Shown: piece after piece, positions 1 to 58,677 of the stretch | Numbering within the stretch: the stretch's first letter is position 1 | Layout of the letters: each line of letters begins with the position of its first letter | Source of the DNA: a virus | Virus record (IMG/VR): IMGVR_UViG_3300046817_000092 | Coordinates: 1-58,677 of that record | DNA: 58,677 bases | Reading direction: 5' to 3' (one strand) | Notes under the pieces: model-generated | Databases searched by the model: none | What the model was told of the DNA's origin: nothing | Seen by the model: the letters and a program-made list of their open reading frames with translations, nothing else | Translations under genes and position numbers: made by a program

Positions 1-12
1 CTGTTCATCCAT
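1..12 (-). other. Start of protease gene and circular junction
   Basis: Bases 1-8 repeat bases 58670-58677. The ATG at 12-10 followed by GAT GAA CAG continues in frame into the gene that ends the window. The ribosome binding site GAGGTGGTGAG is at 31-21. This supports a closed, circularly permuted genome of about 58,669 bp. Confidence 0.8.
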
Positions 13-178
13 TAGTTCTACTCACCACCTCGTTTCTGCGATCTAACCATTTGTCGGCTTGTTTAAAACAGTGAACTTTATTGCGGTTTTTACTGAACTT
101 GATAATGTTGACAATCACGGTTAATTGTTCATCAATTTCTGTAAGTGTATAAGTGTGAAGTTGAGCTACACCCATCAT
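5..178 (-). CDS. Small hypothetical protein between portal and protease (57 aa)
   Basis: A 57-residue frame starts at an ATG (178-176) that overlaps the portal stop codon as ATGA. It ends in TGA at 7-5, which overlaps the ATG of the protease gene (12-10) across the genome junction. Overlap at both ends indicates translational coupling inside the head operon. The product is mixed hydrophilic, starts MMGVAQLHTYTLTE, has no transmembrane segment and matches no family I recognise. By position it is probably a head-assembly accessory protein. Confidence 0.7.
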   Translation of the reverse strand: MMGVAQLHTYTLTEIDEQLTVIVNIIKFSKNRNKVHCFKQADKWLDRRNEVVSRTNG

Positions 179-1653
179 GCACCAGAGCTAGGTGATTTGC
201 CTATGTTACCGCCTCCACCATTATTGCTCTTTTGGTTATTATCTGCCTGATTGCCATTACCACCAGCGACGCCACTTTCAATCTTAGTGGGATCACCAGT
301 CTCTTGTATGAGTTCCTGCACCTTTGTGGGCCTTTCGTCGGGAGGAATCCAATCAGCGACAAGTGCTGGCGCATCGATCTGCTGCCTAACCCACGTGTCG
401 AAGTATTCATCTATCTGGATCGCACCGGACGTAACCAAGTTATTAATTGCAGACGAGAACATCTGCATATCCTTGACTTCTCCGACACCCCTTGCACAGA
501 GCGTGGGAAATCTATCTGTCGGGAAGTTGTAGGCAACCATATTAGGAATCAGATACATATTGATTCCGTCGCAGATAGTCCCAGCTATGTGTCGCATAGC
601 CTTAAGGAACATATCCATGCCTGTTGCGCCAGTGGCTCTACCTCCACCTTCTGACGTAACGCCCATATTAAGGAACTGCACCATGATGTACTTCATAATC
701 TGAATATCGTGGTGGTCAGCACTCTCAAGTACGTTAACAAGGTTGTTCTTAATCTCAGCGAATCCAACCTCTAACGTGCTTGGTGCGACTATATAGGCAA
801 ACTCGTTTGTGCGAAGGTTGCGCGCCATGATGTGAGCCAACTCAATATCTGCTGGCGCTGCACCAGGCATCACCTTAACGTATGGCACACCTATGCCGTG
901 ATGCTCCTTCTGAATAGCATCAATAGCATAGAACTTATCCTTGTAGAACCAATGCTTGTAGGCAGATCTGAGTATGGACATACCCTCAAGCCCGCCGCCC
1001 TGCTGATCGAATGTGAATACAAGCAGCTTCTCAATTGGCAGGTCAACCTGTGTACTGTTGCCAGTAGCACCAATGGCTGTGTGTGCTATAGACACCGGGC
1101 CACCATTATCGTCATACGTGACTTTCCCGAGTGTGAGCGGTGGCCGGAATGCGAGCTTACGCAACATAGTGTATTGCTTGCGATTAGCACCAGCAGATGA
1201 CTTCTTAGGTGCCCATTCACGCAGTTCCCACACTGGTTCAAATACTGACTTCTCAGCCTCGTACATAGTAAGAGCCTGTTCAAGAAACTTGATCCACGTT
1301 ATAGTCATGCCGTGGAACAGGTTAAACTCGACAAACTCAGCTATGGATACATCGAGCGGGTCCTTACTAAATGGTTGAACGTAATACTCCGCTCCAAGTA
1401 CCGGAGCCTTCCCTGCTCGTAAACTAACCCGAACCGAGGCGTCGTCCCTAACCATCTTAAGATAGGTACGTACCGCTGTAGACTTATTGCCTACATCGGG
1501 TACAGGATCGACAATGGTAGCACTCTGTGAGCTACCAATCTCTTTCAAGTCAGGAGGCTTTACACCTGTCGCATTAGGCGTCACGTATGACGTACCCGTA
1601 TTCTGACGGGCAGGTGTACTCTTGGACTTACGGAGTTTTGGGAAGGAAGCCAC
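175..1653 (-). CDS. Portal protein, Mu gp29-like (DUF935) family
   Basis: This 492-residue protein is the dodecameric ring at the capsid vertex through which DNA is packaged and to which the tail attaches. The central region (about residues 80-330: SVRVSLRAGKAPVLGAEYYV, then ITWIKFLEQALTMYEAEKSVFEPVWELREW) resembles the DUF935/Mu gp29 portal family. Length fits the family. The C-terminus is a low-complexity Gly/Asn tail. It lies directly after the large terminase gene and before a Mu gpI-like protease gene, the normal packaging/head order. Family assignment is from memory of sequence features, not a search. Confidence 0.87.
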   Translation of the reverse strand: MASFPKLRKSKSTPARQNTGTSYVTPNATGVKPPDLKEIGSSQSATIVDPVPDVGNKSTAVRTYLKMVRDDASVRVSLRAGKAPVLGAEYYVQPFSKDPLDVSIAEFVEFNLFHGMTITWIKFLEQALTMYEAEKSVFEPVWELREWAPKKSSAGANRKQYTMLRKLAFRPPLTLGKVTYDDNGGPVSIAHTAIGATGNSTQVDLPIEKLLVFTFDQQGGGLEGMSILRSAYKHWFYKDKFYAIDAIQKEHHGIGVPYVKVMPGAAPADIELAHIMARNLRTNEFAYIVAPSTLEVGFAEIKNNLVNVLESADHHDIQIMKYIMVQFLNMGVTSEGGGRATGATGMDMFLKAMRHIAGTICDGINMYLIPNMVAYNFPTDRFPTLCARGVGEVKDMQMFSSAINNLVTSGAIQIDEYFDTWVRQQIDAPALVADWIPPDERPTKVQELIQETGDPTKIESGVAGGNGNQADNNQKSNNGGGGNIGKSPSSGA

Positions 1654-1658
1654 TTATG

Positions 1659-3080
1659 TTACCTACTGTTTTGTACCGTCTGGTTGTAATACCGGAAGAA
1701 CCCGGCTGCCTCACTTCCACCATAGCCAGCATACACTTGGGCTAGGTTAAAGTTGCCGCCCATCACGAAATACTCATTGAAGAAGTATCTAAGTGCATCA
1801 GCCGGATGATCGAATTGACCACGACCTATTTCGTACCCCGGAGCACCCTCTTTTGAATGAATCGTCTTAAGACTCTTGATCGTATTAACACATCGAGGAT
1901 GAATAACTAACCCCGGTAATCCATCATCGCGTATCTTCATTGCACGCTTAATAGCCTCACAACCCATAGTAACGCCAACACTGTTGTGCGATATAGAACC
2001 TAGAATCCATGCAAGAGTTGCAATCTCGTCTGCACCCTTTGGATCGGCAGCAATTGCATCAACGTGGAACCCATCGGGGTTATCCCTGTTCTTGAGAATA
2101 ATACCATGATCACCAGTTGACTTGTAACTAACAACATACTCACGCCAAACGTAGACACGATCGCTTGAGTCGATCATTATATCTAAGCAGATAAAAGGAT
2201 CATTGTATCCAAAGTCCAATGCCCACCAGTTCTTCCAAGAGGGGTTAAATGCAAACTCTCGAACGTGTGTGCGCTCTTGGAACTCTGGATATATGAGTCC
2301 TTCAAAGGCTGTGAACTCGGCTGCATACTCCTGCAACCAGTACATATAACTAACTGTGTTGAATGTCGTGACTAACTCAAGATCACACGTACATGGATGA
2401 TTGGTGTAGTGGTGCCCTTCAAGTATATTGATGCAGTTGGGATCAAACCCACCAGGGAAGATTGCTGCATTAGTCCACGTGGGCAATCTCCATGATGCAT
2501 ATTCAACTAACTGCTGGTCGTCACTTTGCCCAAGTTGATAGAGTCCCTCGTACCAGTTGAAGCCTTGTGGCGTAGAGGGGAAGTCTGCCGAACCTCGTTT
2601 GTCCGTAAGAGCAGGCTGGATATACATTTGCCACGTACTCATCTTGTGTTTTGCTGCTTCTGACATGATTACATGGTCGAGTCCTTCACCAACGAGGCTA
2701 TCGGGTCTTTCAGCAGACTTGACTTCAATGAGCGAGTTCAGTTCCTTGAAATGAATCCGCATATTACCCTGCTTCACGTTATAAGATTTGTTGCAGTACT
2801 TCATTAAACCGAGCTTACGAAAGTCGTTCCACACAATGCGAAACTCTTTCTCACCGAGTCCATAGTCAGGACCAACTACCCAGTTTACACTATCAGGCAC
2901 GAACATCTTAAGTGTGCCCTCATGCCCTGCCCAAGTGGACTTACCCCATCTACGTCCACAACAAGGCACACGGAATCTAGCATCCGAACGGTGGATATCC
3001 CACTGTTCTTCTGAGTGAGGTTCGTACTCAATCTGCTCAAACAGAGCTTCACGACTTATGTTGGGTTCTACTCTGGGCAT
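1659..3080 (-). CDS. terL: Terminase large subunit
   Basis: This 473-residue packaging motor pumps DNA into the prohead and cuts it. An ATPase P-loop CGRRWGKST is at about residues 41-49. A Walker B-like HVIMSEA is at about 136-142. The C-terminal RNase H-like nuclease carries acidic motifs in ALDFGYND (about 287-294), AADPKGADE (about 345) and HPADALRYF (about 430). Length is typical. The gene is 5 nt upstream of portal and has a full set of motifs, so it should be active. No clear small subunit is adjacent; the short genes at the head of this operon are candidates. Confidence 0.95.
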   Translation of the reverse strand: MPRVEPNISREALFEQIEYEPHSEEQWDIHRSDARFRVPCCGRRWGKSTWAGHEGTLKMFVPDSVNWVVGPDYGLGEKEFRIVWNDFRKLGLMKYCNKSYNVKQGNMRIHFKELNSLIEVKSAERPDSLVGEGLDHVIMSEAAKHKMSTWQMYIQPALTDKRGSADFPSTPQGFNWYEGLYQLGQSDDQQLVEYASWRLPTWTNAAIFPGGFDPNCINILEGHHYTNHPCTCDLELVTTFNTVSYMYWLQEYAAEFTAFEGLIYPEFQERTHVREFAFNPSWKNWWALDFGYNDPFICLDIMIDSSDRVYVWREYVVSYKSTGDHGIILKNRDNPDGFHVDAIAADPKGADEIATLAWILGSISHNSVGVTMGCEAIKRAMKIRDDGLPGLVIHPRCVNTIKSLKTIHSKEGAPGYEIGRGQFDHPADALRYFFNEYFVMGGNFNLAQVYAGYGGSEAAGFFRYYNQTVQNSR

Positions 3081-3081
3081 A

Positions 3082-3375
3082 TTAACTCAGGCCAAACTCA
3101 ACGGGTCCGAGTATTACAACCTCGGGGGCTATCGTAATTTTGAGGTATAACTTGTACGTGCCCTCTGACCACAATCCAACAGTCGTGTCTATTAACACGT
3201 CAACGCGCATGAGAACTTTGTTGGCTACATTGGAGTATGCCTGTGGCGTGGTTAACTCATCTTCCGACTTGATGCACGCCTGGACGACATACGGGGATAT
3301 GTCGCTAATCCCCTGAATACGATCAGCAAGATCAATTGACATTAACTCTTTAGTACCTACGTTTAGTGTGACCAT
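3082..3375 (-). CDS. Hypothetical structural-region protein (97 aa)
   Basis: This small protein lies between the giant fibre-like gene and terL. I prefer the ATG at 3375 to the in-frame ATG at 3384 because AAAGGAG then sits about 9 nt upstream. The gene overlaps the end of the preceding gene by 13 nt and ends one base before terL, so it is part of the same mRNA. The sequence is rich in beta-forming residues (VLMRVDVLIDTTV, YKLYLKITIAPEVVIL). No family is recognised. A role as a small virion or head-fibre accessory protein is an inference from position only. Confidence 0.75.
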   Translation of the reverse strand: MVTLNVGTKELMSIDLADRIQGISDISPYVVQACIKSEDELTTPQAYSNVANKVLMRVDVLIDTTVGLWSEGTYKLYLKITIAPEVVILGPVEFGLS

Positions 3376-6300
3376 CCGGCCCATCTCCTTTTAACACCTT
3401 GCACAGCCCAACGAGGCGAATGTGCCATTAGCTGCCAACGCTGTCTAGTGGAACTAATACTCCACCGTGGCATAGCTTCGGTAATTGCCCAACGAGATTG
3501 TGCTCCAATTATGTATAAGTCAGAGTACGCAGTAATGATTGGTGTGTAATCTTCAAACGAGAAAACTGATGTAACTGTGCGAAGTAGCCCAGACTCGACA
3601 TACTGTGCGGTTTCTGTCGATGTGAGGGTTGTTGTGCCATTGACTGTTAGTGAGTCGGTCCCACTGGGAATCTCCGTGAATGTAATGGTGGTCTTGCAAG
3701 CAGCAGGGACACCATCAACAAAGTCAGTTGTCTCAGTACTAGTCGGACTAGTCGATGTTGAGATTGTTGCACTCTCAACATAATTGACTCTAACCGAGTC
3801 AGCAAACGTAAGTCGATTGTTGTGAAGTTTGGTGCCATGACCAAATTTGATGAGTAGTGGTATTGGTGCAAATTGAGTAATTATGCCTAGTGGCGCGTAC
3901 TGCTCGTTGCTCTGCAACGACGTAATACTTGTGACCAATGCGGTTTCTACATAATCAGTAGTTTCTGTGCTAATGACGACTGTTACAGTAGCGCCAATAT
4001 TCTGGTCAACGTAGGTACTCGTCTCAGTGGTGCTGAGAGATGTTGTGGACGCAACGGTCGCAGGGTCAACGTATTGAGCAGTTTCTGTGCTTGTGACAGT
4101 TGATGTGCCACTAATCGTTCCAGCAGTATCAACCCAATCACCAGTTTCTGTGCTAGTAGTCGCAGTAACCGACGTGATGGTAGCAGAATCTACGTAATTG
4201 ACTCTGACCGAATCTGCTGGATTAAGCCGATTATTGTGGAGTAAGCCGTGACGTGCGAGCGCAATTAAGAGAGGCTGCGGTGTGATAGTGAGCGGTGCAG
4301 TAGTGAATGGAATGTACTGATCGGCGGTAGTTACAGTTGTAACGCCGGCGATCGTAGCAGTTTCTACATAGTCTGCCGTATCGACACTGGTTATACTCGT
4401 TACACTTGAAACAGTCGCAGAGTCTACGTATGCAGCAACGTCTGCGGAAGTGACTACTGTAATAGTCGCACCAGTGGCGCTATCAACATACTGTGCCGTA
4501 TCAGTCGTGCTGATTGAGGTAACACCAGCGACTGTTGCGCTCTCAACGAATTGAGCAGTTTCTGTTGATGTTATGGACGAAGTACCCTGAACCGTCCCAG
4601 ATGTATCAAGGAAGTCAGTATTCTCACTAGACTGTATGCTCGTTATTCCAGCAACAGTCGATGAATCCGTGTAATTGACTCTAACAGAGTCGGCCGGATT
4701 GAGGATCAGGTTATGGAGTCTAACACCCTTGCCAGCGATCTTTATGAGTAACGGAGTTACTGACGCCGGTGGTGTTGGATATGTTTCAACCTGTACTGTA
4801 AGCGTCGTGATTGATGAGATCGTCGAAGTCTCGACATAATCAGTCGTTTCGACGCTAGTTATACTAGTGGTACACGCGATTGTAGCACTTTCAACATATT
4901 GTGAGGTTTCAGTACTTGTTATGGATGACGTGCCATTGATGCTTCCAGAGGTATCTAACCAATCAGTATTCTCAGAACTCTGAACACTGGTGACGGAAGC
5001 AACGACCGCTGAATCCGTATAAACAACACCTGTTATCACATAATCGGGATTAAGGATTAGATTGTGTAGACGGTCACCCCTACCAAGTGTCACCAATAAC
5101 GGGGTTATAAATGCTGGTGGAGTTGGGTATGTTTCGACCTGTACTGAGATTGTCGTGACAGACGCGATAGTTGCAGTTTCGACGTAATCCGTCGTCTCAA
5201 CACTCGTTAACGAAGTGGTACTGCTAACGGTACTAGCTTCAACGTACTGTGCAGTCTCTGTGCTAGTTACGGAGCTAGTGCCGTTAATACTACCACTAGT
5301 ATCTAAGAAATCAGTGTTCTCCGAGCTTTGAACACTTGTAACGCCAGATACAGTTGCGGAGTCTGTGTAGTTAACGCCAACTATTACAATAAAGTCCGGC
5401 ACAGGTACTGGCATGATAAGCCTCATACCAGCGACGTCTCTCAAGTGCATCAAGAGAGGTTGTACCGCAGCCTTCTGTATAAATGGCGCGAATACCTCAA
5501 CGCTTGTAAGCGCCGTGACCGAACTAATCGTTGCTACTTCAACAAACTGGCTCGTCTCAGTTGTAGTGATGGATGAGACGCCATTAATTGAGCCTGATGT
5601 ATCGAGCCAGTCTGTGTTCTCGGAACTTTGAACACTGGTGACACTAGATATGGTTGCAGATTCTACATAATCAACAGGTCCTCCGGCTGGAATAAATGCT
5701 TCATTGATAATTTGTGTGTTAGTGAGAAACTTCTGTCCCATCCATTCCGCGATAAGAGGTAAAAGCGGTTGAGACTCGGGAACAAAAACTCCTGGTGTGT
5801 AGATTTCGTAATTTATTGGACCCCCACCAAAATTATCTACAGCAAGGGCATAAGACCCTACTGTACTTACTAAATGCATTCCAGTACCAATAAATCCAGA
5901 AAAATAGGTAAAATCTACAGCTGTTGTATAAATTTTCCAAACTCCACCATCTGCTGCAAGTTTTCCCCATGCCTCGATTCTAGAACCTAAGCATCGGATC
6001 GCAAACTGATCTCCATTAGTTGTTGTTAATGATGCTGAAGTTGTTGCTATTTGAGTTGGGGTGCCGTTGTTATAACGAGTTAGAACAAATCGACCAATTG
6101 GACTAAGTTCAAGTAAATACCCACTGAAAGTTGAGGTTGAATCTCCCTGAACACGTCCAACAACAACCGCTCCAGCATTATTATCAGTAGCTGCAACTGT
6201 CGCATACGCTTCACAATCGATAAGTATTCCCAATCCCTCACAAACTGCGACCTGGAGACCAACACTGTTAACAGTATTTCTAAGCTGGCCACTAAGAACT

Positions 6301-8048
6301 TGGAGTGGGGAAGGAACAGGAGGACCGCCACCAGTTCGTCTCTTAAATATACCACCATAACTAAGAGGGCTTTCATCTGGGATATCGAATGAATAAAGAA
6401 GTGGTGTAGATGGTGGTATTCCTTCTAATGTTCCAGCTCGTGTAATAGATGTTATCGTTGTCGAATCAACATAATCTACATCTGTTACAACTATACGATG
6501 TGGTATAACAAGTGAAATCCCGAAGGTTTTCTGTAAGTTGAATAGTAGTGGTCTTAGACCTGATGGCGGCGCTCCTGAAGATACATAAAGTTCCGCGGAT
6601 GAAACGGACGTTGTGGTACTAATAGTATCAGAATCCACAAAGTCTGTAGTTTCTGCTTGGGCAACTAGCGCTCCACCACCAAAATCATCAAATACTATAT
6701 TAAGGCTGTGTGAAGCTATACCTAGATACCCAGAGCTGAATGTTGTACTTGTGACAGATGATTGCAGGGTCCAAGAACCACTGTGGAACAGCCAGGATTC
6801 AATAGTAGTTCCATTACACCTTATCCCTATCTTGTCACCAGATACGACTGATGCTGGTGTAACAGACGCTAGTGTTGCTGGGATTGTTATACCAGCCGCA
6901 CCATAACGGTATATTGTAAGATTGCCAGTACTAAAGTTATAGTTAACGCCATAACCTTGTAAGTTATCAGAAGCTAATGAACCTTGCACTCTAGCTAGAA
7001 TTGCATGATCATCAGTAACGGTATCATTTATTGTGACGTAAGCTTCACAGTCAGTTAGGACTGGAGTTCCTTGATATACAGCAGCATTCCATCCAGGAGA
7101 GCCGGTGGGAACGCAATTTCCACCAAAAGCTTGATACGTATTAAGTACCACAACAGAGTCTAACCTACTGGTCCAAGGGGCTCCTAAGAAACTATTACCA
7201 GTATTGAAATTGTCCAGTACTGGTGAAGTAAGCGGAGGAATTGCATAAGTAGTTAGAACAGTAGTTGTACTTTGGACTGGTGCTACTTCAACATAAGCTA
7301 TCTCTCGTTGTGGAGCGAGTATGTTGTTGTGCAATGACCATATTTTGGGACTGAATCTACTTAATCCTAATAGGAGCGGTTGAGCTTTAGGCAGAACAGG
7401 TGGACCAATAAATTCTATCGGTGATGGAGATAGAATGTATGAAGCTGCTGTTGTTGCGGCAGTTCCATTAGTGGGATCAACGGTACCATCATACGAAAAT
7501 TGATCCGTATACGCAGTTGACATAATCTGCGAGAATGCAGAATAAACATCAAAAACAAGAATATCGCCTTTTTGGGCAACAGTCGTACCGTCCCATGTGG
7601 CAGTAGTGACATATCCTGTTTCTGTTAGATTAGCAACAAGTGCCGGGTTAAATGTGACTGCCTGTGTGCCAACACGAGCACCCGTACTAGGTCTCCACAC
7701 ATAACCTCTAATAATAATACCAGCATTATGGTTTGCGTTTGATTCTTGCCACGCCCAAGCAGATGTCCAATTGCCGTCAGCAATAGCAAAAGTTTGCGCT
7801 ACAAGAGGTGGACTGACGAAACGTCTGTGACCCCATGTCTGAAACACGGTATTTGCGGTTGCAGTTATTAATGATTTTGTGTCGGGAGTAGCAGCTCCAA
7901 TTACATTATTAGCAGTTCTTGCTGTGGATGCTCCAGTTGCATCGCCAGTAACAGACGAACCACTAACCACGGCAGGTGAGTTCGACGGCATAGTCCCCGA
8001 ATTAAGGGTAGCAGCATCGTGTAAGTAGAATTTCTGTATTGCTGTCAT
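3363..8048 (-). CDS. Giant modular repeat protein, putative virion fibre (1561 aa)
   Basis: This is the longest gene in the window. Residues 1-215 form a beta-rich N-terminal domain. After that come eight modules of roughly 100-180 residues, each opened by a PLL(I/L/M)xL element often followed by LHN and LNPADSVRVNY. The modules are filled by many copies of a short Ser/Thr/Val unit of the type TETAQYVESATVSSVTS. Two modules (about residues 275-460 and 570-760) contain a related lectin/LamG-like jelly-roll insert ending DFGGG. The last 50 residues hold RW dipeptides spaced about every 9-10 residues. The overall make-up is that of an extended surface fibre or decoration protein. It lies upstream of terL, not with the tail genes, so a head or neck fibre is possible. 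Confidence 0.85.
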   Translation of the reverse strand: MTAIQKFYLHDAATLNSGTMPSNSPAVVSGSSVTGDATGASTARTANNVIGAATPDTKSLITATANTVFQTWGHRRFVSPPLVAQTFAIADGNWTSAWAWQESNANHNAGIIIRGYVWRPSTGARVGTQAVTFNPALVANLTETGYVTTATWDGTTVAQKGDILVFDVYSAFSQIMSTAYTDQFSYDGTVDPTNGTAATTAASYILSPSPIEFIGPPVLPKAQPLLLGLSRFSPKIWSLHNNILAPQREIAYVEVAPVQSTTTVLTTYAIPPLTSPVLDNFNTGNSFLGAPWTSRLDSVVVLNTYQAFGGNCVPTGSPGWNAAVYQGTPVLTDCEAYVTINDTVTDDHAILARVQGSLASDNLQGYGVNYNFSTGNLTIYRYGAAGITIPATLASVTPASVVSGDKIGIRCNGTTIESWLFHSGSWTLQSSVTSTTFSSGYLGIASHSLNIVFDDFGGGALVAQAETTDFVDSDTISTTTSVSSAELYVSSGAPPSGLRPLLFNLQKTFGISLVIPHRIVVTDVDYVDSTTITSITRAGTLEGIPPSTPLLYSFDIPDESPLSYGGIFKRRTGGGPPVPSPLQVLSGQLRNTVNSVGLQVAVCEGLGILIDCEAYATVAATDNNAGAVVVGRVQGDSTSTFSGYLLELSPIGRFVLTRYNNGTPTQIATTSASLTTTNGDQFAIRCLGSRIEAWGKLAADGGVWKIYTTAVDFTYFSGFIGTGMHLVSTVGSYALAVDNFGGGPINYEIYTPGVFVPESQPLLPLIAEWMGQKFLTNTQIINEAFIPAGGPVDYVESATISSVTSVQSSENTDWLDTSGSINGVSSITTTETSQFVEVATISSVTALTSVEVFAPFIQKAAVQPLLMHLRDVAGMRLIMPVPVPDFIVIVGVNYTDSATVSGVTSVQSSENTDFLDTSGSINGTSSVTSTETAQYVEASTVSSTTSLTSVETTDYVETATIASVTTISVQVETYPTPPAFITPLLVTLGRGDRLHNLILNPDYVITGVVYTDSAVVASVTSVQSSENTDWLDTSGSINGTSSITSTETSQYVESATIACTTSITSVETTDYVETSTISSITTLTVQVETYPTPPASVTPLLIKIAGKGVRLHNLILNPADSVRVNYTDSSTVAGITSIQSSENTDFLDTSGTVQGTSSITSTETAQFVESATVAGVTSISTTDTAQYVDSATGATITVVTSADVAAYVDSATVSSVTSITSVDTADYVETATIAGVTTVTTADQYIPFTTAPLTITPQPLLIALARHGLLHNNRLNPADSVRVNYVDSATITSVTATTSTETGDWVDTAGTISGTSTVTSTETAQYVDPATVASTTSLSTTETSTYVDQNIGATVTVVISTETTDYVETALVTSITSLQSNEQYAPLGIITQFAPIPLLIKFGHGTKLHNNRLTFADSVRVNYVESATISTSTSPTSTETTDFVDGVPAACKTTITFTEIPSGTDSLTVNGTTTLTSTETAQYVESGLLRTVTSVFSFEDYTPIITAYSDLYIIGAQSRWAITEAMPRWSISSTRQRWQLMAHSPRWAVQGVKRRWAGWSH

Positions 8049-8365
8049 TATGCCGACTCTAATTCGTTATACGTGAATGGGCAACAACCACGAAATTCTG
8101 GCGTAACAGGTGTATCCATCTCAGTCATACTGATGGTGCCATCAGCAATAAGCTGATTCAAGTGTTGGACACTCTGAATCTGAATGCCGTCTACAACGGC
8201 ACCCACCATGCAATCGCCTCTATGGTCACAAGTGCCAAATACTTCCCAACGGCGTCCATCAGTAATACGACGGTAACGAACATAACCGTCGTATTGTTCC
8301 TCAATTACCACATATGGATCGACTGTGGGTTCAGTGGGTTTCGTGGGTTCCGTGGGTTCATCCAT
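8048..8365 (-). CDS. Hypothetical protein with TEPT-repeat N-terminus (105 aa)
   Basis: The N-terminus is a short proline/threonine repeat (TEPTKPTEPTV), followed by a compact region with four cysteines (TCDHRGDC and GCCPF). The stop overlaps the start of the 1561-residue gene (ATGA-type overlap), which suggests coupled translation. The start codon lies just after a strong hairpin (8371-8411) that contains the only nearby purine-rich ribosome binding sequence. Function unknown; a small virion protein is likely from position. Confidence 0.75.
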   Translation of the reverse strand: MDEPTEPTKPTEPTVDPYVVIEEQYDGYVRYRRITDGRRWEVFGTCDHRGDCMVGAVVDGIQIQSVQHLNQLIADGTISMTEMDTPVTPEFRGCCPFTYNELESA

Positions 8366-8370
8366 TTAAC

Positions 8371-8411
8371 ACAATGCCCCAATTGTCATACGTGACCAAT
8401 CGGGGCATTGT
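8371..8411 (-). promoter_or_regulatory. Hairpin covering the ribosome binding site of the 105-aa gene
   Basis: ACAATGCCCC (8371-8380) pairs perfectly with 8402-8411, with an inner ATTG/CAAT extension. On the minus strand the GGGG of the stem is the only purine-rich sequence near the ATG at 8365. The hairpin could lower translation or act as a weak terminator after the 247-aa gene; it has no U-tract. Confidence 0.55.
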
Positions 8412-8441
8412 ATTCTACGGATCAATTTTGGTCAACAGAGA

Positions 8442-9185
8442 CTAGTTAAGTGCAGTTACCTCTAAGTCCTGAACCCACATATGCTCTGCCGTAGAACCTG
8501 ACCGCTTGAACTGCAACGAGATGATGTTAGCAGCCGTGAGGTCAACAGATCCTGATGCAACTGCGGTGCTTGTCGGGATTAAGAGAGGCTGCAAAGTTGA
8601 TGCAACAACAGCGTTATTGAACAACGCATGACCATCAGCAAACAGCGTACCCGTTGCACCCGGAGTCTGACAACGAACGTAGAAATCAATCTCCCACGAA
8701 AGTGTCGTCTGGGTTGCAGTTAGAGCGAACGTGGAGCTAGACACGACAATAGTACCAGTCGCATCAGCGCCCGAACCGTAGTAAATGTCGAACGTGCCGT
8801 TACCAGGCGTAGCCGCCGTGGTGATCTTACCAAATGCACGAATTCGCATCTTCTTACCGACACGCGACCAATACTGACCGCCTAATACCGGGAATGCAGC
8901 AGCCGCATAAAGTGCCTTATCGGTAGTAGCTAGCGTGATATCTACTTCTGCAATACCACCGAAGAAAGGCTCTCTAAGGTCGTTATAGAAGATACCGTCC
9001 GAGTTGGTCGGAACCCCACTCGTCATTAACTTACCATAACGAGACTTCCACTCTGACTCCTGATGCTCCTTAAGAGCCATTACGTCGTCGTCAAAGCCAA
9101 TCCAATCAACACTTCCACGAGGAAACGGTGCAGGGCTATCGAGAATAACAGCCGACCGCTCAAACTCACTTAAACCAGTTCTCAT
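8442..9185 (-). CDS. Minor structural protein, beta-rich (247 aa)
   Basis: The protein has a helical N-terminus (about residues 1-60) and a C-terminal beta-sandwich-like half. It carries patterns common in phage virion proteins (RVGKKMRIRAFGKITTAATPGNGTF). It contains LQPLLIPTS, like the PLL element that opens modules in the 1561-residue neighbour, so the two may share a fold or partner. A start at ATG 9185 is preceded by GAGGGAGGAACA, a strong ribosome binding site. It is followed by a 10-bp hairpin before the next gene. Confidence 0.75.
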   Translation of the reverse strand: MRTGLSEFERSAVILDSPAPFPRGSVDWIGFDDDVMALKEHQESEWKSRYGKLMTSGVPTNSDGIFYNDLREPFFGGIAEVDITLATTDKALYAAAAFPVLGGQYWSRVGKKMRIRAFGKITTAATPGNGTFDIYYGSGADATGTIVVSSSTFALTATQTTLSWEIDFYVRCQTPGATGTLFADGHALFNNAVVASTLQPLLIPTSTAVASGSVDLTAANIISLQFKRSGSTAEHMWVQDLEVTALN

Positions 9186-9197
9186 TGTTCCTCCCTC

Positions 9198-9794
9198 TTA
9201 ACCGGACTTGAGTGTGCCAGTGACCTTTTCAGTGTCACCGTTTGCAAAGTTGCGTGTAGCTGCTGTGTCGGCTGCTACGTAGATGTTACCTCCGTTGACT
9301 GTGGTACCGTCTCCCATGAACCAACTATTAGCACCGTTAGGTACTGGCCCACCGGAGAACGTAAATGTGACCTGATCGCCTGCCATGCTCGTACCACCAG
9401 TAGACAGTGTATTGTCGAACGTGCTAGCTGCCCAGTCTACTGAGCCTGTGCCAATTGAAGCCGCAATGCTCGGACGACTATATCCAGCCGTTGTGCCGGA
9501 TGCAATCTCATTGACGTTAGTACCTGTGATCGTTACGGAGATTGCGGAGTTACGAGCCATTGACGACACGGCTGTCGTTGATAAGCCAATGCGCCAAGGC
9601 GACGGAGGAACAATCGTTGCCGATGCACCTAGGATATAGTTAAGGTGCAAATCCGTCCAACGCTGAAACACGATGGTTGCAAACCTAACCGAATTCGCCG
9701 GACCTTCTCCTAACAAACCCTGCACAGGGTCTGCGTGGTGGAAATGCTCGCCAGGACTCATTGAATCAAACATCACTGTCACCTTCTGACTCAC
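9198..9794 (-). CDS. Putative minor structural protein (198 aa)
   Basis: A beta-rich, Gly/Ser/Thr-rich protein whose C-terminal region (WAASTFDNTLSTGGTSMAGD to the end) resembles the jelly-roll type domains of phage structural proteins. The start overlaps the end of the upstream gene by 29 nt. No catalytic motif is visible. A head-fibre or minor tail role is inferred from the neighbouring beta-rich genes. Confidence 0.65.
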   Translation of the reverse strand: MSQKVTVMFDSMSPGEHFHHADPVQGLLGEGPANSVRFATIVFQRWTDLHLNYILGASATIVPPSPWRIGLSTTAVSSMARNSAISVTITGTNVNEIASGTTAGYSRPSIAASIGTGSVDWAASTFDNTLSTGGTSMAGDQVTFTFSGGPVPNGANSWFMGDGTTVNGGNIYVAADTAATRNFANGDTEKVTGTLKSG

Positions 9795-10269
9795 TCTCGG
9801 TGTTATCAGCCGTGAGGAAACTTAAGTCCATCTCATCACCAGGTGCCTTATACATTGAACGATGTGCGCCCTGATCTACTGGATACAGTGGACTACTCTC
9901 GTTGCGAACCGCCTGTATAAGAGCGTGTGGATCGACGTTACCATCTTCGTCCTTAAGACCGTCAAATAACTCCTGCATCACGTCTGCACTTAACGGCGCA
10001 GGCTGGAAATCAGCCGGATGCTGTTCACCGTACAGAATGACTCTTTTAACGTGTTCCGCCGGACGCTGCTTTGCAGTATCAGGATGAACCATGCCCGGAA
10101 CACTGTAGTCAATGTCATCACGCGCTACCTGATCCTGTGCTGCACCAGGCTGTCCATTGAGCGCACGATCATTATGGTTCTTAAGTGCGCCCTGCAACTC
10201 ATCGAGACTATCGTAACTCATTACACTCTTAGAGCCAGTCTCGAATATAATCTCAGCGTACTCTGTCAT
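9766..10269 (-). CDS. Hypothetical protein, acidic C-terminus (167 aa)
   Basis: A soluble, acidic protein with the C-terminal run ESESEGDSDV and no recognisable domain. It overlaps both neighbours (4 nt with the upstream gene, 29 nt with the downstream one), which is the compact coupling seen along this operon. Encoded in the first kilobase and a half of the late transcript, before the structural genes. Function unknown. Confidence 0.7.
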   Translation of the reverse strand: MTEYAEIIFETGSKSVMSYDSLDELQGALKNHNDRALNGQPGAAQDQVARDDIDYSVPGMVHPDTAKQRPAEHVKRVILYGEQHPADFQPAPLSADVMQELFDGLKDEDGNVDPHALIQAVRNESSPLYPVDQGAHRSMYKAPGDEMDLSFLTADNTESESEGDSDV

Positions 10270-10709
10270 CTTTCACCACCCTCATGTTCGTGTAATGGCG
10301 CTCTAGGCGCTGTTGCCATTGCGTTTATAATCTCATCGTGCATGTTACCCGTCGGGAATATGCCATATGGCGTAAGTCTTTCGGCTGCTTCGGGAAACAT
10401 TGCCCATCCAGCTGCATTAAGCTGTTTGACTAACTTCTCAGCATCTGGGTGTTCACGCTTATTGTGGACTTCTTCCCACTTCTGCCTACGCGAGAGAGCA
10501 GCTTGCATTATCTCAACGTAACCGCTTCCTGGGTCTACGTCGTCCATTAGCCACATCGCATATTGACGCAGATCGAGCGTACTCTGATATAAAGCCCCGC
10601 ACAGGCGGCAAGCTCTAAATGGTGCTTGCGCGTTAAATGACGAACCAAGATCAACCAGCCCAACAGGTTGATGAATCATAACTAGTTCGGCTGGTCTGTT
10701 GTGGTTCAT
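10266..10709 (-). CDS. Hypothetical protein with single CxxC motif (147 aa)
   Basis: The sequence carries CRLCG near residue 37, half of a zinc knuckle, and a later HExxNA-like segment (MHDEIINAMATAP) without a full metalloprotease signature. It overlaps both neighbours by 4 nt. It could be a packaging accessory protein since it is the second gene of the operon leading to terL, but nothing in the sequence proves this. Confidence 0.7.
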   Translation of the reverse strand: MNHNRPAELVMIHQPVGLVDLGSSFNAQAPFRACRLCGALYQSTLDLRQYAMWLMDDVDPGSGYVEIMQAALSRRQKWEEVHNKREHPDAEKLVKQLNAAGWAMFPEAAERLTPYGIFPTGNMHDEIINAMATAPRAPLHEHEGGER

Positions 10710-11083
10710 GTTGCGGGTGATGCCTTCTCGTCGTTCTTCGCCAACTGGCCCATGAGTCCTCTGAGTGTTTCCTCGCCAGAGTCGGTTAACCTGTCCGACA
10801 ATAACAACTCAACAACCCACTTACTGAGGCTGGCCTTAACCGAGTCACTCTCACTGTGTTTCATGAGTGCACCGATGATATTCAATGCATCCGGCGCAAG
10901 GTCCTTCATACCCTTACGTGCGGCTTCTCTCATATCATCGAAGTTCTCGCAACTGGCAAACTCACCTATTAAGGCTGCGTTGGCCTGCGCTAACTTCTCG
11001 TTCTTATTACGTTCCTCATCCAGAAGTGACTGGAGTGCTTGCGCGGCTGAGTTGCTGGGGTTGCTTGGGTTCTCTTGTGACAT
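10706..11083 (-). CDS. First gene of late operon; coiled-coil protein, possible small terminase
   Basis: A 125-residue helical protein with a heptad-like N-terminal half (SLLDEERNKNEKLAQANAAL) and no cysteines except one. The ATG at 11083 has GAAAGG about 7 nt upstream, and a nested hairpin (11113-11202) lies just ahead. It is the promoter-proximal gene of the leftward arm that encodes terminase and the whole virion. Small terminase subunits are often small helical proteins at this position, but the TerS helix-turn-helix is not evident, so this is only a candidate. Confidence 0.7.
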   Translation of the reverse strand: MSQENPSNPSNSAAQALQSLLDEERNKNEKLAQANAALIGEFASCENFDDMREAARKGMKDLAPDALNIIGALMKHSESDSVKASLSKWVVELLLSDRLTDSGEETLRGLMGQLAKNDEKASPAT

Positions 11084-11112
11084 AATTGCCTTTCACGTTT
11101 TTGCAGAGAGTT

Positions 11113-11202
11113 GCGGGACTAGGTGGTGGAAGTAAGGCAACCGAGTGAACTGGTCAACGTGTATTCGTGACCGCCAACGACGCCTTGCTAACCTAGCCCC
11201 GC
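11113..11202 (-). ncRNA. Nested hairpin upstream of late operon
   Basis: Outer arms 11113-11124 and 11191-11202 pair over 12 bp with one mismatch. Inside, AAGGC (11134-11138) pairs with GCCTT (11182-11186) and GGTCA (11152-11156) with TGACC (11168-11172), giving three stacked tiers. It lies 30 nt ahead of the first late gene on the minus strand, so it would be in the 5-prime leader of the late mRNA. Confidence 0.55.
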
Positions 11203-11263
11203 ACCCGCATAATACACGTGTGCTGGGTTAAAATGACACTGACCGAGTGTTAGTAATTCATGA

Positions 11264-11354
11264 GAGAGAGTTGTTGTAGTTATGAAATGGAGTTTTTAAA
11301 AACACCAATTTTTGGATCGTGTTTAAGAGAGTTACGAAATGGGTATTTTAAAAC
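11264..11354. repeat. AT-rich island with imperfect direct repeat
   Basis: Two segments, about 11264-11303 and 11325-11356, share AGAGAGTT followed by (T/C)GAAATGG and then a TTTTAAAA-type run. The second copy lacks about seven bases. The tract is clearly richer in A and T than its surroundings. This could be a strand-opening element of an origin or a late-promoter region; the sequence alone does not decide. Confidence 0.4.
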
Positions 11355-11847
11355 AATCAACTGGGTGACTGTACGCCGGCACGCGTTTATTACTTATAAA
11401 CAATACTTCTCTCTGACGCCATAGGAGCCCTTCTAACGTCACGCGACGTTCGAGCGGTAACTATGTTGCCTCTCGCCCGCGATGCCCTTAGCGTTACGCG
11501 TGTGACCTTACAGGGCTATCGTACGCGTGATACCTCACGTACACTCAATAAACCCTTATCACTTACAAAGATCAGTAGTTACTACTGATGTATTCGCTAC
11601 TTGACCTGTCATTATCCCTCGTGTTGTTGCTGTTGTTGGTGAGTCGGCTACGTGCTGTTAGTGGCGATTTCTTATTAGTCACTGTTTTCCTCACGTACGT
11701 GCGACGGGGGTACGTGGGCGATGCACACGTGCGCGGGGGAGATCCGCACCGGTACAGATGTACGCACGTAGTGTGCGCAGAGTCCAGGGCCACCACATCA
11801 CTAGCCTATCGTAGTGGCGCACGTTCACCACTAACGATTGGAGTACC

Positions 11848-11997
11848 ATGTATACAGTCGTAGTGTTTGATGCGTTGAATGGCGAGGCCGTCACAAGCCG
11901 AGACTTTGCTTTCGGTACTTGGGCAGAAATTGGCTTCTGGCTTGACCACTACGGTTACAACGATGATCGGTTCTACTTGAACATCAACTTTTCCTAG
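11848..11997 (+). CDS. Small hypothetical protein, first rightward gene (49 aa)
   Basis: The frame begins MYTVVVFDALNGEAV and ends FYLNINFS. The ATG has GGAG 6 nt upstream (the same GGAGTANNATG layout as the next gene). The product is a compact, beta/alpha-looking soluble protein with no known family. It sits between the two halves of the 27-bp inverted repeat and directly before the first rightward promoter, so it would need a separate promoter, which I could not place. Confidence 0.65.
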   Translation: MYTVVVFDALNGEAVTSRDFAFGTWAEIGFWLDHYGYNDDRFYLNINFS

Positions 11998-11998
11998 C

Positions 11999-12028
11999 TT
12001 GACAGTACGTGCGTCACCACGATAGGCT
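11999..12028 (+). promoter_or_regulatory. Early promoter, TTGACA-18-TAGGCT
   Basis: TTGACA at 11999-12004, an 18-bp spacer and TAGGCT at 12023-12028. The expected start of transcription (about 12034-12036) coincides with an ATG at 12036, so a leaderless mRNA is possible. The spacer and -10 lie in the inverted repeat shared with 11798-11824. Confidence 0.65.
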
Positions 12029-12089
12029 AGTGAGTATGCAAAGGTTCAACGGCGCACCCTACTTCACTCTTACTCAGAATGGAGTAGTC

Positions 12090-12410
12090 ATGCCGGATTC
12101 AAAGATGATGATTCGTGCCGATGCCAAAGCAATCGGAATGGTGACTGCACTAAGCACCACCAACCGTCGCAAGCCTCGCACGTATCCTCGCGCAAGTGAC
12201 TGCATCACCTACACCTACAAGGGTGAGTACGTACCGCACAAGTCGATGGATGAGCGTGACCGCACCGGCGCAACGATCTTCAAGAGCGCAAGAGCGGAAA
12301 AGCGCGCAACGTCCAAGCGTTCTTCGAGTGCTTCTGCCCCGAAGCGTTATCTCACTTCGGACGATCATCGGATCATGCGGGAACTGCCCGCAATCAACAC
12401 AGAGTACTAA
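12090..12410 (+). CDS. Basic hypothetical protein (106 aa)
   Basis: A very basic, Arg/Lys/Ser-rich protein (AEKRATSKRSSSASAPKRYL near the C-terminus), consistent with nucleic-acid binding, though no fold is recognised. I chose ATG 12090 because GGAG lies 6 nt upstream, in the same layout as the preceding gene. An in-frame ATG at 12036 would suit a leaderless transcript from the promoter at 11999 and would add 18 residues. It is followed by a short gap and another small gene. Confidence 0.7.
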   Translation: MPDSKMMIRADAKAIGMVTALSTTNRRKPRTYPRASDCITYTYKGEYVPHKSMDERDRTGATIFKSARAEKRATSKRSSSASAPKRYLTSDDHRIMRELPAINTEY

Positions 12411-12472
12411 ACCGCTCAAGCCTTGTAGGGTGCGCTCTTGAACCTTTGTTACAACACAACAAGAAAGGTGTC

Positions 12473-12679
12473 ATGGGTACACTAACCCTTGCACAGATTG
12501 ATGCCGCGTTGGAAATTGATAACCGCGGCAAGGCACCGAAAGCCGCTCGTTGGTTCGATGGTAACGAATGGCATAGCACCAATCCGCCGACTGGCTATAC
12601 TATCGGCATCTTTGAAGGTAAGGCCGGTAAGTCTCGCCGCTTCATCACTACTCGTTCGGTCGTTGCATACAAGCCTTAG
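12473..12679 (+). CDS. Small early protein with shared N-terminal motif (68 aa)
   Basis: Starts MGTLTLAQIDAALEIDNRG, a version of the LSLxxIxxLL motif found at the N-termini of several other early proteins in this genome. ATG 12473 has AGAAAGG upstream; an in-frame ATG at 12446 lacks a ribosome binding site. The rest (ARWFDGNEWHST, KSRRFITTRSVVAY) is basic and aromatic with no known family. It is followed by a nested hairpin (12677-12743). Confidence 0.7.
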   Translation: MGTLTLAQIDAALEIDNRGKAPKAARWFDGNEWHSTNPPTGYTIGIFEGKAGKSRRFITTRSVVAYKP

Positions 12680-12743
12680 TTGTTAGAACAGCCGATAGGC
12701 GCCGCGATAACGCGCTTAATCGTCCTATCGGCTATTCCAACTA
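12677..12743 (+). ncRNA. Nested hairpin upstream of 32-aa membrane gene
   Basis: AGCCGATAGG (12690-12699) pairs perfectly with 12724-12733, and an outer TAGTTG/CAACTA pair (12677-12682 with 12738-12743) closes it. No U-tract follows, so it is not a classical terminator. A strong AAGGGGGTGA ribosome binding site comes right after it. Confidence 0.6.
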
Positions 12744-12762
12744 CTTAAGGGGGTGATAATAA

Positions 12763-12861
12763 GTGTTCAATCTGCCTCATCATGAATTGCGAGTTATTGT
12801 CGCGGTTATCCTGCTTTATGTACTAATGTTCGTGATATACAAGATCGCCGACCGCGCCTAA
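12763..12861 (+). CDS. Tiny membrane protein (32 aa)
   Basis: GTG 12763 follows AAGGGGGTGAT by 6 nt, matching the ribosome binding sites of the next genes. The product MFNLPHHELR is followed by one hydrophobic segment (VIVAVILLYVLMFVIY, residues 11-26) and a basic tail KIADRA, giving a single-pass membrane miniprotein. Small phage membrane proteins in early regions often act on the host envelope or on other phages; nothing more can be said. Confidence 0.65.
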   Translation: MFNLPHHELRVIVAVILLYVLMFVIYKIADRA

Positions 12862-13219
12862 CCCGCTAACGCGCCAATGATCCGCGATTTTAGTCGGATC
12901 GGCATGATTTTGCTAGCCTTTTTGTTGTTCCACCAGTCGCAGCCCCTTAAAGGGAAAAAGCTAAGGTGGATAACACGGATAACACGGATAAGTAGTACGT
13001 TTCTGTAGTATAATCACGTAGAGTATACTATAGGGTACAGACTGACGAATATTTGAGCCCGCAAGTATCTACTTATCCAAGTTCTTAAAGTTCTGACGAG
13101 CAAACAAGGTCGTAACTTTATCGAACAATCAGGTTCGTGAGGTTAGCAGCATAAGGTTTCCTAATGTGGACGAATACACCACATAAGAAATCCTGATCCC
13201 ACCACCCCGCGAATCAGGC

Positions 13220-13248
13220 TTGACATGCGAGTCCGAACCTGCTAGAGT
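13220..13248 (+). promoter_or_regulatory. Promoter, TTGACA-17-TAGAGT
   Basis: TTGACA at 13220-13225, a 17-bp spacer and TAGAGT at 13243-13248. It gives a leader of roughly 205 nt before the gene at 13462, most of which is taken up by a closed RNA element. Confidence 0.7.
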
Positions 13249-13312
13249 TCTAATCACGGCCGGACGATTCCAGTCGGCCCGAGCTAACTTTTTTGACCAC
13301 ACTCACCAGATA

Positions 13313-13439
13313 GGCTTAATAAGGCACATAAGTAAGACGGTAGCACCTGACCCCATAAACCGCTCCGGTTACCCCGGATCGAACGTCAGTCATACCGCGA
13401 CCAATAAGCACAACGGTCACTTGTGTGTCTTATTAAGTC
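13313..13439 (+). ncRNA. Structured RNA element closed by 20-bp helix
   Basis: Arms 13313-13332 and 13420-13439 pair over all 20 positions with three G-U wobbles and no mismatch. The loop is about 87 nt and contains GACGG and CGGTTACCCCGG-type inner pairings that I did not resolve. It ends 10 nt before an AGGAAGGGGGTGA ribosome binding site. Confidence 0.65.
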
Positions 13440-13461
13440 AATCTAGGAAGGGGGTGATAAG

Positions 13462-13677
13462 ATGGACGAACGAATGCGAATTGCAGAAATTAACGTGAAG
13501 GTAGGCGGAACTACGCCTAACGATGCAAAGCGTATTATGCGGCAAGCAGAAAAGGCTTTGCAGTCAGTCGAAGGGCTAACAGTAACGTCAATGTGGCTAG
13601 TTCGTGAAACGAACGTGCCACTAATTGACGAAGAACTTGATTCCGTGCTAAGACCAAAAGACGATTGGATACGCTGA
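13462..13677 (+). CDS. Small hypothetical protein (71 aa)
   Basis: ATG 13462 is preceded by AAGGGGGTGATAAG, an ideal ribosome binding site. The product has a basic helical centre (PNDAKRIMRQAEKALQSVEG) and an acidic C-terminal half ending PKDDWIR. No family recognised. It is expressed from the promoter at 13220 with a long structured leader. Confidence 0.75.
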   Translation: MDERMRIAEINVKVGGTTPNDAKRIMRQAEKALQSVEGLTVTSMWLVRETNVPLIDEELDSVLRPKDDWIR

Positions 13678-13682
13678 CTAGA

Positions 13683-13780
13683 GTGAGGCTGTTAGGGTAA
13701 ATCCGGCGAGTCACATGGAATTGACCATGCGCTTATTAAGTGGATGCGGAATCGCACCCGTCGGTACTTGACAGTCTCAC
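13683..13780 (+). ncRNA. Nested hairpin overlapping a promoter
   Basis: GTGAGGCTGT (13683-13692) pairs with 13771-13780 (one G-U), and CATGG/CCATG (13714-13718 with 13725-13729) forms an inner stem. The 3-prime arm covers part of the TTGACA box at 13768, so the same DNA serves as a promoter and as an RNA stem of the upstream transcript. Confidence 0.5.
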
Positions 13781-13796
13781 GGTAGTCTGGTACAAT
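13768..13796 (+). promoter_or_regulatory. Promoter, TTGACA-17-TACAAT
   Basis: TTGACA at 13768-13773, a 17-bp spacer and TACAAT at 13791-13796, about 50 nt ahead of the gene at 13851. Confidence 0.75.
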
Positions 13797-13850
13797 GCCA
13801 CTAGATCGTTAAAACAAACCGCAAACAGACATCGGAAGGGGGTGAACAAT

Positions 13851-14207
13851 ATGTCAGACATGATTCTTTCACTTGCTGAGATTGATGCAATCCTCGCAGA
13901 GCCGCGTCGTACTCGCGGTGAGTACAAGCCGGTTGTGACTAACTTCGCTGATTCCGGTGAGATTGCAATGGATCTCACGGCTCGTTTTCCTGGTAAGACC
14001 GCTGCAAGTCTTAAGCAGTCGGTCAATGTTAACATCGAGAAGCATGGTGTTAAGGAGAATTGGCCCGCATTCAAGCTGCTTATCACTGGTAAGGATGATG
14101 AGTCCACTGGTGAGAAGGCTACGCTGCTTCTCGTTAATCTCGATGCCCACGCTGCTGCTACGGCCGCTGCTAAGGCTGCTGAGGTCGATACCGACGACGA
14201 CGAGTAA
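13851..14207 (+). CDS. Early protein with LSL-helix motif, paralogue of 21412 gene (118 aa)
   Basis: Starts MSDMILSLAEIDAILAEP, followed by TRGEYKPVV. The gene at 21412 has the same layout (LSLDAINDLL, TRGDYDGVL, then a central PGK or AGK segment), so the two are diverged paralogues of 118-119 residues with acidic or Ala-rich tails. ATG 13851 has AAGGGGGTGAACAAT upstream; a longer frame from 13740 runs through the promoter and is rejected. Function unknown; a small DNA- or RNA-associated protein is possible. Confidence 0.75.
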   Translation: MSDMILSLAEIDAILAEPRRTRGEYKPVVTNFADSGEIAMDLTARFPGKTAASLKQSVNVNIEKHGVKENWPAFKLLITGKDDESTGEKATLLLVNLDAHAAATAAAKAAEVDTDDDE

Positions 14208-14210
14208 GAA

Positions 14211-14309
14211 CTAAGGGTCAGTCCAGCGGTAAAGATCGGATGTAGTGGCTGGAGTTAGGCCGATTACCCTTAGTAGTCCAGCTAACTAACGGGTCAAGCC
14301 GAGTTAGCT
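14211..14309 (+). ncRNA. Two-domain structured RNA element
   Basis: CTAAGGGT (14211-14218) pairs with ACCCTTAG (14266-14273) and encloses CCAGC/GCTGG (14223-14227 with 14248-14252). A second stem, AGCTAACT/AGTTAGCT (14280-14287 with 14302-14309), follows. It ends 15-20 nt before the next ribosome binding site. Confidence 0.6.
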
Positions 14310-14336
14310 AATCGAAACAACGTAAGGGGGTGAATA

Positions 14337-14630
14337 ATGCATTACGTGATGAAGTATGAGGTCTACCAACAGTACGGTGGGCCGGAGGAAGGCGGATGGT
14401 GGTATGAGGAGGGTATTGCACAATGGCGATTCCCGATTCCTGTACCGTCCCAAAGTCTCGCCTACAGACTGTGCAGGGTTCTTAACGACCGCGAACACGA
14501 ACGTCGTAAGACTGAGTGTGATTATGAGTACACTTCAGTCTTGAGTGATCGTGATACGTTCTACGGTTACGGTATTGCTGATACATTCCGGCCGCAGAAC
14601 TACCCAGAGCTTAAACCGCATTACGAGTAA
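14337..14630 (+). CDS. Hypothetical protein rich in Tyr and Trp (97 aa)
   Basis: ATG 14337 follows AAGGGGGTGAATA. The sequence is unusually aromatic (YEVYQQYGGPEEGGWWYEEG) with a central basic region (NDREHERRKTECDYEY). No family recognised. It stands alone between two structured RNA elements. Confidence 0.72.
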   Translation: MHYVMKYEVYQQYGGPEEGGWWYEEGIAQWRFPIPVPSQSLAYRLCRVLNDREHERRKTECDYEYTSVLSDRDTFYGYGIADTFRPQNYPELKPHYE

Positions 14631-14690
14631 GTTTCACGACAACGCTTGACAATCGCACCAACCTGTGCAAGAATTGTCAAGTAAGGAAAC
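14631..14690 (+). ncRNA. Three-tier hairpin
   Basis: GTTTC/GAAAC (14631-14635 with 14686-14690) encloses CTTGACAAT/ATTGTCAAG (14645-14653 with 14673-14681), which encloses GCAC/GTGC (14655-14658 with 14665-14668). A TTGACA at 14646 with AAGAAT 17 bp downstream may also act as a weak promoter. Confidence 0.6.
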
Positions 14691-14708
14691 CGCGAACGAG
14701 GGAAGGGG

Positions 14709-14930
14709 GTGATTGCCATATATACCGACACCAACTTCAAGACTAAGAAGGCACTTAAAGAGGCTGTTGCCGACGGTAAGGAAGTGACCGTATTTCAGCC
14801 TAACAACATCTTTGGTAACCCAACACCGAAAGACGGTAACATCACACTGGAAGGGCCGCACTATCCTGCACCACATTCCTGGTACGCTCAGGCTACGCTT
14901 AAGGATGGCCTGGTCATTAAGGTGAAATAA
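14709..14930 (+). CDS. Small hypothetical protein with unusual start codon (up to 73 aa)
   Basis: The frame reads IAIYTDTNFKTKKALKEAVA and on to DGLVIKVK, a plausible compact alpha/beta protein. Its start is odd. The only ordinary start codon is the GTG at 14709, and it lies inside the AAGGGGGTGA ribosome binding site itself. At the spacing used by neighbouring genes the start would be ATT (14712) or ATA (14718). I give the GTG as the outer limit. No family recognised. Confidence 0.6.
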   Translation: MIAIYTDTNFKTKKALKEAVADGKEVTVFQPNNIFGNPTPKDGNITLEGPHYPAPHSWYAQATLKDGLVIKVK

Positions 14931-14967
14931 GTAACAAGCAGGGGTGCGGCTGCACAACGCACAGTAG

Positions 14968-15082
14968 GGTTAATGAAGCAATTAGGATGGATATGAGGGG
15001 CGACAATTGCAGCCAAATCGTCCGTCCTTGCTGCAAGGAAAAGCGATCGGACAGATCGCCTGTTCTAATTGTCTCATTAACT
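14968..15082 (+). ncRNA. Structured RNA element, homologous to 16141-16253
   Basis: Arms 14968-14985 and 15065-15082 pair over 18 positions with one mismatch. Inside are TTGCAGC/GCTGCAA (15007-15013 with 15030-15036) and GCGATC/GATCGC (15043-15048 with 15054-15059). The outer arms and the following CATTAACTCTATT..AACGAAAGG flank recur at 16141-16265. Confidence 0.65.
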
Positions 15083-15110
15083 CTATTCAACGAAAGGGGG
15101 TGAACAAACA

Positions 15111-15560
15111 ATGAAGTATTCCGAGTTGGATGCCACGATCGTAAACCTGCGAGAGTGTGCTGATTGGCTTGAGTCTAATCCAAGGGCTATCGAATTGCCC
15201 GCGATGAGGTTTGAGTCACAAGAGCGGATTTACGAGTATGCTAAGAACGCTGATGGTACTACGGATTGGGAGACGGTTAACGAGTTTGCCGTCCGTAGTA
15301 AGATGCGTCAAATCGCGAAAGCTCTGCGCAACGCTACGAAGGATTATTCCGGTCACGTCTTTAGGCTTACTAAGACGTTCGGTGATAGTCGATGGTCTAA
15401 GGGTTCTGTTACACTTGACTTCACTTCGGATCGTAACGCAATCTGCCGTAAGGTAGTCAAAGAGACTAAGCTTATTCCAGAAAGGACAGAGGTTTATCCT
15501 GCTAGGACAGAGGAAGTGGTAGAGTGGGTGTGCGACGACGCACTACTCGCCTCTAAGTAA
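15111..15560 (+). CDS. Hypothetical protein (149 aa)
   Basis: ATG 15111 follows AAAGGGGGTGAACAAACA. The N-terminal half is helical with many charged residues (MKYSELDATIVNLRECADWL), and the rest alternates basic and acidic stretches. No catalytic motif or family is recognised. It is a monocistronic unit between two structured RNA regions. Confidence 0.72.
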   Translation: MKYSELDATIVNLRECADWLESNPRAIELPAMRFESQERIYEYAKNADGTTDWETVNEFAVRSKMRQIAKALRNATKDYSGHVFRLTKTFGDSRWSKGSVTLDFTSDRNAICRKVVKETKLIPERTEVYPARTEEVVEWVCDDALLASK

Positions 15561-15596
15561 GTTAAAGGACGTAAAGAGGGTACGATACAGATTCGT

Positions 15597-15762
15597 GCCC
15601 CCGGAGTGACTATTAGTGAGTTCATCACTTAACAACTCGTTAAACCCAAAGGTTAATATCCCGTTCACAGGATAGATACCGCGTGTTCAGGTAGAGTTGG
15701 CTAGTAGAGTTGACTTCACTCAGCCACGTATAAGGTCGCAGGTTTGAATCCTGCCGGGGGCT
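15597..15762 (+). ncRNA. tRNA-like RNA, 166 nt, with acceptor stem and T-arm
   Basis: GCAGG-TTTGAAT-CCTGC (15738-15754) is a perfect T-arm followed directly by CGGGGGC (15755-15761). That segment pairs perfectly with GCCCCCG at 15597-15603. The 3-prime half resembles a tRNA-Arg, and GTAGAGTTGGCTAG (15691-15704) resembles a D-arm. About 86 nt, with hairpins AGTGA/TCACT (15615-15629) and TTAAACC/GGTTAA, lie between the 5-prime acceptor strand and that D-arm. No clear anticodon arm. It could be a split or decayed tRNA, an attP-like tRNA mimic, or a tmRNA-like RNA. Confidence 0.5.
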
Positions 15763-15817
15763 GCTCTTTACCTAGTAACGAGGCGTCATAATCCACGCCT
15801 ACCTTTAACACTAGCTC

Positions 15818-15961
15818 GTAAGGGCTAGTGGGATTTAGTGAAGTGTTACAAGGAATGACAAAGGAAGGCCCGCTGCAACGGTTAACCTTCTACAAATCAT
15901 TCGCTCTTGCAGGAGAATCCGGCTTTCGTCGGCACATTCACTAAGTCCCACTAGCTCTTAC
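15818..15961 (+). ncRNA. Structured RNA element closed by 25-bp helix
   Basis: Arms 15818-15842 and 15937-15961 pair at all 25 positions with two G-U wobbles. The 94-nt loop includes a 29-codon frame (15855-15944) preceded by AAGGA, but that frame runs into the 3-prime arm and is more likely accidental. Confidence 0.65.
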
Positions 15962-16140
15962 AAGCCTAACGTCGATTGTACCTGTTACCGCAGATAGTAA
16001 GACAAAGCCCTAAAGGTTGATGCATAAATGGTTAGGTGCCAAATTAGAGGCATAAAAGAATGATCCGGTTAAACTCCGCGCATTACCTAATCCGCTAGCT
16101 GCTACTTCTGCCATTAGAGGGAGACGTTAGAACAAAAGTA

Positions 16141-16253
16141 GAGTTAATGAGCTAATAGCCGGAACCGAAGTGACCTGACACTGACTAAGAGGAAGTGACT
16201 AGCCTCCGGTGATTAGGTGCCTAGTCAGCAGATGGTTATTAGCTCATTAACTC
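16141..16253 (+). ncRNA. Structured RNA element closed by 20-bp helix
   Basis: Arms 16141-16160 and 16234-16253 pair at all 20 positions with one G-U. CTGACTA/TAGTCAG (16181-16187 with 16222-16228) forms an inner stem capped by GAGG/CCTC. The arms and 3-prime flank match the element at 14968-15082, while the loop does not. Confidence 0.68.
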
Positions 16254-16278
16254 TATTAACGAAAGGAGGGTAGACACC

Positions 16279-16701
16279 ATGATAGGAGCATTCTCGGGAA
16301 AGTGGAAAGGATTATCTAACTTTGAACCTTGCGAAATAGTCTGGGAAGGGTTAAGATTTCCAACTACTGAACATGCTTTTCAGGCTGCTAAGACACTTGA
16401 CATGGATGAGCGTCATGTGATAAGATTGATGAAATCTCCTGGTCAAGCTAAACGTGCTGGACGAGTTGTTACACTTAGACCGAATTGGGAGGAAATCAAG
16501 ATTCCCACAATGGAACAGATTGTTAGACTCAAGTTCATTCAACCTGAGTTCAAAGAATTGTTACTTTCAACTGGTGAACAAGAATTACAAGAGGGTAACT
16601 GGTGGGGTGACACGTTCTGGGGTGTCTCCATCCAAACAGGTAGAGGCCGTAACGAGTTAGGTAAGATCCTAATGAGACTTCGTGAATCGCTTGAGAGTTA
16701 A
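16279..16701 (+). CDS. NADAR domain protein (YbiA-like N-glycosidase fold)
   Basis: This 140-residue protein shows the NADAR signature from end to end: LSNFEPCEI at 14-22, FPTTEHAFQAAK at 33-44, GDTFWGVS at 112-119 and GRNELGKILMRLR near the C-terminus. Family members cleave N-glycosidic bonds in riboflavin precursors, and some remove ADP-ribose from guanine in nucleic acid. A phage copy could undo host ADP-ribosylation-based defence or act in NAD metabolism (inference). ATG 16279 has AAAGGAGGGT upstream. The gene follows a 20-bp-helix RNA element and precedes a strong promoter. Confidence 0.88.
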   Translation: MIGAFSGKWKGLSNFEPCEIVWEGLRFPTTEHAFQAAKTLDMDERHVIRLMKSPGQAKRAGRVVTLRPNWEEIKIPTMEQIVRLKFIQPEFKELLLSTGEQELQEGNWWGDTFWGVSIQTGRGRNELGKILMRLRESLES

Positions 16702-16702
16702 G

Positions 16703-16731
16703 TTGACACAGAGGCAGAATGCTGCTAGACT
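16703..16731 (+). promoter_or_regulatory. Promoter, TTGACA-17-TAGACT
   Basis: TTGACA at 16703-16708, a 17-bp spacer and TAGACT at 16726-16731. It drives the run of small genes from 16818. The leader holds a 6-bp hairpin ATGGTG/CACCAT (16746-16763). Confidence 0.78.
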
Positions 16732-16817
16732 GTATAATCAACGGCATGGTGTCAACTCACCATATCGCAGACTTTTCCACGGTATAGCATATATAGCTAG
16801 AAGGGAGGTTTACCGCC

Positions 16818-17066
16818 ATGTACGATGATGAAGGTTACGACGATTACGACCGCGATGATGACGAATACCGCATCGACTTTGCTAATCCTGGCTCTGCACT
16901 AAGAGCCGCATCGGCATCAAATCCCCGTAACTTGCCTTGTCCTAGTTGTCACTGGCCAAACCGCTTGACGCCAGAGGATGTTGCACACCACTATCAGTGT
17001 GATAGTTGTGCCAACGCTGCTGAAACAGGCCGTGACATTGACTACTACGAAGGTGATGATGAGTAA
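16818..17066 (+). CDS. Acidic zinc-ribbon protein (82 aa)
   Basis: Residues 1-20 are almost only Asp, Glu and Tyr (MYDDEGYDDYDRDDDEYR). A CPSC...CDSC pair (about residues 41-63) forms a zinc ribbon, and the tail is acidic again. Ribosome binding site AGAAGGGAGG precedes ATG 16818. Zinc ribbons with acidic tails often bind nucleic acid or polymerase partners; the exact role is unknown. First gene after the 16703 promoter. Confidence 0.75.
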   Translation: MYDDEGYDDYDRDDDEYRIDFANPGSALRAASASNPRNLPCPSCHWPNRLTPEDVAHHYQCDSCANAAETGRDIDYYEGDDE

Positions 17067-17086
17067 TTATGGGAGGGTGATTCATA

Positions 17087-17248
17087 ATGGGTTGGGTTGT
17101 TGTTATTCCATCAGTCGGTAAATCTCCAAATCTGCACAAGTTGTTGGGGTATGAGGTTATCAGAGACGTGTCAGTTTCTGCCACGATGACCGCTATTGCA
17201 CTTGATCGTGCGGCAACTAAAATCGACAGGTCTTTTAACCGCAACTGA
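17087..17248 (+). CDS. Small hypothetical protein (53 aa)
   Basis: The frame MGWVVVIPSVGKSPNLHKLL ends in DRSFNRN. GGGAGGGTGATTCATA stands before ATG 17087, as in neighbouring genes. It looks like a beta-alpha miniprotein. No family recognised. It ends 10 nt before the tRNA-Leu gene. Confidence 0.68.
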   Translation: MGWVVVIPSVGKSPNLHKLLGYEVIRDVSVSATMTAIALDRAATKIDRSFNRN

Positions 17249-17258
17249 CCGCTTTATC

Positions 17259-17342
17259 GCCCCGATGGTGGAATTGGCATACACAACAGACTTAAAATCT
17301 GTCGCCTGTAAAGGCTTGAGGGTTCGAGTCCCTCTCGGGGCA
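17259..17342 (+). tRNA. tRNA-Leu(UAA)
   Basis: An 84-nt cloverleaf with acceptor GCCCCGA/TCGGGGC, anticodon stem ACAGA/TCTGT with loop CTTAAAA (anticodon TAA), a long variable arm typical of Leu and Ser tRNAs, and T-arm GAGGG-TTCGAGT-CCCTC. No CCA is encoded. It reads UUA codons, which are frequent in the phage genes and rare in high-GC actinobacteria. Confidence 0.95.
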
Positions 17343-17371
17343 TTCATCTACAAAGAAAGGTGGTGAATCTA

Positions 17372-17617
17372 ATGAGTGATGATGCAATTATTATCGACAC
17401 GCCTGATGGTATTGAGGCTTATCGACTTTTGGCTATTAAGGGCCGTCTATGGCTTGAGTTGAAGGGTATTCACTTTAAGCCACTACCGGGTTACGGTTCA
17501 ACATTCTCTTACGTCAAAAAGACGTATGGATTTAAAGGCCCCAAAGTTGATGTATACTATCGGTACGTTGCTATGCTCAAGGAGAGAGGAGTGTTACAGG
17601 AAGATGTATGTGACTAA
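17372..17617 (+). CDS. Hypothetical protein (81 aa)
   Basis: Starts MSDDAIIIDTPDGIEAYRLL. I use ATG 17372, about 7 nt after the AAAGGTGGTGA site; the GTG at 17360 lies inside that site. The central part (GRLWLELKGIHFKPLPG) is basic and aromatic. No family recognised, but small proteins of this type beginning with a similar IDTPDGI(E)AYRLLAxKGRLxLE pattern are common in actinophages. It overlaps the next gene by 14 nt. Confidence 0.75.
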   Translation: MSDDAIIIDTPDGIEAYRLLAIKGRLWLELKGIHFKPLPGYGSTFSYVKKTYGFKGPKVDVYYRYVAMLKERGVLQEDVCD

Positions 17618-17846
17618 GACACCTGCTGAGAAAGAAGGGTTTGTTGTACTTAAGTGCAAACCTTGCACAGTGTGTGGTACTACAAAAGAGTTCACACTTA
17701 ATGATATGGCTGTAGCTGCTTGGGAGGCTGGTGGGCATATTCAGAAGGTTATGCCAGACTTGACCCAAATGGATCGTGAGACACTTATCTCTGGGGTTTG
17801 TAGTGATAAGTGTTGGGACGAGTTGTGGGGTGAAGGGTTTGAGTAA
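17604..17846 (+). CDS. Small zinc-finger-like protein (80 aa)
   Basis: CKPCTVCG in the first third and CSDKCWDE near the end provide a possible four-cysteine metal site. I chose ATG 17604 with ACAGGAAG upstream; a longer frame from 17526 lies inside the previous gene. No family recognised. It overlaps both neighbours. Confidence 0.7.
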   Translation: MYVTKTPAEKEGFVVLKCKPCTVCGTTKEFTLNDMAVAAWEAGGHIQKVMPDLTQMDRETLISGVCSDKCWDELWGEGFE

Positions 17847-18036
17847 GCCATTCGATCACACTGATCCTAATACATTCGTTAGGAATCAAAAGGTGTGGAT
17901 TATGATTGATGGTAAGCGTGTTATGGGAATTTATGATGAACCTAGCGGTGATGGTTTTCACTACGTACACACAGTTGAGACACCTGCTGGTTCATACAGA
18001 GCAACATCATCGGAAGTCACTGAACGTCACATCTAA
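17830..18036 (+). CDS. Small hypothetical protein (about 68 aa)
   Basis: The clear coding stretch is KPFDHTDPNTFVRNQKVW to VTERHI, a likely small beta-barrel (VWIMIDGKRVMGIYDEP). There is no ATG at the start: GTG 17830 and TTG 17839 are both possible, the second overlapping the previous stop. No family recognised. Confidence 0.65.
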   Translation: MKGLSKPFDHTDPNTFVRNQKVWIMIDGKRVMGIYDEPSGDGFHYVHTVETPAGSYRATSSEVTERHI

Positions 18037-18050
18037 CGAAAGGAGTTAGC

Positions 18051-18341
18051 ATGAAGTATCTAGTTCTTAGGAATGAGGCAATTCACCGTAAGGGTCGGAA
18101 GTCTCAGATGAACAGTAGCATGTTTCCGATCGAGATTGAGGTTGAAAACTATAGAGCGATGGAGTATAGTTCAGAACAAATCGTGCGTATGGCACTTGAT
18201 ACCATCAACCCCGGTTATGTGGGCATGTATGAGTATGTGGTAGTCCCCATGTTCAATGCAAGCGTAGTCCAGTTTAGGCCGGTTAAGCCTCAGCTTGATG
18301 TTCAGGTTAAAGCATACGACGACTCAAGCCGAGTTAGGTAA
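18051..18341 (+). CDS. Hypothetical protein (96 aa)
   Basis: ATG 18051 follows CGAAAGGAGTTAGC. The product (MKYLVLRNEAIHRKGRKSQM onward) is alpha/beta with no motif or family that I recognise. It belongs to a tightly packed run of small genes on the transcript from 16703. Confidence 0.75.
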   Translation: MKYLVLRNEAIHRKGRKSQMNSSMFPIEIEVENYRAMEYSSEQIVRMALDTINPGYVGMYEYVVVPMFNASVVQFRPVKPQLDVQVKAYDDSSRVR

Positions 18342-18344
18342 GCC

Positions 18345-18551
18345 ATGTCATTCACGTTTAGGACAGACACCGCAATTGGTGAACACTACTTCGAGAAGCC
18401 TAGTTGGGCTACCGATGCTTTCGTTCTTGTGGTGGATATGCCTGGTCGTGCAACATTGGACGTACTGAGGACGAATCTATCTGAGTGGATTAGACAGATT
18501 GATGAGATTAGAAAGCTAATGAAACCGCTAGGAGAATGGGATGAGGACTAA
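18345..18551 (+). CDS. Small hypothetical protein (68 aa)
   Basis: Starts MSFTFRTDTAIGEHYFEKPS and ends in an acidic Glu/Asp tail. There are 3 nt between this start and the previous stop, and the 3-prime end overlaps the next gene by 11 nt. No family recognised. Confidence 0.7.
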   Translation: MSFTFRTDTAIGEHYFEKPSWATDAFVLVVDMPGRATLDVLRTNLSEWIRQIDEIRKLMKPLGEWDED

Positions 18552-18768
18552 AGCTCTCCTACATACCACTACCTGTGCAGATTGTAAAAGAGAAGATCCG
18601 CCGGTTGTTAAAGCCGCAGCAGTAACAATCTGCATTAATGGAATACCGCGAGGATTTTGCGTACAACATCTAATCGACCATAAGGACCCAAAGGTGCGAG
18701 CCGCTATTAAGGGTGAAGCACCTGAAATTGAAGCACTTATTGAGGAACTGATGATGAAGGGAGTGTGA
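18541..18768 (+). CDS. Zinc-knuckle-like small protein (75 aa)
   Basis: CADCK near residue 12 and a C...H pair (ICINGIPRGFCVQHLIDH) give a plausible CCCH metal site. ATG 18541 follows AGGAGAATGGG. The C-terminal half is helical and acidic (GEAPEIEALIEELMM). Similar short zinc proteins recur in this cluster. Function unknown. Confidence 0.7.
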   Translation: MRTKALLHTTTCADCKREDPPVVKAAAVTICINGIPRGFCVQHLIDHKDPKVRAAIKGEAPEIEALIEELMMKGV

Positions 18769-18989
18769 TGCATAGAAACAATAGCCCACTTCGTGCGTAC
18801 ATTATGTATGCGCAACTTAACAATGTTACAGAAGCTGAGGGTTGGAAGATTTGGAACAGGGTTCTTAATCCTGGTGCCAACTCCGAGTTCTTTAGAATTG
18901 AGTGGGATAAGTGTAAGAATGGTCATTCCGACTATGACTTTGAGTTGCAGAAGTTGAACTTAACCATTCACGACAGGAGAGAGGATTAA
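18768..18989 (+). CDS. Small hypothetical protein (73 aa)
   Basis: Starts MHRNNSPLRAYIMYAQLNNV. The ATG overlaps the preceding TGA (TGATG), which indicates translational coupling. The sequence is basic at the N-terminus and ends TIHDRRED. No family recognised. Confidence 0.68.
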   Translation: MHRNNSPLRAYIMYAQLNNVTEAEGWKIWNRVLNPGANSEFFRIEWDKCKNGHSDYDFELQKLNLTIHDRRED

Positions 18990-18990
18990 C

Positions 18991-19221
18991 GTGTCAAAAA
19001 CACCACGAACATTGGTCTTACGTAAGAGTGTTGGGCCATATAGTGCTGGCACCCCAATGAATAAGGTAGACTATGGTGGAGTCATTGATTTGAGTTTAGT
19101 AGAGATGTTGCGTTCACGCACAGATATTGTGCCTGCTGAGAACCGCTCAACTAGACGTGCAAAGAGTGGTAAGAAGCTAGTCTATGATATGCTCCATGCC
19201 AATTTTAACACCAATGCGTAA
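18991..19221 (+). CDS. Small basic hypothetical protein (76 aa)
   Basis: GTG 18991 has GGAGAGAGGATTAAC upstream. The product is basic (NRSTRRAKSGKKLVYDML) with an N-terminal beta-rich part. No family recognised. The next frame starts two bases after its stop. Confidence 0.68.
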   Translation: MSKTPRTLVLRKSVGPYSAGTPMNKVDYGGVIDLSLVEMLRSRTDIVPAENRSTRRAKSGKKLVYDMLHANFNTNA

Positions 19222-19223
19222 CG

Positions 19224-19394
19224 GTGGGGTATATTGTACTACCGAAACAATTAAAACGTATTCAAGAGTTAAGCACAACCGCGGAAAGTATTGAGTTGTT
19301 ATGGTTGCCTGGAGGCATACTTCTAATCACTTGGATAAAAGGTCAAGCCCACAGACACCGAATCGACAGGGATGGGGTTGTAAAAGATGAATAA
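19224..19394 (+). CDS. Possible small protein with hydrophobic centre (56 aa)
   Basis: GTG 19224 starts two bases after the previous stop. The product GYIVLPKQLKRIQELSTT is followed by ESIELLWLPGGILLITWIKG, a hydrophobic beta or membrane-like stretch, and a basic end. No ribosome binding site is obvious; reinitiation after the upstream stop would be needed. It fills an otherwise empty 215-bp gap. Confidence 0.5.
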   Translation: MGYIVLPKQLKRIQELSTTAESIELLWLPGGILLITWIKGQAHRHRIDRDGVVKDE

Positions 19395-19436
19395 TCTAGT
19401 ATGGCATCTGTATGAGAAGGTGGTGATTAACAAGCA

Positions 19437-20024
19437 ATGAACCTAAACAGTCTGTGGCAAGGAAGTGATTATGCTTATTACCAGTCCAAAGGTCGTGGTG
19501 AAACTTACCGCCGCGGTGCATTACGTGTTCGTGTCATTAGAACCTTTGGTGAGGTATTGTATGGTAATACGCGAGAAACAGGGTTCGCTGATGTTCTCCT
19601 AATTGATGAGGAAGGTGAGCCTAAAGAGGATGATTATGGTAGGCATATCACCCGTAAGGTTAAAGCGCGTGATATCGCTATGCTTTGGGAACAGTATGAG
19701 GAAGAACATGCTGATCGTGAGGTAGAGCGATTAGAGCGCGAAGCGCGTTATGCAGAAGAAAGACGTGAGCGTGATGAACGCTATGCTAAGTTAAATGCAG
19801 AGCGTATTGAGCGTGAGCGTATTAATGCCGAACGTCGTGCTGCTGAGTTAGCCGAATTTAACCGGCAGAAGGCAATTACCGAACAAAAGATCTATGACCT
19901 TCTGTACTTGGGTGGTATTGACAAGTCGTGCGTAACAAGTATCTCAGACTATTCGATTACATTGGATCGTAGAAAACTTTTAAATGAACAAATGGAGGAA
20001 AAAAGTGAGCCAGTTAATGGATGA
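19437..20024 (+). CDS. Long-helix / coiled-coil protein (195 aa)
   Basis: Residues 1-75 form a globular N-terminal region; about 85-145 is an uninterrupted Arg/Glu-rich helix (VERLEREARYAEERRERDER); the rest is a short globular tail. ATG 19437 has GAAGGTGGTGA upstream. It overlaps the next gene by 20 nt. A scaffold or nucleic-acid-associated role is possible; no family recognised. Confidence 0.75.
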   Translation: MNLNSLWQGSDYAYYQSKGRGETYRRGALRVRVIRTFGEVLYGNTRETGFADVLLIDEEGEPKEDDYGRHITRKVKARDIAMLWEQYEEEHADREVERLEREARYAEERRERDERYAKLNAERIERERINAERRAAELAEFNRQKAITEQKIYDLLYLGGIDKSCVTSISDYSITLDRRKLLNEQMEEKSEPVNG

Positions 20025-20361
20025 AAGTTCTAACACAAGAGGATTATCGGGTGATGAAATCACCAAACTGTTAACCACCGAACGAATGAATCAACAGCAT
20101 GATCCTGCTGCTAGATGGCCGGTGCTTGAAGATATGTTACTTCTTGCACAGGCTGTGAATGAGAGGTCACACTTCGTTACATTCACTGGTGGAAAGAGAT
20201 ATGTTATCAGGTATAAGAGTCGGTACAAGGCTGTGTTCATTAGCCCCGATGATCCAAAGTTATTCGTGCCTTGTGGTTACTTCGGTTACGAGAACTTACA
20301 GGGTCTATTGAAAGAGTTAAAGCAGGCCGCCGAGTCGGACGATGATGTTTCGGGAACGTGA
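20005..20361 (+). CDS. Early protein with shared LLT-type motif (118 aa)
   Basis: I chose GTG 20005 because GGAGG lies 7 nt upstream; an ATG at 20017 is in frame. The N-terminus reads NTRGLSGDEITKLLTTERMN, another version of the TRG / LSxxEIxxLL motif found on other early proteins. The middle (YVIRYKSRYKAVFISPDD) is beta-rich and the end acidic. Function unknown. Confidence 0.7.
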   Translation: MSQLMDESSNTRGLSGDEITKLLTTERMNQQHDPAARWPVLEDMLLLAQAVNERSHFVTFTGGKRYVIRYKSRYKAVFISPDDPKLFVPCGYFGYENLQGLLKELKQAAESDDDVSGT

Positions 20362-20512
20362 GAAAAATTGCCCAAACAAAAAGAAACACACTAAGGGGGC
20401 ACCTGAGGGTTATGCAGATTGGTTCGATTGGGCTGAAAAGAAGGAAAAAACTCACAAGCAGACCAGATGCGAAGGATGTGGATTGTATGTTATATGGGTC
20501 AGACGTAAATGA
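20345..20512 (+). CDS. Small CxxC protein (55 aa)
   Basis: The frame MFREREKNCPNKKKHTKG ends in CEGCGLYVIWVRRK, with one early Cys-His pair and one CxxC that could make a zinc finger. It overlaps the previous gene by 17 nt and the next as ATGA. Both overlaps and a good zinc-binding pattern support it as real. No family name assigned. Confidence 0.65.
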   Translation: MFREREKNCPNKKKHTKGAPEGYADWFDWAEKKEKTHKQTRCEGCGLYVIWVRRK

Positions 20513-20844
20513 GTAGCCTAAATGACGATCTAATCGCACAACTCTTAAAAGAGGAAGCGGCTAATCCCACAACCTCGTCCGGTGGAACTAGAACAAGAGG
20601 CCCAAAGGTTGATCCTACTGCAATAAGAGAGATTAACGTCTGGATGAAGTTAAACCATCATATGTGCTTACCTGATTGTGAACATCGTGGTGACCCACCG
20701 CGGGCCTTAGCGTGTAGTAATCCTAATTGTGTGGATACGCGAGGTCCAGAGGATAGAGGCCGTAATATTGTAGCCCTAGTCAAAGGTCAGTATGTATGTC
20801 GGTATTGTTTCTTAGGTCGCTATTTGAAAGTTGATGGTGAATGA
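20509..20844 (+). CDS. Cysteine-rich zinc protein with shared N-terminal motif (111 aa)
   Basis: N-terminus MSSLNDDLIAQLLKEEAA resembles the LSxxxIxxLL motif of other early proteins, and a TRTRG follows. The rest has CLPDCEHRG, CSNPNC and CRYC (six cysteines plus histidines), so two metal sites are likely. Starts in an ATGA overlap with the previous gene; ends directly before the next GTG. Probably a nucleic-acid or protein adapter; no family recognised. Confidence 0.75.
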   Translation: MSSLNDDLIAQLLKEEAANPTTSSGGTRTRGPKVDPTAIREINVWMKLNHHMCLPDCEHRGDPPRALACSNPNCVDTRGPEDRGRNIVALVKGQYVCRYCFLGRYLKVDGE

Positions 20845-21357
20845 GTGAGTAGTGATGTTGGATCGGTTAAGGCCGAACAGCCTAAACTGTTTAGTTACTG
20901 CAATTCATTGTATGAGTTTATGGACTCTAATAGCACACCGGGTCTATCTGACACCGATACGCCAAACAATGATATTCAAGTGTGGCGTGGAAGGCTATTA
21001 GAGACTTGTGAGTCTTTAGGTATACCGAAGGGAGGCACAACTAGGGTAGTTGGTGCGTTACGCGCTTTAGGATGCGTCGAACAGATAGCGCGAGGCTTTA
21101 GAGGTACTGCACTTAGCGAGTTTATCCTGCACTACCCTCCGACCGCCGAGGTTTGGGCCGCGTCGTCTGCCCTGAATGTAAAGTCTCGGGCGGAAGGCTT
21201 GACACGCGGGCCGTCACCTGATAGACTGGCGGCAGACGTGAGGGACTTGAAGCAACAGCTAGGAGGTATTAATTTAATAGAGGCGATAGCAGAATTAGAC
21301 CGTAGAATCAGTAAGTTAGAAAGTTTAGTAAAGAACGGAACCGCAGAAGTTTCGTAG
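20845..21357 (+). CDS. Putative DNA-binding protein with C-terminal coiled coil (170 aa)
   Basis: GTG 20845 follows the previous TGA directly. Residues about 45-110 look like a winged helix-turn-helix (LGIPKGGTTRVVGALRALG), and the last 45 residues form a heptad helix (LAADVRDLKQQLGG). This is the best candidate for a transcription regulator in the early arm, though no family match is certain. A TTGACA-17-TAGACT promoter is embedded in its 3-prime part. Confidence 0.68.
   Translation: MSSDVGSVKAEQPKLFSYCNSLYEFMDSNSTPGLSDTDTPNNDIQVWRGRLLETCESLGIPKGGTTRVVGALRALGCVEQIARGFRGTALSEFILHYPPTAEVWAASSALNVKSRAEGLTRGPSPDRLAADVRDLKQQLGGINLIEAIAELDRRISKLESLVKNGTAEVS
21199..21227 (+). promoter_or_regulatory. 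Internal promoter, TTGACA-17-TAGACT
   Basis: TTGACA at 21199-21204, a 17-bp spacer and TAGACT at 21222-21227, identical boxes to the promoter at 16703. It lies inside the upstream coding region and would express the 21412 gene with a leader of about 180 nt. Confidence 0.7.
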
Positions 21358-21411
21358 TAGTACGACAAACACAAAGCGCAATAAAGCGCAAATAACAAGG
21401 AGAGATACATT

Positions 21412-21771
21412 ATGTCTGCACTTTCACTCGATGCCATTAATGATCTGCTTAAGGGTGGAAAGACCCGCGGCGATTATGATGGCGTGCTTGATAACTTCCT
21501 TTCCAGTGATGATGCTGGTATCGAGGTTGACCTCACTAGTGGTCCTCTCGCTGGTAAGGATGCAAAGAACGTCGTGACCGGATTCAATAACGCTAAGACT
21601 CGTATGGTTAAGGAGACGGGTCAGCCGAAGCATCCGGGTGGTCATGCTGTTAAGGTTATTAAGCGCACGGTTGGTGAGGGAGACTCTGCTGTTGACCATG
21701 TTTTCCTTATTAATACCGCGAAGGTTGGCGGCGCCGCAACTGAGGCACCGGCAGAAGCACCTGCTGAGTAA
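21412..21771 (+). CDS. Early protein with LSL-helix motif, paralogue of 13851 gene (119 aa)
   Basis: Starts MSALSLDAINDLLKGGKTRG. Same plan as the 13851 product: motif helix, TRGxY, NF, a central GPLAGKDAKN-type segment, a basic beta stretch, and an Ala/Glu/Pro-rich tail (here a PAEAPAE repeat). AAGGAGAGATACATT precedes ATG 21412. Codon use suggests high expression. Function unknown. Confidence 0.78.
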   Translation: MSALSLDAINDLLKGGKTRGDYDGVLDNFLSSDDAGIEVDLTSGPLAGKDAKNVVTGFNNAKTRMVKETGQPKHPGGHAVKVIKRTVGEGDSAVDHVFLINTAKVGGAATEAPAEAPAE

Positions 21772-22150
21772 CTAATAAGTGTGGGATGGGGTTAGCTTCC
21801 ACAGTAACCCCATCTCATACTGTACCCCAGGTGAGAGTAGTGTTAGCCGCTACGGGCATTACTCAATATACTGGGGTACAGTATGGGAATCTCATAATGA
21901 ACCACTGGTGAAGGTGCGACAGTAGCCAAGAGTAATCAGTGGTTCATTATGGGAAGTGTCGCAAATTGCGCTAGGCACTATCCAGAAGTGGTAGGGGTAA
22001 GCGCACACTACTACCTACCACATAAGAAATTTGGAAGAGTTCTTAGTCGGACTAAGTTAGAGGAAATCAATGCAACGGTACAGATCGTTGGTTGACTAGA
22101 TTCACTTAGTCCGACTAAGGACTTTTCTTAATAACTAGGAGAGAGGCACC
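21772..22150 (+). ncRNA. Array of five long hairpins
   Basis: Five consecutive perfect stems fill this gap: 10 bp (21785-21794 with 21805-21814), 14 bp (21817-21830 with 21871-21884), 15 bp (21893-21907 with 21937-21951), 8 bp (21988-21995 with 22014-22021) and 15 bp (22042-22056 with 22105-22119). Several have inner stems, for example CAACG/CGTTG in the last. No poly-U tail follows any of them. The array would be transcribed from the promoter at 21199 or earlier. Confidence 0.7.
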
Positions 22151-22405
22151 ATGAAGATCATAACCACTTCATACGAGGATTTCATCAAGAGTGAGATCAA
22201 GGAACATGGCTTCGATTATGTAGAAGCACAGTTCCTCATGGGTTATGAGCCTGCGTTTACTAATGGTGTCTGGTTATGGGCGGGTGATAAGGCTAATGCA
22301 ATCCCTTTACGCATTAATCTCGGCAATCGTCACAACGCTAGTAATAGTCTATCTAATAGCGGTGGTCGTGTACTGGCTCGCATAACTGGCAAGAGTGGAT
22401 TGTAA
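22151..22405 (+). CDS. Small hypothetical protein (84 aa)
   Basis: ATG 22151 follows AGGAGAGAGGCACC. Product starts MKIITTSYEDFIKSEIKEHG and is alpha/beta with a Ser/Asn-rich tail. No family recognised. It stands alone between the hairpin array and a new promoter. Confidence 0.72.
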   Translation: MKIITTSYEDFIKSEIKEHGFDYVEAQFLMGYEPAFTNGVWLWAGDKANAIPLRINLGNRHNASNSLSNSGGRVLARITGKSGL

Positions 22406-22422
22406 AGTCCTTAAGTTGAGGG

Positions 22423-22451
22423 TTGATTTCTTTACTCCATTGTGCTATACT
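22423..22451 (+). promoter_or_regulatory. Promoter, TTGATT-17-TATACT
   Basis: TTGATT at 22423-22428, a 17-bp spacer and TATACT at 22446-22451. Transcription should start at about 22457-22459, on or next to an ATG at 22458. Confidence 0.72.
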
Positions 22452-22457
22452 GGCCGC

Positions 22458-22685
22458 ATGGCAGCGCGCGCCTGGTGGGGTTATATGCGGTTTCGCGGTT
22501 TCCGTAATAACCCCACCATTTTTCTTTACGCTGATAACTGGGTTAGTGCCCCACAACGCGCTAACTCAGTTAGGAGCGTAACGCTCCGAACACCCCAGAA
22601 CCACCCCCAGGGTCACGCAGACCCTAAAAGTGATAAGGGGGCTAGCTACAATAGTGGTCTAGTCCCCTTATTACTGTCTCTGTAA
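22458..22685 (+). ncRNA. Promoter-proximal structured leader / small RNA
   Basis: Starting at the predicted +1, the transcript forms an 11-bp stem (22474-22484 with 22507-22517) followed by a U-rich tail (a terminator), then four further hairpins (22537-22570, 22573-22587, 22610-22624, 22633-22671). A 75-codon frame begins at the ATG on +1 (MAARAWWGYMRF) and could be a leaderless peptide, but it runs through every hairpin, so I favour an RNA with attenuation ahead of the Rpf-like gene. Confidence 0.5.
22473..22527 (+). terminator. Rho-independent terminator or attenuator
   Basis: A 12-bp stem TGGTGGGGTTAT/ATAACCCCACCA followed by TTTTTCTTT, only about 20-60 nt after the transcription start of the promoter at 22423. 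Transcripts stopping here would be about 65-70 nt. Confidence 0.75.
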
Positions 22686-22703
22686 ACTAAGCAGGAGGTC
22701 GGC

Positions 22704-23063
22704 GTCACGTTACGTCGTATTGTCCCCATACTGATAATTGCGGTCATTTGCATTGCCGCAGTTAACACAGCCAAGGCAAGTAGACTAACGCACAAAGATT
22801 TAGACGCTTGGATTTGCATTCATAATGGAGAGGGTGCCTGGAATGCAGCCACTGGTAATGGATATTATGGTGGGTTGCAGATGGACTTAGGATTTCAGCA
22901 AACGTACGGGTCAGAATATCTTGCTAAGTATGGAACGGCAGATAAATGGCCCACTTGGATACAGATTAAAGTAGCACGTAGAGCAAGAGATGGTTATCAT
23001 GGGCATGGAGCAAGAGGTTATCATCCGTGGCCTAATACTGCGAGGTATTGTGGCCTAATCTAA
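22704..23063 (+). CDS. Secreted Rpf / transglycosylase-like muralytic protein, non-standard start
   Basis: A basic Arg-Arg followed by a hydrophobic stretch (IVPILIIAVICIAAV) and ANTAKAS-type cleavage region form a signal peptide. The mature part has the Rpf/lysozyme-like core: Glu at about residue 43 in HNGEGAW, then TGNGYYGGLQMD, and a closing NTARYCG. Such enzymes cut peptidoglycan glycan strands. AGGAGG stands at 22693-22698, but no ATG, GTG or TTG follows in frame until 22875; GTC (22704), ACG (22707) or ATT (22719) must serve, or the start was altered. Unusual in an early region. Confidence 0.7.
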   Translation, partial: VTLRRIVPILIIAVICIAAVNTAKASRLTHKDLDAWICIHNGEGAWNAATGNGYYGGLQMDLGFQQTYGSEYLAKYGTADKWPTWIQIKVARRARDGYHGHGARGYHPWPNTARYCGLI

Positions 23064-23091
23064 TGAAGGGGTGTGAGGGCGTGTTATTGGA

Positions 23092-23319
23092 ATGACTGAG
23101 AATGGACAACAAAAAATAACAGCTAGAGACGAGATACAAAACTTCTTGTTAACGAACGAAGCTGGTATCATTAGTTCATTCTCTGCGCCAGCACTAATTA
23201 AGGCCGCTGAGTCTCTTTACACAGCTAATGGACTACAGTGTCCTGTCAAGATACTGAACACGAACGGTTCGGTGCTGCTGATTAACAGGGAGGTCTATCT
23301 TGCCTCTCAAGCGCCGTAG
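23092..23319 (+). CDS. Small hypothetical protein (75 aa)
   Basis: Starts MTENGQQKITARDEIQNFLL. An alpha/beta protein with a helical N-terminal half and beta-rich end (VKILNTNGSVLLINREVYL). ATG 23092 is preceded by GGGGTGTGAGGG at some distance. It overlaps the next gene by 20 nt. No family recognised. Confidence 0.68.
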   Translation: MTENGQQKITARDEIQNFLLTNEAGIISSFSAPALIKAAESLYTANGLQCPVKILNTNGSVLLINREVYLASQAP

Positions 23320-23491
23320 ACTTTCGTTCGTTAATGATGATGGTGAGGAAACATACTCAGAAATGTTACTCACTATGTCAGAAGAAGATATTGTTGAGCG
23401 TGAACAACTTAATGCAGCAAACACCACAGGTGCTCGTAGAGCAGCCGTTGTAGCAGAACTTACTAAAAGTAACGGTCACGCAACTAGGTGA
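23300..23491 (+). CDS. Small charged hypothetical protein (63 aa)
   Basis: TTG 23300 has GGGAGG 6 nt upstream. The product starts MPLKRRRLSFVNDDGEETYS and is highly charged, with an acidic middle and Arg/Ala-rich end. No family recognised. It is coupled to both neighbours by overlap or a 3-nt gap. Confidence 0.65.
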   Translation: MPLKRRRLSFVNDDGEETYSEMLLTMSEEDIVEREQLNAANTTGARRAAVVAELTKSNGHATR

Positions 23492-23494
23492 CTG

Positions 23495-23983
23495 ATGAGT
23501 TCTGTTGAATTAGAAGTATGTTCCTCTTGTGGTGAGTTTGTATTAACGCTCAATGAGGAAACGGGCTGGTGTGACCCTTGTAGTGGGGTCACATCAGTCC
23601 TACGTTGTCGTACTTGTAACTTCATCATAGACGAAGGTAAGTACTGCAAACGATGTAAATATCTGTATTGGATGGAAACAAATGCAGACGAGATTGAACG
23701 ATATATGGTGGTCTTTTGTGTTACGGCAACTATCGCCAAACGTCAGGTTCGTGATAATAACCGACCTTTGTGTCATAGCTGCGGTAACCCAATTAAAGGC
23801 GGCACCAAAGGTCGTCACTTCTTTTGTAAGAAAACCGCACACTGTGTGAAAGCACACAATTCATATAACTTTCATCGAAGGATACAAAACCGCTCGCACG
23901 AGGAATCAATCCAACGAGCAGTAGTAGCTTCACAAATACTCAAACTCACGAATGAAGCATTAGGAGGTGAATCGCATGGTTAA
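23495..23983 (+). CDS. Multi-zinc-ribbon protein (162 aa)
   Basis: Ten cysteines form at least two zinc ribbons: CSSCG..CDPC with CRTC..CKRC (residues 9-52), and CHSCG...FFC...C near 93-117. The C-terminus is helical and basic. It overlaps the start of the SNF2-type helicase gene, which suggests that the two act together on DNA. No named family. Confidence 0.75.
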   Translation: MSSVELEVCSSCGEFVLTLNEETGWCDPCSGVTSVLRCRTCNFIIDEGKYCKRCKYLYWMETNADEIERYMVVFCVTATIAKRQVRDNNRPLCHSCGNPIKGGTKGRHFFCKKTAHCVKAHNSYNFHRRIQNRSHEESIQRAVVASQILKLTNEALGGESHG

Positions 23984-25826
23984 AAATCTTTCAGAAGATG
24001 AATATAACCGCATGATGGGCATTGTGCCTAAGCCTGCACCAGTTGAACCTGCACCACCTGTGCAGGAATTAGGTACAAACGGGTCCGCGCCCGTTAAGTC
24101 TATTGAGTCTCAGCTTGATGATGAAGACTTAGCTATCATTGCAATGGATGATGATGAACCTGTTGTCGTTGAAGATGACTCTCAGATTTTTGATAGTTAC
24201 ACTAAGAAGTTTGTTAAGCAGGAATGGCAGATTATCGATATCTTCCATCTGTTGCGTTCCTTTGAACGTGGTGGTGCTAGTTCACCTAATGCTGGTACTG
24301 CGAATTGGTCCGAGATGGGCTGCTTTAAAACCAGCACAGGGTTGTGGTATAGTGAGCGTATGATTAATGAGGCTATAACCGCGAACAAGCTCAAGAACGC
24401 AAAAGCGCCTAGTATCCTTATTGTGACTAGTAAGGGTGGTAAGGGTACATACTTTGAGGCTATTCCTGAGATTCTGCCTGAGTGGACTATTATCAATATT
24501 GAAACTCAGCAGCTCTTTGTGCTTATGAATGGGCAGATGTTACCCCTTCCGAAAGATACACACAAGTTCGTTCCCAAAGAGTTTACGATGCCTACTGTCT
24601 GTATTGCTCATTATGACATTTTCAGTCGAAGCAATCATGGAAAGTTTGAGACTGATAATGAGGGCAATCCTATTCAGATTGATGGCAAGTTTATCTTTAA
24701 GGAGCCGTTGCAGTCAGATCATATTGCTAACCGCGAATGGGATATTATGATCTGCGATGAGTTCCACCGCTTAAAGGATCGTAATGCTAGATGGACTGTT
24801 AACATCAAGCGTGTTAAGACCCGTATCGGTCGGCATGGTATGACTGGTACTGGATTTATTAACCGGCCTGATGAGATTTGGTCATTATTGAACTGGCTGG
24901 ACAAATCGCGGTTCGGTTCGTTCAACAAGTTTAAGGAAGTATTCTGCGAGATTGATACAGGCGATGATGGATATGCTCGTGTTATGGGGTGTAAGCCTGA
25001 AATGCAAGATGCGTTCCGTGCTCTTGTTAGAGACATTGGAGTGCGTCGTACACTTGATGGAGTTATGCCTCATATCAAGCGGCCTGTGTTCGTACCGATC
25101 GACGTTGACCTTAATAAGGAACAGCGTCGTATGTACGATGCAATCCGTATGGACTTGAAAGCATTAGATCAGGCTGGTACTCCACTGTATGCAGCTAATG
25201 TCTTGACGTTACTTCAACGGTTGAGGCAAATCTGCGTAGCAACACCGGAGGTAGTTGAGGACTATTATGATCCGGTGTTAGAACGCCGATTCCAGAAGGT
25301 ACGGTTAGTTGAGCCGTCAAGTAAGCTGGATGAGGTTATGAGGGTGCTTGAAGGCTTACAGTGGGATGATGAAAAGAAGGAGCCACTGGTTATCTTTAGT
25401 AACTTCAAGGACCCGCTTGAATTGCTCAAAGCCCGTCTTAATAAACACAATACATTCATCACGGAAAATGGTTTCCATGATGATATGCTCTACAAGTATA
25501 TTCACCTAGATGTGAAGGACAGTGATGTTGAACGCTACCGTAAGTGGCACGACGAGTTTCCAAAACTTGAACACAGAGTATTCATGTCCACTCTACAGTT
25601 GGGTGGGGAGTCTATTAATCTCACACCCGCAAGGCACGTCATATTCCTCGACCGTTCGTGGTCCCCTAAAGACAATGCACAGGGTATCGGACGTATCAGA
25701 CGACCAGGACAAGAAGGTCAGCCCGTAGTTATTCATATCAACGCTAATAATACCACTGACCAGTATATCGAACAGGTCAATGATATTAAGCAGGGTTGGT
25801 ACAATCAGATCTTCGGTGATGAATAG
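23976..25826 (+). CDS. SNF2-type DNA helicase / ATPase
   Basis: A 616-residue superfamily 2 helicase that would use ATP to move along or remodel DNA during replication. Motif I is unusual: SEMGCFKTST at about residue 113 where SNF2 enzymes have DEMGLGKT. Motif II is DEFHR (about 260). The C-terminal RecA-like domain carries LQLGGESINL and motif VI QGIGRIRRPGQ (about 568-578). The first 70 residues are a Pro/Glu/Asp-rich linker after the N-terminal LSEDEYNRMM. ATG 23976 has TTAGGAGGTGA upstream, better than the GTG at 23967. It precedes a recombination block. Confidence 0.88.
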   Translation: MVKNLSEDEYNRMMGIVPKPAPVEPAPPVQELGTNGSAPVKSIESQLDDEDLAIIAMDDDEPVVVEDDSQIFDSYTKKFVKQEWQIIDIFHLLRSFERGGASSPNAGTANWSEMGCFKTSTGLWYSERMINEAITANKLKNAKAPSILIVTSKGGKGTYFEAIPEILPEWTIINIETQQLFVLMNGQMLPLPKDTHKFVPKEFTMPTVCIAHYDIFSRSNHGKFETDNEGNPIQIDGKFIFKEPLQSDHIANREWDIMICDEFHRLKDRNARWTVNIKRVKTRIGRHGMTGTGFINRPDEIWSLLNWLDKSRFGSFNKFKEVFCEIDTGDDGYARVMGCKPEMQDAFRALVRDIGVRRTLDGVMPHIKRPVFVPIDVDLNKEQRRMYDAIRMDLKALDQAGTPLYAANVLTLLQRLRQICVATPEVVEDYYDPVLERRFQKVRLVEPSSKLDEVMRVLEGLQWDDEKKEPLVIFSNFKDPLELLKARLNKHNTFITENGFHDDMLYKYIHLDVKDSDVERYRKWHDEFPKLEHRVFMSTLQLGGESINLTPARHVIFLDRSWSPKDNAQGIGRIRRPGQEGQPVVIHINANNTTDQYIEQVNDIKQGWYNQIFGDE

Positions 25827-25832
25827 ACCATC

Positions 25833-26171
25833 ATGCCATTAACGTTTGAGGACAGAGAACTTATTAAGCAAGTTCGTTCGCTTAGAAAGAAACAAGCCCT
25901 TAACGTGGGTGATGGTCGTGATGGCACTAGACCCAAGCCTGGACCTAAACCCACAATAGTTACATATGAACAATATCAAGCTAAACAAGCAATTAAAGGA
26001 ACACGCAAAACAGCTTCCAATAGAGACAGAATATCAATGCAAGGATATTCATGGGTAACTTGGAAGATATTAAAGTGTGATACTTGCTTGAAAGAAGCGA
26101 GTAAGCACGCTAATCTCCGGTTCAGACATAACCTGGACTGTCCACTTAGGCCCACAAGTGATACAAATTGA
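25833..26171 (+). CDS. Basic hypothetical protein with CxxC..C motif (112 aa)
   Basis: The N-terminal half is basic and Gly/Pro-rich (GRDGTRPKPGPKP); the C-terminal half has CDTCLKEASKH and a later Cys, a possible zinc site. It follows the helicase gene by 6 nt and precedes a promoter. Likely a DNA-binding accessory protein; no family recognised. Confidence 0.7.
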   Translation: MPLTFEDRELIKQVRSLRKKQALNVGDGRDGTRPKPGPKPTIVTYEQYQAKQAIKGTRKTASNRDRISMQGYSWVTWKILKCDTCLKEASKHANLRFRHNLDCPLRPTSDTN

Positions 26172-26174
26172 CCC

Positions 26175-26203
26175 TTGACTTTTCGGGCCGAGTGTGCTAT
26201 AAT
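26175..26203 (+). promoter_or_regulatory. Promoter, TTGACT-17-TATAAT
   Basis: TTGACT at 26175-26180, a 17-bp spacer and a consensus TATAAT at 26198-26203, about 60 nt before the recombination gene block at 26264. Confidence 0.8.
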
Positions 26204-26263
26204 GCAGCATACCGCAAGTTCACAAATCACGCAACGCAACTAACCGCGAAAGAGAGATAAACC

Positions 26264-27622
26264 GTGAGCAGCATTAAGCTCGATTTCTCGCATATGGCGA
26301 CAAAGGCGCCACCCACGCCTAGTAAGTGGGATATCATCCCCATTCATAACTCTGATCGTGGTACGTTTAAAGAGTGTAGGCGTAAGTGGGCATGGTCTAG
26401 TCCGTCACAACGCAACCTCATTCCAATGGCTAGTGTCAGTGGAGTAGTTGAACCGCTTTGGTTCGGTACTGGTATTCACTATGCGTTGGAGAGGTACTAC
26501 AACCCGGTCATTAAAGAGGACCCGGTTATTGCGTTCGAGACGTGGTTTAACTTACAGTGGCGCGGTGGTGTCATTGACGCCTCGGAAGTTAAACAGTATG
26601 CAGACCGTGACCCACAACCCATTCCAAAAGAAGTAACCGATGATAGTCCCAAAGCATTGGCTTACAAGGTCGATGGTCTTAAGGACATTCTTCCTGATGG
26701 TATCTATGACGAGGATAAGTTCCTTGGTTATCTCGACTTAGGTAAGGGCATGATGGAGTTTTACAAGGGTTACAGTGAAGCTCACGATAACTTCACTGTG
26801 ATCCTTGTTGAGCATGACTTCTCTGTTCCTGTTCTCGACAAAGATGGCGCTCCGATGTATGCCATTGATAAGCGAGTTATGCCAGAAGGTTGGGAACCTG
26901 ACTTTGATAAGGGTAATGAGTTTGGTCCGTTGATTCGGCGTAAGAATGTTGATGATTCAAACGCCTATTATCTTGAAAAGCAGGTTCACACCCGCGGTCG
27001 GCAGGATATGATTAAGCAGGACAACGAGTTTGGTAACTACGGCATCCTTGACTACAAAACCGCAGCTAAGGTTGACGACGATTACTTCCGTCACTTAGAC
27101 TTGGATGAACAATGCACGTCTTATCTGGCATTCGGTGAACTAGAAGCCAGACTGTATGATCTTGAGTTTAAAGACTTAGATCATATCACGTATCAGGCCA
27201 TGTTAAAGGGTTATCCCAAGCCACCGAGTATTCTTAAGAGTGGACTTCCGAGTCTTAACCGCACGGAAGAGACTACAACCGCAGAAATGTTTGAGAAGCA
27301 TATTATTGACAATGGACTTAAGCCCATCTTTGACTTAGACCCAAAGATGCAGAGTTACTACACCTATCTGTTAGAGTTGGGTGATAAGCGTTATGTCCGT
27401 CGAACCGACACACATCGTAACCCTGCACAGCGTAAGAATGCAATGACTCGGTTGTACTATGAGGCGCAGGATATGTTGAACGATCCGGTTCCGTATCCTA
27501 ATCCGACTAAGAACTATGGTTGTCTTAACTGTGTGTTTAGGGGACCTTGCATCGCTGCTGAATCTGGCGATGATTACGCTGCTATGTTGGAAGATGGATT
27601 TATGCCGAATTGGGACCGATGA
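26264..27622 (+). CDS. Cas4/RecB-like PD-(D/E)XK nuclease with Fe-S cluster
   Basis: A 452-residue exonuclease-type protein. GILDYKTAAK at about residue 260 is the nuclease motif (D and K of the D..ExK-type centre). One Cys at about residue 38 (FKECRRK) and three near the C-terminus (CLNCVFRGPC, about 420-429) match the four-Cys iron-sulphur arrangement of Cas4 and AddB nucleases. Start GTG 26264 follows CGAAAGAGAGATAAACC. In actinophages such nucleases are paired with a RecA-like ATPase, as here, for end resection and recombination. It overlaps the next gene as ATGA. Confidence 0.87.
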   Translation: MSSIKLDFSHMATKAPPTPSKWDIIPIHNSDRGTFKECRRKWAWSSPSQRNLIPMASVSGVVEPLWFGTGIHYALERYYNPVIKEDPVIAFETWFNLQWRGGVIDASEVKQYADRDPQPIPKEVTDDSPKALAYKVDGLKDILPDGIYDEDKFLGYLDLGKGMMEFYKGYSEAHDNFTVILVEHDFSVPVLDKDGAPMYAIDKRVMPEGWEPDFDKGNEFGPLIRRKNVDDSNAYYLEKQVHTRGRQDMIKQDNEFGNYGILDYKTAAKVDDDYFRHLDLDEQCTSYLAFGELEARLYDLEFKDLDHITYQAMLKGYPKPPSILKSGLPSLNRTEETTTAEMFEKHIIDNGLKPIFDLDPKMQSYYTYLLELGDKRYVRRTDTHRNPAQRKNAMTRLYYEAQDMLNDPVPYPNPTKNYGCLNCVFRGPCIAAESGDDYAAMLEDGFMPNWDR

Positions 27623-27975
27623 ACGGTCTTGACTTTGATACCATCAATGAACTACTAAAAGGTGAGACTAAATCTGAGTCTGGAATGACAACAGGCACAG
27701 AAGGTCAGCCTATTAGTAAAGCTCTCAGTCAGCGTCTAAAGGAGTTATATCCAACAAGACCTCAGATTGGACCACTACGTTACACAGACACAGAGAATAG
27801 ATGTATGAGCAGGAATTGTAGAGCACCAACTCATTACAAACTATTCGGTGTACCTAAGTGTGACATTCATTGTCTTAGAGAAATGAATCTCTTACTCGTT
27901 GACACAGAAGAACTCAAGTCTCAACACGAATCTCAATCCGAACAAGTCGAACCGGAGGTTCCAGGTCTATTATGA
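27619..27975 (+). CDS. Zinc protein with shared N-terminal motif (118 aa)
   Basis: ATG 27619 overlaps the nuclease stop (ATGA). N-terminus MNGLDFDTINELLKGETK is a clear copy of the motif on the 13851 and 21412 products. A CMSRNCRA...CDIHC cluster (about residues 63-86) should bind zinc. Being placed between a nuclease and a RecA-like ATPase, it probably takes part in replication or recombination. Overlaps the next gene by 4 nt. Confidence 0.75.
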   Translation: MNGLDFDTINELLKGETKSESGMTTGTEGQPISKALSQRLKELYPTRPQIGPLRYTDTENRCMSRNCRAPTHYKLFGVPKCDIHCLREMNLLLVDTEELKSQHESQSEQVEPEVPGLL

Positions 27976-28886
27976 CCACCACTGTTCCCGAAACACCCAC
28001 TGAAACACCAACGCAACCTGCTCAACTAACTCTCGCACAGAGGATTGGCGCAGGCCCGCCTGATGGTACTGTTAAGTACCTCAATGAGTTGTTATATGCT
28101 GAACCGTCAATTGGTAAGACGTACCATTATGGTACAATAGTTGACTGGCCTGAGGAATTTCTGCCTAGTCTACTAATCGACATTGATGGCGGAACGGATA
28201 CGATTAAAGACTTAGGCTTGAAGCATCCGAACTTTCATGTATCTCCACCAATCCGTAGTTTGGATGCATTGAAGGAACTTTATCGTGAGTTGGCCGCAGA
28301 CTTTTCAAGTGGTGCTAGTTTCTATAAGAGCATTTGTCTCGACAACATAACTGAGTTGCAGAAGATGGATATGAACGAAGTTATGGTTGAGGCTAAAGCC
28401 TCTGCTAACAATCCCGAGAACGTAGACCTTTACGTTCCTTCTCAGCGTGAGTGGGGTAAGTCGGGTGAGCGTATGAGGATTGTTATTCGCTCGTTCAGAG
28501 ATTTACCGTGTCATACTATTTGTATGGCTTACACTGATGAACGCGAGAACAAGCTCACGAAGATTAACCAAATTTGGCCAGGTATGCCGGGAAAGTTACG
28601 CCACGAGATAAGTGGATTTTTCTCGGTAATCGGTTATATGTCTGTATATGAAGAAGGGGGTGAGACACACCGGCAGATTCAATTTAAGAAAACGCGAGTA
28701 GTGCAAGCGCGTGACAGGTTCCAAGTGTTACCTGAACTAATGAAGAATGATCCTACGCTACCTGATGTATGGCGTATTATTAAGGAGAGTGGTGCTCAAT
28801 TACACGTTGATGACCCGCTCGCAACACAAGTCGCACAAGTCGCACCCGATCCACTCGCTGCATTATCCGCAGCAGTTACTCCATAA
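27972..28886 (+). CDS. Sak4-like RecA-family ATPase
   Basis: A 304-residue ATPase with P-loop AEPSIGKT (about 43-50), an acidic DIDGG strand end (about 70-74) and Walker B-like ICLDNITE (about 121-128). This matches the short RecA-like single-strand annealing helpers (Sak4 group). It would load on ssDNA and promote strand pairing with the phage SSB. The gene sits between a Cas4-like nuclease and a probable SSB, the standard setting. C-terminal 30 residues are a flexible Ala/Pro/Val tail. Confidence 0.83.
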   Translation: MTTTVPETPTETPTQPAQLTLAQRIGAGPPDGTVKYLNELLYAEPSIGKTYHYGTIVDWPEEFLPSLLIDIDGGTDTIKDLGLKHPNFHVSPPIRSLDALKELYRELAADFSSGASFYKSICLDNITELQKMDMNEVMVEAKASANNPENVDLYVPSQREWGKSGERMRIVIRSFRDLPCHTICMAYTDERENKLTKINQIWPGMPGKLRHEISGFFSVIGYMSVYEEGGETHRQIQFKKTRVVQARDRFQVLPELMKNDPTLPDVWRIIKESGAQLHVDDPLATQVAQVAPDPLAALSAAVTP

Positions 28887-28913
28887 TCGTCTCAAATCAC
28901 GAAAGGTGTTATA

Positions 28914-29408
28914 ATGTCTGTTGATGAACAGAATGCGGTAGATGGTTTTCCTGCTACGCTTGACCTCTCTACTGCTGATACTCGCGGCAATCTCATGGAT
29001 AACGGTTGGAAGGATGCAATCGTTTTTGAGGTTACGCCGGTTCTTACTGAGAATCCGAATGGCAACCTGCCTGTCGGTACGCCTGGTATCAATGTAGCAT
29101 TCAAGATCGACGGTGGTTCTTACGATAACCGTCGTGTTTGGAACTACTATTGGATGCCTACCGCTGATGGTGGTTATGACGCTGAGAAGCGCATGAAGTT
29201 GTTAGGTATGCTTGCAAGGTTCCTCATCGCAATTGGTTATTCTGATGAATCTGTCAAGTCTCCTAGCTTCACACTTGACTTCGCTGATATGCAGGGTCGT
29301 GAGTGCTCCATCAACACGAAGTATGATGAGGAGTACGACAACAACAAGGTTAGTGGTGTTAAGGCCCGCAAGGAAGGTACTTCTTCCGCTGGTGCTGGTC
29401 TGCTCTAA
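28914..29408 (+). CDS. Probable ssDNA-binding recombination protein (DUF669-like)
   Basis: A 164-residue protein starting MSVDEQNAVDGFPATLDLS, with a beta-rich core and a Gly/Ala-rich C-terminal tail. It resembles the DUF669-type proteins that accompany Sak4 ATPases and act as phage SSBs. ATG 28914 has CGAAAGGTGTTATA upstream. Direct sequence proof is limited to general shape and context. Confidence 0.68.
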   Translation: MSVDEQNAVDGFPATLDLSTADTRGNLMDNGWKDAIVFEVTPVLTENPNGNLPVGTPGINVAFKIDGGSYDNRRVWNYYWMPTADGGYDAEKRMKLLGMLARFLIAIGYSDESVKSPSFTLDFADMQGRECSINTKYDEEYDNNKVSGVKARKEGTSSAGAGLL

Positions 29409-29421
29409 AGATTAACAATTT

Positions 29422-29521
29422 GGGCACACCGAGGCTTATAGAAAATAAGAGAAGCGTCGGAGGGAAGGGTGGTTTGATCTGGTGAAAGCGCGTAAGTAGC
29501 CAGTGAGAGGTAGGTGTGCCT
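29422..29521 (+). ncRNA. Structured RNA element with CTGGTGAA motif
   Basis: GGGCACACC (29422-29430) pairs with 29513-29521 (9 bp, one G-U). The inner 25 nt at 29479-29503, from CTGGTGAAAGCG to GTAGCCAG, match the loop at 21905-21929 in 20 of 25 positions. It lies between the SSB-like and collagen-like genes. Confidence 0.6.
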
Positions 29522-29543
29522 ATTCTTATGAATAAGGAGATCA

Positions 29544-30191
29544 ATGAAGAATGCAATTATCGCGGCAATCGTTGCTGCTGTTGTTAGTGTTAGTGTAGGA
29601 GCAGCAGCAACTGATGGTCCATTACCGGGTAAGCAGCACTTTGCTAACTTCGGTCCGTTCTGTATTGCTAAGGGACCAAATTGGTTAGCTCGCGGTGGTG
29701 TTATGCGAGCAGTAAGAACGGGACAGAAGTGTTTTCCTGGTGAGAGACGGATTTTCCATAAGAGAATCCCGATTGGTTCGTCTATTCGTATCACTGGTAA
29801 GCAGGGTGCTACTGGATTGACTGGTCCTTCTGGTGCAATTGGAGCAACTGGTCCAGCCGGACCTAGTGGTTCTAATGGATCGAATGGTTCTAATGGTTCA
29901 AGTGGTACACCCGGTTCAAAGGGTGACACTGGTTCTAATGGTTCAATTGGTCCCGCTGGTCCCACTGGTTTAACGGGACCTATGGGTGCTACTGGTGCCA
30001 CTGGTCCACAGGGACCGGCTGGTAAAGATGGCACTAACGGTACTAACGGTAAGGATGGTGCTGGATTAGGTAACGGCACAATCCAGGTTTGTGTAAGTAA
30101 TGGTGGTTCATTGCAGATGGATGTTAATGGACAGCCCTGTGATAATCAGGGACACACACCTATTACGTTGGTCGTAGTCAATTCCGGTTAA
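29544..30191 (+). CDS. Secreted collagen-like protein (215 aa)
   Basis: Residues 1-22 (MKNAIIAAIVAAVVSVSVGA) are a signal peptide. Residues about 25-90 form a globular head with two cysteines. About 92-175 is a collagen-type Gly-X-Y repeat (GATGLTGPSGAIGATGPAGP and on). The tail again has two cysteines. GGAG precedes ATG 29544. Collagen-like repeats usually occur in phage fibres, but this gene is in the early arm and has an export signal, so it may act at the host surface. Confidence 0.85.
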   Translation: MKNAIIAAIVAAVVSVSVGAAATDGPLPGKQHFANFGPFCIAKGPNWLARGGVMRAVRTGQKCFPGERRIFHKRIPIGSSIRITGKQGATGLTGPSGAIGATGPAGPSGSNGSNGSNGSSGTPGSKGDTGSNGSIGPAGPTGLTGPMGATGATGPQGPAGKDGTNGTNGKDGAGLGNGTIQVCVSNGGSLQMDVNGQPCDNQGHTPITLVVVNSG

Positions 30192-30197
30192 CGATCG

Positions 30198-30320
30198 CCC
30201 TAACGGACTGGTGGGGTGTAACCCGATGCCAGCGAGTTAGGGTATGGGGCACTACGGGTGAGGGCTTTAACAGGCAATACTATATGGGCCGTAGTGGTGC
30301 TAGTAGGGGCAAGGCTAGCA
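30198..30320 (+). ncRNA. Three consecutive hairpins
   Basis: CCCTAAC/GTTAGGG (30198-30204 with 30236-30242) encloses CTGG..CCAG; CACTACGG/CCGTAGTG is at 30250-30257 with 30289-30296; TGCTAG/CTAGCA is at 30298-30303 with 30315-30320. TACAAT at 30321 could be a -10 box without a good -35. The first loop is also 25 nt and starts CTGGTG, like 29479 and 21905. Confidence 0.55.
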
Positions 30321-30352
30321 TACAATGTTGTCAACACAACGAAAGGAAATAC

Positions 30353-30538
30353 ATGACTGAGATTGAGGAAACTCCCGTTGATCCTGCACCTGATAGTGAT
30401 GCACCGGGTCGCCCGCCTATTGAGGTTACTACGCCTGAGCCTGATGAGGCCGGAGACACCCCCGCTGATGGTGATGATAGTAATACTAATGATAACGATG
30501 ATTCGTCTGATGCATCTACTGACGAGTCTGCTGAGTAA
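30353..30538 (+). CDS. Very acidic, disordered protein (61 aa)
   Basis: Starts MTEIEETPVDPAPDSDAPGR. About a third of the residues are Asp or Glu and there are no Cys, Trp, Phe or Tyr, so the chain is disordered. ATG 30353 has CGAAAGGAAATAC upstream. Small acidic phage proteins can mimic DNA, for example to block restriction enzymes or nucleoid proteins; that role is only a suggestion here. Confidence 0.72.
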   Translation: MTEIEETPVDPAPDSDAPGRPPIEVTTPEPDEAGDTPADGDDSNTNDNDDSSDASTDESAE

Positions 30539-30546
30539 TTAGTATC

Positions 30547-30579
30547 TAACAGGGGTTGGTGTCACAACCGCCCCTGTTA
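30547..30579 (+). terminator. Hairpin, probable terminator
   Basis: TAACAGGGG/CCCCTGTTA (9 bp) with an inner GGTTG/CAACC stem follows the acidic-protein gene. The U-tract is short (TTATT), so termination may be partial. Confidence 0.55.
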
Positions 30580-30581
30580 TT

Positions 30582-30731
30582 ATGCAACTGCATGATGGTC
30601 TTTATCAAGTTACCACCCGCTACTTCTGTGCGGGTTTTGTTGTAGAGAACGGCAGCATTGTGGCTTGTGCGCCTATACTTCGTAAGCGCATTAAGTATTG
30701 GGCTACCATAGCCACTTTAATAACCGCGTAA
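30582..30731 (+). CDS. Small conserved actinophage-type protein (49 aa)
   Basis: The frame contains GLYQVTTRYFCAGFVVENG and ACAPILRKRIKYW. Short proteins with the core YxVTTRYFCAGxVVExGxVxxCAPILR are, as I recall, widespread in actinophages and of unknown function. ATG 30582 lies right after a hairpin with no strong ribosome binding site. The TAA is 15 nt before the prim-pol/helicase gene. Confidence 0.78.
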   Translation: MQLHDGLYQVTTRYFCAGFVVENGSIVACAPILRKRIKYWATIATLITA

Positions 30732-30746
30732 GTAGTCAGGAGATTT

Positions 30747-32942
30747 ATGGCCGTATCAGCACCACCCGCTAATCTACAGTTGCGGGTACAATTCTTCGAC
30801 TACCTGTTTGGCGTCAATAAGGGCTTTCTGTGTATTGCCACCGCAAGCAAGAATAAAGGCAATTTCGCGCAGAAATTTTTTGAGTGGCCTGGGCAACGTC
30901 ATAACGTAGCTAACTTTATCGAAGATATGTACCCGAACCGCGACGTGTGGTTCTGCGTCAATCTGCTCTCTATGCCAGAGCGACGTAAAGAGTTTGCGTT
31001 GGGCAGTACATTTGCATGGTCCGACCTTGATTATGCCAACCCTGCACAGTTGGAGCCGATTCCAACCTGTGTTGTTGAATCGTCACCCGGACGTTGGCAA
31101 GCATATTGGCGTGTTACTGGTGAGCCTATCCCTGCCGATGTTGCTGAGGATTATTCAAAGAAGCTCGCCTATAAGATTGGTGCAGATAAGAGTGGTTGGG
31201 ATCTTACGCAATTGTTGCGTGTTCCTTGGACTGAGAATCAGAAGTACCACCCACCTGTGCCGGTTAAACTTATTAGTATCACCGACACGACGTATGACAT
31301 TGGGGTCTTTGATGCTATACCGGAAGCGATTATTGAGAACTCAGAAGCTACGGTTATCGCTAACAATCCGATGCCTGTTATCGAGAAGTTACCCGATCCG
31401 GGCATGGTGCTTTATCGGTATAAAGCAGAAGGTAAGCTAGACGAGGAATTTGCGTCACTGTATACAACCGCGCCTGATGCAAATGCAGACTGGTCACGCA
31501 TCTTATGGCGCTTTATCCACAAGTGTTTTGAGTTGGGCTTATTGCAAGACGAGGTTTTCGTGCTTGCTATAAACGCAGCGTGTAACAAGTATGCCAGAGA
31601 TAACCGTCCATTGAGTTACCTGTGGCGAGACGTTATTAAGGCCGCGAAGGAACACAGTCATTTTGAGGTACTACTTGGTGGTAAGGTAGAAATAGTCACG
31701 ATGCCTCATCTAGTGGACTTCGATGAGATTGAGGAAGATACGTTCATCGCAGACTACAAGGGTTGGGCTAATGCTGCGACTGATGCACCTGAGCAATATC
31801 ATGAACTTGGTATGTTTATTGCTTTGAGTGCTGTCGTCTCGGCTGGTTTGAGTCTAAAGGTACAGTGGGGAGAAATCGTACCTAACCTGTGGGGGTTGGT
31901 CTTGGGGGAGAGCACCCTTACACGAAAGACAACCGCGATGCGTCTTGTCATTGATATTCTAAAAGACATTGACGAGAGTTTAATCCTGGCGACTGATGGT
32001 AGTGCCGAAGGACTATTGACCGGATTAAGTGGCCGACCCAAAAGAGTGTCTATTTATTGGAGGGATGAAGTTAGTGGACTTTTCGACTCAATCAACAGAA
32101 AAGATTATCTCGCCGGTTTACCGGAGACGCTTACTCATCTCTACGATGTTCCGCCGATTTATACTCGTCTCTTACGGAAAGAGACAATTACAATATCCGA
32201 ACCCTACTTCATATTCTTTGGCGGTGGAATTAGGGACAAGGTATACTCTCTTATCAATGACGAGTATATCCTATCTGGATTCTTACCAAGGTTCTTGGTC
32301 GTATCAGGTGAGAATGACTTGTCAAGGTTACGACGAACAGGACCACCCACAGAAGTATCTACAGAACGTAAAGACAATATCGTTAGATCGCTTACTGATA
32401 TCTGCGAGCGTTATAACACTAGCGTTACGACTTCGATCGCTGGTCAGCAAATAGAAATGCCGATCAAGATTGAAGCTAGATTGTCTGAGGAAGCATGGGA
32501 CTATTATCGCAATCTTGAGGATATTATGACTAACGCCGGCATTGAGACTGATATGTCTATGTTGGCTCTGCCGACGTTCTCTCGTTTGAGCTATTCGTTG
32601 CTCAAAATGTCAATGCTTGTTGCTGCGAGTCGTAGGCTTCCTGACCAGTCAAACCGTTTAGCTGTTGAAACGTCTGATGTGAAACAAGCCGCGTTCTATA
32701 TCGAGAAGTGGGGACATTACTCTATTGATCTGATCCTGAATGCTGGTCGATCTACGGCAGAGAAGGCAATAGACCGCGCTATTAATATTGTCAAACGTAA
32801 GGAGGGATTGACAAAAGCTGAGTTTATGCAACGTCAACATCTTAGTGCAAGAGAAGCTAAAGACATTATCGAGACGATGGTACAGCGTGGACTTATTGAT
32901 GTTAAAGCAGCCGGGAGAGGACACAGGATATACAGCGTATGA
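30747..32942 (+). CDS. Prim-pol / helicase replication protein (731 aa)
   Basis: The N-terminal 170 residues resemble a RepB/prim-pol-type primase: an acidic pair in AWSDLDYANP (about 90-99) and ESSPGRWQAYWRV (about 112-124). About 325-600 is a DUF3987-like P-loop ATPase with Walker A GESTLTRKTT (about 387-396). A helical, winged-helix-like end (LTKAEFMQRQHLSAREAKDI) closes the protein. It would prime and unwind the phage DNA. AGTCAGGAGATTT precedes ATG 30747. It overlaps the next gene by 4 nt. Confidence 0.82.
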   Translation: MAVSAPPANLQLRVQFFDYLFGVNKGFLCIATASKNKGNFAQKFFEWPGQRHNVANFIEDMYPNRDVWFCVNLLSMPERRKEFALGSTFAWSDLDYANPAQLEPIPTCVVESSPGRWQAYWRVTGEPIPADVAEDYSKKLAYKIGADKSGWDLTQLLRVPWTENQKYHPPVPVKLISITDTTYDIGVFDAIPEAIIENSEATVIANNPMPVIEKLPDPGMVLYRYKAEGKLDEEFASLYTTAPDANADWSRILWRFIHKCFELGLLQDEVFVLAINAACNKYARDNRPLSYLWRDVIKAAKEHSHFEVLLGGKVEIVTMPHLVDFDEIEEDTFIADYKGWANAATDAPEQYHELGMFIALSAVVSAGLSLKVQWGEIVPNLWGLVLGESTLTRKTTAMRLVIDILKDIDESLILATDGSAEGLLTGLSGRPKRVSIYWRDEVSGLFDSINRKDYLAGLPETLTHLYDVPPIYTRLLRKETITISEPYFIFFGGGIRDKVYSLINDEYILSGFLPRFLVVSGENDLSRLRRTGPPTEVSTERKDNIVRSLTDICERYNTSVTTSIAGQQIEMPIKIEARLSEEAWDYYRNLEDIMTNAGIETDMSMLALPTFSRLSYSLLKMSMLVAASRRLPDQSNRLAVETSDVKQAAFYIEKWGHYSIDLILNAGRSTAEKAIDRAINIVKRKEGLTKAEFMQRQHLSAREAKDIIETMVQRGLIDVKAAGRGHRIYSV

Positions 32943-33493
32943 GCAAAGGCGCACGACTCCGTAATAAGCGTAAACAAATCGAACACGAAAGGTTGTCTCG
33001 CGTGAGCGCAATTAATGGTACTGGTGAACCTGACGTTGGACCGGATATTGAGTGGGACTCACTTAATCCACCTACTGTGCATGAATGTAGTTTCGCGGAT
33101 CATTTCCATGCACCATTTTGTGACGGTACCTGTGCAGATGTTGTTATGGACGAGCTTGATGTTAAGATCCTTAATGAGAAGAAGGCATGGACTCGCGCTG
33201 GTATGCATATCGTAGCAGTACCGTATGGTGTTGCAGATCAGGTTTGTATGCCTGGAATGAAGATTGAGTTGTTTGAGATGGAAGCTAAGTTAGTTGGTCT
33301 TATTGAAGCTGTGCAAGAAGCTGTTGGTATCAGCGACGAGGCGTATAACTTCCATTATCGTCAAGCTATCTACAACCGCTTAAAGATGGTTCGTGAGGCT
33401 AACGAGAATCGTGTTAAGCAGGAACGTCTTGCTGCACAGATGGGTATTGCACCTAAGAAGATTCTTGGTCCTGACGGTACACCCCTTTCCTAA
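32939..33493 (+). CDS. Hypothetical replication-block protein (184 aa)
   Basis: The N-terminus is basic (MSKGARLRNKRKQIEHERLS); a Cys/His group (HECSFADHFHAPFCDGTC, about 42-61) could bind metal; the C-terminal half is helical. It overlaps its neighbours on both sides (4 nt and 1 nt), so it is co-translated with replication enzymes. Function unknown. Confidence 0.72.
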   Translation: MSKGARLRNKRKQIEHERLSRVSAINGTGEPDVGPDIEWDSLNPPTVHECSFADHFHAPFCDGTCADVVMDELDVKILNEKKAWTRAGMHIVAVPYGVADQVCMPGMKIELFEMEAKLVGLIEAVQEAVGISDEAYNFHYRQAIYNRLKMVREANENRVKQERLAAQMGIAPKKILGPDGTPLS

Positions 33494-33810
33494 TGGCTCT
33501 CACTGAGGGTGTTAAATTAGACGAAGGAAAAACTCGTTGGGACTTGTGGAGTCCTGATGCTTTAGAGGCTACTGCCAACGTGCTTGAGTTTGGTGCTCGT
33601 AAGTATGAAGAACACAACTGGGCTAAAGGACTTAAGTACAGTCGCGTATTTAGAGCATTACTTGGTCACTTGTGGGACTTTTGGCGCGGGCGTAAGAACG
33701 ACGAAGAAACAGGCTTACCTCATTTAGCTCATGCTATGTGTTGTCTTATGTTCTTGCTTCACTATGAATGCAATAGACGCAAATATAGACCGTTCGACGA
33801 TAGGCCGTAG
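33493..33810 (+). CDS. MazZ/DUF5664-like dATP/dGTP pyrophosphohydrolase
   Basis: A 105-residue protein with KLDEGKTRWDLWSPDALE at the start, FGARKYEEHNWAKG in the middle and HLAHAMCCLMFLLHYE at the end. This is the pattern of the DUF5664 family (dATP/dGTP diphosphohydrolase N-terminal domain, including MazZ of phage S-2L), MazG-like helical enzymes that cut nucleotides to monophosphates. Full length for the family. It may tune dNTP pools. No PurZ-type gene is present, so a modified-adenine genome is not supported. Confidence 0.78.
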   Translation: MALTEGVKLDEGKTRWDLWSPDALEATANVLEFGARKYEEHNWAKGLKYSRVFRALLGHLWDFWRGRKNDEETGLPHLAHAMCCLMFLLHYECNRRKYRPFDDRP

Positions 33811-34011
33811 ATGATTATGACTATGACGCCTGCTGCAATTGAACAGCGTCGTGCCAATTCTAAGGCAATTGCAGATCGTAAACGTGCTGAAACCGAATGC
33901 AGTAGAGGTCACAGTAATTGGCGAGTCCGTCCAAAGAATGGTAGACGATACTGTCTAACGTGTCAACTTGATCGACAATGGTATGGAAGGAGGGGACTAC
34001 CCTACGTATGA
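33811..34011 (+). CDS. Small zinc-finger protein (66 aa)
   Basis: CSRGH...RRYCLTCQ (about residues 30-53) is a CH-CC zinc site of the type seen in HNH-associated or recombination endonuclease-like small proteins, but the HNH catalytic residues are absent. Starts directly after the previous stop. Basic overall, probably DNA-binding. Confidence 0.7.
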   Translation: MIMTMTPAAIEQRRANSKAIADRKRAETECSRGHSNWRVRPKNGRRYCLTCQLDRQWYGRRGLPYV

Positions 34012-34220
34012 AGGAGACAGATCCGTTCATTATGAATGAGACAGAGTGGTTTTATGTGTATACCATAGATTTTGATCAAGACAATTTTGGCATCTTTTCT
34101 ACGCGAGAAGAAGCTGAGAAATCATTAGAAGAACAAATTACAGGTCACGGACCAGCGTGGGAGGATTGTCATATTACTCGACGTATGATTCACGGAAAGC
34201 CTGAAATTGATGGACGTTAA
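34008..34220 (+). CDS. Small hypothetical protein (70 aa)
   Basis: Starts MKETDPFIMNETEWFYVYTI. ATG 34008 overlaps the end of the previous gene, with GGAGGGG about 12 nt upstream. Acidic alpha/beta protein; no family recognised. It overlaps the polymerase gene by 11 nt. Confidence 0.68.
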   Translation: MKETDPFIMNETEWFYVYTIDFDQDNFGIFSTREEAEKSLEEQITGHGPAWEDCHITRRMIHGKPEIDGR

Positions 34221-36618
34221 ACGTAAACATCCACTTGCCGAGTGTGAGAGTTGTCCTCTTGCTAAAGAGAAGATGGCGCCTACTTGTGGTGATCCTAACT
34301 CTAAGGTGGCATTCGTCTCTCGTAGTCCTGGCAAGTATGACATAGCTACTGGTGTGCCATTTAGTAACCCACACGGTTCTAAGGCCGTGCTTGAGAACCT
34401 GTTAGGGAGGTACAGAATTGCGCGCAAAGATATTATTACTACGAATGTTGTTCTGTGTAGAACGGATGATCCTTCGCCTGCTGCTATCAAATCATGCAAG
34501 CCTAGACTTGAGGACGAAATCAAAAATTGTAGTCTTGTTATTGCCGCAGGAACCGAAGCTACCATTGCTCTTACAAGATATAGAGCCGTCTTTACTGCAA
34601 GACCATTTGTTCATAACCGAACTTCTAGTGGAGGAACTCCGCAACGAGTTATCGTCACTAACAATCCCGCAATTGTAGTTCGTGATTCAGACAAGTATCC
34701 AGATATGGTGGATGACTTTAAGAGGGCATTCGATCCTATTCCACCTCCTGTATTTCCTAGCGTGGAGATAATCAACGATGTTGATAGAGCTAGAGTTGCA
34801 CTCGAAAGATGGACAGAGAATCTTCCTGTATTATTGGCGTCCGACCTTGAGTGGCAACAAGATGACACACCAACTTGCGCTGGATTCTCTGCAAGAGGCG
34901 AGAAAGCAGTTGTATTTGGTTTGGGAGCAATTAGCGATAGACGAGTATGGGATCTTATCAGAAGAATCTACGAACGAACTGAAACTAGCTTCATCTGGCA
35001 CAACGGTAAGTCTGACACTAAAGTCTTAGTCAAAGCTGGTGTCGATGCGCGTGTAGACGAGGACACTTACTTGATGAGTGTGGCACTTGATGAACGTCCT
35101 GGTTATCATAGTCTTGAGTATCTTATGAGTACACAGTTCGGTTGGCCAGACTATGAACCCAAAAGTGTTAAGCACTTTAAGACGACGGGAGAGTTTCTTG
35201 GAAAGACCGATGCCGAAAAGAGAATGTCAGAACGTGAGTTGTACAAATACAATGGTTGGGATACAGCCGGCACATTCCAACTATATAATGTACTTGAGCC
35301 GAAACTTGACTCTGATAGAGGCGGTTCCGTCAGACCTGTATATAAGCGTCTATTACATGCAGGAGAACGATTCCGTATAGTTGAACTTAACGGATTCCCG
35401 TTCGATTCAGAAACCGCGTTGAATATTAATGAACGTGAAGCAATACCGCGAATGCTGGAACTAAGCGAACGAGAGCGTGAAATCACCAAGCATCCTCTTT
35501 TAAATCCCAACTCGTCTCAACAGCTTAAAGCAATCATTTATGATGAGTGGGGACTTAAGCACTCTTTGCGTGATGCCGGTCCCAAGAAACTCTCAACCAG
35601 CACAGGCAAAGAAGTTAGAGAGATTATTGAACGTGGCGAATTCATTTCTAATCTTGAAAACCGCACACAACTTATGGAATGGGCTGCGACTCATCGAGCC
35701 TATAAAAAGATTCAGGATATCAGGAGCAGATACATTGAAGGATTGGTTAGACGAGCACAACGAGACGGAAAGATTTACGGTCACTTTAACGTGGGTGGAG
35801 GAACAGTCTCCGGACGGGCGAGTAGTAACGATCCAAACCTGCAAAACATTATCAGAGAAGGGTACGAGAACATCCCAGGTATGCGAACTATGTTCTTACC
35901 TTCTCCGGGAAACGTTATCATCTCGGCAGATTTCTCCCAAGCTGAGCTTAGAACATGTGCAAAACTTAGCGGAGATGATGCTCTATTGGGCATATATCGG
36001 GATAGTACCCGAAGTCTCCATAAAGAGCGAGCCGCTAAGTTTTATGGACCGGGGTATACGAAAGAAGAGTACGTTAAGTCTAAGAATATTAATTTCGGCG
36101 TGACATATGGGCAGGGCGCAGATGCCTTTGCACAGATGTATCATATGGACAAGGATGAAGCACAAGAGTATATTAATGACTGGTGGGGTCAATTCTCTCA
36201 ATTAAAGGCGTGGACACTTGAAACCGCACAGCGAGCAAGAAAAGATGGATATGTTATCTCTCCATTCGGACACAAACGGCGGTTCCACCTTATCACAGAC
36301 GAAAACTTGGGAGATGTGGAGAGAGAATCGGTTTCTTTCCTTCCTCAGAATATTGCTGCTTGGCTCACTATTTGTGCTCTTTGTGATCTTGTGGATAATG
36401 GCATCCGTATTGTGGCTACTGTGCACGACAGTATCGTGGCTGACATACCAATTAGTCAAACTGATGAGGTTGCTGGGATGATGCGTGAGGTTATGATTGC
36501 TCAGGCATCTAAGCAACTAGGTTGGGATGATATCCCATTTGAGGTTGATGTTAGTATTGGACCCAATTGGGGCGACTTGCACGATTGGGTGATGAGCGAT
36601 GAGAGGATTGCAGCATGA
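34210..36618 (+). CDS. polA: DNA polymerase I with N-terminal UDG-like domain
   Basis: An 802-residue replicative polymerase. Residues about 1-160 look like a family 4/5 uracil-DNA glycosylase fold with Cys residues CESC and C near 25, but the catalytic GExPG and HPS motifs are changed to SRSPG and NNPAIV. A 3-5 exonuclease starts at about 205 (DLEW carries the metal-binding D and E). The polymerase has motif A DFSQAELR (about 571), motif B with NFGVTYGQG (about 630) and motif C VHDS (about 738). It overlaps both neighbours. The fusion may tie uracil recognition to synthesis. Confidence 0.93.
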   Translation: MDVKRKHPLAECESCPLAKEKMAPTCGDPNSKVAFVSRSPGKYDIATGVPFSNPHGSKAVLENLLGRYRIARKDIITTNVVLCRTDDPSPAAIKSCKPRLEDEIKNCSLVIAAGTEATIALTRYRAVFTARPFVHNRTSSGGTPQRVIVTNNPAIVVRDSDKYPDMVDDFKRAFDPIPPPVFPSVEIINDVDRARVALERWTENLPVLLASDLEWQQDDTPTCAGFSARGEKAVVFGLGAISDRRVWDLIRRIYERTETSFIWHNGKSDTKVLVKAGVDARVDEDTYLMSVALDERPGYHSLEYLMSTQFGWPDYEPKSVKHFKTTGEFLGKTDAEKRMSERELYKYNGWDTAGTFQLYNVLEPKLDSDRGGSVRPVYKRLLHAGERFRIVELNGFPFDSETALNINEREAIPRMLELSEREREITKHPLLNPNSSQQLKAIIYDEWGLKHSLRDAGPKKLSTSTGKEVREIIERGEFISNLENRTQLMEWAATHRAYKKIQDIRSRYIEGLVRRAQRDGKIYGHFNVGGGTVSGRASSNDPNLQNIIREGYENIPGMRTMFLPSPGNVIISADFSQAELRTCAKLSGDDALLGIYRDSTRSLHKERAAKFYGPGYTKEEYVKSKNINFGVTYGQGADAFAQMYHMDKDEAQEYINDWWGQFSQLKAWTLETAQRARKDGYVISPFGHKRRFHLITDENLGDVERESVSFLPQNIAAWLTICALCDLVDNGIRIVATVHDSIVADIPISQTDEVAGMMREVMIAQASKQLGWDDIPFEVDVSIGPNWGDLHDWVMSDERIAA

Positions 36619-36875
36619 AAGACTATAGGGGCTTAATAGCATTACTCGTCTCAGCAGCACTTATGTTTGCGCTTCTGACGGGTGTTGCTGGTATTATTTG
36701 GTGGGGCACTAAGATATCGACAGAAGGATCTGTTGTCATTGGTATGCTTATCGGAGCAATCACGATAATTGGTTCTGCATATCTTGGCGTCTATCTTACT
36801 TATATTCGTACTAGTGGACGAAGGCAGAGATGGCCTGGGGAGAAGAATGATGATGAGGACACGTTAGTACCATGA
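36615..36875 (+). CDS. Small membrane protein, two transmembrane segments (86 aa)
   Basis: Two hydrophobic helices, LIALLVSAALMFALLTGVAG and VVIGMLIGAITIIGSAYLGV, are followed by a basic loop and an acidic tail. It overlaps the polymerase gene by 4 nt. A membrane anchor or superinfection-exclusion type protein is possible; no family recognised. Confidence 0.72.
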   Translation: MKDYRGLIALLVSAALMFALLTGVAGIIWWGTKISTEGSVVIGMLIGAITIIGSAYLGVYLTYIRTSGRRQRWPGEKNDDEDTLVP

Positions 36876-37084
36876 TGAGCGCAAGAAATAGAATGCACAA
36901 CGATCCAGTATTCGCAACTTTAGTTAAAAGTATGTACGATATATTTGAGACTACTTGTGGAACTGGTGCGGGTGTTACTCCAACTGAGATACGTGAAGCT
37001 AGTGGGTTAGCTTGGCAAATATATGTAGAACGTCACGCAGAACCAATTACTTTTAAGCCCACTGAATGGGGTCACCCACGATGA
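36872..37084 (+). CDS. Small hypothetical protein (70 aa)
   Basis: Starts MMSARNRMHNDPVFATLVKS with a helical N-terminal half and a basic end (VERHAEPITFKPTEWGHPR). It overlaps both neighbours by 4 nt. No family recognised. Confidence 0.68.
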   Translation: MMSARNRMHNDPVFATLVKSMYDIFETTCGTGAGVTPTEIREASGLAWQIYVERHAEPITFKPTEWGHPR

Positions 37085-37290
37085 TTAAGAAACTTGACAA
37101 TTGTGACATAATCCCGCGTGAGATTTTAGTTAGTAAGATCAATGAGTTAATCGTAGATGTTAACAGATTAGCTCAAATCATGTTAGATGAGGAAGATGAT
37201 TCACTAAAGGAAGCCCTGGAGGAGATACGGGCGACACTCTTCAAAGATGGAAGCATACAAATCATTAAGGGTTTGGATAGTTGTGACTGA
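37081..37290 (+). CDS. Small helical protein (69 aa)
   Basis: Starts MIKKLDNCDIIPREILVSKI. ATG 37081 overlaps the previous stop (ATGA). Acidic, amphipathic helices throughout. No family recognised. Confidence 0.68.
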   Translation: MIKKLDNCDIIPREILVSKINELIVDVNRLAQIMLDEEDDSLKEALEEIRATLFKDGSIQIIKGLDSCD

Positions 37291-37510
37291 ACTGTGCAAT
37301 GAACCCACTACTTCAGGGAAGCCTTGTAACATGAAGAAGGGGCATCCCGCACGCTTCCATCGTCACCGTGAATACACAAGAACAGAGTGGATAATGAAGA
37401 ATAGTGACGGTAAGCGAGTAACCTCGGGGGTCGGCATAAATGACTTAACTGCCGCAATCGCTATATACCGCAAGAGTGATATAACCCTAACAATCGAAAT
37501 CCTGTGCTGA
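37283..37510 (+). CDS. Small Cys/His protein (75 aa)
   Basis: I start at GTG 37283 inside the overlap with the previous gene. CNEPTTSGKPCNMKKGHPARFHRH (about residues 5-28) is a possible C-C-H-H metal site of a kind common in small actinophage proteins. The remainder is beta-rich. Last gene before a 130-bp structured gap. Confidence 0.65.
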   Translation: MTELCNEPTTSGKPCNMKKGHPARFHRHREYTRTEWIMKNSDGKRVTSGVGINDLTAAIAIYRKSDITLTIEILC

Positions 37511-37533
37511 ACCGTCCGAGCGAATCGAGCTAT

Positions 37534-37622
37534 GAGCGGCTGCCCAGGGGGTACGCTAAGGCTACCCTAGGCCGATCCGGGGCTGTCCTGCCAGACTTAG
37601 AGGCCGTCACACAGGGCCGCTC
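37534..37622 (+). ncRNA. GC-rich structured element
   Basis: GAGCGGC (37534-37540) pairs with GCCGCTC (37616-37622) and encloses GGGTA/TACCC and other short GC-rich stems. It fills the gap ahead of the resolvase gene. Confidence 0.5.
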
Positions 37623-37639
37623 AGAGCGGGGCGCATAAT

Positions 37640-38158
37640 ATGGTTAACCTACCTAGAGCCGAGAAAGTCAATACTGACGATAAACCCATCAAGGTTGTAT
37701 GGTTCGATCCTGGTGGTACTACTGGATATGCAGTAGGTATCATAGAGAATGGTATGATGGGTGTTATTAGTGGGCAGGCTGTTTGGAATGAATGGGATTT
37801 GTACTCAGAACTTAAAAGGTCACACCCAGACATAATGGGTTATGAATCATTTGAATACCGTAAGAACGTTAAAGGTGGTGTTCAGATGAAACTCATTTTG
37901 TTCCCACGTAACCTCATTGGTGTGATGAATCTTTACTACTACGAACGAGCGGCCAATAGTTCACCCATCCAATGTTTTCAACAAACCCCTGCACAGGGTA
38001 AGAAGGGATACTACTCAGATGCCCGCCTGAAATCCGACAAGCTATACAAGACACTTCCGGGCGGTCATTGTAATGATGCACTTAGACACTTGTTACACTG
38101 GTACACTTTCGGTGCAGGTTTCAAATACAACAAACACGGATATAAGGGGTTGGCATGA
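37640..38158 (+). CDS. RuvC-like Holliday junction resolvase
   Basis: A 172-residue RNase H-fold nuclease. The first strand VVWFDPGGTTGYAVG (about 20-34) supplies the first catalytic Asp, YESFEY (about 70) the Glu, and HCNDALRHLLHW (about 147-158) the C-terminal acidic motif. Such proteins cut branched DNA before packaging. The gene is late in the early arm, as expected for a function needed after replication. It overlaps the next gene by 4 nt. Confidence 0.83.
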   Translation: MVNLPRAEKVNTDDKPIKVVWFDPGGTTGYAVGIIENGMMGVISGQAVWNEWDLYSELKRSHPDIMGYESFEYRKNVKGGVQMKLILFPRNLIGVMNLYYYERAANSSPIQCFQQTPAQGKKGYYSDARLKSDKLYKTLPGGHCNDALRHLLHWYTFGAGFKYNKHGYKGLA

Positions 38159-38310
38159 GAATTGTGGTTCAAATTGATAGTAGGGAAATTCCTCCTAACA
38201 CCGATCCGATCATGGAACTTATCCCAATGTTTGAAGAAAACGGTTACAAACTTATAGAGAACGGTGTTGGTTCAAGTTACCGTCATTTAGTGTTTGAAAA
38301 GATCGAGTAG
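38155..38310 (+). CDS. Small hypothetical protein (51 aa)
   Basis: The frame MRIVVQIDSREIPPNTDPIM ends RHLVFEKIE. It overlaps the resolvase stop as ATGA, and the alternating beta/alpha pattern is protein-like. It ends 5 nt before the tRNA(CAU) gene. No family recognised. Confidence 0.65.
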   Translation: MRIVVQIDSREIPPNTDPIMELIPMFEENGYKLIENGVGSSYRHLVFEKIE

Positions 38311-38315
38311 TTTCA

Positions 38316-38388
38316 GGACCCGTAGCTCAACGGTTAGAGCAGCGCGCTCATAACGCGAGGGTTGTAGGTTCGATTCCTACCGGGTCCA
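38316..38388 (+). tRNA. tRNA(CAU), Met or lysidine-type Ile
   Basis: A 73-nt cloverleaf: acceptor GGACCCG/CGGGTCC, D-arm TAGCTCAACGGTTAGAGC, anticodon loop CTCATAA (CAT) and T-arm GTAGG-TTCGATT-CCTAC. No CCA is encoded. Initiator features (mismatched first pair, three GC pairs in the anticodon stem) are absent, so it is an elongator Met or Ile2 tRNA. Confidence 0.95.
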
Positions 38389-38402
38389 TCTGTCTTAACA
38401 AA

Positions 38403-38452
38403 GTTAAGCCCCGTAACTTAACCGAGGAGAGGACGGTGTTACGGGGCTTAAC
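38403..38452. terminator. Bidirectional terminator between converging arms
   Basis: A perfect 15-bp stem GTTAAGCCCCGTAAC (38403-38417 with 38438-38452) and a 20-nt loop lie between the last rightward gene/tRNA and the end of the leftward lysis genes. U-tracts are weak on both strands, but position and stem strength fit a two-way terminator. Confidence 0.78.
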
Positions 38453-38495
38453 AACCTTGCACAGTGGTACGGCAAGGCATCTTTTGAGGGATTAG

Positions 38496-39479
38496 TTAGA
38501 GAGCAGTAACCCTCACATAATCAATAAGGAAGTGCCAAGGTCCTGGGCTATTAGGATCGGGTTGTGTTCCTCCTGCTGCCCACTGTCCTACGTCGGCAAT
38601 TTCTGCATGGAGTTGAGCACCAAACACACCACTAACAGCACTATGCGTAGCAACGAGAGTACCGTCCAAATAATACTTGGTACTATCTGCTAATGCATCA
38701 ACGCGCATAACGTGCCAATTAGTGCGTCCATCGGAACCGTTGCCTCCACCATTCTCGGCAACTCCAACCTCGGCACCATTCTGCCACTTATGCTGATTAG
38801 CACCAAACCATGTTGGATTCATGCTACGAATCTCGCCCAGGTCAATCTCGTTAATAACCTGTGAAGTTGGGCGGTCAATGTTCTGATTCCAACCAGGGCT
38901 AATCCATGCGCCTAATACATCAGGAAGCAGGAAACGAGTTTCGTAACTAAATGGTGCTTTCCATGATGCCTTGATATCCTGTGCAGGAACGGGCCAACCT
39001 GTCTGATACAGGTAAGTGCCTACACTTGCGCCAGCATATGCCTTACCGTTCCAATTCTCTCTAGTGATTTTAAGATCCAAGTTACCATTACCATCCAGAG
39101 TGGCATTCGCAGCCTTACTATAGCTCATACCACCATACTGAATGTTATCGGCGTTGTACCACTTGGTCGAGTCCAGTGTTGTACCGTTGAACTCATCATT
39201 AAAGAGATACGTCGTGGGCGGTGGCTTAGTGGGTGGAACACTCGGAGCCGGTGGAATCGGTGCTACTGGTATGTTCAAGTACATGATACCAGCGTCAACT
39301 AGACCTGCACCGTATTTTGTGGTCATTGTTGGGACTACGGGTGTTCCACCATTAACCACCGAATCTCTAAACGTAGTCCAACGCTTTAACTCAGCAGGAC
39401 TCTGTGACCCCCACTTGCTGTAATAGCTGGATGCCTCCGAGTCAGCTATAAACTTCTTGAAGTCAGCTAATGCAGTCAC
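38496..39479 (-). CDS. GH16-family beta-glucanase-like protein
   Basis: A 327-residue protein. Residues 1-70 form an N-terminal module, 72-89 a Pro-rich linker (PPAPSVPPTKPPPTT), and about 91-327 a concanavalin-type glycoside hydrolase family 16 domain. The catalytic signature EIDLGE is at 211-216 (nucleophile E211, D213, acid/base E216 by family knowledge). GH16 enzymes cut beta-1,3/1,4 glucans or galactans. It is the last gene of the lysis cassette, so it may break a host capsule or cell-wall polysaccharide during release or entry. No signal peptide. Confidence 0.82.
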   Translation of the reverse strand: MTALADFKKFIADSEASSYYSKWGSQSPAELKRWTTFRDSVVNGGTPVVPTMTTKYGAGLVDAGIMYLNIPVAPIPPAPSVPPTKPPPTTYLFNDEFNGTTLDSTKWYNADNIQYGGMSYSKAANATLDGNGNLDLKITRENWNGKAYAGASVGTYLYQTGWPVPAQDIKASWKAPFSYETRFLLPDVLGAWISPGWNQNIDRPTSQVINEIDLGEIRSMNPTWFGANQHKWQNGAEVGVAENGGGNGSDGRTNWHVMRVDALADSTKYYLDGTLVATHSAVSGVFGAQLHAEIADVGQWAAGGTQPDPNSPGPWHFLIDYVRVTAL

Positions 39480-39742
39480 TCTGCCACTACCTCAGTTGGG
39501 TCAGTCGTTGTGTCAATGCCCACTGTGCCATCTGTGCCCATTGCACCACTAGGCCCGTATGGAATACCACTCTTGGCAGTACCACGACTGACTGTGTATG
39601 CTGCGGCTAATATGGCTTGAATGAGTCCAGACCACTTGGCGGGTAAGTACGTCCAAACCTGCAAAGTGTTGAGCAAGAAGAATAACTGTAAAGCTGCGTG
39701 AATCCAGAACTCACTGGTCTTAATAGATGGCTTAGTCTCCAT
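39476..39742 (-). CDS. Holin-like membrane protein (88 aa)
   Basis: Two hydrophobic segments (about residues 10-32 FWIHAALQLFFLLNTLQVW, and 38-52 WSGLIQAILAAAYTV) precede a hydrophilic Gly/Thr-rich, acidic C-terminus. Size and layout match actinophage holins. It directly follows the endolysin gene and overlaps the GH16 gene by 4 nt. Confidence 0.72.
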   Translation of the reverse strand: METKPSIKTSEFWIHAALQLFFLLNTLQVWTYLPAKWSGLIQAILAAAYTVSRGTAKSGIPYGPSGAMGTDGTVGIDTTTDPTEVVAE

Positions 39743-39756
39743 GTGTCTCAGTCTCC

Positions 39757-40449
39757 TTATGTTGTGGTCTTTGGCGGAGTAGGCTTCGCTACAGGTATTT
39801 CTTCGATTGTTATAGCCTTGTGGTTCTTGACAGATTTGGTGATGAATGGGATCAGATTCGGCAAAGTGCGTCCACTCACCACGATCTGCTTAGAGCCATT
39901 GATGCTAGTAACGATCTGATACTTCTTAGGCTTCATCAGCTTTGGTGTAACAGGCGCAATCTTCTTCTGTGCCAATTCAGGTACGTGCATATACCCCGCC
40001 ACTAAACTGGCGGGGCGTTTGCATATCAGTACTGCATCACTGACGTTACCGTCCACTGTTACGATGTAGGTGCCTTCGCGCCTTAAAAACATGGACCAGT
40101 GGCCGCTACCCATATTCCAGCAAACACCGTCACCGGGTATGGGAGTCTTAGTGGTCCAATTAGCCTTTTTAGCCCAGGCCAACATATCGTAGGCACCTGC
40201 CCCTTTATAGGGGAGTCCATGCTTGCCCGGTTCAGCTATGAGCCAATTGTACTGAAAGAACGCAACACACCATGCCCAACCTGTTCCTTTAAGAAATGTT
40301 GCGGCCTGATACTTGCGTATCTCTGGTGATGTGTTACTGTGGCTACCAGGAGGTATCTCAATTATTTTCTTGTTGTACTCGGCTAACGCGCTCTTAACGG
40401 CTGCGTCGTGTAGTGGAAACTTCTGTGCGTCGAGTGTGTATTGACTCAT
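39757..40449 (-). CDS. Endolysin with CHAP amidase/peptidase domain
   Basis: A 230-residue lysin. CHAP catalytic Cys at about 61 (GWAWCVAFFQ) and His at about 117 (GSGHWSMFL) are both present. Residues about 160-230 are basic and form a separate C-terminal region, likely for wall binding. CHAP enzymes cleave peptidoglycan cross-links or the amide bond. It is flanked by membrane protein genes on both sides, the expected lysis cassette. It overlaps the upstream gene by 4 nt. Confidence 0.87.
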   Translation of the reverse strand: MSQYTLDAQKFPLHDAAVKSALAEYNKKIIEIPPGSHSNTSPEIRKYQAATFLKGTGWAWCVAFFQYNWLIAEPGKHGLPYKGAGAYDMLAWAKKANWTTKTPIPGDGVCWNMGSGHWSMFLRREGTYIVTVDGNVSDAVLICKRPASLVAGYMHVPELAQKKIAPVTPKLMKPKKYQIVTSINGSKQIVVSGRTLPNLIPFITKSVKNHKAITIEEIPVAKPTPPKTTT

Positions 40450-40835
40450 TTTAAACTTCCACTCTCCTTGATTATATCTATCAGCTTAATGCGCCTATAG
40501 TAGATAAGACCAGCAAACACAGTTGAAGAAATCGACGAGAATATAACGATTCCTGCAATTGATATACTAGCTGCCGTAGGATGGTCGTGTGAACTTTTTT
40601 GCGTCATAGCAATAACACCTGTTGACAAATAAGATAACTGTGTTACGCAGGCTGCTATGAATATGAGCATAGACGTCACAGCTGAGTATTTACGAAGGCC
40701 ATTTACTTTAGCATGATTTATGAACATTAAATCACCCCAAGATCTACCCAACAAACCGCCAACAAAAATCAAACCAATACCCGCAATTAGCGTCCACACT
40801 AATTCTAATACTGTTATAGTACTAGTCAGTTCCAT
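40446..40835 (-). CDS. Membrane protein with three to four transmembrane segments, candidate holin
   Basis: Hydrophobic segments occur at about residues 8-28, 50-75 and 88-113 in a 129-residue protein with a basic C-terminus (RRIKLIDIIKESGSLK). It is placed immediately upstream of the endolysin. It may be a holin, antiholin or lysis regulator acting with the 88-residue protein downstream. Family not certain. Confidence 0.68.
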   Translation of the reverse strand: MELTSTITVLELVWTLIAGIGLIFVGGLLGRSWGDLMFINHAKVNGLRKYSAVTSMLIFIAACVTQLSYLSTGVIAMTQKSSHDHPTAASISIAGIVIFSSISSTVFAGLIYYRRIKLIDIIKESGSLK

Positions 40836-40838
40836 TAA

Positions 40839-40979
40839 TTAATGTCCTTGCCGTGTTTGATTCTTGAATGACAGCTCTACAGCAGTTAACCGTGCTGCGA
40901 CATTTTTCTGCGCCTCCGCTTCCATTTGTAAACGTGCATTGAAACTTTGCCGCTCGTATTTTCTATGTCTCCTTCTCAT
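40839..40979 (-). CDS. Tiny basic helical protein in lysis cassette (46 aa)
   Basis: The frame MRRRHRKYERQSFNARLQME ends FKNQTRQGH. The ATG at 40979 is one base after the previous stop and the stop is 3 nt before the next start, so it fills the gap exactly. Basic N-terminus and a long helix; no membrane segment. Probably an accessory of the flanking membrane proteins. Confidence 0.62.
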   Translation of the reverse strand: MRRRHRKYERQSFNARLQMEAEAQKNVAARLTAVELSFKNQTRQGH

Positions 40980-40980
40980 C

Positions 40981-41250
40981 TTAAACGTTTTCAGTAGATT
41001 CATCTTTTACACCACTTACTATTTTCTCCGTTATGTTGACCCCGCGTAGAGAAATCTGCATCCACATTAGATTAGATTGTTCTACCTTTTCGTATCTGTC
41101 TTGAAGGTCTTTGTATTGCCAACCAAACACCCACCATTTTCGAGAACCGCCTACTATGATAAAAAGTAGTAAGCCAATTATACCTCCTGACTGTATCCAG
41201 TCTAGGCCAGAGGTTGGATTTACAACGTCATAGAAAATTGAAGAGATCAT
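40981..41250 (-). CDS. Single-span membrane protein with cytoplasmic coiled coil (89 aa)
   Basis: ATG 41250 overlaps the stop of the upstream adhesin gene (ATGA), which I prefer to a GTG at 41292. One transmembrane helix GGIIGLLLFIIVGG (about 21-35) is followed by Trp/Arg residues and a charged helix (KDLQDRYEKVEQSNLMWM). This layout is common in small lysis proteins preceding endolysins. Confidence 0.68.
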   Translation of the reverse strand: MISSIFYDVVNPTSGLDWIQSGGIIGLLLFIIVGGSRKWWVFGWQYKDLQDRYEKVEQSNLMWMQISLRGVNITEKIVSGVKDESTENV

Positions 41251-43136
41251 ATTGTTGGGCCAATCCAAAATGCTATTGATTCCCAAGGCCACTTACCGTC
41301 TGAGCCTGAATAAAATGATCCAGACCACAAAACACTTATAGGTGTTGTTATTGGATTCAGATCAGTTGCAGCACTTGGTAATATAGCAAACGAAGGCCAT
41401 AAGCCCACACCAATCCCAGCACCAACATTTACATACGTTTCATTTGGAAGAGTTTGCCAAGATAAAACACTTGTATCATATGTTCCAGATGTTGGTCCAA
41501 CATTAGTGTTTGCTGACGGGAAAGAACCAAAGTTCACACCGAATTGAGCCATGTCCATATTGGCGAGAATACCACCCATCATAACCCCGTTACCAAAACT
41601 ATTTGGTGTAGTTGAACGTTGGGGTGAACCATTGGGAGTTATTCCAACTGATGCGATATAATCAACGAATGATATTCCGTGACCATTACCCTCATCCAAA
41701 TTAGCAAATGCTGCACCTACAATTGCCCAAGCTGCTGGAGCACTAGTTGGAGTTTCACTATAATCTGTCCAATGCAAAGTAAGATTATCGGTTGAAAATA
41801 ATGTAGTTGTTACCTGCATGTAATATATTTCATCATATCCATCAACATCGCCAAACTTACTTATCGCGTTTATTGCATTTGGCCAAACATTACCACGATT
41901 ATCTGTTATGTGGTCAACGACGCTAGGTGGGCTTCCAACAACATCATTGTAAGCAATCCACAAAACTATGTAACTACCAACACGTACTGTTCTATTAAAT
42001 GTTATTGTTGTAGTTGTAGGACCGCCATTACCATGACCACGAATACATTCTCCAATAAATACAGGTCTATATGCTGTTGAGAGTTCGGGTGCCCATGCTA
42101 TACCATCATATGTTTTATTATTCAATGTGGCAATTACATCGACATTGTAATAACCTAAAGTAGTACCAGTAGTAGTATCTACTGTTATAAATCGTGAGTT
42201 ATTGATACTTACTGTGTCGTGTGTGAGACACCAGAATAAACCGTCTCTGAATGAAGCAGCAACTATTGCATCATTTGAGAAACCAGTACCGTCCATATGG
42301 GGAGGACCAAATCCATCAGGAATCGTGTGCCAAACACCAGTAGATGGATCAACAACACTTAATGTACCATTTGCCCCATCTCTAAAAAAGTATCCCAAAC
42401 CATTTGGAGCAAAATCAAGACCAGTACCATTCTCGAATGTAGTACCGGTCCCACCAACGACCGTAAATACGGCTGTTGATTTATTTATGCTAACTAAACG
42501 GTTTCCTGAGTTCCAACCAAAAAGATTACCATTAGCATCAAATGCTATATCTTCTGCAAAAGGTCCTGATGATACAATATCATTTACTAAGAATCCAGTA
42601 CCAATGTTGGGGTCTATAATAATAAGCTTTTGTGAACTGTCGGTTGTTACTGCATAAAGACTTGTCGTGATTGGGTCAAAAGCCATACCCTGTATACCAA
42701 ATCCAATTGGACCAATTGTTGTAAGTGTCCCGGTCACAGGATCAATTCGATAAAGGTTACTAGACGGATCACGGTTTGCTACGTATAACCCAGATGGAGC
42801 TGGTGGTGGAGTGAACAGGGCAAAAGTCCACCACTGGCCTTCGTCAAACCAACACGGCGCTCCAACACCTAATACGAGTTGACCCTGTACTGCATCCTGT
42901 GGTGCATTGCCAGTTGCCGGTGTTCCAGGTGCTCCGTACCAAGTATCATTGACACACCAATTTAATGAATGATCAGAGCCAATCGCAATCTGCCCATTAA
43001 CTGCATCCTGTGGAGGATTACCGCCAGACGGAATACCAACCTTAGTCTGCCATTCTGTGCCATTAAACCAGTTAATAGAACCATCTGTGCCAACCGCAAT
43101 TTGGCCCTTGATTGAGTCTTGAGGAAAAATACTCAT
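41247..43136 (-). CDS. Beta-propeller tail-fibre-like protein (629 aa)
   Basis: Residues 1-95 are three copies of a unit of the type QDAVNGQIAIGSDHSLNW ending in a Trp-rich piece. About 115-345 is a beta-propeller of the NHL/YVTN kind (LYVANRDPSSNLYRIDPVTG and repeats). The last 265 residues are a jelly-roll-like domain. ATG 43136 overlaps the previous gene. Such proteins recognise host surface molecules. It is the last tail gene before the lysis cassette. Confidence 0.77.
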   Translation of the reverse strand: MSIFPQDSIKGQIAVGTDGSINWFNGTEWQTKVGIPSGGNPPQDAVNGQIAIGSDHSLNWCVNDTWYGAPGTPATGNAPQDAVQGQLVLGVGAPCWFDEGQWWTFALFTPPPAPSGLYVANRDPSSNLYRIDPVTGTLTTIGPIGFGIQGMAFDPITTSLYAVTTDSSQKLIIIDPNIGTGFLVNDIVSSGPFAEDIAFDANGNLFGWNSGNRLVSINKSTAVFTVVGGTGTTFENGTGLDFAPNGLGYFFRDGANGTLSVVDPSTGVWHTIPDGFGPPHMDGTGFSNDAIVAASFRDGLFWCLTHDTVSINNSRFITVDTTTGTTLGYYNVDVIATLNNKTYDGIAWAPELSTAYRPVFIGECIRGHGNGGPTTTTITFNRTVRVGSYIVLWIAYNDVVGSPPSVVDHITDNRGNVWPNAINAISKFGDVDGYDEIYYMQVTTTLFSTDNLTLHWTDYSETPTSAPAAWAIVGAAFANLDEGNGHGISFVDYIASVGITPNGSPQRSTTPNSFGNGVMMGGILANMDMAQFGVNFGSFPSANTNVGPTSGTYDTSVLSWQTLPNETYVNVGAGIGVGLWPSFAILPSAATDLNPITTPISVLWSGSFYSGSDGKWPWESIAFWIGPTI

Positions 43137-44086
43137 ACGAGCATCTCACTGATTTGCACAGAAAATGATTCCATCGCGCGACCACGTAATACATTGGATG
43201 GTGAACCACCAGCATTATCTGTAACTGATGAAGGATATTTTGTTATATCAGCAGATGGATCAAGTCTAACTGTATTTAACATACACGTTTGAATAACTAA
43301 ACCAGATGGAGCAGTTATGTCTTGTGTTACTTCCACTTTGACGAAGTTTTCGTTAACACTTCTTCCGCGGCCTACAATTCCTGGATGAATTGTTGGCGTT
43401 CCAGCAGTTCTAATTGTTGTTATTCCTGCTATGCAAGTTGTATCAAAGTTTGAATTAAAGATTTGCAAATCGTCGGTTACTGGACTTGAGAAATAGTTAT
43501 ACACAGAACTATAGTGACCAGTTCTACTCGGTGGTGTATTACCCACGACATAAGGCGATATATCATCATCACGAGAATCAAACGGAGGATTATACGGATT
43601 GAAGATTACATCTTCATTTTGAAGCATTGGATGATCCCATTCAACAAAATCTGTTATGGCGGAATCTTCTAAAAACATGAATCCATATAACCCAGACCAC
43701 GGATTTGGAAAAAATACAGCGGTGCGGGATACAAAAAATTCACTCGTAGTAACATGTTGTGAAAATCCTAATGAGCCACCAAACGGATTATCACCCCACG
43801 GTGATGAAGTTACACTTCCAGAAAAACTAAGATTATCTATCTGCTTGAGTTTAACACCTATCCAGTATATTGGCAGTATGCTGTTAGCAAAGTTTATTGT
43901 AAGGATTGTACCTGCTGGAATATTAGAACGAACTTGGTATACAGCCCCATAAGGGCAGGAGAAATATGGGCTACCGACAGATACAAGTTCGTGAGTATCG
44001 TAAATTGGAAATGTGGGAGCAGCAATCACTGACGCAAGACTGCGCTCAACCGAAGAAAGACGATGATGAAATTGATCGTAAGACAT
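43133..44086 (-). CDS. Putative tail adhesin with shared N-terminal anchor (317 aa)
   Basis: I start at ATG 44086 (MSYDQFHHRLSSVERSLASV), two bases after the previous stop, not at the longer frame from 44137. The first 40 residues are a short coiled coil ending APTFPIYD, the same module as on the next two upstream genes. The rest is beta-rich with no recognised family. Probably a tail-tip appendage. Confidence 0.75.
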   Translation of the reverse strand: MSYDQFHHRLSSVERSLASVIAAPTFPIYDTHELVSVGSPYFSCPYGAVYQVRSNIPAGTILTINFANSILPIYWIGVKLKQIDNLSFSGSVTSSPWGDNPFGGSLGFSQHVTTSEFFVSRTAVFFPNPWSGLYGFMFLEDSAITDFVEWDHPMLQNEDVIFNPYNPPFDSRDDDISPYVVGNTPPSRTGHYSSVYNYFSSPVTDDLQIFNSNFDTTCIAGITTIRTAGTPTIHPGIVGRGRSVNENFVKVEVTQDITAPSGLVIQTCMLNTVRLDPSADITKYPSSVTDNAGGSPSNVLRGRAMESFSVQISEMLV

Positions 44087-44088
44087 TG

Positions 44089-44841
44089 TTAAATGAGTGA
44101 CGTAAATTGAGGATATATATAGAGGCCGTGTTCCCATACCTGAGAAAGACTAAAATAACAGGCATTTATAAATGGATCATTTAACAAAAGATTAAATGTA
44201 GATACTGGGAACTGTACATGAAAACTCGTCCATATATCAGTATGAAAACCCAATGTACTATTTTTAGTAAAGAAAACATTCGATCCACCACCATCAATTA
44301 TATGTGTTAATTCCAACACAGTTCCGTGTGGTGATAGATTCACATTCGTCATCCCAAACATTCCATCATCAACCGGATTAACTACCAATTCCCACGGTGG
44401 ATCAGTTGGAAATGAACTAAGTGGATCACTAAAATATTCAGTTCCTCCACGTGTAGAACCTACACGCACATCCCACAAATAATAGGTCATATCTGGGTAA
44501 CTGATTAGATCATTAGGTCCGCCAATATCTGGAAACATTGTAGTTGCAAACTCAAGATTTGGTGCTTCTATACCTGGTGTGAGAGTACCCACTAAAACTC
44601 CATTCACATACCAATCCCAAACACCAGTGGAAACAAGATCGGTTACAAAATGTACTTCCACAAAATAGTCTACATTTGGTGATAATGGGAATAGAATTCT
44701 ACCACCAGGTATAAAGACCATCATAAATAGCTCAACACCATTTGTCAAATCGTACTTTGGTATCGTGGGCGCAGCAATATTCTCGAGCTTTTCGAGTTTG
44801 TTGCGCGCAGCCATGATACGTGGTTTAAAGGTTTCGTACAT
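44089..44841 (-). CDS. Putative tail adhesin with shared N-terminal anchor (250 aa)
   Basis: Starts MYETFKPRIMAARNKLEKLE and then APTIPKYD, the common anchor module. The remainder looks like a lectin-type beta-sandwich (YFVEVHFVTDLVSTGVWDWYVNG). It lies one base from the upstream Asp-box gene. Probably binds a host glycan; no family is certain. Confidence 0.74.
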   Translation of the reverse strand: MYETFKPRIMAARNKLEKLENIAAPTIPKYDLTNGVELFMMVFIPGGRILFPLSPNVDYFVEVHFVTDLVSTGVWDWYVNGVLVGTLTPGIEAPNLEFATTMFPDIGGPNDLISYPDMTYYLWDVRVGSTRGGTEYFSDPLSSFPTDPPWELVVNPVDDGMFGMTNVNLSPHGTVLELTHIIDGGGSNVFFTKNSTLGFHTDIWTSFHVQFPVSTFNLLLNDPFINACYFSLSQVWEHGLYIYPQFTSLI

Positions 44842-44842
44842 T

Positions 44843-45958
44843 TTAAGGATGTCCGTAAGTTGCTATTCTAGCTTGAGGACCCAAAAATCCAGTAGCAACT
44901 ACAACATCAAGTGATGGTGAATAAGCTAGTGAATATACACCGTCAAAAGGAATATTAGCATTTACCCATTCAACATTTCCATTCGGTGATAAGAATGCTG
45001 CACGGTCCGAGAAGCCGTTTGTGTATCCACCAACTATAACGTTTTGTCCATCATCTATGATACATATAGCCTCACCTGCCGCAAAGGTACCAATTATTCC
45101 ATCAAACATAGGTGGTGTTTCAGTCCAAGTTAACCCACCATCGCTTGATTGTATGACCGACGAATGACTTGGATCAAAGACACCTGTCACTGGATCAGAA
45201 TTACCACTTCCAGCTATGAATACTTTACCTAAACGTGGAGACTCTGTTATATCGTAGCAAAAGGACCACTGATCTAATGGTGTAGATACAGATTGCCACG
45301 CTATCCCGTCGTCCGATCTAAGAACAGTGTGATATGGAGCAGCCGTGTCTCCTGCTAATATAAAACAATTAAATATAGCTGACCACATACCAGTGAATAC
45401 ATCAGGAGAACGACTATCCCACGGAGTAGTTCTATTTGTCCACGTTGTTCCATTATCATCAGAAGTTGCTACAGTATTACCACCCAAATGGATAGCAACC
45501 CACCTATTCAATGTCGGAGAATATGCAGCAACTTCATCACTAAAACCAGAAGGTGTTATTGACCAACTTAAACCATCACTTGTTTGCCTGTTCTTACCAG
45601 AGTAATAACGGGGTTGCACATCACTACCAGGCAAGTGTCCCCATAACCCGCTAGATTGAAGTGTGCCTGGGCCTGCTCTACCAGTCCACGTTATACCATC
45701 AGTTGAGGTTAATTCTGAGTATGGAGAGTTGCCTAATGCAACAATAATAAACATTCCCAATTTCTCAGACCACGCTATCTGACCAGGACTATTGCTACCG
45801 AAATCCCAATCATTGTGTCTTATAGTCCAAACTTTTGGAACCATTGAATCTAAATCATAGACCGGCACAGTAGGTGCCGTGTTATTCTGTAACCTTCGTG
45901 TCCGGTTTTCAAGGTGAGTGATATGGTCGTGCAACATCTGTTGATCGTAGTCGTGCAT
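44843..45958 (-). CDS. Tail protein with Asp-box (BNR) beta-propeller (371 aa)
   Basis: N-terminal coiled coil ends in APTVPVYD (about 27-34). The body has repeated Asp-box-like motifs: STDGITW, TSDGLSW, SDDNGTTW, SDDGIAW, SSDGGLTW, spaced 40-60 residues apart, the sign of a sialidase-type propeller. No sialidase Arg triad or FRIP motif is clear, so it is more likely a binding than a cutting protein. Directly follows the tail-tip gene. Confidence 0.8.
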   Translation of the reverse strand: MHDYDQQMLHDHITHLENRTRRLQNNTAPTVPVYDLDSMVPKVWTIRHNDWDFGSNSPGQIAWSEKLGMFIIVALGNSPYSELTSTDGITWTGRAGPGTLQSSGLWGHLPGSDVQPRYYSGKNRQTSDGLSWSITPSGFSDEVAAYSPTLNRWVAIHLGGNTVATSDDNGTTWTNRTTPWDSRSPDVFTGMWSAIFNCFILAGDTAAPYHTVLRSDDGIAWQSVSTPLDQWSFCYDITESPRLGKVFIAGSGNSDPVTGVFDPSHSSVIQSSDGGLTWTETPPMFDGIIGTFAAGEAICIIDDGQNVIVGGYTNGFSDRAAFLSPNGNVEWVNANIPFDGVYSLAYSPSLDVVVATGFLGPQARIATYGHP

Positions 45959-47191
45959 TTAACCCTCAGGTGTACCTGTGTTAATGCTCAAAGCATATAT
46001 CTGGTCTAATGTGATATCAACGAGTACCCCACCCTCGGGGTCCATTGTCGCTGAGTATGACTTGATCTGTTGTGGTGAATCTATCATGTGGAAGATCATT
46101 TCATAATCAATGTAGATTGCGCGGCCAATACGGAATGTAAGCCAATAGTCTGTGATGAGGTATGGATCGACCTTAAGTGTTATAACGTGTTGAGGCTGCA
46201 AGTCCCGACTAAGCTGCTTCTGTGTAAGATTGATTAACTGTTGGAATGATCTAATGTCACCAAAGTCATATGAAGCATCCAGTCGTGAGAATTGTACCTG
46301 ACCAGGAAGATAACCGTATGCTCGACCTAATGTGGTTTGTGATGCTAGTCCAGCACCCTTACCTAACACATGAGTTGCCGCTGGTCCATTGTTAGTAAAT
46401 CCTAAATCAATAGGAATGTGTGAACTATCAATGGTGTAATAGATCGCCGGACTGGTCGGATTACCGAATCTGTATGGTGTTGCCCAATGGAATGCCATAT
46501 CATGACCAATCCACCAATCGAATCCATTATGCGTTCCAGCCAATGTGTTGATGATCGAATCTAAGTATGAATCATCCCCAAGGCTGAGATTCATATTGGT
46601 GCGAATACCACTGAGTCCAGACAGTGAACTAAGATCGAATGTAATGCGATTACCCACATTCATGACCTCTGGGATGATATCACCTAGTATGCGGATTAAG
46701 TCACGGTTAAATGCCTGATACGCAAGTCCGTCCGGTGTTGCTGCACCAGACCCAATGAGTTCATTGTTGTTGTACGTATTCGGGTGTTGGAAATCAAATG
46801 TATGATCCGGTGGACCGAAACGTGGATCGAATGGATACTGCCAACGCTCAAAATAGTGTTCCCACGTCTTACCAGCTACGCTCATAAAGTCGTCATGGAA
46901 GCTAGTGCGCTCAGATGAAACTATCGGCCCACTCATAATAACCACGTCACCATATCGTAGCCGGAACCATGAGCGCATCGGGCCTATGAAGTCGTGGCCG
47001 CTAACTATGACAGCGCCATCAACATCGAGCGCACTAAAACTGATCTGATAAGAGCAGTTACCAACCCCACGTATCTGTTCATCCCAAGCCAGATTCTCGG
47101 GCTTAAAGCTGATGAATGACCCAGGCGTGAACGTCGGGTCTGTTGAAGTGTGATCTATGTAATACGTGAAATCATGGGCTACAGTAGGCAT
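45959..47191 (-). CDS. Tail-tip / tail-associated protein, Tal or gp44-like (410 aa)
   Basis: Starts MPTVAHDFTYYIDHTSTDPT. It is a beta-rich protein of the size and position of baseplate-hub or tail-associated (siphovirus gp37/ Siphovirus ReqiPepy6-type) proteins, with FIGPMRSWFRLRYGDVVIMSG near the N-terminus. It follows tape measure and distal tail genes and precedes adhesins. It should form the tail-tip hub; family from context and general pattern. Confidence 0.72.
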   Translation of the reverse strand: MPTVAHDFTYYIDHTSTDPTFTPGSFISFKPENLAWDEQIRGVGNCSYQISFSALDVDGAVIVSGHDFIGPMRSWFRLRYGDVVIMSGPIVSSERTSFHDDFMSVAGKTWEHYFERWQYPFDPRFGPPDHTFDFQHPNTYNNNELIGSGAATPDGLAYQAFNRDLIRILGDIIPEVMNVGNRITFDLSSLSGLSGIRTNMNLSLGDDSYLDSIINTLAGTHNGFDWWIGHDMAFHWATPYRFGNPTSPAIYYTIDSSHIPIDLGFTNNGPAATHVLGKGAGLASQTTLGRAYGYLPGQVQFSRLDASYDFGDIRSFQQLINLTQKQLSRDLQPQHVITLKVDPYLITDYWLTFRIGRAIYIDYEMIFHMIDSPQQIKSYSATMDPEGGVLVDITLDQIYALSINTGTPEG

Positions 47192-47457
47192 CAGATTTGT
47201 CCATTATCTGTGTCGAATGGTCCCCATTGACCTGCGGGGTGTACGAATTCTAACTCACCTGTTGGCACACTCGTCACAATTGCAAATGTTGCTGAGTCTG
47301 AGTATGGCCCACCTTCAACATATAATACCTGGGTTATACTCGTGATGATTACTGATGGTGTATCATAACTTGTACGACCAATACCCACTTGCGCGGGTAC
47401 TAAAAAACCCACCTGCACAGGTGAGTCGTGAGAGTGCCCTGGATTAACGAGCGGCAT
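47191..47457 (-). CDS. Small tail-tip region protein (88 aa)
   Basis: A His/Pro/Gly-rich N-terminus (MPLVNPGHSHDSPVQVGFLV) and beta-rich remainder with VYVEGGPYSDSATF-like repeats similar in style to the SATxxxVTS units of the 1561-residue protein. It overlaps the next gene by one base. Probably a minor tail protein. Confidence 0.68.
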   Translation of the reverse strand: MPLVNPGHSHDSPVQVGFLVPAQVGIGRTSYDTPSVIITSITQVLYVEGGPYSDSATFAIVTSVPTGELEFVHPAGQWGPFDTDNGQI

Positions 47458-47463
47458 TGTGGC

Positions 47464-47949
47464 CTACGCCGCGTAGTAGAGATTGGTCGGAGTTGTTGCA
47501 CCAAAGAACCACGGCGTCCAACTCTCAAACGTAATGAGATAATCCGTCATACTCGGATACAATGCGGTTATCGGTGCGCTGAATGCGCTGATGGTTACGT
47601 CACACTTCCAATCTTCTGATTCACCAGCAAATCCCACTTGTAAGAATCCCAGCTTACGGTCGGTTAAGACCGGAGTAAGAGTTGGTGCACCAAACAAAGC
47701 TCGTAACATCAATTTGCGCTCTGCCCAATAACCCGGACTATCGTTCCCAAAGATGCTACCTTCGGCGTGTATGGTCATTGACCCACGAAGGCTATTAGTG
47801 GGATACACACCGTGTTGCTGAGACTTCTCACGGTCGGTTGTCACACGCTGATTGACCGTGATATCGAACTCCTTCAACGGAGACGTATCGCTGTTGAGCG
47901 AATAAACAGTTGATCCGTCAATGTTATGGAAATCACATTTTGTAAGCAT
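47464..47949 (-). CDS. Distal tail protein-like (161 aa)
   Basis: Directly follows the tape measure gene, the standard site of distal tail (Dit) proteins. A beta-rich protein with FDITVNQRVTTDREKSQQHG and a C-terminal FESWTPWFFG segment. Overlap by one base with the tape measure stop. Identity is based mainly on gene order. Confidence 0.7.
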   Translation of the reverse strand: MLTKCDFHNIDGSTVYSLNSDTSPLKEFDITVNQRVTTDREKSQQHGVYPTNSLRGSMTIHAEGSIFGNDSPGYWAERKLMLRALFGAPTLTPVLTDRKLGFLQVGFAGESEDWKCDVTISAFSAPITALYPSMTDYLITFESWTPWFFGATTPTNLYYAA

Positions 47950-50900
47950 TATCTAGTGCCAGGGAACTGGCCCTTTCCACGATTGGTATATCTGTTCTTA
48001 TTGACGAAATGGGCATGCTTAAGTTGTGTTTTAATACTCGCATCTTTGCCAGGAACTGTAACATGATAGTGTGTATGCTGATCACCAGTTTTTCCTGATG
48101 CTGCGGGATGTGGTATGTGAGGCGGTGCCTTGTGACCAGGCTTACCACCTGCACCAGTATTACCGACTGGAAGTCCGGGGAACATATTTTTAATCATGCC
48201 AGTGATAGCATTGGTCATAGCAACATTCTCGTCTCTGAGTCCAGCTACGATTGCTATGGCAATGTTGCGCCCATGCTGACGATATATCTTTAATTGATCT
48301 TTAAGATCCGCAAGTGCAGCATTCTGCGTGGCCTTTGTCTGTGCTCTAATTCCATCAAAATACTTTTTGCGATCAGCAGGAGATAACCCAATGAGTTCCT
48401 GAATTAAAGACTTCCTTTGGCGACCGAATGCATCTGTCCTCATCACACCATCAGGACCCTTTGCCATTAACTCTTTAATTAACTCTGCTGGAGCACCCTT
48501 GCCGCGAAGTTGGTTCAACTGTGCATGGAACGCATGGAATCGAGACAAACTCGCCATTTCGTCCTTAAGCAAGTCTTTACCAGTCAGCATTCCACCCCAT
48601 TGTAAGCGATTTTGAACTCGGGGTGTGTTAACGAATGGGCCAGAGAATAACTCTCCCATCGCAGATTGTTCTTGTCCAAGGAATGTATTGTACATACTCA
48701 TCACGCCCTGCAACACATCTTGGAAAGTAGTTCCTAATGTTTTCGTAGAATCAGTCGCCTGTTGAACTTGATCGTTGTATGCACCTAATACATCATTGAT
48801 GGCAGCAAGCAACACAGGTTGATTCTTGAACTGTGCGTTCAATAGAGCTTCTGCGCCTTCCATCCTTTTCTGTGCTTGAATGTCAAATGGATTCTTTGCA
48901 GCAGCAGTTTTAGCCTTCTCTATCAATGCAATCCAACCTTGAACAGAGCGCACCTTTAGGCTACCAGTGACGCCTGTTTCTCTATCAATCGCATTGGAAA
49001 TGCGTTGTGCGGCGGCTTCCATTTGCAGAGCCTTTGTAAAGGCATTAACGGCCTTCTGATTGGCTCCGATAGCATGTTGATAACGAGGCGAATCCGCAAC
49101 AGCTTGATTAATAGCATGGGCACTAGCAGCCTCTTGTGTTGTTATTGCACCACGAGGTGCTCTCGTAAGTCTACCACCACCAGGCTGTTGTATGTATCTA
49201 ACTCCATTAGAAGTTACAATGTTTGTACTACTTAAGCCGCTCGTACCCCTAGTATGTCCCACAACCGTAGGTGCTGCTGTCGCAAGAGCTTTTCCTAAAA
49301 GGGCCAGTAGTGCTAGACCAGCTAAGAGTGGAGCTAATTCTACCTCAACTGCGCCAACCGTATCACCCAATATACCAACTTCTGTTGATAATTCAGCTGT
49401 GCCAAGTGCGGCAGCTTGAGACGCTAAGCGCCATAGCATGAACGTGCTGACCATTGAAGCTATGCTACCACCAACAATAGCTAGTGAACCGACCAGCACA
49501 CCAAGTATTGCACTCATCGTGATAAAGTACCCAATCGCATGCTTGGTGCTCGTACCTAACCCATTAAACCAATTTATAATAGCTTCAACAGGTTTCGCCA
49601 AAGATACGAACGCTGGGATGGCACCTTGACCTAAAGTAATTATTAAAGCCTGGAACTGGGTTTTAAGTTCTTTTAACTTAACTTCACCAGTCTTACTTAA
49701 AGCTGTCGCAGATGCATTAACGAGTCCCGCGGCCTGTGCAGGAATGTTGCGACTAAATCGATCCAACCCAGGTTGATCTTGCACAGCTACAGTAAATGCT
49801 CTGCGAGCACCAATAAATCCTGTCTGCCCAGAGAACTGCTTAAAGAAGTTTTGTACGAACAGGCCGCCCTTGGCAAGATCGGGGAACTTCTTAACCAATC
49901 GTGTTATAACTTGTTCAAACGGTAATAGGTGCTTACCCGTAGTGTCGGTTATTGTGACACCAACTGCCTTTAGTCCGGCTATAAACTTTTGGTTAGCAAG
50001 TATCTCAACTAATCTCGCATAACCAATTGCTGCGCGGTTATAATTAGGGAACTTAGTTGACAAGAAACTTAATGTTCCAGCCATTTGATCGAATGTATAC
50101 CCTGCGGCTTTCGCTGCGGGTGCGGTTTGATTCAATCCATCAGTAAACTGGCCCATAGTAATACGACCGCGGTTAACGGCATTCTGCATAACATCGAACT
50201 CGTGGGGTAAATTTCTAACACTAGTACCAAAAGTATTCAATAGAGTAATACCAGCCTGTGTAATCTGATCCAAACTGACCAAACCAAAGTTAGCCTTAGT
50301 AACCAGATTAAATTCCTTAATCAGGCTAATTGCTTCTTTAGCCTTCTGCATACTATTTCCCTTTAGGCCAGTCACACCCGAAAGGATTGAATAACCCGAA
50401 GTAGAAAATTCTGATGAACTAGCTACAGCTTTACCTGATGCCATTAATTTCAGGATGCCATCACTTAAAGCACCAGAAATTTGTTTTATCTGTTGAACAC
50501 TGTTTTTCCCAGGAGTAATATCCTGAGTAGCAGCTAATGTAACTTGTGTATTAAATTTAGCAGCCTGGTCAGCAGCATAACCCATTGCTGCTCCAGTAAT
50601 AATACCAAACATTTGTGTTACACGTCCTGCATGTTCTACTGTTCTGGCATAACCCTGCCATCTCTGTACACTTAGTGCCTTATCTTCCATTAAACTTAAA
50701 CGCTCAAGTTGTAGTTCTTGCGCCTTAATAGCCTCTGTTTGAATATCCTCAAACTGAGTTAAGTGGCTCACACGATGTGCTGCATTATCCTCATCGGCTG
50801 CTAACTTTCTAACTGCCGTTGCTTGATTTAGAATAGCCTGTTTTGTGGCATCAACTTGCATCTTTTGGGCTTTTATGAATTGAGAGGATTCATAAGGCGT

Positions 50901-51248
50901 CTGTCCAGGCAAGGCACCTTGTGCTCTAACAACCCTTCGCATTCTTCTAAGTTCAGTCTGCTGTTGAAGTAATCTTGCATTAGATCTTTCTGCTGCAACA
51001 GCTTGAGCCTGTACTGCTTTATCCATAGTTAATCTACGAGAGCCACTTTCGATCGACTTTCTCTCTGCTTCTGCATTACTTCTAGTCAACATAGCTCTTT
51101 GTTGTGCTATCTGCAACTGCTGCTTTTGTCTAGCGACAGTTTGAGCACTACTAAGTTTACCAACATCTGATCCAACACGGCGAATGGCGCTAGAGAGGTA
51201 ATTCTGACCTCTGAATACCATAATTACCTCTCTAGCTGTAACTGCCAT
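47949..51248 (-). CDS. Tape measure protein (1099 aa)
   Basis: A long protein of helical N-terminal coiled coils (about residues 20-200), a TMP core domain (about 200-620) with AAPAAKAAGYTFDQMAGTLS-type segments, and two hydrophobic stretches near 575-630. It sets tail length; 1099 residues suggest about 160 nm at 1.5 angstrom per residue. ATG 51248 has GGAGGTGG upstream and sits one base after the stop of the frameshifted chaperone; a GTG at 51266 is less likely. Confidence 0.9.
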   Translation of the reverse strand: MAVTAREVIMVFRGQNYLSSAIRRVGSDVGKLSSAQTVARQKQQLQIAQQRAMLTRSNAEAERKSIESGSRRLTMDKAVQAQAVAAERSNARLLQQQTELRRMRRVVRAQGALPGQTPYESSQFIKAQKMQVDATKQAILNQATAVRKLAADEDNAAHRVSHLTQFEDIQTEAIKAQELQLERLSLMEDKALSVQRWQGYARTVEHAGRVTQMFGIITGAAMGYAADQAAKFNTQVTLAATQDITPGKNSVQQIKQISGALSDGILKLMASGKAVASSSEFSTSGYSILSGVTGLKGNSMQKAKEAISLIKEFNLVTKANFGLVSLDQITQAGITLLNTFGTSVRNLPHEFDVMQNAVNRGRITMGQFTDGLNQTAPAAKAAGYTFDQMAGTLSFLSTKFPNYNRAAIGYARLVEILANQKFIAGLKAVGVTITDTTGKHLLPFEQVITRLVKKFPDLAKGGLFVQNFFKQFSGQTGFIGARRAFTVAVQDQPGLDRFSRNIPAQAAGLVNASATALSKTGEVKLKELKTQFQALIITLGQGAIPAFVSLAKPVEAIINWFNGLGTSTKHAIGYFITMSAILGVLVGSLAIVGGSIASMVSTFMLWRLASQAAALGTAELSTEVGILGDTVGAVEVELAPLLAGLALLALLGKALATAAPTVVGHTRGTSGLSSTNIVTSNGVRYIQQPGGGRLTRAPRGAITTQEAASAHAINQAVADSPRYQHAIGANQKAVNAFTKALQMEAAAQRISNAIDRETGVTGSLKVRSVQGWIALIEKAKTAAAKNPFDIQAQKRMEGAEALLNAQFKNQPVLLAAINDVLGAYNDQVQQATDSTKTLGTTFQDVLQGVMSMYNTFLGQEQSAMGELFSGPFVNTPRVQNRLQWGGMLTGKDLLKDEMASLSRFHAFHAQLNQLRGKGAPAELIKELMAKGPDGVMRTDAFGRQRKSLIQELIGLSPADRKKYFDGIRAQTKATQNAALADLKDQLKIYRQHGRNIAIAIVAGLRDENVAMTNAITGMIKNMFPGLPVGNTGAGGKPGHKAPPHIPHPAASGKTGDQHTHYHVTVPGKDASIKTQLKHAHFVNKNRYTNRGKGQFPGTR

Positions 51249-51249
51249 C

Positions 51250-51564
51250 CTAACTACCACCTCCACTAGTCAGCCGGTCCATTTCCAACTTACGCCAACT
51301 ATCTACATGATCATAAACAACTAACATTCGTTTAATGTCATCTTCATTTTGTTGTAGTACACCACCACTATTAGGAAGCACGTGGAGCCTTTCACATATC
51401 AGAGCTATGTTTATCCACTCCTGCGCTTCATAATAGACCCACGACTCTACGAAACGACTTTCTCCGTCACTGGGAGTTCCATCTGCGTTTGTGTTTCTAA
51501 TCCATCCGTTTTCGACGAATCGACTTCGGCCGTAGATGGTGTATTTGACCGTAGCAGAAAATCC
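51250..51564 (-). CDS. Frameshift extension of tail assembly chaperone (GT product)
   Basis: A 104-codon frame, in the -1 frame relative to the upstream chaperone gene, is open from 51564 to the TAG at 51252-51250. It reads GFSATVKYTIYGRSRFVENG and on to YYEAQEWINIALICERL, clearly protein-like. It has no start of its own and ends one base before the tape measure ATG, the classic G-T arrangement. The slip must lie between 51564 and 51447; GGATTTTC near 51557-51564 is a candidate but is not a canonical heptamer. Confidence 0.7.
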   Translation of the reverse strand, partial: GFSATVKYTIYGRSRFVENGWIRNTNADGTPSDGESRFVESWVYYEAQEWINIALICERLHVLPNSGGVLQQNEDDIKRMLVVYDHVDSWRKLEMDRLTSGGGS

Positions 51565-51983
51565 TCAAACGCTTCCTCATCATCATCATTATTGAGTTTA
51601 TCAATAAGCGTCTCAATCTCCGAACCAACACGAGGATCGAGCATCTTAAGACTCATCGGTCTAGTGAAGTCGATAAGAGAACCATCTGGATTCTGCAAGT
51701 TATGAGTACCAATACAGTACGCAAAGTCGTGGGCCATTGCCCACTCATCATGCGATTCTAACTCAAAGACCTGATCCTGTTCCTGAGCCTGCTTACGATT
51801 CTGGACAGGCTTACTACGCATCATCATCTTAGTAGCCTTACTACGACGACTCAACTTCATGCCGTAAGGCAGAGGACGAAGCATAACGTACCCGGCTTCA
51901 TCACCAGGTACGTTAGGATCAGCTGGTGCTGTCTTTAATTCATGCCTCTCGAACGCGTTCTCATCTACAGTAACTACGGGCAT
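51447..51983 (-). CDS. Tail assembly chaperone (G product, 178 aa)
   Basis: A soluble acidic protein starting MPVVTVDENAFERHELKTAP, located between the tail tube and tape measure genes, where tail chaperones are encoded. The C-terminal part (DDDEEAFEDFLLRSN) overlaps a long frame in the -1 phase. The normal product ends at 51447; a frameshifted one would be about 240 residues. It binds the tape measure during tail assembly (family role). Confidence 0.77.
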   Translation of the reverse strand: MPVVTVDENAFERHELKTAPADPNVPGDEAGYVMLRPLPYGMKLSRRSKATKMMMRSKPVQNRKQAQEQDQVFELESHDEWAMAHDFAYCIGTHNLQNPDGSLIDFTRPMSLKMLDPRVGSEIETLIDKLNNDDDEEAFEDFLLRSNTPSTAEVDSSKTDGLETQTQMELPVTEKVVS

Positions 51984-52011
51984 AACTCTCTCCTTATTGG
52001 ATATTACAGTA

Positions 52012-53034
52012 TTACGGTGTTAAGTTAGCAAGTGACTTACAAGTGATCGTGTATGGTGCAGCACCGCTAATACCAATTGAACGACCAGTAACACGAGCCA
52101 TAATTAAATCGCCCATGCCAGTAAGACCAACATCATAAGTGTCATAGTTACTACGACGCGTTATGATCTGTAATGCGCTAGTCGCAGCAGCGAACGTTCC
52201 GCTCACACCACCAGGGTTAATCGACTCCAACTTGATTGCGCGAAGGGTATTAGCCTTCATGTTGTTGTATTCAGTTTTACTCACGAAATCAAGTTCAGTC
52301 TCATAGGTCGCCTCAATCTCACCATACGAGATATACGTAGCAGACCTAGTAGGAACGATCCTGTTCTGCGGAGTACCGTTATAATTAGCACGCCACGTAA
52401 ATCCGTTAAACGTGTTATCACGGCCACCACCGAATGTCGGCGCAGTACCAGCAGTATCAAGATAGATACTGTGTGCATCTGCACCAAGAAGCAGTGGATC
52501 AATCCACGACTGGCTAGGCGCACCAGCAAGGTCAGTTTCAGCAAGACCAAGAATGCCCATTGTGACCTTAAGCACACCATTGTCAATCATGAACTCCCAG
52601 TTGTTAACCACGCAGCCGCTATAAAGGAAGCCAACTGCATCACGAACAATCGCGATACTAAGACCACGACCTGTACCACCAGGATACGTAGAACCGATGT
52701 TAGTCGGCGTCGCAGCATAGTTGTAGACCAGCGAAACCGGGCCAGTCTTTGCAATACTATGCCGAGAAGCAATAAGGAAGTAAGGCAGATAATTCGAGTC
52801 TACCTCCATAACGATATCGCCCTCAACATGGTAGTAAGACTGTCTAACATCGCTGACGATGGCAGACTGTCTAATCTGAGGCGAGTAATACTTAGCCTCA
52901 GTGTACTTCAACGTCTCTGACAAGATCGGACACCATACGCCGACACCTGATGCTGTAGGATCAACAGGCGTACCATACGTTGTTTCAAGGCCGATCCATA
53001 CAGAACCGTTACCTGCAATATCAGCGTTAGGCAT
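52012..53034 (-). CDS. Major tail (tube) protein (340 aa)
   Basis: Starts MPNADIAGNGSVWIGLETTY, with GLETTYGTP that recurs in phage tail tube proteins of this size, then a long beta-rich body. It sits directly upstream of the chaperone gene. Codon use and a strong ribosome binding context fit a highly expressed virion protein. No sheath gene is next to it, so the tail should be non-contractile. Confidence 0.83.
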   Translation of the reverse strand: MPNADIAGNGSVWIGLETTYGTPVDPTASGVGVWCPILSETLKYTEAKYYSPQIRQSAIVSDVRQSYYHVEGDIVMEVDSNYLPYFLIASRHSIAKTGPVSLVYNYAATPTNIGSTYPGGTGRGLSIAIVRDAVGFLYSGCVVNNWEFMIDNGVLKVTMGILGLAETDLAGAPSQSWIDPLLLGADAHSIYLDTAGTAPTFGGGRDNTFNGFTWRANYNGTPQNRIVPTRSATYISYGEIEATYETELDFVSKTEYNNMKANTLRAIKLESINPGGVSGTFAAATSALQIITRRSNYDTYDVGLTGMGDLIMARVTGRSIGISGAAPYTITCKSLANLTP

Positions 53035-53386
53035 CGTTGCTCACCGCCTTTGAATCAATAACCTCAGTCGGCGCCTCTGGCTTAACAGATTCCTGCACAG
53101 TGGTTGGTGAAGAATCGTCAGAACCTTCCTCAACCTCAGGTGCGGGAACAAGCTGCTTAACCACTTCGTCGCTTAATGAAGTATTGCCCGTTAGTGTAAC
53201 TTCTGGTGAATCATTAAAAGCATCCTCAAGAGTCATACCCCTAGAAGCGACGAAGGAATACTCCATATCTTCATCAACGTCTAGTGTGCCCCCATTGATA
53301 ACGCGGCCTAATCCACTAATACCGAATTCGATGCCATCGTCACCAGTAGGGAACTGAGGATGCTCATACTTTAGCTTATATGTCAT
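53027..53386 (-). CDS. Hypothetical tail-region protein (119 aa)
   Basis: The N-terminal half (MTYKLKYEHPQFPTGDDGIE) is ordered; the C-terminal half is an acidic Pro/Ser/Thr-rich tail (PAPEVEEGSDDSSPT). It overlaps the tail tube gene by 8 nt. May be a tail completion or decoration protein; no family recognised. Confidence 0.7.
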   Translation of the reverse strand: MTYKLKYEHPQFPTGDDGIEFGISGLGRVINGGTLDVDEDMEYSFVASRGMTLEDAFNDSPEVTLTGNTSLSDEVVKQLVPAPEVEEGSDDSSPTTVQESVKPEAPTEVIDSKAVSNDA

Positions 53387-53387
53387 C

Positions 53388-53840
53388 CTAGAACCTACCT
53401 TCTTGAGTTCCTTGCCACTTTAAGAGGGTACTAACTACTGCATCACCCTTATTCGTTCTTGGCGGCATAGCCCCTGGAGTTTCAGTAACAACCCAACCAG
53501 CTATGATACGTCCACCAAGCGTAAGATCATTTTCAAGAAATGCAACTAGATCAGTTGCAAGTTTAAGATCGTTGTAGTTACGAGTCTGACGATCTTCCGT
53601 CAATTTTGCGTGCATCACATATATGTCTGCCCTAAGTGTGAGCAAGAATGTATGTGTACCATACAATTCTTTCTGAAACTCACCACTCATAACCTGAACA
53701 GCGGGATATGCCGATGCGTGAAATTCATTGTACTTCAAGACATTTTCAAACGGTAATGCACTTCCCTCGATGTAATCCGATATGTACTCGACTACATCTT
53801 CTGGCCGCAATAACCTCGCTGGCGTAACGACAGGACTCAT
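53388..53840 (-). CDS. Tail terminator-like protein (150 aa)
   Basis: A 150-residue alpha/beta protein placed between the gpG-like protein and the tail tube gene, where tail terminators are found. Features such as FHASAYPAVQVMSGEF and LLTLRADIYVMHAK fit the minor tail/terminator fold. It caps the tail tube and joins it to the head (family role). It overlaps the upstream gene by 4 nt. Confidence 0.7.
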   Translation of the reverse strand: MSPVVTPARLLRPEDVVEYISDYIEGSALPFENVLKYNEFHASAYPAVQVMSGEFQKELYGTHTFLLTLRADIYVMHAKLTEDRQTRNYNDLKLATDLVAFLENDLTLGGRIIAGWVVTETPGAMPPRTNKGDAVVSTLLKWQGTQEGRF

Positions 53841-54493
53841 CGTTTACGACCGAATCGTCCACCAGCTATCTGAGGCTGACCAGTCTTTAGGACATTGATT
53901 ATCTGAGACGGTCCATGTATGTTACTGCTGATGCCTGGGAAGTGTACCGGACCATCATCTATATCCTTATCGACCATTGCATTAATATACCGAATGAAAA
54001 TACCCTCAACTGTGTTGATTGCGTCCTCGCTTGCCCCAATGAACATACGTTGGGGCAAGGTTTTTGTTTTAATCCCATAACCAGACGTAACACCTGACTG
54101 GTGATAAGGACCATAGAACGGAAGTTCATCAACACGAAAGATAACTTCTCTTTCAGTTATTAGCCAAGCTGACTCACTTATAGCAGCTTGACGCAACGTA
54201 TCATCACGTTCCAATATTCGGTCAGGAAAACCTAAAGCAAGTTTATCTTTAAGGTAACCATCAGACAGAGCTTGCCAAGGTCTACCATAAGGGTCCATTT
54301 CGTTCTGGAAGTGCATTCTTGTATCATGTATGAATGCTTGGCGTGCTTCCGTTAATGGTACGCCCCAATCTTCAATGTCGTTGGCTAACCTGAACAATTC
54401 TTGTTCGACAACTTCTGGATCGGGGTACCATTCGGCTACGACGAATTGTTCGCCAGTCTCACCAATCGGAAATATGCCAGCAATCTTGCCCAT
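53837..54493 (-). CDS. Virion morphogenesis protein, Mu gpG-like
   Basis: A 218-residue protein with DPYGRPWQALSDGYLKDK (about 68-85) and LPQRMFIGAS (about 146-155), hallmarks of the phage virion morphogenesis family (Mu gpG / P2 gpS, HK97 gp10 fold). It takes part in head completion or head-tail joining. A plus-strand terminator is embedded at 54031-54070. The start is 6 nt after a 35-residue membrane gene. Confidence 0.8.
   Translation of the reverse strand: MGKIAGIFPIGETGEQFVVAEWYPDPEVVEQELFRLANDIEDWGVPLTEARQAFIHDTRMHFQNEMDPYGRPWQALSDGYLKDKLALGFPDRILERDDTLRQAAISESAWLITEREVIFRVDELPFYGPYHQSGVTSGYGIKTKTLPQRMFIGASEDAINTVEGIFIRYINAMVDKDIDDGPVHFPGISSNIHGPSQIINVLKTGQPQIAGGRFGRKR
54031..54070 (+). 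terminator. Antisense rho-independent terminator
   Basis: TTGCCCCAA (54031-54039) pairs with 54050-54058 (9 bp, 10-nt loop) followed by GGTTTTTGTTTT on the plus strand. It lies inside the minus-strand gpG-like gene, so it would stop antisense transcription entering from the left arm. Confidence 0.6.
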
Positions 54494-54499
54494 GATATT

Positions 54500-54607
54500 T
54501 TATGGACGATTCCTTACAGCCCAACCAGTAATAAAGATAGCAACGATAACCAGCAAGAAGATCAGCAGGAAATCAAGCCAACTAAGTGTGGTACTGACTG
54601 CGAGCAT
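54500..54607 (-). CDS. Tiny membrane protein in head operon (35 aa)
   Basis: The frame MLAVSTTLSW, then LDFLLIFLLVIVAIFITGWA (one transmembrane helix), then VRNRP. The ATG overlaps the stop of the upstream gene by one base (TAATG) and the stop is 6 nt before the gpG-like gene. It fills the gap exactly, which supports a real gene. A membrane protein here is unexpected. Confidence 0.62.
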   Translation of the reverse strand: MLAVSTTLSWLDFLLIFLLVIVAIFITGWAVRNRP

Positions 54608-54897
54608 TAGACTCTCCGACTCACCTTAACACGAGCAGTAGTCGTAGTAGTCGCCGTAACATCAAACACGCTAAAGTTAACGTGCCCTTCCTCTGCTGCT
54701 GCAACATCAAGCAGACCAGTGGAGTCAAACGTAGTAGCACCAAGAGTGAACTGGCCCTGACGAACCTCAAGACCACCAACAGCACCCTCAGCATAGACAG
54801 CAACTCTAATGACACCAGTGTTCGTAAACCCGGTGCCAGTTAGCTTAATGATATCACCCACACTTACTTCGGCGGGGACGGTTAAAACAACAGCCAT
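54607..54897 (-). CDS. Ig-like / IPT-type small structural protein (96 aa)
   Basis: The sequence VSVGDIIKLTGTGFTNTGVIRV is typical of an IPT/TIG or Ig-like domain (VGDxIxLTGTGF). The whole protein is one such domain. Such proteins decorate heads or tails and bind surfaces weakly. The end is Thr-rich and basic. Confidence 0.72.
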   Translation of the reverse strand: MAVVLTVPAEVSVGDIIKLTGTGFTNTGVIRVAVYAEGAVGGLEVRQGQFTLGATTFDSTGLLDVAAAEEGHVNFSVFDVTATTTTTARVKVSRRV

Positions 54898-54918
54898 TTT
54901 TAGCCACCCTTCTTGTTA

Positions 54919-55356
54919 TTAAGCGAACGTCTGATCCATAGTGAATACTGGCAGAGTTGTGTTATCCGGCCAGAAACTCAATATGTTTGATCCAGATGTA
55001 TCAACTGGAGTATCCGTGTCATCGAGTACAACTAAGCTACCACTTTTGATATCTTGAAGCATACCAATAGCTTCGTTATACAAACTCTGAGCATACTCGG
55101 GTATAGTGTCTGATTCCTCCGAGTAGATCGTGCGATACATAAAAGCGGCCGTGAGCCGACCCGCTATTGACCGAATTGTTTCCGGTGTGGTAGTCGGGTC
55201 GGCCCACGATGATAACGTCACTGGTGCAAACAAACCACTTAACTGACCTTTGATAAGTCGCTCTGCTTCGATATTAGGCTTATTTGAATTAGCATCGTCA
55301 ACTGTAATCTTGTCAGATTGCAGCCAAGCCTGTATATCGAGTTTAGATGCGAACAT
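54919..55356 (-). CDS. Head-tail connector, DUF1320/gp6-like (145 aa)
   Basis: A mainly helical protein with the pattern TPETIRSIAGRLTAAFMYRT (about 57-76) and YAQSLYNEAIGML (about 85-97), as in the small connector proteins that attach below the portal (Mu gp36, HK97 gp6-like). It lies three genes after the capsid, the usual place. Confidence 0.75.
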   Translation of the reverse strand: MFASKLDIQAWLQSDKITVDDANSNKPNIEAERLIKGQLSGLFAPVTLSSWADPTTTPETIRSIAGRLTAAFMYRTIYSEESDTIPEYAQSLYNEAIGMLQDIKSGSLVVLDDTDTPVDTSGSNILSFWPDNTTLPVFTMDQTFA

Positions 55357-55358
55357 TG

Positions 55359-55700
55359 TTAAGTGGTAGTCTTGTCGCTACTAGTGTCGGTCTTAGTGGG
55401 ATCGGTCTTAGCATCGTCAGTCTTAGCCGGTTCCTGATTAACAGGCTGGTCAGCCTGCTCAGGAGTACCAACTGCAACCGCTGTGTTGAATGCTGCGAGT
55501 GCATCAGAATTCATACGACTTCTAACGGACTCGTATACACCAACACCTTCCGGGAATTCAACAGGACGAATAACACCTTCTGCCAGGAACTGCTCGAAGT
55601 CACCTTCCGGTAAATCAGCAGCGGTAACTTCGTCACCAGGCTTAAGGTCCTTAGCATCACCCATCTGAATGGGTGCCCACACATATGCTTTATCAGCCAT
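55359..55700 (-). CDS. Hypothetical head-region protein with disordered tail (113 aa)
   Basis: Residues 1-75 form a small beta domain (MADKAYVWAPIQMGDAKDLK, then PGDEVTAADLPEGDFE), and the last 40 are repeats of TKTDDAKTDPTKTD type, low in order. A neck or head accessory protein is likely by position between capsid and connector. Confidence 0.72.
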   Translation of the reverse strand: MADKAYVWAPIQMGDAKDLKPGDEVTAADLPEGDFEQFLAEGVIRPVEFPEGVGVYESVRSRMNSDALAAFNTAVAVGTPEQADQPVNQEPAKTDDAKTDPTKTDTSSDKTTT

Positions 55701-55717
55701 ATATCATCACCCTTCCG

Positions 55718-56764
55718 TTACGGGATTGTATTAACAGCAGTCTTGATAAGATAGCCAGCGAGCGAGCTAACAACTTTCTGATCGTAAGAGTAAGAAGTAC
55801 GCACAACATCAGTCTTGCGATTCTCCTCACGCCAATTCTCAGTAGGACGAGTAGCTCCACCAGCCTCAGTGTACTCCTGTGCAAACGTCTTAGCAAACGT
55901 AAACGTGCGCTGCCCAGGCGTCTGGTCAACAAGTCCAACCCAAACGTCCTGTCCCCAGAATGTTGAAATGCTCTCAGCAACATCAAGGTTATCAGACGTG
56001 TTATACTTGCTGTCAACAACAAAGATGTTGAGGTCAGCAACAGCAGCATCGGGCAGACCCATTAACTGCTGCCACGCAAGAGGATTGGTAAGTGCAAAGT
56101 TGAGGAAGCGCCTAACAACACGCGGGTGATTCTCAACAACACCCAATGCCTCGAACGGAATAGCAACAGTATTAGGCCAACGGCCCGTGTCAAGATACAC
56201 ACGCTGCCAAGCCGTCTTAAGGTTAGCAACCGGATCACTGTATGCCGTGGTCGGATCACCAGGGGTAACAAGTGCATAGTTGTCCCAACGCGTACCAGTA
56301 CCACCCGACGTTAGAGTAGTAGTGTGGTTGGACGGATACTGCGTGGTATCACGGAACAACGTCGTAACCTTAAGCTCAAGCTCAAGCATAAGAGACTGCA
56401 TAACGAAGTCAGCAGCATCCTGCTCTGGATCAACGTCAATACCAGAAGCATTAGAAGCAATGCCACCCTGACTCTGTAACTGACGACGTTCCTCATCATA
56501 AATCTCGGCCTGGAGTGAATGCTCTTTCGTGTCGAAAATATCCTCACTCCACTTGCGACCCATGATCGTGTTAGCCTGTGTACCCGGCTCACGACGACTA
56601 CGATAGATCAACCTGTTTGAACGGTCGAACACACGATAACGCCCAGACTTAGTAATAACAGGCGTCTCAGGTGCAAGACGAAGTGCATACAGGTTCTGAT
56701 CCTGCCAACCAACTGAGAAGTTGGTCAGGATAGGATCAACGTATAGTCCACTAGGATCATACAT
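55718..56764 (-). CDS. Major capsid protein (348 aa)
   Basis: I start at ATG 56764 (MYDPSGLYVDPILTNFSVGW), one base after the previous stop; a longer frame upstream runs through the decoration gene. Length and order (protease, decoration protein, this gene, connectors) match the major capsid protein. Motifs such as VPFEALGVVENHPRVVRRFL and FWGQDVWVG recur in HK97-fold capsid proteins of this group. High-quality codon use fits high expression. Confidence 0.85.
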   Translation of the reverse strand: MYDPSGLYVDPILTNFSVGWQDQNLYALRLAPETPVITKSGRYRVFDRSNRLIYRSRREPGTQANTIMGRKWSEDIFDTKEHSLQAEIYDEERRQLQSQGGIASNASGIDVDPEQDAADFVMQSLMLELELKVTTLFRDTTQYPSNHTTTLTSGGTGTRWDNYALVTPGDPTTAYSDPVANLKTAWQRVYLDTGRWPNTVAIPFEALGVVENHPRVVRRFLNFALTNPLAWQQLMGLPDAAVADLNIFVVDSKYNTSDNLDVAESISTFWGQDVWVGLVDQTPGQRTFTFAKTFAQEYTEAGGATRPTENWREENRKTDVVRTSYSYDQKVVSSLAGYLIKTAVNTIP

Positions 56765-56765
56765 A

Positions 56766-57167
56766 TTATGCCTTCGCTCCTGCAATACCAAGCTGGATTG
56801 CACACTCGTTGCCGAGAGCCGAAGCAGGCTCGACAACCGTACCAAGCACATACAGACCAGCCGTTGCAACAGCAGCACGACCGTTAGCATCAGTCATAAC
56901 AGCCTGACCAACAGTAAGAGCAGCAGAAGCCTCAACGATGGCAATACCATCAGTCTGGACACTAGCACCCTTACCACGAACAATCTCGCTGCCTGACACA
57001 CTAAACAGTGAAACACCGAAGGCCATTTCGCCAGCGACGCTACACTGTACGCACGTCTCGCCATCAGGCGCCGCAGCAGCGGTAGCTAACTTAACGAAAC
57101 GCTTATGCGTAATCGGGCCACCAGCATTCTTACCTTTGGCCTGATCAATATTCATTGTTGCGGGCAT
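56766..57167 (-). CDS. Capsid decoration/cement protein, DUF2190-like (133 aa)
   Basis: A Gly/Ala/Val-rich small beta protein with GVSLFSVSGSEIVRGKGASV and ALTVGQAVMTDANGRAAVA. This is the pattern of the DUF2190 family (gpD/RecA-like decoration proteins that stabilise mature capsids). Directly upstream of the major capsid gene. Confidence 0.78.
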   Translation of the reverse strand: MPATMNIDQAKGKNAGGPITHKRFVKLATAAAAPDGETCVQCSVAGEMAFGVSLFSVSGSEIVRGKGASVQTDGIAIVEASAALTVGQAVMTDANGRAAVATAGLYVLGTVVEPASALGNECAIQLGIAGAKA

Positions 57168-57196
57168 TCTTCACCACCTTCTTTAACTCGGAACCA

Positions 57197-57427
57197 TTAA
57201 CCAATTGGTAAATCAAATGTAGACTGTCTTGGAATGATTGGCAATACTCCACCACCACGCACAGAGTGATTAGCTCCTGTTACCGTTAAACTTACATCAG
57301 GCACAGTACCATCTTCTCCTGGCGGTGGTGTAATTCTACGCCAACCATTAGTTGCAGCAAGACCATCAGACCCGATACGATAGTCGGGACCCATACCGGG
57401 TTCCATAAATTGTTCGGGCTGTGCCAT
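57197..57427 (-). CDS. Small hypothetical head protein (76 aa)
   Basis: A Gly/Pro/Met-rich sequence (MAQPEQFMEPGMGPDYRIGS) ending in PRQSTFDLPIG. No family recognised. Placed between protease/scaffold and decoration genes in the same operon; likely a minor capsid component. Confidence 0.68.
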   Translation of the reverse strand: MAQPEQFMEPGMGPDYRIGSDGLAATNGWRRITPPPGEDGTVPDVSLTVTGANHSVRGGGVLPIIPRQSTFDLPIG

Positions 57428-57433
57428 GATCTA

Positions 57434-58677
57434 TTAACCTGTGACGACTGGCTTCTTAGTCTTATACGCCTGATACAGCTCAGGATACTTCTCCGCTGCC
57501 TGAGCCATAGCAGCATTAAGATCGAGCTTATCATCTTCCTGAATCTTGAACACGATATCACTAAACTGCTTACGTGCATCCGAAAAGTCCTTGGGTGCAG
57601 TCCGATTAACCTCATCATCAACATCAACGGTGCGCTCACTACCATGCACACCATAATCAACGATGCCATCATCGGTGATAGAATCAAGAACACCCTTGAA
57701 TCCCTCAAGAGTAGCCTTACCATCACTGAACGCCTTAACCTCATCACGAATCTTGTCGAGGACGAGGGCACTAAAACCAAGACCAGTCGGAGTAGAAACA
57801 ACCTCGTCACTACCCTCAGTCTTAGACTTACGAACAACACGAGCAGTAGCAAGATTATCACTGAACTGCTTTGCGAAGTTCTCGCGCTCACTAATACGGA
57901 GACGCTCCAACTCAGCAGCCTGCTCAGGATAAATATCGCTGAATGCCTTGCGCTCGCTATGCTCCTTCTTAAGCTCACGAAGCGGGCCAACCTCATCATT
58001 GATACCCGCGATGTGTGCCATTAAATCAACATCATCACCCAGGCCCAACTTCTCACGGAGAGCCTTCTGGAACTCTGCATCATCCACTACTTGTTCACCA
58101 CCTTTATGTACGTTACCAGGATCAATTAACTTGTCGTATTCTTCCTTAGTAATGGTAACATCACCATCCTCAATACCGTGTTCCATCACGATCTCAGAAA
58201 AGTTAATAGGACTCATACCACGAACATACGGCCTATTAGTAAGAGAGGGATTCTCGGGTACAAACTCATGAGTTTCCTGAGTCTGAGGATTGGTCCAACT
58301 GTCGTAGTGAGAGTTGGACATATAACGCCATTCGCCATTATCAATCTCAGTCTTAGCAACTTCATTGAACTCCACTAACCCGTACAATCCATCCTCGCGG
58401 GCTTCCTGCTTGACAACAACGCCAGCAGCTTTACCGCCCTTTGCCTTGTCAAGACCGTGATCGTATTCAACCACTAACTCACGTCCGACAACCTTGTCGT
58501 CAAAGTTCTTGACGAGCTTATCGGCAACAACCTTGTCAATGGTAGTATCGCTAAAGAGTGGGTGAGTCCACGAACCATACGGATATAACTGAACCCACTT
58601 ACGATTCCCGTCCACCCATTCGGTGTCAGAGAACTCTTTAGCGATATCATGCAAATAACCTTTAAGAGACTGTTCAT
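57434..58677 (-). CDS. Mu gpI-like prohead protease with scaffold domain, split by window edge
   Basis: The gene runs off the right edge. Closing the genome through the shared 8 bp gives a start ATG at 12-10 preceded by GAGGTGGTGAG, product 415 aa (MDEQSLKGYLHDIAKEF...). The N-terminal half has Mu gpI-type features: VEYDHGLDKAKGGKAAG and EWRYMSNSHYDSW, where H and S may be catalytic. The C-terminal half is acidic and helical, with repeated FSD(x) units, consistent with an internal scaffold. It processes and shapes the prohead. Confidence 0.85.
   Translation of the reverse strand, partial: EQSLKGYLHDIAKEFSDTEWVDGNRKWVQLYPYGSWTHPLFSDTTIDKVVADKLVKNFDDKVVGRELVVEYDHGLDKAKGGKAAGVVVKQEAREDGLYGLVEFNEVAKTEIDNGEWRYMSNSHYDSWTNPQTQETHEFVPENPSLTNRPYVRGMSPINFSEIVMEHGIEDGDVTITKEEYDKLIDPGNVHKGGEQVVDDAEFQKALREKLGLGDDVDLMAHIAGINDEVGPLRELKKEHSERKAFSDIYPEQAAELERLRISERENFAKQFSDNLATARVVRKSKTEGSDEVVSTPTGLGFSALVLDKIRDEVKAFSDGKATLEGFKGVLDSITDDGIVDYGVHGSERTVDVDDEVNRTAPKDFSDARKQFSDIVFKIQEDDKLDLNAAMAQAAEKYPELYQAYKTKKPVVTG

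Follow-up and report, generated by a model that had tools for sequence, protein, structure and literature searches.

Gaps between the early genes of an uncultured virus of bacteria hold several kinds of structured elements, for which we observe pairing at the RNA level, covariation, conserved position, absence of U-tracts, and spread among relatives. As far as the compared sequences tell, it is the shapes of the elements, mostly not their sequences, that are preserved in many related viruses. The explanation that we consider best, with about even confidence, is that several structured RNAs in the early leaders would be cut out as discrete RNAs, setting the 5′ ends for the next genes.

Genome and Relatives

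The analyzed stretch of DNA, here called the window, comprises 58,677 nucleotides (positions 1–58,677 of IMG/VR virus record IMGVR_UViG_3300046817_000092). Its right-going early arm codes for a helicase, an exonuclease, a Sak4-like protein, a primase, and a DNA polymerase, and its distant relatives are Curtobacterium, Arthrobacter, and Streptomyces phages. Near-identical contigs exist (99.9–100%); they are identical to the window at the elements and thus useless for covariation, so all comparison was made with distant phages. A helicase-profile search gave about 50 more uncultured contigs with 40–64% protein identity. We examined 28 relatives, whole or in part, oriented by helicase or polymerase and with home-made gene calls, and assessed covariation by pair counting on small alignments, without a covariance model. 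About 25 uncultured relatives carry such elements. With regard to the host and to prophages, 84,980 bacterial genomes contained no relative of the helicase, and the cultured phages searched gave no near match to the window.

Sites with RNA Structure

The preliminary description had listed 14 sites in the early arm as one family of nested-hairpin RNAs. Eight of them are real RNA structures, two are borderline, and four are no better than shuffled sequence. In the whole window, an ungapped stem finder returned 12 stems with a score of at least 16, whereas none of 10 dinucleotide-preserving shuffles yielded any, and most of these stems fall in early-arm gaps. The folding z-scores were −8.0 at 13313, −5.3 at 14968, −3.6 at 15597, −8.7 at 15818, −7.4 at 16141, −11.1 at 21785–22119, and −7.4 for the 22537 region, while coding controls had a mean of −0.64 (sd 0.93, lowest −2.99). 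The sites at 12677 (−2.6) and 13683 (−2.2) are borderline, and those at 14211 (−0.8), 14631 (−0.7), 30198 (−0.6), and 37534 (+0.9) are unremarkable; the 14631 site is an inverted repeat (palindrome) over a TTGACA-17-AAGAAT promoter. At 29422, z is only −1.6, yet this is a conserved RNA with covariation. The borderline elements and the hairpins of the 22537 region are as follows:

12678–12745, + strand: hairpin with a 22-position stem (3 mismatches, no G-U), ending 17 nt before the start at 12763
13681–13781, + strand: branched hairpin, borderline; its 3′ arm overlaps the −35 box of the promoter at 13768–13796 (TTGACA-17-TACAAT)
about 22532–22571 and 22629–22675 (17 positions), + strand: two simple hairpins

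The first of these hairpins is stronger on the other strand, and no homologue of it was found.

A single family for all sites had to be given up: motifs, sequences, and positions sort the sites into separate groups, with at least four unrelated kinds of element in addition to the four listed sites that are nothing special. It was also an overstatement that gaps without elements are almost absent, as there are none in 15968–16136, 16702–16817, 19222–19436, and 26172–26263. The outer helices, described as 20–25 bp with only G-U exceptions, extend to 29–30 positions, and some contain A-C or other mismatches.

The dinucleotide z-score misleads in both directions, since it missed R1 (see below) and is equally low for perfect inverted repeats on the reverse strand; we therefore used a test based on G-U pairs. 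A G-U pair holds in the RNA of one strand only, and the other strand reads A-C there. On the early (+) strand, gap stems of the clade contain 156 G-U pairs versus 79 A-C mismatches (p = 6 × 10−7), compared with 23 and 34, respectively, for stems in coding sequence; the ten window early-arm stems of 17–30 positions have 23 G-U versus 6 A-C on the + strand (p = 0.002). This excess indicates selection on the + strand RNA.

A T-tract, defined as six or more T in ten bases, follows 0 of the 93 clade elements, in agreement with the earlier remark on missing U-tracts; the one window exception is a 12-bp hairpin near 22472–22519. The terminator scan remained below the shuffle mean. The elements are thus not ordinary terminators, and the view that they are RNAs rather than terminators fits both the G-U asymmetry and the missing U-tracts, although termination without U-tracts is compatible with the sequence as well. 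Strong hairpins between early genes are what terminators or attenuators of this kind, as reportedly found in the phiC31 early region, would look like. We nevertheless regard that alternative as improbable: the class A elements described below are linked in position to the next start rather than to the previous stop, promoters are not regularly found downstream of the hairpins, and termination needs neither branched interiors nor tRNA-like folds.

Clamp Elements

The outer helices share base motifs between phages. Class A has the 5′ motif AGRGYTARTRA and the 3′ motif TYAYTARCYCT; it occurs in the window at 14963 and 16137, with variants at 13306 and 15814. Class B, with TTG opposite GAG or GAA and a constant G-G mismatch, is found mainly in the relatives G003, G018, G021, G030, and G033. 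The class A clamps of the window are:

13306–13446, + strand: helix 13306–13335/13417–13446 (24 Watson–Crick and 3 G-U pairs of 30), 81-nt interior; the 3′ arm ends 15 nt before ATG 13462
14963–15087, + strand: helix 14963–14990/15060–15087, motif AGGGTTAATGA / TCATTAACTCT, 69-nt interior; ends 23 nt before ATG 15111
15814–15965, + strand: 29-position helix 15814–15842/15937–15965, branched 94-nt interior; start codon 313 nt away, not adjacent
16137–16257, + strand: 24-bp helix 16137–16160/16234–16257, motif AGAGTTAATGA / TCATTAACTCT; ends 21 nt before ATG 16279

A promoter, TTGACA-17-TAGAGT at 13220–13248, is upstream of the first clamp, which therefore lies within that leader. The gene directly downstream of the last one (16279–16701) codes for a NADAR-domain protein (PF08719).

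To avoid circularity, membership in the class A test set required nothing but the two 11-base motifs within 300 nt of each other; this gave 14 motif pairs, where shuffled genomes predict 0. The next ten bases inwards are private to each element, yet 127 of 140 cells pair; with partners swapped, 73.6 ± 7.8 cells pair, with a maximum of 100 in 2000 trials. The repetition of class A and B motifs in inverted orientation ahead of genes is also what paired inverted DNA binding sites, such as operators or the ESAS of cluster K, would give. A DNA site, however, predicts neither flanking helix sequences that are private and still complementary nor a preference for G-U over A-C, so we consider this reading very improbable.

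Class A helices mostly end 11–23 nt ahead of a start codon; 14 of 19 class A 3′ arms fall 8–27 nt ahead of one, against 1 of 19 for class B, and for all elements together 25 are start-adjacent versus 14.6 ± 3.2 expected. The interiors are often branched, vary from 3 to more than 200 nt, and are structured on average, if modestly (mean z −1.6, with 43% below −1.5). One interior, R4, is common to a class A clamp of G013 and a class B clamp of G018 (about 70% identity), so the interiors look like modules, as the sequence comparison suggests; GCAATTGCATAATA stands at the interior start in three phages. For most interiors, including those of the window, no homologue was detected. A further candidate interior family, R3 (GAATGACAAAG ... 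CAAATCATTC), was dropped because its scan gave 1 match versus 2 in shuffles.

These data bear on the main rival, a simple leader model in which the helices serve the mRNA solely for its leader or its processing, such as RNase III sites or the stability hairpins found between T7 early genes, and the interiors are passive filler. It would account for class A ending at the ribosome binding site, for a helix length that, from general knowledge, suits RNase III, and for the wide range of interior lengths. The same gene can also lie behind different upstream structures, as is the case for the window gene at 14337 and its G006 homologue at 5164, which follows a 47-nt tRNA-like fold. Since RNase III does not need conserved base motifs, and since some interiors are common to phages and clamp classes and R1 and R2 have conserved unpaired cores, we judge the simple leader model to be possible but, on balance, unlikely.

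The R1 RNA

29419–29524, + strand: R1 RNA upstream of the gene at 29544, with stems P1 (10 bp), P2, and P3

R1 has a conserved unpaired core, GAGG ... GGGAAG ... GAGGUA, and similar gap sequences are present in G018, G028, L062, G004, and G031. Its P1 is anchored by the invariant GAGG and GAGGUA, and all five of the five different P1 sequences pair. Overall, 98.3% of cells pair and both sides have changed in 16 of 20 pairs, a result reached by 0 of 500 shuffles; in some rows, R1 and its P3 were aligned manually or to the most complementary stretch, so these pair counts lean towards structure. The P1 result is the cleanest, because P2 and P3 were delimited by eye. A pattern of the 37-base core matched in this clade only. 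Downstream, the middle part of ORF 29544–30191 matches many tail-fibre families (PHROGs).

The tRNA-like RNA R2

15561–15808, + strand: R2, a tRNA-like RNA with covariation

R2 has a 7-bp acceptor-like stem (15598–15604/15755–15761) and a perfect T-arm (15738–15754, GCAGG-TTTGAAT-CCTGC), and a 134-nt insert replaces the anticodon arm. The T-arm is followed by the acceptor 3′ strand, UGCU, the tail UAACGAGGCGUCA (15776–15788), and a hairpin, and the whole is closed by GTTAAAGG/CCTTTAAC. Thus, an acceptor stem and a T-arm with a TTYRANY loop are present, an anticodon arm with a 7-nt loop is not, and neither ARAGORN nor Rfam finds a tRNA at the window R2. Rfam returned nothing for R2 apart from one R2-like locus (L154) scored as tRNA, and a search for tmRNA found none.

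Within the clade, R2 has relatives in G013, G018, G028, and G033. A pattern of the tail only matched 29 IMG/VR contigs of up to 163 kb that plainly belong to other lineages. Although the pattern did not require them, a T-arm and acceptor stand before the tail in most of these contigs, frequently together with a D-arm. About 20 IMG/VR contigs, from several lineages, carry the tRNA-like R2, with inserts of 70–134 nt. In other phage contigs (L149, L165, L167, L168, and L169), no T-arm precedes the UAACGAGGCGUCA tail, which may thus be an RNA module in its own right. Among cultured phages, Tetrasphaera phage TJE1, with the tail at 37776–37833 in an unannotated stretch, is the sole match for the R2 tail, and a second tail form matched nothing there.

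In 13 distinct phages, 98.7% of acceptor and T-stem cells are paired, both sides have changed in 10 of 12 pairs, and 45 double changes were counted versus 13.4 ± 3.1 expected; as 5′ acceptor strand we took the most complementary stretch, backed by conserved flanks, so these counts lean towards structure. The tail is 97% paired, with 24 double changes versus 7.7 ± 2.0 expected, and outside the clade it forms a junction with covariation at 6 of 6 pairs of the closing stem. The + strand gaps contain 19 T-arms outside tRNA genes versus 0.6 expected, and the − strand has 3.

True tRNA genes are also present in the early arm, and this, together with the tRNA score of L154, is what one would expect if the tRNA-like elements were decaying tRNA genes. 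Such decay is hard to reconcile with an acceptor and T-stem that covary over 13 phages and with a specific tail that is invariant over unrelated phages, and we give it hardly any weight. Covariation and conserved pairing in relatives, on which the preliminary description had made its reading depend, are thus present: the class A clamps, R1, and R2 pair while both strands change.

Hairpins after the 119-aa Gene, Promoters, and Other Repeats

21778–21821, 21813–21888, and 21890–21954, + strand: three successive hairpins with common CTCATA/TATGGGA, just 3′ of gene 21412–21771
22029–22132, + strand: hairpin with an inner stem; 29-position outer helix 22029–22057/22104–22132, ending 18 nt before ATG 22151

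The first two hairpins both use 21813–21821, as 3′ arm and 5′ arm, respectively, and are therefore mutually exclusive; a switch at 21805–21830 is possible. A long hairpin starts within 130 nt after the 119-aa gene in 17 of 22 phages, compared with 5.4% of other gene ends, and here position is conserved and sequence mostly is not. These hairpins could be 3′ ends rather than leaders, and their placement is a further point for the termination reading discussed above.

Genes 13851–14207 and 21412–21771 code for paralogous, clade-conserved small proteins, with structured RNA beside each gene. Considered as an RNA-binding partner, the 119-aa protein has no match in Pfam or PHROGs, and its AlphaFold model (pLDDT 80) matches no PDB fold at E ≤ 0.001. 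No shared protein partner was identified, which counts against our best explanation.

Five TTGACA-17 promoters, all on the + strand and with TG before the second hexamer, are located at 13220, 13768, 14646, 16703, and 21199; possibly most early genes each have a promoter. In 22423–22530, a promoter-like TTGATT-17-TATACT is followed about 20 nt on by the 12-bp hairpin near 22472–22519 and then by ATTTTTCTTT; this may be a short stand-alone RNA of about 70 nt. The inverted repeats 11798–11824/12007–12033 (27 positions) and 12039–12062/12425–12448 (24 positions) at the start of the early arm enclose the small ORFs 11848–11997 and 12090–12410, respectively. Similar gene-enclosing repeats are found in G013 (1527–1799) and G006 (769–1325).

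Proposed Model

In our best explanation, the early arm carries several structured RNAs, namely clamps, R2, and R1, mostly in the leaders of early genes. A clamp consists of a 24–30-position helix with a conserved motif that closes a variable interior and usually ends where the ribosome binding site begins. A helix of 24–30 positions would be a good RNase III substrate. Host RNase III would cut the clamp helices in the early polycistronic RNA, and tRNA-processing enzymes would trim tRNA-like folds such as R2; cutting would free small structured RNAs and leave the next gene with a defined 5′ end at its ribosome binding site.

A more far-reaching and rather doubtful reading is a modular RNA system, in which a shared clamp, its motif bound by a phage or host protein, carries swappable RNAs, including tRNA mimics, and R2 is a class across unrelated lineages with a layout related to T4 species 1 RNA. 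If it were true, early-expressed RNPs would act on host translation or RNA turnover.

Comparison with Known Systems

None of these groups is in Rfam 15, and we found no description of them in the open-access literature. Structured RNAs and tRNA-like RNAs encoded by phages are, as kinds, already known.

In the early region of phiC31, terminators without U-tails have reportedly been found. They resemble the present elements in being hairpins that lack U-tracts and lie in the early region of an actinophage; the window elements differ in being tied to the following start and in their conserved interiors.

The RNase III sites of the T7 early region are simple hairpins with an internal loop. Like them, the clamps are long helices that lie between the genes of a polycistronic early transcript near the next ribosome binding site, so that by position and helix length they agree with RNase III sites, whereas the clamps have a conserved base motif that encloses large, branched interiors.

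The SAS of cluster K mycobacteriophages is a 13-bp GGGATAGGAGCCC beside the start, and the ESAS are inverted repeats with spacers mostly of 4–13 bp and little support for mRNA hairpins (PMC3203893). Like the window elements, SAS/ESAS comprise inverted repeats upstream of some early starts, several per genome, with a subcluster-specific consensus (PMC3203893). Unlike ESAS, the window elements keep complementarity and have interiors of up to 200 nt, and the early starts in the stretch examined have AAGGGGGTGA-type sites in place of the SAS.

Y RNA and YrlA (RF02553), the partners of Ro, likewise have a long end helix around tRNA-like modules; the YrlA module is a permuted tRNA-like one, whereas R2 has the normal order. 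We rejected an assignment of the window elements to Y RNA, as there was no RF02553 match even at E ≤ 5 and no Ro gene. A Ro (TROVE) protein is absent from the window and 27 other records and present in G034 only. There (L121 780–1600 and 2517–4067), at least five RNAs arranged in tandem have the core GATGCGYAG..GGGTTACTTC..GTTCTC; two of them match YrlA below the gathering score, and the array is followed by a 516-aa Ro (TROVE) protein. By these sequence features, this phage has a Ro/Y-RNA locus that includes several Y-like RNAs.

The closest parallel in layout to R2 is T4 species 1 RNA (rnaC, NC_000866 70908–71046), annotated as a small, stable RNA. Both are phage-coded and have a tRNA-like 3′ part, and in the T4 RNA a structure of about 100 nt replaces the anticodon part; its T-arm, CCGGG-TTCGAAT-CCCGG, is followed by an acceptor-like strand. 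It differs from R2 in that 5 of 7 acceptor pairs form, as read by eye, in the lack of a UAACGAGGCGUCA tail, and in its genome order. Its annotation as stable is a precedent that such RNAs accumulate.

Gaps between early phage genes usually remain unannotated, and here several covarying RNA groups recur over about 25 uncultured phages, which offers a handle on the cutting and translation of early phage transcripts. Why phages carry tRNA-like RNAs without an anticodon is a question dating from T4 species 1 RNA, and R2, which crosses to unrelated phages and to the cultured TJE1, provides a testable handle on it.
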